DNA of 20,768 bases from a virus, in the IMG/VR virus record IMGVR_UViG_3300029987_000048, positions 1 through 20,768 of that record; one strand, written 5' to 3'. A program made the position numbers and the translations under genes. Positions 1 through 20,768 of this stretch are shown piece after piece. Position 1 is the first letter of the stretch, and each line of letters opens with the position of its first letter. The notes under the pieces were generated by a model. That model had not been told where the DNA came from, did not search any database, and worked only from the letters and a program-made list of their open reading frames with translations.

Positions 1-2
1 AA

Positions 3-227
3 GCGGGAGCAATGGGGTTGAACTTACAACGATCAAATAAAATCATTTACTTTAGTTTACCGCTATCAAGTGAGTTATTCGAGCAGAGCAAAAAGAGAAC
101 GCACAGAATCGGGCAAGAGCGAACATGCTTATATTATTACTTAATTACAGATAAGAGCATTGAGCAAGATATATTTAAAACTTTAAAAATGCGGAAGGAT
201 TATACCGACCAATTATTTGAGGGGTGA
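3..227 (+). CDS. SNF2-type DEAD/DEAH helicase, C-terminal fragment (cut by window edge)
   Basis: This is the last 74 codons of a gene that begins outside the window; the frame is open through base 3. The sequence shows helicase motif V (GAMGLNLQ, near the start) and motif VI (QSKKRTHRIGQ, about residues 29-39), the signature of SNF2/Rad54-like ATPases in the helicase C-terminal domain. The HRIGQ arginine completes the ATPase site of superfamily 2 helicases. Phage members of this family are about 450 residues long and sit in replication modules, where they are thought to remodel DNA or act in recombination. An internal ATG at base 12 is not a plausible start because motif V straddles it. The next gene starts 18 bases after the stop, so they are probably cotranscribed. 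Family assignment is firm; the exact role is inferred. Confidence 0.85.
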   Translation, partial: AGAMGLNLQRSNKIIYFSLPLSSELFEQSKKRTHRIGQERTCLYYYLITDKSIEQDIFKTLKMRKDYTDQLFEG

Positions 228-245
228 TTGTAGGAGGAAGGAACA

Positions 246-455
246 TTGAACATTGCGAGGGCAATAAGGTCATACAGATTAAAACAAGGGCTTACGCAGT
301 TGGATTTGGCAATTAAAATTGATAAGTCTACCAGGTGCATTAAGAGATATGAAAAAGGGGAGACAATCCCAAGTATAAAAGTATTAAGTGAAATATTTAG
401 TATATCAGTTGATGAAGTTATTGCAAAAGGATTAATAGGAAAGGGGATTATTTAA
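246..455 (+). CDS. Small XRE-family helix-turn-helix regulator
   Basis: A 69-residue protein that is almost entirely one Cro/C1-type HTH domain: IRSYRLKQGLTQLDLAIKI (residues 7-25) gives helices 1 and 2, and STRCIKRYEKGETIPSI continues through the recognition helix and the typical YEKGE turn. It would bind DNA as a dimer. The start is a TTG at 246, chosen because AGGAGG at 232-237 lies eight bases upstream. The gene is embedded in the replication operon, not placed at a divergent promoter, so it is more likely an early-gene modulator than the lysogeny repressor. The TGTCTA cluster at 6937-7147 is one possible binding site in this window, but nothing here links the two directly. Confidence 0.85.
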   Translation: MNIARAIRSYRLKQGLTQLDLAIKIDKSTRCIKRYEKGETIPSIKVLSEIFSISVDEVIAKGLIGKGII

Positions 456-456
456 A

Positions 457-717
457 ATGTATTATCAAATGAAGTATAACCCACATAATAATGAGTATGT
501 AATTGGAGGCTTAGAAGTAATTAGAGATATTGACACTACAAAAATGAATGAGGGTGTTACCTTGTTTTCGAGTAATACATGGGTAAGCAAAAAGAAAGCC
601 CCGTTAATTCAGTTTGCAAAAGAACACAAAGAAAAGTTAATGAATGATTGTATCGTACAACTAGAGAAAATCAAAAATAGAACCATAATAGAAAAGAAAA
701 AGGAATATAAAAATTAA
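457..717 (+). CDS. Hypothetical small phage protein
   Basis: An 86-residue protein that I do not recognise. It has an SD (AAAGGGG, 441-447) correctly spaced before ATG 457. The N-terminal half is mixed polar/hydrophobic and beta-like (YNPHNNEYVIGGLEVI, residues 7-22). The C-terminal half is a lysine/glutamate-rich probable helix (residues about 45-86). There is no signal peptide or membrane segment. It lies one base after the XRE gene and its TAA overlaps the ATG of the VRR-NUC gene (TAATG), so the three are translationally coupled. Its place suggests an accessory replication or recombination role, but that is only context. Confidence 0.7.
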   Translation: MYYQMKYNPHNNEYVIGGLEVIRDIDTTKMNEGVTLFSSNTWVSKKKAPLIQFAKEHKEKLMNDCIVQLEKIKNRTIIEKKKEYKN

Positions 718-1019
718 TGGCTAAAGAAAAGCAATTCGAGGATAAAATAAAAAAGTTTTTAAAAGAGTTACCCGACACCTGGTTTTTTAAACATTGGGCG
801 GGAGCATATAGTCAAAGTGGGATTCCTGATATTATAGCATGTATTAATGGGCATTTTGTAGGAATTGAAGTTAAGGCAGAAGACGGACACCCAAGCCCAT
901 TACAGATAAGAAATATTGACTTGATACAAAGGTCAAAGGGTTATGCGTATATTTTATACCCTAAAGATTTTGAACAGTTTAAAACAGACATGAGAGCATT
1001 AATAAAAGATATAAAATAA
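717..1019 (+). CDS. VRR-NUC domain endonuclease
   Basis: A 100-residue stand-alone VRR-NUC nuclease of the PD-(D/E)XK superfamily. The catalytic core is visible: SGIPDIIAC (residues 35-43) supplies the GxPD aspartate, GIEVKAEDG (about 49-57) supplies the ExK pair, and the following SPLQ places the conserved glutamine. Phage members of this size act as Mg-dependent nucleases. Some prefer Holliday junctions or flaps, and they are regularly found next to SNF2 helicases and primase genes, as here. The ATG overlaps the preceding stop. After its stop a 104-base gap with no gene separates it from the next gene, which has its own strong SD. Confidence 0.88.
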   Translation: MAKEKQFEDKIKKFLKELPDTWFFKHWAGAYSQSGIPDIIACINGHFVGIEVKAEDGHPSPLQIRNIDLIQRSKGYAYILYPKDFEQFKTDMRALIKDIK

Positions 1020-1123
1020 TATGAGTTAATACCGACATTAAGAAATTCAGTATAAACACATTTTTAAATATGACTACTTTGATAGAATTTATCAGAATTG
1101 AATTGAAAAGGAGATAATTAAAT

Positions 1124-2086
1124 ATGGCAGTAAAAACATTAATTTTAGGTGAATCGGGGACAGGGAAGTCAACGTCATTGAGAAACTTTAAGCCTGGGGA
1201 AATATGTTACATTAACCCCGCTAAAAAGCCCCTACCATTCAAAGGAAAGTTTGATTCATTAACAGGAACTACAGACATAAGAAAGATAGCCCAATTCATT
1301 AGAGAATCAAATAAAAAAATAGTTGTTATTGATGATGGACAATACATTATGTCATTTCAATATATGCATCGGCTTAAAGAATCGGGCTGGGATAAATACA
1401 ATGATATTCAATCCGATTACTTTCAATTGATTGAACTGGCGGACGAATTACCCGATGACGTAACGGTCTATTTCTTATCACATATAGAAGTAAAAGAAGA
1501 TGGAAGGCAAAAAATAAAAACCATTGGTAAAATGCTAGACGAAAAAATCACAATTGAGGGTATGTTCACAACAGTTTTAAAAACTCATGTTTCAGACGGA
1601 AAGTATTTCTTTATAACTCAAAATGGTGGAAATGATACAGTAAAAAGTCCAATGGGTATGTTCCCAACCTTTGCTATTGATAATGACTTAAAATATGTCG
1701 ATGAAAAAATCAGAAATTATTATGAAATTGGTGATTTTAAAAGCGATGAAGAAATGCAACAAGCCGACGAAATGGTTAAAAATGAAGAAATTGAAAAGGC
1801 AGTTAATGGCAGAGTAAAACGAACTAGAACAAGCGGAAAAGATACTGGTAATGAGGTCAAGGAAGAACCCAAAAAGGAAAGAAGAAAGAAAAAAGAAGAA
1901 CCGCCAGTAAATGAAGTAGTTCAAGAAATTTTACTTGATGAAAATAATAACATCAAAGTTGAAAAAGGTGAGCCGATTCCATTTGATGAAGCGACACCCG
2001 AGCAATTGAAATCCCCAGTAGAAGAACCCCAACCAATTAAAAGAGTTAAAAGAGATAGAACAAAAAAACCCACAGAAGATAAATGA
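1124..2086 (+). CDS. RecA-like AAA ATPase, Sak4-type recombination protein with charged C-terminal tail
   Basis: A 320-residue P-loop ATPase. Walker A is GESGTGKST (residues 9-17) and Walker B is IVVIDD (66-71). The compact RecA-like core ends near residue 200. This arrangement, directly followed by a DUF669 gene, is typical of phage Sak4-like single-strand annealing/RecA-like proteins that work with the phage ssDNA-binding protein. Residues 205-320 form a low-complexity tail rich in K, E, P and R. It contains two copies of a basic motif, RVKRTRT (230-236) and RVKRDRT (307-313), separated by an acidic linker. The tail is longer than the family core needs and may bind DNA or a partner. SD AAAGGAG lies upstream of ATG 1124. 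Confidence is good for the ATPase and moderate for the Sak4 label. Confidence 0.8.
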   Translation: MAVKTLILGESGTGKSTSLRNFKPGEICYINPAKKPLPFKGKFDSLTGTTDIRKIAQFIRESNKKIVVIDDGQYIMSFQYMHRLKESGWDKYNDIQSDYFQLIELADELPDDVTVYFLSHIEVKEDGRQKIKTIGKMLDEKITIEGMFTTVLKTHVSDGKYFFITQNGGNDTVKSPMGMFPTFAIDNDLKYVDEKIRNYYEIGDFKSDEEMQQADEMVKNEEIEKAVNGRVKRTRTSGKDTGNEVKEEPKKERRKKKEEPPVNEVVQEILLDENNNIKVEKGEPIPFDEATPEQLKSPVEEPQPIKRVKRDRTKKPTEDK

Positions 2087-2157
2087 ACTATAAAAGAGGA
2101 AGATATGCCCTTTTAAATAAAAATAAAAATAATTAATAGAAGTGAGGAATAATAAAA

Positions 2158-2607
2158 ATGAGTATATTTGATAAATTTAAAAATGGAATTAACCAAGAGG
2201 AAATAAACAACGCTATTGAAAGAGCCAAAGAAAACGGGAGCAATTACAAAGAAGTTACGGAGGGAATGTATACCGCTAAAGTTGAAAAAATTGAATTAGG
2301 AGTAACTAAAGGCGGAGCGGATAAAATTTCCGTATGGTTCAAGATAACAGAGGGAGAATTTAAAGGGTCTTTATTATTTAAAACGTTGGTTATGAATGAG
2401 CAATGGCAAATTGACCAAGCATTTAATTATATAACGTCATTAGGTTCTGAATTAGAAAGCGGCGACCTTAATAATGACGATGAATTACAAGACTATTTAA
2501 GTGATGTATTAACAGAAATAAACGATATAGGCTTAGAGTACAAAGTCCAATACACGGTAAACAATAAAGGGTTTGGAGATGTACACATAAAAGAAATTAT
2601 TGAGTAA
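2158..2607 (+). CDS. DUF669 family protein, probable ssDNA-binding protein
   Basis: A 149-residue protein of the DUF669 type. Recognisable features are the N-terminal MSIFDKFKNGI segment, the YTAKVEKIELGVTKGG strand pair and KISVWFKITEGEFKGSLLF (about residues 57-75), an OB-like pattern seen in phage proteins considered to replace SSB. The C-terminal half is acidic (ELESGDLNNDDELQDY), as expected for a protein that offers an acidic surface to partners. It lies immediately between the Sak4-like ATPase and the DNA polymerase, the usual position for the phage ssDNA-binding protein. SD-like GTGAGG precedes ATG 2158. The family call is from memory of sequence style and context; a DNA-binding role is inferred. 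Confidence 0.75.
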   Translation: MSIFDKFKNGINQEEINNAIERAKENGSNYKEVTEGMYTAKVEKIELGVTKGGADKISVWFKITEGEFKGSLLFKTLVMNEQWQIDQAFNYITSLGSELESGDLNNDDELQDYLSDVLTEINDIGLEYKVQYTVNNKGFGDVHIKEIIE

Positions 2608-2625
2608 TTAAATGGAGGGCTAATC

Positions 2626-4308
2626 ATGTTATTTTATGACTTTGAAGTATTCAAGTTTGATTGGTTGGTCGTAGTAAAAGACACCGACACCGAAAAAACT
2701 CACACTATAATAAATGACCCAGGAGCATTAAAAGACCTGTTTGAATTGAACCGTGAAAATATATGGTGCGGGTACAACTCAAAGCATTATGACCAGTATA
2801 TTTTAAAAGGTCTTTTATTGGACTTTGACCCGAAAGAAATTAATGACTTTATAATCGTAAAAAAAGAGCCTGGATATAAATTTAGTAATCTATTTAATAG
2901 ATTGAAATTTTATAGTTATGATTGCATGATTAACCCCTTATATTCTTTGAAGCAACTTGAGGGCTTCATGGGTAATGACATTAGGGAAACAACGGTCGAT
3001 TTTACAATTGACCGTAAGTTGACCGCCCAGGAACTAAAGGAAGTTGCTTTTTATTGTAACCATGACGTTGAGCAGACAATGGAAGTATTTCTAAATACTT
3101 ATGAAGAATTTGAAAGCACAATGTCATTAATAAAAGCCTTTGAATTGCCTTTTGAGAATGTAAGTAAAACAAAAGCTCAATTGTCAGCAATGATTTTAAA
3201 AGCTAGTCACAAGCCCCGTAATGACGAATTTAATGTAAAGATAGTTGATACATTAAAGGTTAAAAAGTATCGCCACATAGTCAAATGGTATCAAGATAAA
3301 AACAACCTGGATTATGAAAAAAGTTTAAAAATAGATGTTGCAAATGTTCCACATATATTTGCATGGGGGGGACTTCATGGAGCAATTAAAAATTATATTG
3401 GTGAAGGAATCTTTATAAATTCCGATGTTGGAAGTTATTACCCCGCCTTAATGATTGAATACGGCTTTTTAAGTAGGAATGTACAGAATCCAAAAGACTA
3501 TAAAAAGATAAGGGATATGAGGCTAGTTTTTAAAGCTGAAAAGAATCCATTACAACTACCATATAAGATTGTTCTTAATAGTACATATGGAGCAAGCAAA
3601 GACAAATACAACCCATTATATGACCCATTACAAGCCAACAACGTTTGTATAAATGGACAACTTTTATTATTGGATTTAATAGAGCATTTAGAACAACATT
3701 TCAAACTAATCCAAAGTAATACAGACGGGGTTATGTTCAAGCTGAAAAGTAAAAAGGATATTCCTTTATACATGGAAATTTGCAAGGAGTGGGAAACTAG
3801 AACCCGCATGACGTTAGAGCATGACGAAATTAAAAAGGTCATTCAAAAGGACGTTAATAATTACATGGTTGTTCTCAATAGTGGAAAGGTCAAGTCTAAG
3901 GGGGCATATGTCAAAGAGTTGAACCCCCTTGACTATGATTTACCAATAGTGAACAAAGCAGTAAAAGAATATTTTATAAATAATACACCAGTTGAGGACA
4001 CAATTAATAATTGTGATGAACTTAAGGAATTTCAGAAGATTGTAAAAATAACTTCAAAGTTTGCATATGCAATGCACAACGATCAAGTTTTGAGCGGTAA
4101 AGTTTTTAGGGTATTTGCTTCAAGAAAAAGAAGTGATAAAAGCATATTTAAGTTGAAGCAATGCAACCCATTTAAAATAGCAAATACACCCGATAAGTGT
4201 TTCATATTAAATGAAGATATAAATGGAGCATTAACCCCCAGGGCATTAAATAAGAAGTGGTATATAGAAATGGCAAATAAAAGAATAAGCGATTATAAAG
4301 GAGATTAA
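2626..4308 (+). CDS. Compact family B DNA polymerase with 3'-5' exonuclease motifs
   Basis: A 560-residue DNA polymerase. The exonuclease domain shows Exo I (YDFEVF, D5/E7), Exo II (YNSKHYD, N51 and D56) and Exo III (YCNHD, Y143/D147). The polymerase domain shows motif A (SDVGSYYPALM, D267), motif B (KIVLNSTYGA, K314 to G322) and motif C (SNTDGV, residues 364-369), followed by the KSKGAYVK segment (about 423-430). Motif C reads N-T-D where cellular family B enzymes have D-T-D, but the second, metal-binding aspartate (D367) is kept, so activity is expected. At 560 residues it is much shorter than T4-like polymerases (about 900). It presumably copies the phage genome together with the D5 primase-helicase. 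SD GGAGGG lies before ATG 2626. There are only four bases between its stop and the next ATG. Confidence 0.92.
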   Translation: MLFYDFEVFKFDWLVVVKDTDTEKTHTIINDPGALKDLFELNRENIWCGYNSKHYDQYILKGLLLDFDPKEINDFIIVKKEPGYKFSNLFNRLKFYSYDCMINPLYSLKQLEGFMGNDIRETTVDFTIDRKLTAQELKEVAFYCNHDVEQTMEVFLNTYEEFESTMSLIKAFELPFENVSKTKAQLSAMILKASHKPRNDEFNVKIVDTLKVKKYRHIVKWYQDKNNLDYEKSLKIDVANVPHIFAWGGLHGAIKNYIGEGIFINSDVGSYYPALMIEYGFLSRNVQNPKDYKKIRDMRLVFKAEKNPLQLPYKIVLNSTYGASKDKYNPLYDPLQANNVCINGQLLLLDLIEHLEQHFKLIQSNTDGVMFKLKSKKDIPLYMEICKEWETRTRMTLEHDEIKKVIQKDVNNYMVVLNSGKVKSKGAYVKELNPLDYDLPIVNKAVKEYFINNTPVEDTINNCDELKEFQKIVKITSKFAYAMHNDQVLSGKVFRVFASRKRSDKSIFKLKQCNPFKIANTPDKCFILNEDINGALTPRALNKKWYIEMANKRISDYKGD

Positions 4309-4312
4309 TTAA

Positions 4313-4786
4313 ATGGCAAAGAAAGAAGAATTTTGGTTGAAAGATGGCAATAACATTCATTCAGTTTGTCAAAAAGCCATATACACATATGGAGCAGAAC
4401 ACCAAAAAATAAAAGCTATTGAGGAACTAGGGGAGTTAATCGAATCAATGATGTTATCAGTTCAAAATGATGTTACCAATGTTGAAGAAGAAATTGCCGA
4501 TGTTGAAATAATGATGTGTCAATTAAGAAAAATGTATCAAGTTGACCCCGTCATATTTGAAGTTGTAGAAGGTGGTTTAAATTCAGATAAGATGTATTTA
4601 ATTATTGAATTGTCAAAATTAGTCCAAGCGATACCACGGTCACTAATTGGGGATAATCACACAGTTGAAACACAAATAATAAATGTTGAAAGAGCAATAA
4701 ATACAATAAGAACTATGTTTAATATGACTTTAATTAATGAAATTAAAATTCAAAAGCTTGAAAGGTTGGCGGGTAACGTATGGTAA
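4313..4786 (+). CDS. MazG-like NTP pyrophosphohydrolase family protein with an internal degenerate duplication
   Basis: A 157-residue all-helical protein. Residues about 34-45 (AIEELGELIESM) and about 60-70 (EEEIADVEIMM) reproduce the EExxE and ExxD-type metal-binding helices of MazG/all-alpha NTP pyrophosphatases, which hydrolyse non-canonical or signalling nucleotides. The second half repeats the same pattern without the acidic ligands (IELSKLVQAI, then VETQIINVERAI), which looks like a tandem domain duplication with a dead second copy. Phage MazG-like proteins have been proposed to lower ppGpp or clean nucleotide pools. Here the gene sits between the polymerase and primase-helicase. The stop overlaps the next gene's ATG by seven bases. 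The fold call is fairly safe; the substrate is unknown. Confidence 0.75.
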   Translation: MAKKEEFWLKDGNNIHSVCQKAIYTYGAEHQKIKAIEELGELIESMMLSVQNDVTNVEEEIADVEIMMCQLRKMYQVDPVIFEVVEGGLNSDKMYLIIELSKLVQAIPRSLIGDNHTVETQIINVERAINTIRTMFNMTLINEIKIQKLERLAGNVW

Positions 4787-5031
4787 ATCCAATTTACGGA
4801 TTATATCACGATAGGAAACAAGCTATATTGAAAATTGAACCTTTCAACAGTTATCTAAAATTGGACGGGCTAGAAAATGACGGGGTTGCACGGTGGAATG
4901 ATTATTACTATATATCAAATAGCCGAAAAGCCTTGAGAGATAAAGCGAAGGAAATAAAAAAAGAGTGGATTATTGAAACTCAATTAAGACTGGATTTATT
5001 AAAAGAATTGCCAGTAATTCATAAGTATTAA
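4780..5031 (+). CDS. Hypothetical small phage protein
   Basis: An 83-residue protein of unknown function. It starts at ATG 4780 inside the end of the MazG-like gene, so it is probably translationally coupled. The sequence has aromatic-rich beta-like segments (PIYGLYHDRKQAILKI at the N-terminus; RWNDYYYI near residues 39-46) and a basic helix at the C-terminus (ALRDKAKEIKKEW). There is no signal peptide or membrane segment. Position between a MazG-like gene and the primase-helicase suggests a replication accessory, but no motif supports a specific role. Confidence 0.65.
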   Translation: MVNPIYGLYHDRKQAILKIEPFNSYLKLDGLENDGVARWNDYYYISNSRKALRDKAKEIKKEWIIETQLRLDLLKELPVIHKY

Positions 5032-5047
5032 AAGGAGTGTAAAACAA

Positions 5048-6928
5048 ATGTTTAAGGGATATGTAGGAATGAAGGGTAAAAGACCTATTGAAAGTATAAA
5101 AGGGCGTACCGAATTTAGAACATTGGAGGAAGTGCAAGACCTGGAGGAATATGGCGGTGTGTTATCTGATGATTATATTTTAATAGATATTGATACTAAA
5201 GAAGAATCAGATATTTTATTGAAAATTATAAAAGATAAGAATATAAATTGTACAACCATTAAAACAACTAGGGGAGTTCACTTCTATTTTAAAAATGATG
5301 GAGTTGTAAGAAATAGTGTTCACCAGTATTCTGCAATAGGAATTATAACTGATGTTAAATTAGGGTCAAAGAGTGCCGTTATACCATTAAAGATTAAAGG
5401 GCAAATAAGACCCATGACAACCACAGGAACAGTTGATAAAATGCCGATATGGTTGAATGTCATTACTAAATGTCCCGATTTTAACAACCTGGAGGAAGGG
5501 GACGGAAGAAACCAAACTCTATTTAATTACATTCTTTTATTACAACGATTTGGATTTAGTAAACAAGAGATAAGAGAAACTTTGAATATTGTTAATGAAT
5601 ACATCTTAAAAGATAAATTAAAAGATTCTGAATTAAACACAATATTGCGTGATGAATCATTTACAAAGGAATCTTTCTTTGATGAATCGGGAAAGTGGTC
5701 ACATGATTTATTCGCTATATTCTTACAAAGAGAATACCACATTATAAAAATAAATAATGAGTTACATTATTATAATAATGGTGTTTATATAAATAATCCT
5801 TTAGGGCTTGAAAAGCTAACTATAACACATATTCCAAACCTTAACAGGGCTAAAAGGTCAGAGATAATTACATACTTAAATATCATTGCTGAAGATGTTA
5901 GATTAAGCGAACCCGATAAGATTCTCGTAAATAATGGATTACTAGATATTAATACCCTGGAACTAGAACCATTTACACCCGATTATGTGGCAGTTAATAA
6001 ATTACCAATTAATTATAATCCAGGGGCAACCAGTCCCGCAGTTGACCAGGTATTAAATAAAATATCATGTAATGATAAGGAATTGAGATTATTACTTGAA
6101 GAAATGGCGGGTTATACATTGTATCGTCGTCCAGAAATGGGGAAATGCTTCATTTTAACGGGTCGTGGTTCAAATGGTAAGAGTACATTACTTGATATGA
6201 TAAAAGGTATGTTAGGGGCTAATAACGTAAGTGCCGTGGGTATGGAAGAAATAGAAGGAAGATTTAAAACGGCTGAAATAGTTGGAAAGCTTGCAAACAT
6301 AGGGGACGATATTTCAAGTTCATATATGCCCGATAATGCAAAATTCAAAAAGCTTGTAACTGGTGAAACTCTATTAGTTGAAAGAAAAGGAAAAGACCCC
6401 TTTGAAATTAGGAATTTTGGAAAGCTAATATTTTCAGCTAATGAAATACCTAGAGTAAATGACACATCAAACGGGTTAAGCCGTAGATTAATAATTGTAC
6501 CTTTTAACGCTCGATTCAGTTCTAAGGATAAGGATTATGACCCATATATTAAAGATAAGCTAATGACCAATGAGTCATTGGAATACTTATTATTGTTAGG
6601 AGTTAACGGACTTAAAAGAGTATTGAAGGGTTATGAATTTACACAAGTTGAAAGCGTTAAAAAAGAGTTAGCAGAATATGAGAAAATAAACAACCCGATA
6701 TTAACATTCATCGAAGAAGTAAAAATAGTAAATGAACCCGTTCAAGATACATATTCTAAATATGTTATTTGGTGTCATAATAGCGGAATGAAACCAGTTA
6801 ATAAAACTAAGTTTACTAGAGAAGTTTTAGAGCATGGATTCGGAACAAGACAAATAAGAGTTTCAAAGCTTATGGAGATAAAAGGACAGAAACCAGGCGA
6901 CAGGGTTCAAGTATTTATACAAAAATAG
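5048..6928 (+). CDS. Primase-helicase: AEP-like N-terminus fused to D5/P4-type superfamily 3 helicase
   Basis: A 626-residue replication protein. The N-terminus resembles a short archaeo-eukaryotic primase/primpol: the hhDhD motif is ILIDID (residues 44-49), the sxH motif lies in TTRGVHFYF (73-81), and DVKLGSKSAVIPLK (102-115) may give the third motif. The helicase part has Walker A GRGSNGKST (372-380), Walker B LANIGDD (415-421), sensor-1 LIFSAN (460-465) and the arginine-rich SRRLIIVPF (478-486), as in D5/P4 alpha-type SF3 helicases. It would unwind and prime the origin. SD AAAGGAG precedes ATG 5048. The 255 bp directly downstream holds a dense set of short repeats that could be its origin. 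Helicase call very firm; primase activity inferred from motifs. Confidence 0.9.
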   Translation: MFKGYVGMKGKRPIESIKGRTEFRTLEEVQDLEEYGGVLSDDYILIDIDTKEESDILLKIIKDKNINCTTIKTTRGVHFYFKNDGVVRNSVHQYSAIGIITDVKLGSKSAVIPLKIKGQIRPMTTTGTVDKMPIWLNVITKCPDFNNLEEGDGRNQTLFNYILLLQRFGFSKQEIRETLNIVNEYILKDKLKDSELNTILRDESFTKESFFDESGKWSHDLFAIFLQREYHIIKINNELHYYNNGVYINNPLGLEKLTITHIPNLNRAKRSEIITYLNIIAEDVRLSEPDKILVNNGLLDINTLELEPFTPDYVAVNKLPINYNPGATSPAVDQVLNKISCNDKELRLLLEEMAGYTLYRRPEMGKCFILTGRGSNGKSTLLDMIKGMLGANNVSAVGMEEIEGRFKTAEIVGKLANIGDDISSSYMPDNAKFKKLVTGETLLVERKGKDPFEIRNFGKLIFSANEIPRVNDTSNGLSRRLIIVPFNARFSSKDKDYDPYIKDKLMTNESLEYLLLLGVNGLKRVLKGYEFTQVESVKKELAEYEKINNPILTFIEEVKIVNEPVQDTYSKYVIWCHNSGMKPVNKTKFTREVLEHGFGTRQIRVSKLMEIKGQKPGDRVQVFIQK

Positions 6929-7183
6929 TGGATAGACTTTGTCTAACTATGAATAGACAAAGGAAACGCCCACCCCGTAAGGGTTCAGCCGTTGTTGTCT
7001 ATCGTGTCTAACGTAAAAGGATTTCTTTAGTTATTTAGTTAGACGGAGTATATTAATATAAATAAAAGAAATACAGTAATATATAATAGACAAAAATTTT
7101 TTAAAATAGGTTCAAAGCATTGATATAACAGGGCTGATTCGTGTCTATCGAAAAGCCCGATTTTAAGAAAAAGGGGTATACTA
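6929..7183 (+). repeat. TGTCTA repeat cluster, candidate replication origin or operator region
   Basis: This 255 bp gap between the primase-helicase and the sigma-like gene contains no gene. It holds TGTCTA or its complement TAGACA at 6940-6945, 6954-6959, 6996-7001, 7005-7010, 7087-7092 and 7142-7147. Three copies extend to KTGTCTAWCG. The first two form a perfect 9-bp inverted repeat, CTTTGTCTA (6937-6945) and TAGACAAAG (6954-6962), with an 8-base loop. The two central copies are direct repeats nine bases apart. The region is followed by an AT-rich stretch (about 7040-7110). Iterons plus AT-rich DNA next to a D5-type primase-helicase suggest an origin; an operator for the XRE protein or for the downstream regulator is the alternative. 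Confidence 0.55.
7131..7158 (+). promoter_or_regulatory. Stem-loop presenting a TGTCTAT loop
   Basis: GGGCT (7131-7135) pairs with AGCCC (7154-7158), and TTCG (7138-7141) pairs with CGAA (7149-7152), leaving the heptamer TGTCTAT (7142-7148) as the loop. GATTTT follows, so it could be a weak terminator of the replication operon, or a structure that exposes the sixth TGTCTA copy. It lies 25 bases before the start codon of the next gene. Confidence 0.4.
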
Positions 7184-7651
7184 ATGAAAAATAACACATT
7201 TAAAAAAACAGAAAGAACACTTTATAATTATAGAAATATTGATTTGAAAATAGAAAATATAGATTTACATATAGAAAGATTGTTAAATGATGTATCAATT
7301 GCGGGGGTAAGTTATGAACAGAAATTCCCGACTAATGCCTTTAGTAGTTCAGTTGAGAATGAAGTCATTAAGAGAGAAGAACACCAGGCGGAAGAAATAC
7401 AAAAATTAAGGCAAATGAAAAATAATACAATTACATTAAAAAAGTTAGTACATAACGCCTTATGTAGTTTAAAAGAAGAAGAATACAAAATGGTTGAATT
7501 GAGATACTTACAAAAGGAAAAAACTTCATGGGTTGAAATAGGACTGACTTTAAGCCTAGACAATACAACGTGTCACAGAATTAAAAATAAGATAATAAAT
7601 ACATTAACAGACCTTATATATCCCAATGAATCAATAAATGATACTTTTTAG
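7184..7651 (+). CDS. Sigma-70 region 4-like phage transcription regulator (ArpU/late activator type)
   Basis: A 155-residue protein whose C-terminal part (about residues 95-145) is a sigma region-4-like helix-turn-helix: LKEEEYKMVELRYL, then SWVEIGLTLSLDNTTCHRIKNKI, the scanning and recognition helices. The N-terminal 90 residues are helical and charged, as in the phage late activators related to ArpU and RinA that sit between replication and packaging genes. It is expected to bind DNA near the late promoter and stimulate host RNA polymerase for terminase and structural genes. The gene stands alone, with repeat-rich DNA on both sides. An SD-like AAGGGG run at 7171-7176 precedes ATG 7184. The DNA-binding domain is clear; the late-activator role is inferred from position. 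Confidence 0.78.
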   Translation: MKNNTFKKTERTLYNYRNIDLKIENIDLHIERLLNDVSIAGVSYEQKFPTNAFSSSVENEVIKREEHQAEEIQKLRQMKNNTITLKKLVHNALCSLKEEEYKMVELRYLQKEKTSWVEIGLTLSLDNTTCHRIKNKIINTLTDLIYPNESINDTF

Positions 7652-7654
7652 ATA

Positions 7655-7687
7655 TTTTTATGTTATTTTTATGCTACTTTTATGTTA
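7655..7687 (+). repeat. Three tandem 11-bp repeats
   Basis: Three back-to-back copies follow the stop codon of the regulator gene: TTTTTATGTTA (7655-7665), TTTTTATGCTA (7666-7676) and CTTTTATGTTA (7677-7687). The unit length of 11 bp is close to one helical turn, so all copies face the same side of DNA, as in a cooperative protein binding site. Confidence 0.6.
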
Positions 7688-7784
7688 TTAAGTAGCCAGT
7701 TTTTAAGGGTTCAAAGGTGGTATTATAGTATTATAGCAAGAGAGCAAGGGGCGGAACATTCGCCCAATAATCTTAGATAATTCG

Positions 7785-7871
7785 ATATAAGTTCCCGAGG
7801 TTTTTCGTTTGTTTTACACCTCCTTTCGATAAAGCAATTGTTTTTACTTCTTTTTACTCGGGAACTTATAT
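7785..7871 (+). ncRNA. Putative structured RNA: 15-bp stem with anti-Shine-Dalgarno loop
   Basis: ATATAAGTTCCCGAG (7785-7799) is exactly complementary to CTCGGGAACTTATAT (7857-7871). The outer flanks can extend pairing further, imperfectly. The 57-base loop includes ACACCTCCTTTCG (7816-7828), which matches the anti-SD at the 3' end of Firmicute 16S rRNA and could pair with GAAAGGAGG-type ribosome binding sites, including the one before the small terminase gene (11095-11103). Transcription and function are not shown by the sequence; a DNA cruciform or operator is an alternative. Confidence 0.4.
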
Positions 7872-8134
7872 GGGCTTATCTTTAGATAGTCCAGGAGCAA
7901 CACATCTTAATACAATATATGAGTTGTTGCACTTATGAAAAAGTATAGGAAAGTTTTACTTGATTAAGTTATGTATAAGTTAGTATATAAAAAAAATTAT
8001 ATTTTGCACAATATATAGTTAAAAATAAACGTTAATATATCAAACTAACTAAAGTAACTGGAGCATATAGAACGAGTAGTGTATACACATAGTGACATAG
8101 TAATAAAACTTAAAAATATTGTGAGGTGACAAGA

Positions 8135-8506
8135 GTGTTAAAAAGTTGCTCAAAGTGTGGCAGAGTCCACGAACATAATTATATTTGTAAGGCTATCATT
8201 ATTAAAAATAGTGATAGCCTTTCTAATAAGTTCAGAAGGTCTAGGAAATGGAGAAATAAAAGAAATGACGTACTAATAAGAGATAAGGGATTATGTCAGT
8301 TATGTATTAGAAATTTATATGATACATTTGGAAAGATATATAATAACCCACGAATTGAAGTACATCACATAGAGCCGATAGTCGATTCATATGAGTTAAG
8401 GCTTGAGGCAAGTAATCTAATATCCTTATGTGTGTATCATCATAAGAGAGCAGACAGGGGAGAAATACCAAAGGAAATATTAAGGAGTATTGCGAATGAA
8501 AGTTAA
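8135..8506 (+). CDS. HNH endonuclease
   Basis: A 123-residue HNH nuclease. The zinc-site cysteines C54 and C57 (CQLC), the catalytic region EVHHIEPI (residues 75-82), N94 (SNLISLC) and C99 with VYHHK (100-104) form a standard beta-beta-alpha-metal HNH module. The N-terminus has a second small Cys/His group (CSKCGRVHEHNYIC). GTG 8135 is preferred as the start because GAGGTGA (8123-8129) is correctly spaced for it; GTG 8126 lies inside that SD. In HK97-like phages such HNH proteins often assist terminase in cutting genome ends, and this gene lies upstream of terminase, though the secreted-protein cassette separates them here. A homing role is the alternative. The gene overlaps the next by 11 bases. 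Confidence 0.85.
   Translation: MLKSCSKCGRVHEHNYICKAIIIKNSDSLSNKFRRSRKWRNKRNDVLIRDKGLCQLCIRNLYDTFGKIYNNPRIEVHHIEPIVDSYELRLEASNLISLCVYHHKRADRGEIPKEILRSIANES
8189..8221 (+). promoter_or_regulatory. Strong hairpin inside the 5' part of the HNH gene
   Basis: AAGGCTATCATTAT (8189-8202) pairs with ATAGTGATAGCCTT (8208-8221), 14 pairs with one G-U, closing a 5-base loop. It covers codons 19-29 of the HNH reading frame and ends in TTTCT, so it resembles an attenuator or a translational block within the coding sequence. Confidence 0.5.
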
Positions 8507-9056
8507 GTTTCTAGGTGTCCGTGGAAGTTGGAAAGATGTTGTTAATTCAGCACGTACTACAATCCATATGGAGCAAGGACAAAAAGAGCCATCAAGTAAT
8601 TGGAAAAGAAGAATGTTACTCGCAGAACATTCACCAATTAGACAGTTATTTATTAAGGCTAAATGGTATGACCTTAAGTATTGGGTATCAGTCCACATAT
8701 GCAGACGTAAGACAGGCATTGAACATTATGTCAGAACCCAACGAACAGACAGGACGGGGCTTGATAGGGACGATATAGAGCAAGGGGCAAAGGTAGAGCA
8801 TGAAATATTAAGTAATGCACAATCATTAATAACTATAAGCCGTAAAAGATTATGTAATCAAGCAAGTCCAGAAACTCGTGAGGCATGGCAAGAATTATTA
8901 TACTCAATACAAAGTATAGAATATGAGTTATATAATTCGTGTGTACCCGACTGCATATATCGAGGTTATTGTTATGAGCATAAGACGTGTGGTTATCATA
9001 GGACACGGGAATATCAAACATTATTAGAAATATATAGGGATGGGATCAATATATAA
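8496..9056 (+). CDS. Divergent ThyX-like (FAD-dependent thymidylate synthase-related) phage protein
   Basis: A 186-residue protein. Its central region, AEHSPIR (residues 43-49) through FIKAKWYDLKYWVSVH (52-67) and RRKTGIEHYVRTQRTDR (70-86), follows the ThyX pattern of a histidine helix followed by an arginine-rich substrate/FAD motif. The classical RHRxxSxNExS signature is not present: the RHR position reads RRK and the serine position is not conserved. True dTMP synthesis is therefore uncertain; a nucleotide- or DNA-modifying activity is possible. The C-terminus carries four regularly spaced cysteines (C149, C153, C159, C165) that could bind a metal. ATG 8496 is chosen over TTG 8490 because AAGGAG (8482-8487) is eight bases before it. 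It is coupled to the HNH gene. I recall similar proteins in clostridial phages, usually near terminase. Confidence 0.65.
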   Translation: MKVKFLGVRGSWKDVVNSARTTIHMEQGQKEPSSNWKRRMLLAEHSPIRQLFIKAKWYDLKYWVSVHICRRKTGIEHYVRTQRTDRTGLDRDDIEQGAKVEHEILSNAQSLITISRKRLCNQASPETREAWQELLYSIQSIEYELYNSCVPDCIYRGYCYEHKTCGYHRTREYQTLLEIYRDGINI

Positions 9057-9068
9057 ATTTTATAATAA

Positions 9069-9081
9069 ATGTTAATAACAT
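9069..9081. promoter_or_regulatory. 13-bp palindrome, possible operator
   Basis: ATGTTAATAACAT is a perfect palindrome around a central A, 13 bases after the ThyX-like stop and upstream of the probable promoter of the SH3b gene. It could be a regulator site for the cassette. AT-richness makes chance occurrence possible. Confidence 0.3.
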
Positions 9082-9111
9082 GTAAACAATATATAAATAA
9101 TATACAAAGTG

Positions 9112-9142
9112 TATTTACAAATATTTACAAAAGTGATTTAAT
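9112..9142 (+). promoter_or_regulatory. Probable sigma-A promoter and tandem repeat for the SH3b gene
   Basis: TATTTACAAA occurs twice in tandem (9112-9121, 9122-9131). TTTACA (9114-9119) and TTTAAT (9137-9142) are spaced 17 bases apart, fitting a sigma-A promoter, about 56 bases before the start codon of the SH3b gene. The tandem repeat overlaps the -35 region and could be an operator. Confidence 0.4.
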
Positions 9143-9197
9143 AAGAGTGTAAGGTACTTTACAAAAAACTAAAAGCATTATGGGAGATGAGAAGGTT

Positions 9198-9542
9198 ATG
9201 AAAAGTAAACGAGTATTAAGTTTATTACTTTTATCAGCAACTATTTTTGGAACAACTAGCGGATTCTTTAGTACACCAGCTAGTGCAAAAACTATAACTA
9301 CTACTGATAAAACGGTTAATAGTAACGCAGTAATCACACCAAGATCACAAGGTTCAGTAGTAGTAACTGCAAAGTCAGGAGCTAATATTAGGTCTGGACC
9401 TGGAACTGGGTACAGTATAATAGGAACTCTTGCTTATGGAGACGATACGCCTTATGCTTATCAAAGTAGTAATGGTTGGTATAAAATTGAGTGGGGTAGT
9501 TCTTATGGTTGGATAAGCTCTTCAACATGTGTATTACAATAA
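9198..9542 (+). CDS. Secreted protein with bacterial SH3 (SH3b) domain
   Basis: A 114-residue exported protein. ATG 9198 gives a textbook signal peptide: MKSKR basic start, hydrophobic core VLSLLLLSATIFG, and a cleavage site after ASA (about residue 30). An in-frame ATG at 9180 would add six acidic residues and lacks an SD. The mature part is a short linker followed by one SH3b domain (about residues 50-110), recognised by ANIRSGPGTGYSIIGTL and NGWYKIEW plus GWISSSTCVL. SH3b domains bind cell-wall peptidoglycan or exopolymer. There is no catalytic domain, so it is not an endolysin. It is the first gene of a two-gene secreted cassette between the early and late regions and has its own promoter and terminator, as expected for a gene expressed from the prophage in the lysogen. 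Confidence 0.85.
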   Translation: MKSKRVLSLLLLSATIFGTTSGFFSTPASAKTITTTDKTVNSNAVITPRSQGSVVVTAKSGANIRSGPGTGYSIIGTLAYGDDTPYAYQSSNGWYKIEWGSSYGWISSSTCVLQ

Positions 9543-9570
9543 AACTTGATTTTTAAATTTCATGAGAAAC

Positions 9571-9666
9571 AAGATCGATGAAAAAGTCAGTTTAAAAAAT
9601 TATGATGTAGCAATACAAGTTTTGAGTACGTTATTTTTAATGGAATAGTACTTTTTCATCGATCTT
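9571..9666. repeat. 17-bp perfect inverted repeat with 62-base spacer
   Basis: AAGATCGATGAAAAAGT (9571-9587) is exactly complementary to ACTTTTTCATCGATCTT (9650-9666). The pair lies just after the SH3b gene and before its terminator and contains two of the few GATC sites in the window. It could form a long hairpin in the 3' untranslated RNA or mark the ends of a tiny decayed mobile element (96 bp). Confidence 0.55.
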
Positions 9667-9670
9667 ATAG

Positions 9671-9700
9671 AAAACAAAGTTATTATACTTTGTTTTTTTT
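9671..9700 (+). terminator. Rho-independent terminator after the SH3b gene
   Basis: AAAACAAAGT (9671-9680) pairs with ACTTTGTTTT (9687-9696) around a 6-base loop, and an eight-T run follows (9693-9700). The run ends 17 bases before the M28 gene start, leaving almost no room for a separate promoter. Confidence 0.75.
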
Positions 9701-9717
9701 AATTTAAATTTTAGAAG

Positions 9718-10719
9718 GTGATTATTATTAAATATGCATTTAAATTAAGTATAGTTGTAATATTGTTAGGATGTTTTACTGGGTGTACAAAAAATCTTAA
9801 TACAAGACAAGTTGAAGATACTAAACAGAATAATGATGTAGTTGAACAAAATGCCAAAATAGAAATACCAAGCACCGAAGAAATTGTAAATACTTTATGT
9901 AGTGATGACTTCGGAGGACGATTAGTCGGGTCAGAAGGGAATAAAAAAGCAGAAGACTATATTTCAGAAATGTATAAAAAACTACAATTAGATCCATTAT
10001 TTCAAAACTCTTATTATGAAAGTTATACACAAGAGGTATTAAAAACATTTAAAATGAATAGTGGTGCTGATAATAGAGAAGAAAAGCAAGTTGATAATAT
10101 AATAGGATTTATAAAAGGTAGTGATAGTACAAAAGCAGTGGTAATATCAGCGCACTTTGACCATCTTGGATATAAAGATGGACAGATAATTCGAGGAGCG
10201 TTAGACAATGCTTCGGGCGTTTCGGCATTAATAAGAATAGCTAATACTTTAAATAATGAATCTAAAAATAAAACTTTTAATATGGATATAATTATTGCGG
10301 CTTTTAATGGCGAGGAGATTGGTTCAGAGGGGAGCAAGCATTTTGTTAAGGATATAAAGGGCAAATATTCAAGCATATATAATATAAACATAGATTCCAT
10401 AGGAGGAAAGCAAGCAGGAAAAATATCGTTAAACAATAAAAGTAAAATATCTGATAAGTTGACATCAGCAATAAAAAATACTTTTAAAGATAATAATATG
10501 AGTTTTTCAGACGCCCACTTAACTGGAATTAATGGTGATGAAAGAAGTTTTGAAGCTCAAGGTATTCCAAATATCTATATAGGTCAAGAAAATTTAAAAT
10601 CTTATGTTCATAAAGAAACTGATACGCCAGATACTTTGGACTATAATGAAATAGATAAGGTAGCCGATATATTTATTAAATTCATAGAAACAAATGATGG
10701 TAAAACTTTCAATAATTAA
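9718..10719 (+). CDS. M28-family metallopeptidase, probable lipoprotein
   Basis: An exported zinc aminopeptidase-type enzyme of about 333 residues. The N-terminus is a hydrophobic signal with a lipobox-like end (LLGCFTGCTKN, cysteines at 19 and 23), so it is probably lipid-anchored outside the membrane. M28 metal ligands are all present: H146 (SAHFDHLG), D163 (GALDNASG), catalytic E199 with E200 (AFNGEEIGSEG), D226 (NIDSIGG) and H298 (YVHKETDTPDT). It would remove N-terminal residues from external peptides. GTG 9718 lies inside the SD AGAAGGTG; the spacing instead favours the ATT codon at 9727, a rare start, so the true start is uncertain by three codons. It lies between two terminators, downstream of the SH3b gene, and is not a usual structural or replication gene of phages. 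A moron role is inferred. Confidence 0.85.
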   Translation: MIIIKYAFKLSIVVILLGCFTGCTKNLNTRQVEDTKQNNDVVEQNAKIEIPSTEEIVNTLCSDDFGGRLVGSEGNKKAEDYISEMYKKLQLDPLFQNSYYESYTQEVLKTFKMNSGADNREEKQVDNIIGFIKGSDSTKAVVISAHFDHLGYKDGQIIRGALDNASGVSALIRIANTLNNESKNKTFNMDIIIAAFNGEEIGSEGSKHFVKDIKGKYSSIYNINIDSIGGKQAGKISLNNKSKISDKLTSAIKNTFKDNNMSFSDAHLTGINGDERSFEAQGIPNIYIGQENLKSYVHKETDTPDTLDYNEIDKVADIFIKFIETNDGKTFNN

Positions 10720-10723
10720 TTAT

Positions 10724-10750
10724 ATCCCCCCCTATTTTGGGGGATTTTTT
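10724..10750 (+). terminator. Rho-independent terminator after the M28 gene
   Basis: ATCCCCC (10724-10730) pairs with GGGGGAT (10739-10745) around an 8-base loop and is followed by TTTTT. It starts five bases after the M28 stop codon and closes the secreted cassette. Confidence 0.8.
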
Positions 10751-10830
10751 ATTGAGGGAGCGGATACCAACAGCCCCCAACTAAATACATAATTTTCCCT
10801 AAATGAATTTTTAAAATTAATTAATGACAT

Positions 10831-10861
10831 AAAAAAGATACTATTATTTAATAGTATCTTT
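10831..10861 (-). terminator. Hairpin with T-run on the minus strand (terminator facing left)
   Basis: AAAGATACTATTA (10834-10846) pairs with TAATAGTATCTTT (10849-10861). Six As precede the left arm, so the U-run would be in a minus-strand transcript; only TTT follows on the + strand. It could block antisense transcription entering the cassette, or act in both directions. Confidence 0.5.
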
Positions 10862-11113
10862 GGCTGTCTAAAAACTTGTAGACCTATAATTCCTACATGC
10901 CTATTGTAAATATTAATGAAAATACTACTTAATTATAGTAAGTATAATATTTAATATAGTAAGAACTATATTGAGTATTATATTTACATCATATTTACGT
11001 TTGGGTTTTTTATGCTTACCCATAATTTAATTTTATCATTACTATAATATTTGTCAAATTTTTTTATGCCCAAAATTAGTTTAAAATTAAAAAAGAAAGG
11101 AGGGCGGGGTAGT
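10862..11113 (+). promoter_or_regulatory. Candidate late promoter/operator region upstream of terminase
   Basis: This gap has no gene. TATAGTAAG occurs at 10934-10942 and 10955-10963, 21 bp apart (two helical turns), and an inverted copy TTACTATA is at 11039-11046. TATAAT hexamers at 10943-10948 and 11043-11048 have no good -35 partner, as expected for an activator-dependent promoter. The region precedes the whole late operon, so the sigma-like protein from 7184-7651 is the natural candidate activator. This link is inferred. Confidence 0.4.
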
Positions 11114-11578
11114 ATGGCTAGACCGTGCAAAAGCGTTGTAGTTATGAGTAAGAATTTAACACAGGAAGAACTCAAAGCAAGACAGAAACATGAACAAAAA
11201 TTAAAAGGGAAGGCGGACAAATTAAAACCGCCTTCCTATTTAAATTCAAGACAAAAGAAAATATTTAAGTATATTGTAAGTGAATTGGAATCAGCGGGTA
11301 TATTGGGGAATTTAGATATTTATATCTTAACAACCGTAAGCATTGCCATTGATAGGTTACAAGAAATTGAAACCATGATTAATGAGGATATACAAAACGC
11401 CTTTGACAGTAACGTCATTGGAGCAAAGAAAAAGTATACCGATGATTTATACCGATGTTGTAATGAGTTGAGTTTAAGCCCACAGGCTCGGGCAAAGTTA
11501 GGCAACATTAATATTGAAACTCAAAAGCAGAATAGTGACCCACTATTAAAAGTATTAGCGGGACGGCGTAACTCATGA
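11114..11578 (+). CDS. terS: Terminase small subunit, P27 family
   Basis: A 154-residue packaging protein. It recognises the phage DNA packaging site and loads the large subunit. The family pattern is visible: a basic N-terminus, PPSYLNSRQKKIFKYIVSEL (about residues 38-57), ESAGILGNLDIYILTTVSIA in the middle, and the characteristic LSPQARAKLG (about 125-134) close to the C-terminus. ATG 11114 is chosen because AAAGGAGG (11096-11103) lies ten bases upstream; an open frame further upstream to 11051 has no SD. The stop overlaps the ATG of the large subunit (ATGA), the usual coupled arrangement. It is the first gene of the late operon. Confidence 0.9.
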   Translation: MARPCKSVVVMSKNLTQEELKARQKHEQKLKGKADKLKPPSYLNSRQKKIFKYIVSELESAGILGNLDIYILTTVSIAIDRLQEIETMINEDIQNAFDSNVIGAKKKYTDDLYRCCNELSLSPQARAKLGNINIETQKQNSDPLLKVLAGRRNS

Positions 11579-13251
11579 AGATTTTAAAACACCCTAGTTA
11601 TATATATTGTTTGGATATACTAGCGGGAAGAATCAAAGCCCCGAAATATGTTATTTTGCAATGTAGCCAGTTCAAAATGATGGCGGAAGGTAAAAGCGAA
11701 AAGTATATTATTGACGATGAAAAGGTTGAAATGATTGACGATTTACTTGATTTGTTAATCATGCCAAAGGGATTAAAAGCGGGAAAAAGTATTTATGATT
11801 GCATTGCAGCGTTTCAATTATTTTTTATAGTTGCGGTGCTTTGTGTGGTATATCGGGACAACCTGGAAAGGCGACGTTATGAAACCGCAGTATTAGAAAT
11901 ATGTCGTAAGAATGGCAAAACCTTTTTAGTTGGTCTGATATTTATATTATTATTTTTGCTAGAACCTAAATACTCAAAGTTCTATAGTGTAGCACCCGAT
12001 GGGTCACTTTCAAGAGAAGTAAAAGAGGCAATCCAAGAAATAATTGGGTCAAGCCCTTTACTAGAAAATAAATTTAAAATTAGGCGGGACGATATTTATT
12101 GCAAGATTACTGATAATAAATACGTTCCGCTTAATTATTCTAACTCAAGACTCGACGGAAAATTACCGTCAGTCTTTTTGGTTGATGAAGTTGGAGCATT
12201 GCCAAACCCATACGCAATTGAGGCTATGAGGTCGGGACAATTAACCATATTAAATAAGTTAGGTTGTATTATTTCTACTAAATATCCAACAGTCGATACC
12301 CCCTTTGAGGACGAAGTGGGCTATTGCATGAAGGTATTGGACGGGCTAGTCGAAGACGATTCGATTTTTGCCATGTTATATGAACCCGACGATAAAATCA
12401 AGTGGTCAACAAATGATGAAATCCTGGAGCATGGCAACCCGTTAGCGTTGGAAGTCCCCGAGATTATGGAGGACTTGAAAAAGAAAAGAAATGTAGCTAT
12501 CGAAGTACCAAGCAAAAGAGAAAATTTCATCACCAAGCATTGCAATATTGTATATCAAGGGGTCGGGACTGAATCATTTATTGATGTTAATAAGTTACGT
12601 GAAGGTCGAACAGATAACATTGATTGGACAGGGCGGGACGTATGGCTTGGGCTAGATTTAGCAATGACTAATGATAATTGTTCCGTGGGAATGGTAGCCG
12701 AAGAAGATGGAAACATTTTAGCGGAGGCAACCGCATTTATTCCCGAGGATAGAATTGAGGAAAAAACCAAGTTTGAAAAGATTGACTATCATGCTTTTGT
12801 TAAGGAAATGAAAGCAATTGCTTGTGGAGATATGACCGTTGATTATGGGGTCATTGAGGAATACATATTAAATATAGAAAGTACATTCCAAGTCAATGTA
12901 GTGGGTGTAGGTTATGACCGATATAATTGTTTAAGCACCGCCCAAAAGCTAAAGAATGAGGGTTTAAAAGTTGTTGAAGTTCGACAACATTCAAGCGTAT
13001 TACACCCACCAACCAAGCTAATAAAAGAATGTGTTGAAAGTAATAGATTCAAATATAAAGAAAATCTATTACTTGAAATAAATTTTCAAAATGCAAGAGT
13101 TACAGAAGATACAAACTTAAATAAATACGTCAATAAAAAGAAAAGTAACGGTAAGGTTGATATGGTAGTCAGCTTAATTAATGCGGTTTACCTTATGCAA
13201 CAAGACGTTATTTTCAATGATAGTGGCGGGTTTGTAATTCAAACTGTATAG
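11575..13251 (+). CDS. terL: Terminase large subunit (HK97/P27-type)
   Basis: A 558-residue DNA packaging motor and nuclease. The ATPase domain has the variant Walker A CRKNGKT (residues 110-116, within ETAVLEICRKNGKTFLVG) and Walker B SVFLVDEVG (199-207) with the catalytic glutamate. The RNase H-like nuclease domain shows acidic residues D361 (WLGLDLAMTND), D448 (VVGVGYDRYN) and D529 (GKVDMVVSLINAVYL). Length is normal for the family. It packages DNA through the portal, whose gene follows immediately, and cuts it to genome length. Start ATG 11575 overlaps the small subunit stop by four bases. An HNH gene upstream (8135-8506) may assist in end cutting. Confidence 0.93.
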   Translation: MKILKHPSYIYCLDILAGRIKAPKYVILQCSQFKMMAEGKSEKYIIDDEKVEMIDDLLDLLIMPKGLKAGKSIYDCIAAFQLFFIVAVLCVVYRDNLERRRYETAVLEICRKNGKTFLVGLIFILLFLLEPKYSKFYSVAPDGSLSREVKEAIQEIIGSSPLLENKFKIRRDDIYCKITDNKYVPLNYSNSRLDGKLPSVFLVDEVGALPNPYAIEAMRSGQLTILNKLGCIISTKYPTVDTPFEDEVGYCMKVLDGLVEDDSIFAMLYEPDDKIKWSTNDEILEHGNPLALEVPEIMEDLKKKRNVAIEVPSKRENFITKHCNIVYQGVGTESFIDVNKLREGRTDNIDWTGRDVWLGLDLAMTNDNCSVGMVAEEDGNILAEATAFIPEDRIEEKTKFEKIDYHAFVKEMKAIACGDMTVDYGVIEEYILNIESTFQVNVVGVGYDRYNCLSTAQKLKNEGLKVVEVRQHSSVLHPPTKLIKECVESNRFKYKENLLLEINFQNARVTEDTNLNKYVNKKKSNGKVDMVVSLINAVYLMQQDVIFNDSGGFVIQTV

Positions 13252-13258
13252 AAAGGGG

Positions 13259-14488
13259 GTGATTAATATTAATTTATTTAAATCATTTAGAGAACTATTT
13301 TCAAGTGATACGGGGGACGGTGTAACCCTTGACCAATTGGTCGCCGAGTTGTCCGCTCAAGAAGTTTCAAAAGAAAGATTCTTAAACATACCATCGGTTA
13401 GTGGGAGTGTAAATCTGATAAGCGGTACAATCGCAAGTCTACCCGTTAAGCTATATAAGAGCGAGGGCGGGAAAGTAACACCCATTGAAGATTATAGGGT
13501 TAACTTATTGAATGACACCACAGGGGACACCCTAGACGGATTTCAATTTAAACAAGCCCTAGTTAATGACTTTCTTTTATTTGGTGAGGGTTACGCATAC
13601 ATTAACAGGCGATTGAGTAAAGTTTCTAGTTTACATTATGTTAAAAATGTAAATGTATCAGTCATTAATAATTCAGACCCAATATTTAAGCAATCGAAAA
13701 TAATTGTAAATGGTGAAACATACGAAACATACCAGTACATGAAATTGCTTAGAAGGTCGATGAATGGGGTAGAAGGTGTTGGAATCCTTGACGAGAATTA
13801 TGAGGCTTTAAAAGTTATATTTAATTCCTTAAGGTATGAAGGTTTATTGGTTGCAAGTGGTGGAAACAAAAAAGGATTCATTAAGTCAGAAAATAAACTA
13901 TCAGAACCCGCAATCAAGGAGTTAAAAGCCCAATGGAACGATATGTATAGAAATAATAATTCTAATTGTGTCGTTTTAAATAATGGGTTACAGTTCCAGG
14001 AATCAGCAAATACATCGGTTGAATTGCAATTGAATGAGAATAAGAAAACAAATTCGGTTGAGGTCTGCAAGATGTTCAATATTCCTGAAAATATACTAAA
14101 TGGAACATGTACCGAAGAACAGTACCAGGCATTTATTAAGCTGACTATATTACCTACGCTTACACAATTTGAAACAGTCTTGAATAATACGCTACTTTCT
14201 AGCAATGAAAGGGCGTATTTTTATTTTAAATTTGATACTAAAGAGTTATTAAAAGGCGATATTGTGAAACGAATGACGGCGTACGGAATGGCGGTTAAAC
14301 AAGGAATAATGCAAATTGATGAAGTCAGATACATTGAGGATTTAGAGCCATTGGGCTTAGATTTCATTAAGTTAGGCTTACAAGATGTATTATATGACCC
14401 AATCAATAAGCAAATATACACGCCTAACACTAATCAAATCGCAGATATTAAAGATATGAAAGGGGGTGAGGTAGTAAATGAGAATTGA
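13259..14488 (+). CDS. Portal protein, HK97 family
   Basis: A 409-residue portal subunit that would form the dodecameric ring at one capsid vertex, docking terminase and later the connector. Recognisable segments include VSGSVNLISGTIASLPVKLYK (about residues 45-65, the usual portal entry), the KQALVNDFLLFGEGYAYINR region, and the clip/crown segment FNIPENILNG with FIKLTILPTLTQFETVLNNTLL. Length matches phage portals of this class. The apparent GTG start at 13259 lies within the SD GGGGGTGA (13255-13262); the codon at the correct distance is ATT at 13268, so initiation may use a rare start. The stop overlaps the protease ATG by 11 bases, as is common for portal-protease pairs. Confidence 0.9.
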   Translation: MININLFKSFRELFSSDTGDGVTLDQLVAELSAQEVSKERFLNIPSVSGSVNLISGTIASLPVKLYKSEGGKVTPIEDYRVNLLNDTTGDTLDGFQFKQALVNDFLLFGEGYAYINRRLSKVSSLHYVKNVNVSVINNSDPIFKQSKIIVNGETYETYQYMKLLRRSMNGVEGVGILDENYEALKVIFNSLRYEGLLVASGGNKKGFIKSENKLSEPAIKELKAQWNDMYRNNNSNCVVLNNGLQFQESANTSVELQLNENKKTNSVEVCKMFNIPENILNGTCTEEQYQAFIKLTILPTLTQFETVLNNTLLSSNERAYFYFKFDTKELLKGDIVKRMTAYGMAVKQGIMQIDEVRYIEDLEPLGLDFIKLGLQDVLYDPINKQIYTPNTNQIADIKDMKGGEVVNEN

Positions 14489-15149
14489 AATAAGAAATAA
14501 TCAAGCCATATTGGACGGATATGTTAATGCAGTATGCAGAGATTCCAAGCCGTTATTAAGTCCCCAGGGGCTTTTTGTGGAGCAAGTGAAAGAAGGAGTT
14601 TTTCAAAGAGCATTAAACAGGGCTCAAGACGTAAAACTTTTATTTAACCATGATGAAAAAAGAGAACTAGGCTCAATTGTAAATGGAAATTTACAGTTAT
14701 TCGAGGATTCAATTGGGTTACGTGCAATATGTACAGTAGACGACCCCGAAGTCGTTCAGAAAGCAAAAGATAACCAGTTAAAGGGTTGGTCATTTGGTTT
14801 TTATTCTAATAAAGACGATTGGCAAAACGCCGAACCGTATCAGCGAAGATTTATTGAAGATATGGACTTATTAGAAGTATCAATATTGGATAAAACACCC
14901 GCTTATAATGGTACAAGTATCGAATCGAGAGATAACAAAGAGGTACTAACAGAAACTAGGGGCGATGATTTCCACGCAATCGTGGAGGATATGAGCCAGG
15001 CGAAGGAATGTGACAATGTTAATTGTTGCGATAAGTGTTGTAATACAGATTGTGAGAAACACGTTGCACCTGGTCACATGGGGGAATCAAGAACTTATGA
15101 TAATTCAAAATTTCATATGGAAATGTTAAAAGTAAAGCAATTCAACTAA
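14478..15149 (+). CDS. Prohead protease, HK97 (U35) family, with C-terminal cysteine cluster
   Basis: A 223-residue capsid maturation serine protease. The catalytic core is clear: LFNHDEKRELGSI carries H58, GWSFGFY carries S105, and EVSILDKTPAYNGT carries E133. The core ends near residue 150. The C-terminal extension contains TETRGDD (158-164), the same ETR motif that recurs in the capsid delta domain, and then a compact cysteine group (C178, C183, C184, C187, C188, C192, followed by H195) that could bind zinc and is not part of the usual protease. It would digest the delta domain of the major capsid protein. SD GGGGGTGAGG precedes ATG 14478. A terminator-like hairpin overlaps the end of the gene. 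Confidence 0.88.
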   Translation: MRIEIRNNQAILDGYVNAVCRDSKPLLSPQGLFVEQVKEGVFQRALNRAQDVKLLFNHDEKRELGSIVNGNLQLFEDSIGLRAICTVDDPEVVQKAKDNQLKGWSFGFYSNKDDWQNAEPYQRRFIEDMDLLEVSILDKTPAYNGTSIESRDNKEVLTETRGDDFHAIVEDMSQAKECDNVNCCDKCCNTDCEKHVAPGHMGESRTYDNSKFHMEMLKVKQFN

Positions 15150-15164
15150 TGAGTTGCTTTTTTT
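15134..15164 (+). terminator. Terminator-like hairpin between protease and capsid genes
   Basis: AAAGCAA (15134-15140) pairs with TTGCTTT (15154-15160) and a seven-T run follows (15158-15164). The structure overlaps the protease stop codon and lies about 60 bases before the capsid start. Partial termination or RNA processing here would separate protease from capsid expression. Confidence 0.5.
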
Positions 15165-15222
15165 ATACCCAATTATAAAAAAATTAAAAATTAAATTAAA
15201 GATGTAAAGGGGAAATATACAA

Positions 15223-16365
15223 ATGAAAACAGTTGAAATTAAAAGAACTTTAGAAACAAGAGCGTTACCGCCATTATTAGAGAAAAGAAATGAATTAATT
15301 GAGGAAATGGAAACATTAGTTTCAAAAGCAGATACAGAAACAAGAGCATTGAACACGGAAGAAATTGAAAGATTCAATGTGATTAAAAATGAAGTGGCGG
15401 CGATTGATGAAACCTTAAAAGCAGAAGAAGAAACAAGAGCCTATATAATGACTCCAGGTAAGAAAAAGGAAGTTGAAGAAACTCGATCAATTGAAGAAAC
15501 AAATTTCTTGAAATACTTGCAAGGTGAACAAAGAGCATTAGACATTGGGAGCAATGGCGGAATAATTCCACAAACAATTGCAAATAAAATAATCCTTAAG
15601 GTTAAGGAATTAAGCCCAATATATGCGTTAACAACAATCTATAATATCAATGGTGATTTAGTTTTCCCAGTTTACGACGAGGCAACATCGTCAATTATAG
15701 CTGACTATGTTGAAGATTTAAGAGAACTTAACGAGGCAACTGGTAAGTTTACTACAGTTAAATTGACAAATTATATTGTTGGTTGTTTAGCTAAAGTTTC
15801 AAAGTCATTAGTAAATAGACAAGACTTTGACCTTTTAGGTTTCATAGTAAATAGGGTTGCATATGCAATTTCAATATTCATTGAAAAAGAGCTGATTACT
15901 GGGACTGCAAAAATGAACGGTCTTGAATCTTGCGGAAATGTACTTACAACGGCGGGTGCTACAATATCAGCCGACGATATAATCGACGTACAAATGGAAG
16001 TACCCGAAATATATCAAAATGGGGCGGTTTGGATAATGCACAAAACAACTTTAAAATCCCTTAGAAAGTTGAAAGATACAACTGGAGAATATCTTTTAAA
16101 TAAAGATATTACAACGGCTTTTGGTTGGTCATTACTAGGAAAACCAGTCTATATTACTGAATCATGTAATGTAGCATTAACAGGTAAAAAGGTTATATTC
16201 TATGGAGATATGAGCGGACTTTATACAAAGTTAACTAAAAATGTTGAGTTACAAATATTAAATGAAAAGTTTGCAACTCAACATGCGGTTGGTTGTGTTG
16301 GATATATCGAAATTGATTCAAAAATCGTTGAGCCACAAAAGTTAGTAGCATTAAAAATAAAATAA
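15223..16365 (+). CDS. Major capsid protein, HK97 fold
   Basis: A 380-residue coat protein. The first about 105 residues are a charged, coiled-coil-rich delta (scaffold) domain, removed by the protease on maturation. The rest matches HK97-type coat proteins: GGIIPQTIANKIILKVKELS (about 112-131), the N-arm and E-loop region with LVFPVYDEATSS, the P-domain helix around NRVAYAISIFIEKELI, and the A-domain segment GWSLLGKPVYIT followed by VIFYGDMSGLYTKL. The delta domain carries four ETR motifs (11-13, 39-41, 70-72, 86-88) and one EQR (102-104), the last being a likely cleavage site before ALDIGSNGG. SD AAAGGGG precedes ATG 15223. The gene is bracketed by hairpins with T-runs, which suggests its expression is tuned separately. 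Confidence 0.92.
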   Translation: MKTVEIKRTLETRALPPLLEKRNELIEEMETLVSKADTETRALNTEEIERFNVIKNEVAAIDETLKAEEETRAYIMTPGKKKEVEETRSIEETNFLKYLQGEQRALDIGSNGGIIPQTIANKIILKVKELSPIYALTTIYNINGDLVFPVYDEATSSIIADYVEDLRELNEATGKFTTVKLTNYIVGCLAKVSKSLVNRQDFDLLGFIVNRVAYAISIFIEKELITGTAKMNGLESCGNVLTTAGATISADDIIDVQMEVPEIYQNGAVWIMHKTTLKSLRKLKDTTGEYLLNKDITTAFGWSLLGKPVYITESCNVALTGKKVIFYGDMSGLYTKLTKNVELQILNEKFATQHAVGCVGYIEIDSKIVEPQKLVALKIK

Positions 16366-16368
16366 TCT

Positions 16369-16393
16369 AGGGGGCGTATGCCCCTTATTTTTA
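16369..16393 (+). terminator. Terminator-like hairpin after the capsid gene
   Basis: AGGGGGC (16369-16375) pairs with GCCCCTT (16380-16386), with one G-U, around loop GTAT, followed by TATTTTTAT. It starts three bases after the capsid stop codon. The next gene has its own SD (AGGGTGA), so some readthrough must occur. Confidence 0.6.
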
Positions 16394-16405
16394 TAGGGTG
16401 ATTAA

Positions 16406-16684
16406 ATGAAATATAGTGAGATTACAATTGCAGAAGTTAGCGAATATATCAGAACATCGGACGAAGATAATTTAATAAATATTCTTTTGACTGCCAGTAA
16501 AGTATTTGTTAAAAGTTATACTGGTTTAAGTATAGAGCAATTAGACCTTTACGAAGATATACCAGTCGTGATTTTATGTTTATGTGCTGAAATGTACGAT
16601 AATAGACAATTTACAGTCAGTAAAAAAGATGTAAACCCAGTTATTAAAACAATACTTGATATGTACAGTATTAATTTATTATAG
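16406..16684 (+). CDS. Head-tail connector protein (HK97 gp6-like)
   Basis: A 92-residue, mostly helical adaptor. The pattern matches gp6/YqbG-type connectors that form a ring under the portal: ITIAEVSEYIRTSDEDNLI at the N-terminus, LLTASKVFVKSYTGLS (about 27-42), a PVVILCLCAEMYDNRQ helix (about 53-68) and a short tail ending IKTILDMYSINLL. Position directly after the capsid gene and before the head-closure gene is canonical. ATG 16406 follows SD AGGGTGA. Nine bases separate it from the next gene. There are no odd features. Confidence 0.85.
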   Translation: MKYSEITIAEVSEYIRTSDEDNLINILLTASKVFVKSYTGLSIEQLDLYEDIPVVILCLCAEMYDNRQFTVSKKDVNPVIKTILDMYSINLL

Positions 16685-16692
16685 GGGGTTAT

Positions 16693-17046
16693 ATGCAAGG
16701 ATTAACAAGCAGATTAAAAAACAAGCTGGCACTTTATGGGAAGACAATTAAATTAAATGAGTTGGGGGAAGATTTATTTGAATATGATGTTATTAAGTAC
16801 CCCGTATTTGCTGAAATACTGCCCCAGGGTGGACGTAATGAACAAGAGCAAGGAAATACAACTCAAGCAATTACAAGCCATAAAATAACCATTAGAAGTA
16901 ATTCAATTGATAATCTTAAAAATGATATGTTTTTTGTATATCAGAACCAAAGATATGATATTGAATATTTTAATCCGAACTATAAATATAATGATTCGGT
17001 TGAGATATCAGCCACTTTGATTGTAGGTGAATTTAAAAATGAGTGA
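16693..17046 (+). CDS. Phage head closure / head-tail adaptor protein
   Basis: A 117-residue, beta-rich protein resembling the head-tail joining (SPP1 gp16 / HK97 gp7-like) family. It has a helical N-terminus, central YPVFAEILPQGGRNEQEQGN (about 34-53), the strand THKITIRS-like segment ITSHKITIRSNS, and MFFVYQNQRYDIEYFNPNY (about 80-98), the typical 'modification of measured or bound ring' strand pair seen in this family. It would close the portal channel after packaging and give the tail its docking surface. Its stop overlaps the next gene by eight bases. The family call is supported strongly by gene order, moderately by sequence. Confidence 0.8.
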   Translation: MQGLTSRLKNKLALYGKTIKLNELGEDLFEYDVIKYPVFAEILPQGGRNEQEQGNTTQAITSHKITIRSNSIDNLKNDMFFVYQNQRYDIEYFNPNYKYNDSVEISATLIVGEFKNE

Positions 17047-17467
17047 TGATATTTTTGATTTTAAAGAGTTGACCCAGTATGAAAAAAAGCTTGTAGACAT
17101 GGCAAGTAATAAAATGCCCCGTGAAACAATGAAGTTTATTCGTAAAGAAGGAACACAATTAAGAAAAGTCACGGTGAAAAATGCCAGGGCTAAAGTGAAA
17201 AAGAAAACAGGAAATTATTTTAAATCCATAAAAAAGGGTAGGGCGTATATTTATCAGGGGAACGGCGGTACATCAATTCGGGTTTACTCTAATCAGTCAC
17301 ATGCCCACCTTATAGAAAAGGGTCATAGGATTGTTACACCTGGGGGAACTGTAAAAGGATTTAAACCAGGCTACCATATTTTTGAGAACTCCGAGAAGGA
17401 ATTTCAAAGCCAGTTCTATAATGACATTGAGAATTTTATTGATGATGTTATTGGAAAGGGGCTGTAA
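17039..17467 (+). CDS. HK97 gp10-like tail completion protein
   Basis: A 142-residue basic protein of the HK97 gp10 family, found between head-closure and tail-terminator genes. Distinctive parts are TVKNARAKVKKKTGNYFKSIKKG (about residues 45-67), the typical N-terminal 'K-T-G-x-L/Y-xxS' signature, and the segment SHAHLIEKGHRI (about 86-97), which matches the HxxLxExG motif of the family, and GYHIFENS further on. ATG 17039 is preferred over GTG 17027 because AGGTGA (17025-17030) is the SD. The protein is thought to help complete the tail or the head-tail interface. It is overlapped at the 5' end by the head-closure gene and followed two bases after its stop by the next ATG. Confidence 0.87.
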   Translation: MSDDIFDFKELTQYEKKLVDMASNKMPRETMKFIRKEGTQLRKVTVKNARAKVKKKTGNYFKSIKKGRAYIYQGNGGTSIRVYSNQSHAHLIEKGHRIVTPGGTVKGFKPGYHIFENSEKEFQSQFYNDIENFIDDVIGKGL

Positions 17468-17468
17468 A

Positions 17469-17933
17469 ATGATTTCTTTAATTGATATTAATAAAAGTAT
17501 AGTTTCAGCTATACGAGGGGCATTTATTGGGACACCTTTCGAGAGTACCACAATGATTCCTGGGGATATATCAGAAGGGTTTGACCGACCTGGATTAAAA
17601 GTTGATTTTGATAATATTAATCTAGAAAATATAAACGCTAATTTTAAGGCTAGAGCCTTAACAGTTAGGGTTTATTTTTTTGCCAAAGATTTAAAAAATT
17701 ACAAAATTGATAACTTACAAGTTCAAGAAATAATTGAGAATACCTTTATTAAGGGTATTTGGATTAACGGGTATTATATCCCCATAAATGACATTAATGC
17801 CGAGATAGTTGACACAGTATTAACGCTCGATTTTGATATATCAATAACCGCACAAAATGAAGAACCAACAGTCAACGAATTGGGTGAGGATATTGAGTTT
17901 ATGGAGGATTTAGAAACAGATTTTAAATATTAG
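17469..17933 (+). CDS. Tail terminator-like protein (phage tail terminator / DUF6838-type)
   Basis: A 154-residue protein. ATG 17469 is chosen because of AAAGGGG at 17455-17461; a longer open frame upstream overlaps the gp10-like gene and is not needed. The sequence has an N-terminal helix (SLIDINKSIVSAIRGAF), a strand-rich middle (RPGLKVDFDNI, ALTVRVYFFA) and an acidic C-terminus (NELGEDIEFMEDLETDF). It sits exactly where tail terminators lie, between the gp10-like gene and the sheath gene, and it would cap the tail tube and sheath and join them to the head. Specific family naming is from context and memory, so function is moderately supported. Confidence 0.7.
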   Translation: MISLIDINKSIVSAIRGAFIGTPFESTTMIPGDISEGFDRPGLKVDFDNINLENINANFKARALTVRVYFFAKDLKNYKIDNLQVQEIIENTFIKGIWINGYYIPINDINAEIVDTVLTLDFDISITAQNEEPTVNELGEDIEFMEDLETDFKY

Positions 17934-17944
17934 GAGGGCATTAC

Positions 17945-19030
17945 ATGGATATTACATTACCATTATTAGATATTAATTTTAAACAATTATCGCAGTCATT
18001 CATTGCAAGAAGTGAGCGAGGTGTGGCGATATTCATTATTAGGGACGACACGGACAAAACCTTTAGTTATAAAGAATATTTAGACCAGGAGGAATTGGAC
18101 ATAGACACGGCTTTATATACCGATGATAATTTTCTCAACTTATCAGATATTGTTGGTTTTGGGGTCGCAAAATTAGTTGTCATAAGAATAGATGTGGCGG
18201 GACATATGCCCGAGGCACTAACAATTATAGGCAATAAATTGAAAACGGGTTGGGTGTCTACAGTTGGAACTCAAGAAGACTATATTGCGATTGCAACATG
18301 GGTTAAGACGAGAGCATCGGAGGGCAGAACTTACATGACTTTAGGTTATAAATTAACTATGCCCGATAATGAATTTATTCATAATTTTACGAACCCAACC
18401 GTAACGTTTAAGGATATTAGGGGTAAGGTTGTGGGAGTTAATTATATACCATCATTATTAGCAATTGCGTGTGTATGCAATGTAACTAGGGGAATGACCT
18501 ATTATATATGTAAAAACCTTAAGGAAGTTGAACCAGTTGCAGATGTTAAAACCGCTTTAAATAATGGGGAATTAATTTTAATTAATGACTTTGACAAGGT
18601 TAGAGTAGGTACGGCAATCAATTCATTGGTTACTATTGATGAAACAAAAGGAAAGTTTGAGGATATGCGTTATATAGAAATCATGGAGGCGACTAACATG
18701 ATTCAAGACGATATAAGAGAAATTTATAAAAATGATTATGTTGGAGCATGTAAAAATAACTTAGATAATCAAATGATTTTTATATCAGCAGTCAACACAT
18801 ATTTTGGAGACTTAGCAGAAATTGAAATACTTGATAATAAATATGACAATTTATCATTTGTAAGTATTGCAAAACAACGTAAAGCATGGGAGTCAATAAA
18901 ACCCGAGGCCAAAACATGGGACGATACAAAAGTAAAAAATATGTCATTTAAAAGAAGTACATTTTTAGGGGCTGACATTAAGGTGTTGGGGTCTATGATG
19001 AACCTTGATTTTGACGTATCAATCGCATAG
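17945..19030 (+). CDS. Contractile tail sheath protein (XkdK/YqbM-type)
   Basis: A 361-residue sheath subunit, showing a myovirus-type contractile tail. The N-terminus contains the short strand typical of sheath proteins (FIARSERGVAIFIIRDDT, about residues 19-36). The C-terminal sheath domain has INDFDKVRVGTAINSLVTI (about 216-234), MRYIEIMEATNMIQDDIREIY (about 241-261) and NQMIFISAVNTYFGDLAE, the usual core and linkage segment. It ends in a strand, LGSMMNLDFDVSIA, used for handshakes between neighbouring subunits. Length is close to the PBSX-like sheath. SD GGAGG precedes ATG 17945. The tube gene follows after 13 bases, and both will be needed in many copies. Confidence 0.92.
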   Translation: MDITLPLLDINFKQLSQSFIARSERGVAIFIIRDDTDKTFSYKEYLDQEELDIDTALYTDDNFLNLSDIVGFGVAKLVVIRIDVAGHMPEALTIIGNKLKTGWVSTVGTQEDYIAIATWVKTRASEGRTYMTLGYKLTMPDNEFIHNFTNPTVTFKDIRGKVVGVNYIPSLLAIACVCNVTRGMTYYICKNLKEVEPVADVKTALNNGELILINDFDKVRVGTAINSLVTIDETKGKFEDMRYIEIMEATNMIQDDIREIYKNDYVGACKNNLDNQMIFISAVNTYFGDLAEIEILDNKYDNLSFVSIAKQRKAWESIKPEAKTWDDTKVKNMSFKRSTFLGADIKVLGSMMNLDFDVSIA

Positions 19031-19043
19031 GAGGAATTAAAGA

Positions 19044-19469
19044 ATGAGTGATATTGTAAATAAAATATTGACGGGTAATTCGGGGAAAGCCTGGTTAAAC
19101 GGTCAGTTATTAGCACAACTTAAAGCCATCGAATTAAAAGTAACTGGAAAATTTGACGATGTTAATTTTTGTGGGGACAGTTCCACACATTCAAAATATA
19201 CAGGGTGGAATGGTGAGGGTACTGTTACGTTATATAAGATTGATTCAACATTAATCAAGCTTATCGCAAACGCATATAAAACTGGAATAATGCCCGATAT
19301 AAAGTTGATTACAAAGTTAACAGATGAAAACACGGGCAAGTCAGAACGTGTTGCAGTAAGTGGAATTACAATAACTGAATTTACATTAGCAAAATTCGAG
19401 GCGAAAGCAAATGTTGAAGAAGAATTACCGTTAAAGTTCAGTAAGTACGAAATATTAGACACTATTTAA
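19044..19469 (+). CDS. Tail tube protein (XkdM-type)
   Basis: A 141-residue tube protein of the XkdM/DUF2001 type. Recognisable parts are ILTGNSGKAWLNGQLLAQLKAIELKVTGKF (about residues 8-37), the conserved G-x-A-x-x-NG opening, then FCGDSSTHSKYTGWNGEGTVTLYKID (the GxGT strand) and a C-terminal FEAKANVEEELPLKFSKYEILDTI. It forms stacked hexamer rings inside the sheath, the DNA passage. SD GGAGG precedes ATG 19044. A terminator-like hairpin overlaps the stop and another strong hairpin follows before the chaperone gene, which would lower expression of downstream genes compared with tube and sheath. Confidence 0.92.
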   Translation: MSDIVNKILTGNSGKAWLNGQLLAQLKAIELKVTGKFDDVNFCGDSSTHSKYTGWNGEGTVTLYKIDSTLIKLIANAYKTGIMPDIKLITKLTDENTGKSERVAVSGITITEFTLAKFEAKANVEEELPLKFSKYEILDTI

Positions 19470-19482
19470 TAGTGCTTTTTTT
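19460..19482 (+). terminator. Terminator-like hairpin overlapping the tail tube stop
   Basis: CACTAT (19460-19465) pairs with ATAGTG (19469-19474) and is followed by C and a seven-T run (19476-19482). The stem overlaps the last codons and stop of the tube gene, so translating ribosomes would partly prevent its formation. Confidence 0.5.
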
Positions 19483-19489
19483 ATGCTTA

Positions 19490-19524
19490 AAAATAGGTTT
19501 GACGTTAAAAGTTGAGCCTATTTT
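19490..19524 (+). promoter_or_regulatory. Long hairpin between tube and chaperone genes
   Basis: AAAATAGGTTTGAC (19490-19503) can pair with GTTGAGCCTATTTT (19511-19524) over 14 positions including three G-U pairs, around loop GTTAAAA. No good T-run follows. It may stabilise the upstream tube mRNA or act in processing. Confidence 0.5.
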
Positions 19525-19557
19525 CATTAAATAATATGAAAATTTGGAGGGTTACAC

Positions 19558-19950
19558 ATGAGTAAAAAAACAATGTTAAAAGCAACTTTTAAAGACCTAT
19601 TAGAAAAGAAAATTAAGAAAGAGCAAGAGCAATTTAAAGCAAAGGATATTAATGTTACATCTATGGATAGAGCATTGACATTCATAAAACCTAAAGACGA
19701 TGTTTTACTGGACGTAATCGACGAAATAGGCGAGGGAAAAGGCACGGGGGAAATGGTACAAGCTTTTAAAACATTGATTTATCATTGTTGCCCAATGCTC
19801 CAAGATACAGAACTACAATCACAACTTGAAGTATTAGACCCATTGGACACGGTTCAAGCTATATTCGACTTATCAGACATTATGGAAATAGGGGAGCAAT
19901 TAATGGAGTTAGTAAACATTAATGCAAAAGTTGAAGAAATAAAAAACTAA
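19558..19950 (+). CDS. Tail assembly chaperone, short form (XkdN/G-type)
   Basis: A 130-residue protein that lies between the tube and tape measure genes, the fixed place of tail assembly chaperones. It begins with a basic helix (LKATFKDLLEKKIKKEQEQF), then MDRALTFIKPKDDVLLDVIDEIGEG (about 41-65) and a helical C-terminus, resembling the PBSX XkdN family. The chaperone coats the tape measure protein while the tube assembles and is not part of the virion. The 0-frame ends at TAA 19948-19950, right after the slippery A AAA AAC, so a second longer product is made by frameshifting. SD GGAGG precedes ATG 19558. Confidence 0.85.
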   Translation: MSKKTMLKATFKDLLEKKIKKEQEQFKAKDINVTSMDRALTFIKPKDDVLLDVIDEIGEGKGTGEMVQAFKTLIYHCCPMLQDTELQSQLEVLDPLDTVQAIFDLSDIMEIGEQLMELVNINAKVEEIKN

Positions 19951-20120
19951 TTGAGCATAATTCAGAATTTAATATGTATGCCTTTTATTCAGTTAGGGGT
20001 TATACATTAGACCAGTTAGCAAATTTAAGTTATTTGGAACGGGTCTTTTTGCATTGTGCCAGGGGAGAACATTACAAGGAAGAAACCGCCAAATATAAAT
20101 CTATATTTGGCGGTAAATAA
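19558..20120 (+). CDS. Tail assembly chaperone, long form by programmed -1 frameshift (G-T type)
   Basis: Reading the 0-frame to AAC at 19945-19947 and then slipping one base back gives a frame open from 19947 to the stop at 20118-20120, adding 57 residues: it starts LIEHNSEF and includes NMYAFYSVRGYTLDQL, YLERVFLHCARGEHY and ends IFGGK. The predicted total is 187 residues. The extension is protein-like, has no start codon with SD of its own, and has the YxxxxxxGYT.. LxxLxxLxxxER style of T-domain extensions in phage tail chaperones. The T part recruits tube subunits while G binds the tape measure. The conserved G/G-T frameshift in dsDNA phage tails is established knowledge; here it is inferred from sequence, not measured. 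Confidence 0.8.
19941..19947 (+). other. -1 ribosomal frameshift slippery heptamer A AAA AAC
   Basis: The heptamer is in the exact X XXY YYZ phase of the upstream gene (ATA AAA AAC) and is directly followed by its TAA stop. Slippage by -1 lets ribosomes bypass the stop and enter the 57-codon extension. A purine-rich stretch just upstream (GAAGAAA, 19933-19939) may act as a weak SD stimulator; no strong downstream pseudoknot is apparent. Confidence 0.85.
20085..20114 (+). promoter_or_regulatory. 13-bp perfect hairpin at the end of the frameshift extension
   Basis: The arm at 20085-20097 is exactly complementary to 20102-20114 around an AATC tetraloop. The stem begins ACCGCC and ends GGCGGT, covering the last codons of the chaperone extension, six bases before the strong SD (GGGGGTG, 20121-20127) of the tape measure gene. 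No T-run follows, so it is not a normal terminator. Confidence 0.6.
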
Positions 20121-20132
20121 GGGGGTGTAATT

Positions 20133-20549
20133 TTGGCAAGAACTATTTCAGCCATATTAAATCTTAAAGATAATTTTTCCAACACCCTAAAAAATACTAC
20201 TAATAATACAAAGCAATTCCAAAGACAATTGAAAATGGTCGGTAACACCGCAAAAGAAATGAAGTCCGCAGTCGTCGGGTCATTAGGTGGATTAGTTGCG
20301 GGTGTTGGATTTCTAGAAGTAGCCAAACAATCAGTTATGTTAGCGAGTAATTTACAAGAAGTTCAAAACGTGGTTGATACCACATTCGGACAGGGTGCAA
20401 AGACTATCAATGATTGGTCACAAAATGCCTTAAAATCATTTGGACTATCAGAACTACAGGCGAAGAAATTTAATGGTACTTTAGGGGCTTTACTGAAATC
20501 GTCGGGACTATCGGGAGATCTGACCTACGGACAGTTAATAACCAAATAA
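20133..20549 (+). pseudogene. Tape measure protein, 5' fragment interrupted by an insertion sequence
   Basis: The first about 130 codons of a tail tape measure gene, TTG 20133 being placed five bases after SD GGGGGTG. The N-terminus (NLKDNFSNTLKNTTNNTKQF) has the usual coiled-coil start. VGSLGGLVAGVGFLEVAKQSVMLASNLQEV (about 47-76) is the hydrophobic segment and TTFGQGAKTINDWSQ with KSFGLSELQAKKFNG (about 88-117) are family hallmarks. Full tape measure proteins have several hundred to over a thousand residues. After GLSGD (about residue 129) the sequence changes character and a stop comes at 20547-20549. The remaining part, if present, should lie beyond the right edge. Loss of this protein would abolish tail formation. 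Confidence 0.8.
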
Positions 20550-20595
20550 TTTCCAAAATCCATTTTAAGAAAAAAATCGACTTTAAAATAATGAA

Positions 20596-20656
20596 AAACC
20601 ACCAATTCTAGTGTAAAATTGATTTGCAACAAACAATTTACCAAGAAAGGTGGTTT
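20596..20656 (+). promoter_or_regulatory. SD-sequestering inverted repeat upstream of the transposase
   Basis: AAACCACC (20596-20603) is exactly complementary to GGTGGTTT (20649-20656), which overlaps the transposase SD (AGAAAGGTGG, 20644-20653). RNA started upstream of 20596 would fold and hide the SD; RNA started inside the element, for example from TGTAAAAT (20612-20619), would lack the left arm. This is the known logic by which several ISs avoid activation by external transcription. Confidence 0.5.
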
Positions 20657-20660
20657 CTTC

Positions 20661-20768
20661 ATGATCAATGATCAAGAATATATTACTACAGAATTAAAAA
20701 AAGTGCTAGAAAAAATGATAATTTTATCTTCAACTCGTTTAAATAATTTAGTTGCAATGATTGTAGGT
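20661..20768 (+). CDS. Transposase, N-terminal fragment (cut by window edge)
   Basis: The first 36 codons of a gene that continues past the right edge. ATG 20661 follows the SD AGAAAGGTGG by seven bases. The visible part is helical (LKKVLEKMIILSSTRLNNLV) and looks like the N-terminal region of a DDE transposase, in the style of IS4-related clostridial elements, but too little is present to see catalytic residues or name a family. The call rests mainly on the disruption of the tape measure gene and the IS-like upstream control structure. Confidence 0.5.
   Translation, partial: MINDQEYITTELKKVLEKMIILSSTRLNNLVAMIVG

Follow-up and report, generated by a model that had tools for sequence, protein, structure and literature searches.

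Loss of GATC and four further four-base palindromes from the backbone of a contractile-tailed phage, probably under a changing set of Type II restriction systems

What could strip a phage backbone of GATC while a gene cassette and an IS element lying in the same contig keep it? The question is raised by the window, the whole stretch of 20,768 bases analysed here, which corresponds to positions 1 to 20,768 of the virus record IMGVR_UViG_3300029987_000048. By gene content it is a partial genome of a tailed phage whose tail is contractile, and its backbone, cassette and IS parts are given below on the plus strand. The left backbone (1..9060) carries an HNH endonuclease, a conserved gene at 8490-9056 and replication genes for a Sak4-like annealing protein, SSB, DNA polymerase and primase, and it aligns with two relatives, L003 and L004, and partly with a third, L054. 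It is followed by the inserted cassette (9061..10705, approximate bounds), which holds an SH3-domain secreted protein (9180-9542, Pfam PF08239) and an M28-family peptidase (9718-10719, Pfam PF04389) with a lipoprotein-type leader, as read by eye. The right backbone (10706..20519) codes for terminase, portal, head protease, major head protein, tail sheath and another tail protein, probably the tube, and contains the start of the tape-measure gene, inside which sits a probable IS element cut by the contig end (20520..20768). The alignment of the window with L004 and with the closer relative L002 ends at 20519, where this probable IS starts.

The window has eleven GATC sites, at 31, 4081, 9044, 9343, 9573, 9661, 9991, 15485, 20517, 20663 and 20670, and the positions listed in the original prediction, which described the backbone as nearly free of this word, all proved correct. 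The first three are the only ones in the left backbone, which also has almost no CCGG, GGCC, GCGC or CGCG, and the right backbone holds only the site at 15485, plus the one at 20517. The latter had been placed at the IS junction; it does span the end of the alignment at 20519, but it belongs cleanly to neither the backbone nor the IS. Over 18.9 kb of backbone, with the cassette and the IS left out, four GATC were counted against 33.0 expected from trinucleotides under a maximal-order Markov model (Poisson P 2.6e-10), a depletion stronger than had been claimed and far from the close agreement that would have spoken against it. Shuffling of synonymous codons, which preserves each protein and the codon usage, yielded an expectation of 34.4 for all backbone genes against 5 observed (z -6.4, with none of 500 shuffles this low) and of 31.6 against 4 for the 21 longest genes. 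The depletion is present in all three codon phases.

GATC had been singled out as the depleted word, and depleted it is, but it is only one of five palindromes, the other four being affected equally strongly. In the backbone, observed and expected Markov counts are 0/27 for CCGG, 1/25 for GGCC, 0/12 for GCGC and 0/10 for CGCG, codon shuffles agreeing, while the remaining four-base palindromes are near expectation. General palindrome avoidance was rejected for words of this length. An effect of CpG was also ruled out, as TCGA and ACGT show no depletion; nor does CATG. The five words are the targets of DpnII/MboI, HpaII/MspI, HaeIII, HhaI/CfoI and BstUI/ThaI, common four-base Type II enzymes. 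Among longer words, CCWGG is over-used both in the window's group (50/17) and in L003/L004 (119/44), and TCWGG and GCWGG are depleted in both. Six-base palindromes are mildly low as well, with 412 observed against 506 expected when the depleted cores are excluded, and a similar slight shortage is seen in either phage group.

The cassette does not share the depletion. Its four GATC sites (9343, 9573, 9661, 9991) compare with 3.9 expected, which places it at chance level, and it differs from the backbone at P 0.006 to 0.0015. For CCGG, GGCC, GCGC and CGCG the expectation in the cassette is only 0.6-1.2 each, too little G+C for a judgement, and the IS stub, with two GATC (20663, 20670) against 0.9 expected, is too short to judge at 249 bp. 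The view of the cassette as a later arrival is supported by the relatives, as L004 has no insert at this place and L003 has different genes there; relative to L004, the cassette is an insertion. Relatives of its peptidase were absent from the viral contigs searched, and the plasmids and phages gave only distant matches with less than 40% identity.

A terminase search of viral contigs brought out relatives at several distances, and their avoidance profiles differ branch by branch. Similar depletion in relatives had been named as a check, and this holds for the four closest contigs, L008 and L009 (99.9% nucleotide identity to the window), L001 (89%) and L002 (82%), where observed and expected Markov counts of GATC are 1/13, 1/9, 1/14 and 4/21, respectively, but not for L003, L004 and L054, which are rich in GATC. 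L003 and L004, each about 40 kb long, are syntenic with the window and about 71-77% identical to it in the main blocks, and GATC is enriched in them about twofold (151 against 76 and 165 against 85 expected; O/E about 1.95). The other four words are avoided in these two as in the window, with pooled counts of 2/110 for CCGG, 5/114 for GGCC, 4/67 for GCGC and 6/74 for CGCG. The more distant L054, whose primase is 66% identical, is GATC-rich too (161/104, O/E 1.55) and avoids none of those four words; the still more distant L011 avoids none of them either and is mildly GATC-poor. The long exposure to restriction that had been suggested holds for CCGG, GGCC, GCGC and CGCG, whose avoidance the window has in common with L003 and L004, while GATC is avoided only in the branch of the window after its split from these two.

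The opposite use of GATC in these relatives made it possible to follow the loss site by site in 19 genes aligned codon by codon. Of the GATC with an aligned counterpart in the window, it keeps 1 of 112 from L003, 1 of 123 from L004 and 0 of 69 from L054, whereas between L003 and L004 69% of GATC are kept, comparable to 70% for GATA. Of 74 GATC sites conserved between L003 and L004, a single one is kept in the window, as against 70 of 113 for the neighbouring words GATA (38/71), GATT (20/28) and GATG (12/14) (P 5e-20). If conservation in L054 is required as well, none of ten GATC sites but 16 of 20 controls are kept (P 3e-5). The purge of GATC is thus sequence-specific and belongs to the window's lineage, and a change of base composition does not describe it; the comparison lends strong support to the original proposal that the backbone was selected against GATC. 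GATA, GATG and GATT had been described as abundant, but GATG is not simply so, being mildly low relative to codon shuffles. The protein keeps its residues at 47 of the 74 GATC sites (64%) and at 82 of the 113 control sites, a difference that is not significant (P 0.20). One GATC that survives, at 15485..15488 in the major head protein gene, reads CGATCA in all close relatives and AGATCA in L003/L004. Among the distinct survivors in the window and L002, five of seven read CGATC (P 0.02), which by so rough a test is a lead only.

In regard to the agent, we consider it likely that the backbone was purged under selection by Type II restriction systems, the set of which changed. According to this model, the ancestor common to the window and L003/L004 would already have been without CCGG, GGCC, GCGC and CGCG. 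After the split, the window's lineage would have met a GATC-cutting system of the DpnII/MboI/CpaI type, or a mixture of such systems, and the near-total loss of GATC could have been accomplished mostly by synonymous point changes. As each unmethylated site would carry a chance of being cut on entry, genomes with fewer sites would leave more descendants, down to the point where hardly any site, or none, is left. The SH3/M28 cassette and the terminal IS would have come later and would still be unpurged. Branches that differ in the sites they avoid are what would be expected from hosts with different enzymes. GATC-cutting restriction, named as the cause in the original prediction, is supported in outline, but it is too narrow for five words, for which we infer several enzymes.

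The host would belong to the Bacillota, and probably to the Clostridia, judging by no more than remote similarities of the terminase and primase and of the L003 amidase. Terminase searches in Clostridiaceae, Clostridia, one further order and the phylum revealed no close host, the best prophage terminase being 60% identical (G341), and neither did the phage and plasmid collections or the reading frame of the terminal IS. Of 204 Clostridiaceae genomes, 16 have a DpnII-family endonuclease that scores above the curated threshold. A DpnI-family nuclease, which a mixed host population of the DpnI/DpnII type would carry, was not found above the cut-off in the 204 Clostridiaceae and 11 selected Clostridia genomes, a search in which the control genomes gave none either. 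CpaI, which recognizes GATC, has been described as common in Clostridium, and CpaAI, specific for CGCG, has been proven in C. pasteurianum (PMC4245778, PMC5027557). Restriction activities proven in one Clostridium strain, of C. pasteurianum, match two of the five avoided words, while no link of the window phage to that species was found.

It is also possible to ask whether the depletion simply mirrors the composition or the mutational bias of the host, the phage having taken on by drift the word preferences of a bacterium poor in GATC. Samples of Clostridiaceae chromosomes do have GATC at only about 0.56 of expectation, and one of them, G060, has 3 GATC against about 90 expected, from which it follows that cellular genomes can be purged of GATC too. 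The backbone, at 0.12 of expectation, is still low when set against the 0.56 background (P 6e-5), and drift of this kind would not leave GATA, GATT and GATG normally kept at conserved sites, nor would it remove five unrelated palindromes together and spare TCGA, ACGT and CATG. Furthermore, a host that was itself purged would require the same cause, and we regard this alternative as improbable. Within Clostridiaceae, chromosomal GATC use showed no link to the presence of DpnII genes (P 0.79), which is no test of avoidance in phages because such hosts methylate their own sites.

Alternatively, there may have been no selection against GATC in the window's lineage at all, if L003, L004 and L054 gained the word through a positive pressure that the window's group lost. 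The ratios of about 1.95 in L003/L004 and 1.55 in L054, found in all codon phases, do stand out from the 0.56 of the chromosomes. However, the mere loss of such a pressure should return the backbone to approximately the background and not to 0.12, and the removal of 73 of 74 conserved sites would be unaccounted for while most GATA, GATT and GATG stay; such a history seems quite improbable to us. Mismatch repair of the MutH/Dam type, which would remove GATC by nicking it where unmethylated, is to our knowledge not known from Clostridia, and it leaves the loss of CCGG, GGCC, GCGC and CGCG unaccounted for. This mechanism does target GATC and has been proposed for enterobacterial phages, as far as a reference cited in PMC4687349 is described there, yet for the window we hold it to be very improbable.

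Selection by restriction systems, the reading we prefer, meets observations of a different kind as well. Several asymmetric words are depleted in the window too, and these are not covered by orthodox avoidance of Type II sites; moreover, selection against the five palindromes could also have a source other than restriction. The lifestyle of the family also has to be considered. Translations of L003 and L004 were read as containing a tyrosine integrase and repressor-like HTH proteins, so these fuller members of the family look temperate, the window itself being a fragment. Temperate phages near-eliminate sites less often than non-temperate ones (PMC6286503), and the temperate look of the relatives for this reason counts against restriction as the agent.

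Ordinary avoidance does not account for the excess of GATC in the sister phages, which is a genuine puzzle. Whatever the codon phase, L003/L004 and L054 over-use GATC by a factor of about 1.5-2. Nearly all of the excess in L003/L004 comes from RGATCR/YGATCY (371 against 140 expected), whereas RGATCY (7/34) and TGATCA (1/20) are both purged and GGATCC is absent. Protection of the GATC-rich relatives by a methyltransferase of their own was considered but not borne out for two adenine/N4-cytosine families: neither MethyltransfD12 nor N6_N4_Mtase gave a match in the window, L002, L003, L004 or L054, of which the window, L002 and L054 are fragments, and m5C methyltransferases lie outside these families. 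A tentative and rather doubtful possibility is that GATC switches within one family, from a favoured state in L003, L004 and L054 to elimination in the window's group. The favoured state would then reflect a real, previously undescribed benefit or a bias of repair connected with GATC, such as a modification mark of the host from which the phages gain, and the flanks would be shaped by restriction systems whose specificities overlap.

Avoidance of restriction sites is already well known, and the window is a well-resolved example of it. According to a survey covering nearly 4000 prokaryotic viruses, avoidance of Type II sites is widespread, near-elimination occurs in about a tenth of the genomes, and GATC is one of the words avoided (Rusinov et al. 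2018, PMC6286503). What we describe is of the same kind, yet it differs from the surveyed phages in that five words are near-eliminated together, in that the fuller members of the family look temperate, a class in which near-elimination is rarer, and in that the loss can be traced site by site between relatives. A sharp genome-wide change in GATC between related phages is likewise known from cluster B of the mycobacteriophages, where subcluster B3 is enriched in both GATC and GGATCC (PMC4841201); here, the L003/L004 branch is enriched without GGATCC and the other branch is near-devoid of GATC. Two features are less expected, namely that a probably temperate family has near-eliminated five sites and that its sister phages carry GATC in excess.

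As a rule, avoidance is deduced by counting words in one genome at a time, while in this family relatives with opposite GATC use provide built-in controls. The order of events can be read from them, with the loss of CCGG, GGCC, GCGC and CGCG coming first, the loss of GATC later, and the cassette and IS not yet purged. In this way, the avoidance profile of a phage can act as a record of the enzymes of its past hosts.

The only GATC that the window retains from L003 and L004, its syntenic GATC-rich relatives, lies at 15485, within the major head protein gene. It is found in all four close relatives, invariably as CGATCA, the version in L003 and L004 being AGATCA, and it is kept even though a synonymous change could remove it. 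In L003, L004 and the more distant relative L054, GATC is enriched 1.5-2x in every codon phase. For L003 and L004 this enrichment is nearly confined to RGATCR/YGATCY, and RGATCY and TGATCA have been purged from both phages.

The motif CCWGG is over-used approximately threefold in the window backbone taken with its close relative L002, and likewise in L003/L004, with TCWGG and GCWGG strongly depleted in both of these sets. L054, by contrast, has no CCWGG at all.

A bacterial chromosome nearly without GATC was found in G060, a Clostridiaceae genome (L040, L128, L129), with 3 occurrences in 40 kb against about 90 expected, and no match to the DpnI or DpnII family was found in this genome. Among the related phages, the record of the distant relative L011 carries a gene for a Dam-family (MethyltransfD12) adenine methyltransferase (G008:C1:32499-33218). 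A DUF2971 protein of L003 (L014 6976-7863, minus strand) matches the candidate defence family PDC-S31. A small secreted protein of 129 aa (L014 4901-5290, minus strand), for which no Pfam match was found, resembles lactococcin 972-type bacteriocins by eye.

Directly upstream of the terminase genes, the window, L003 and L004 share a hot spot for extra genes. It holds the SH3 protein and the M28 peptidase in the window (9057-11050), two putative membrane proteins, different from the window's genes, in L003 (about 7540-9500), and next to nothing in L004 (7402-7523). Further downstream in the window, a probable IS breaks the tape-measure gene after 20519 (window 20133-20768) and continues past the contig end.
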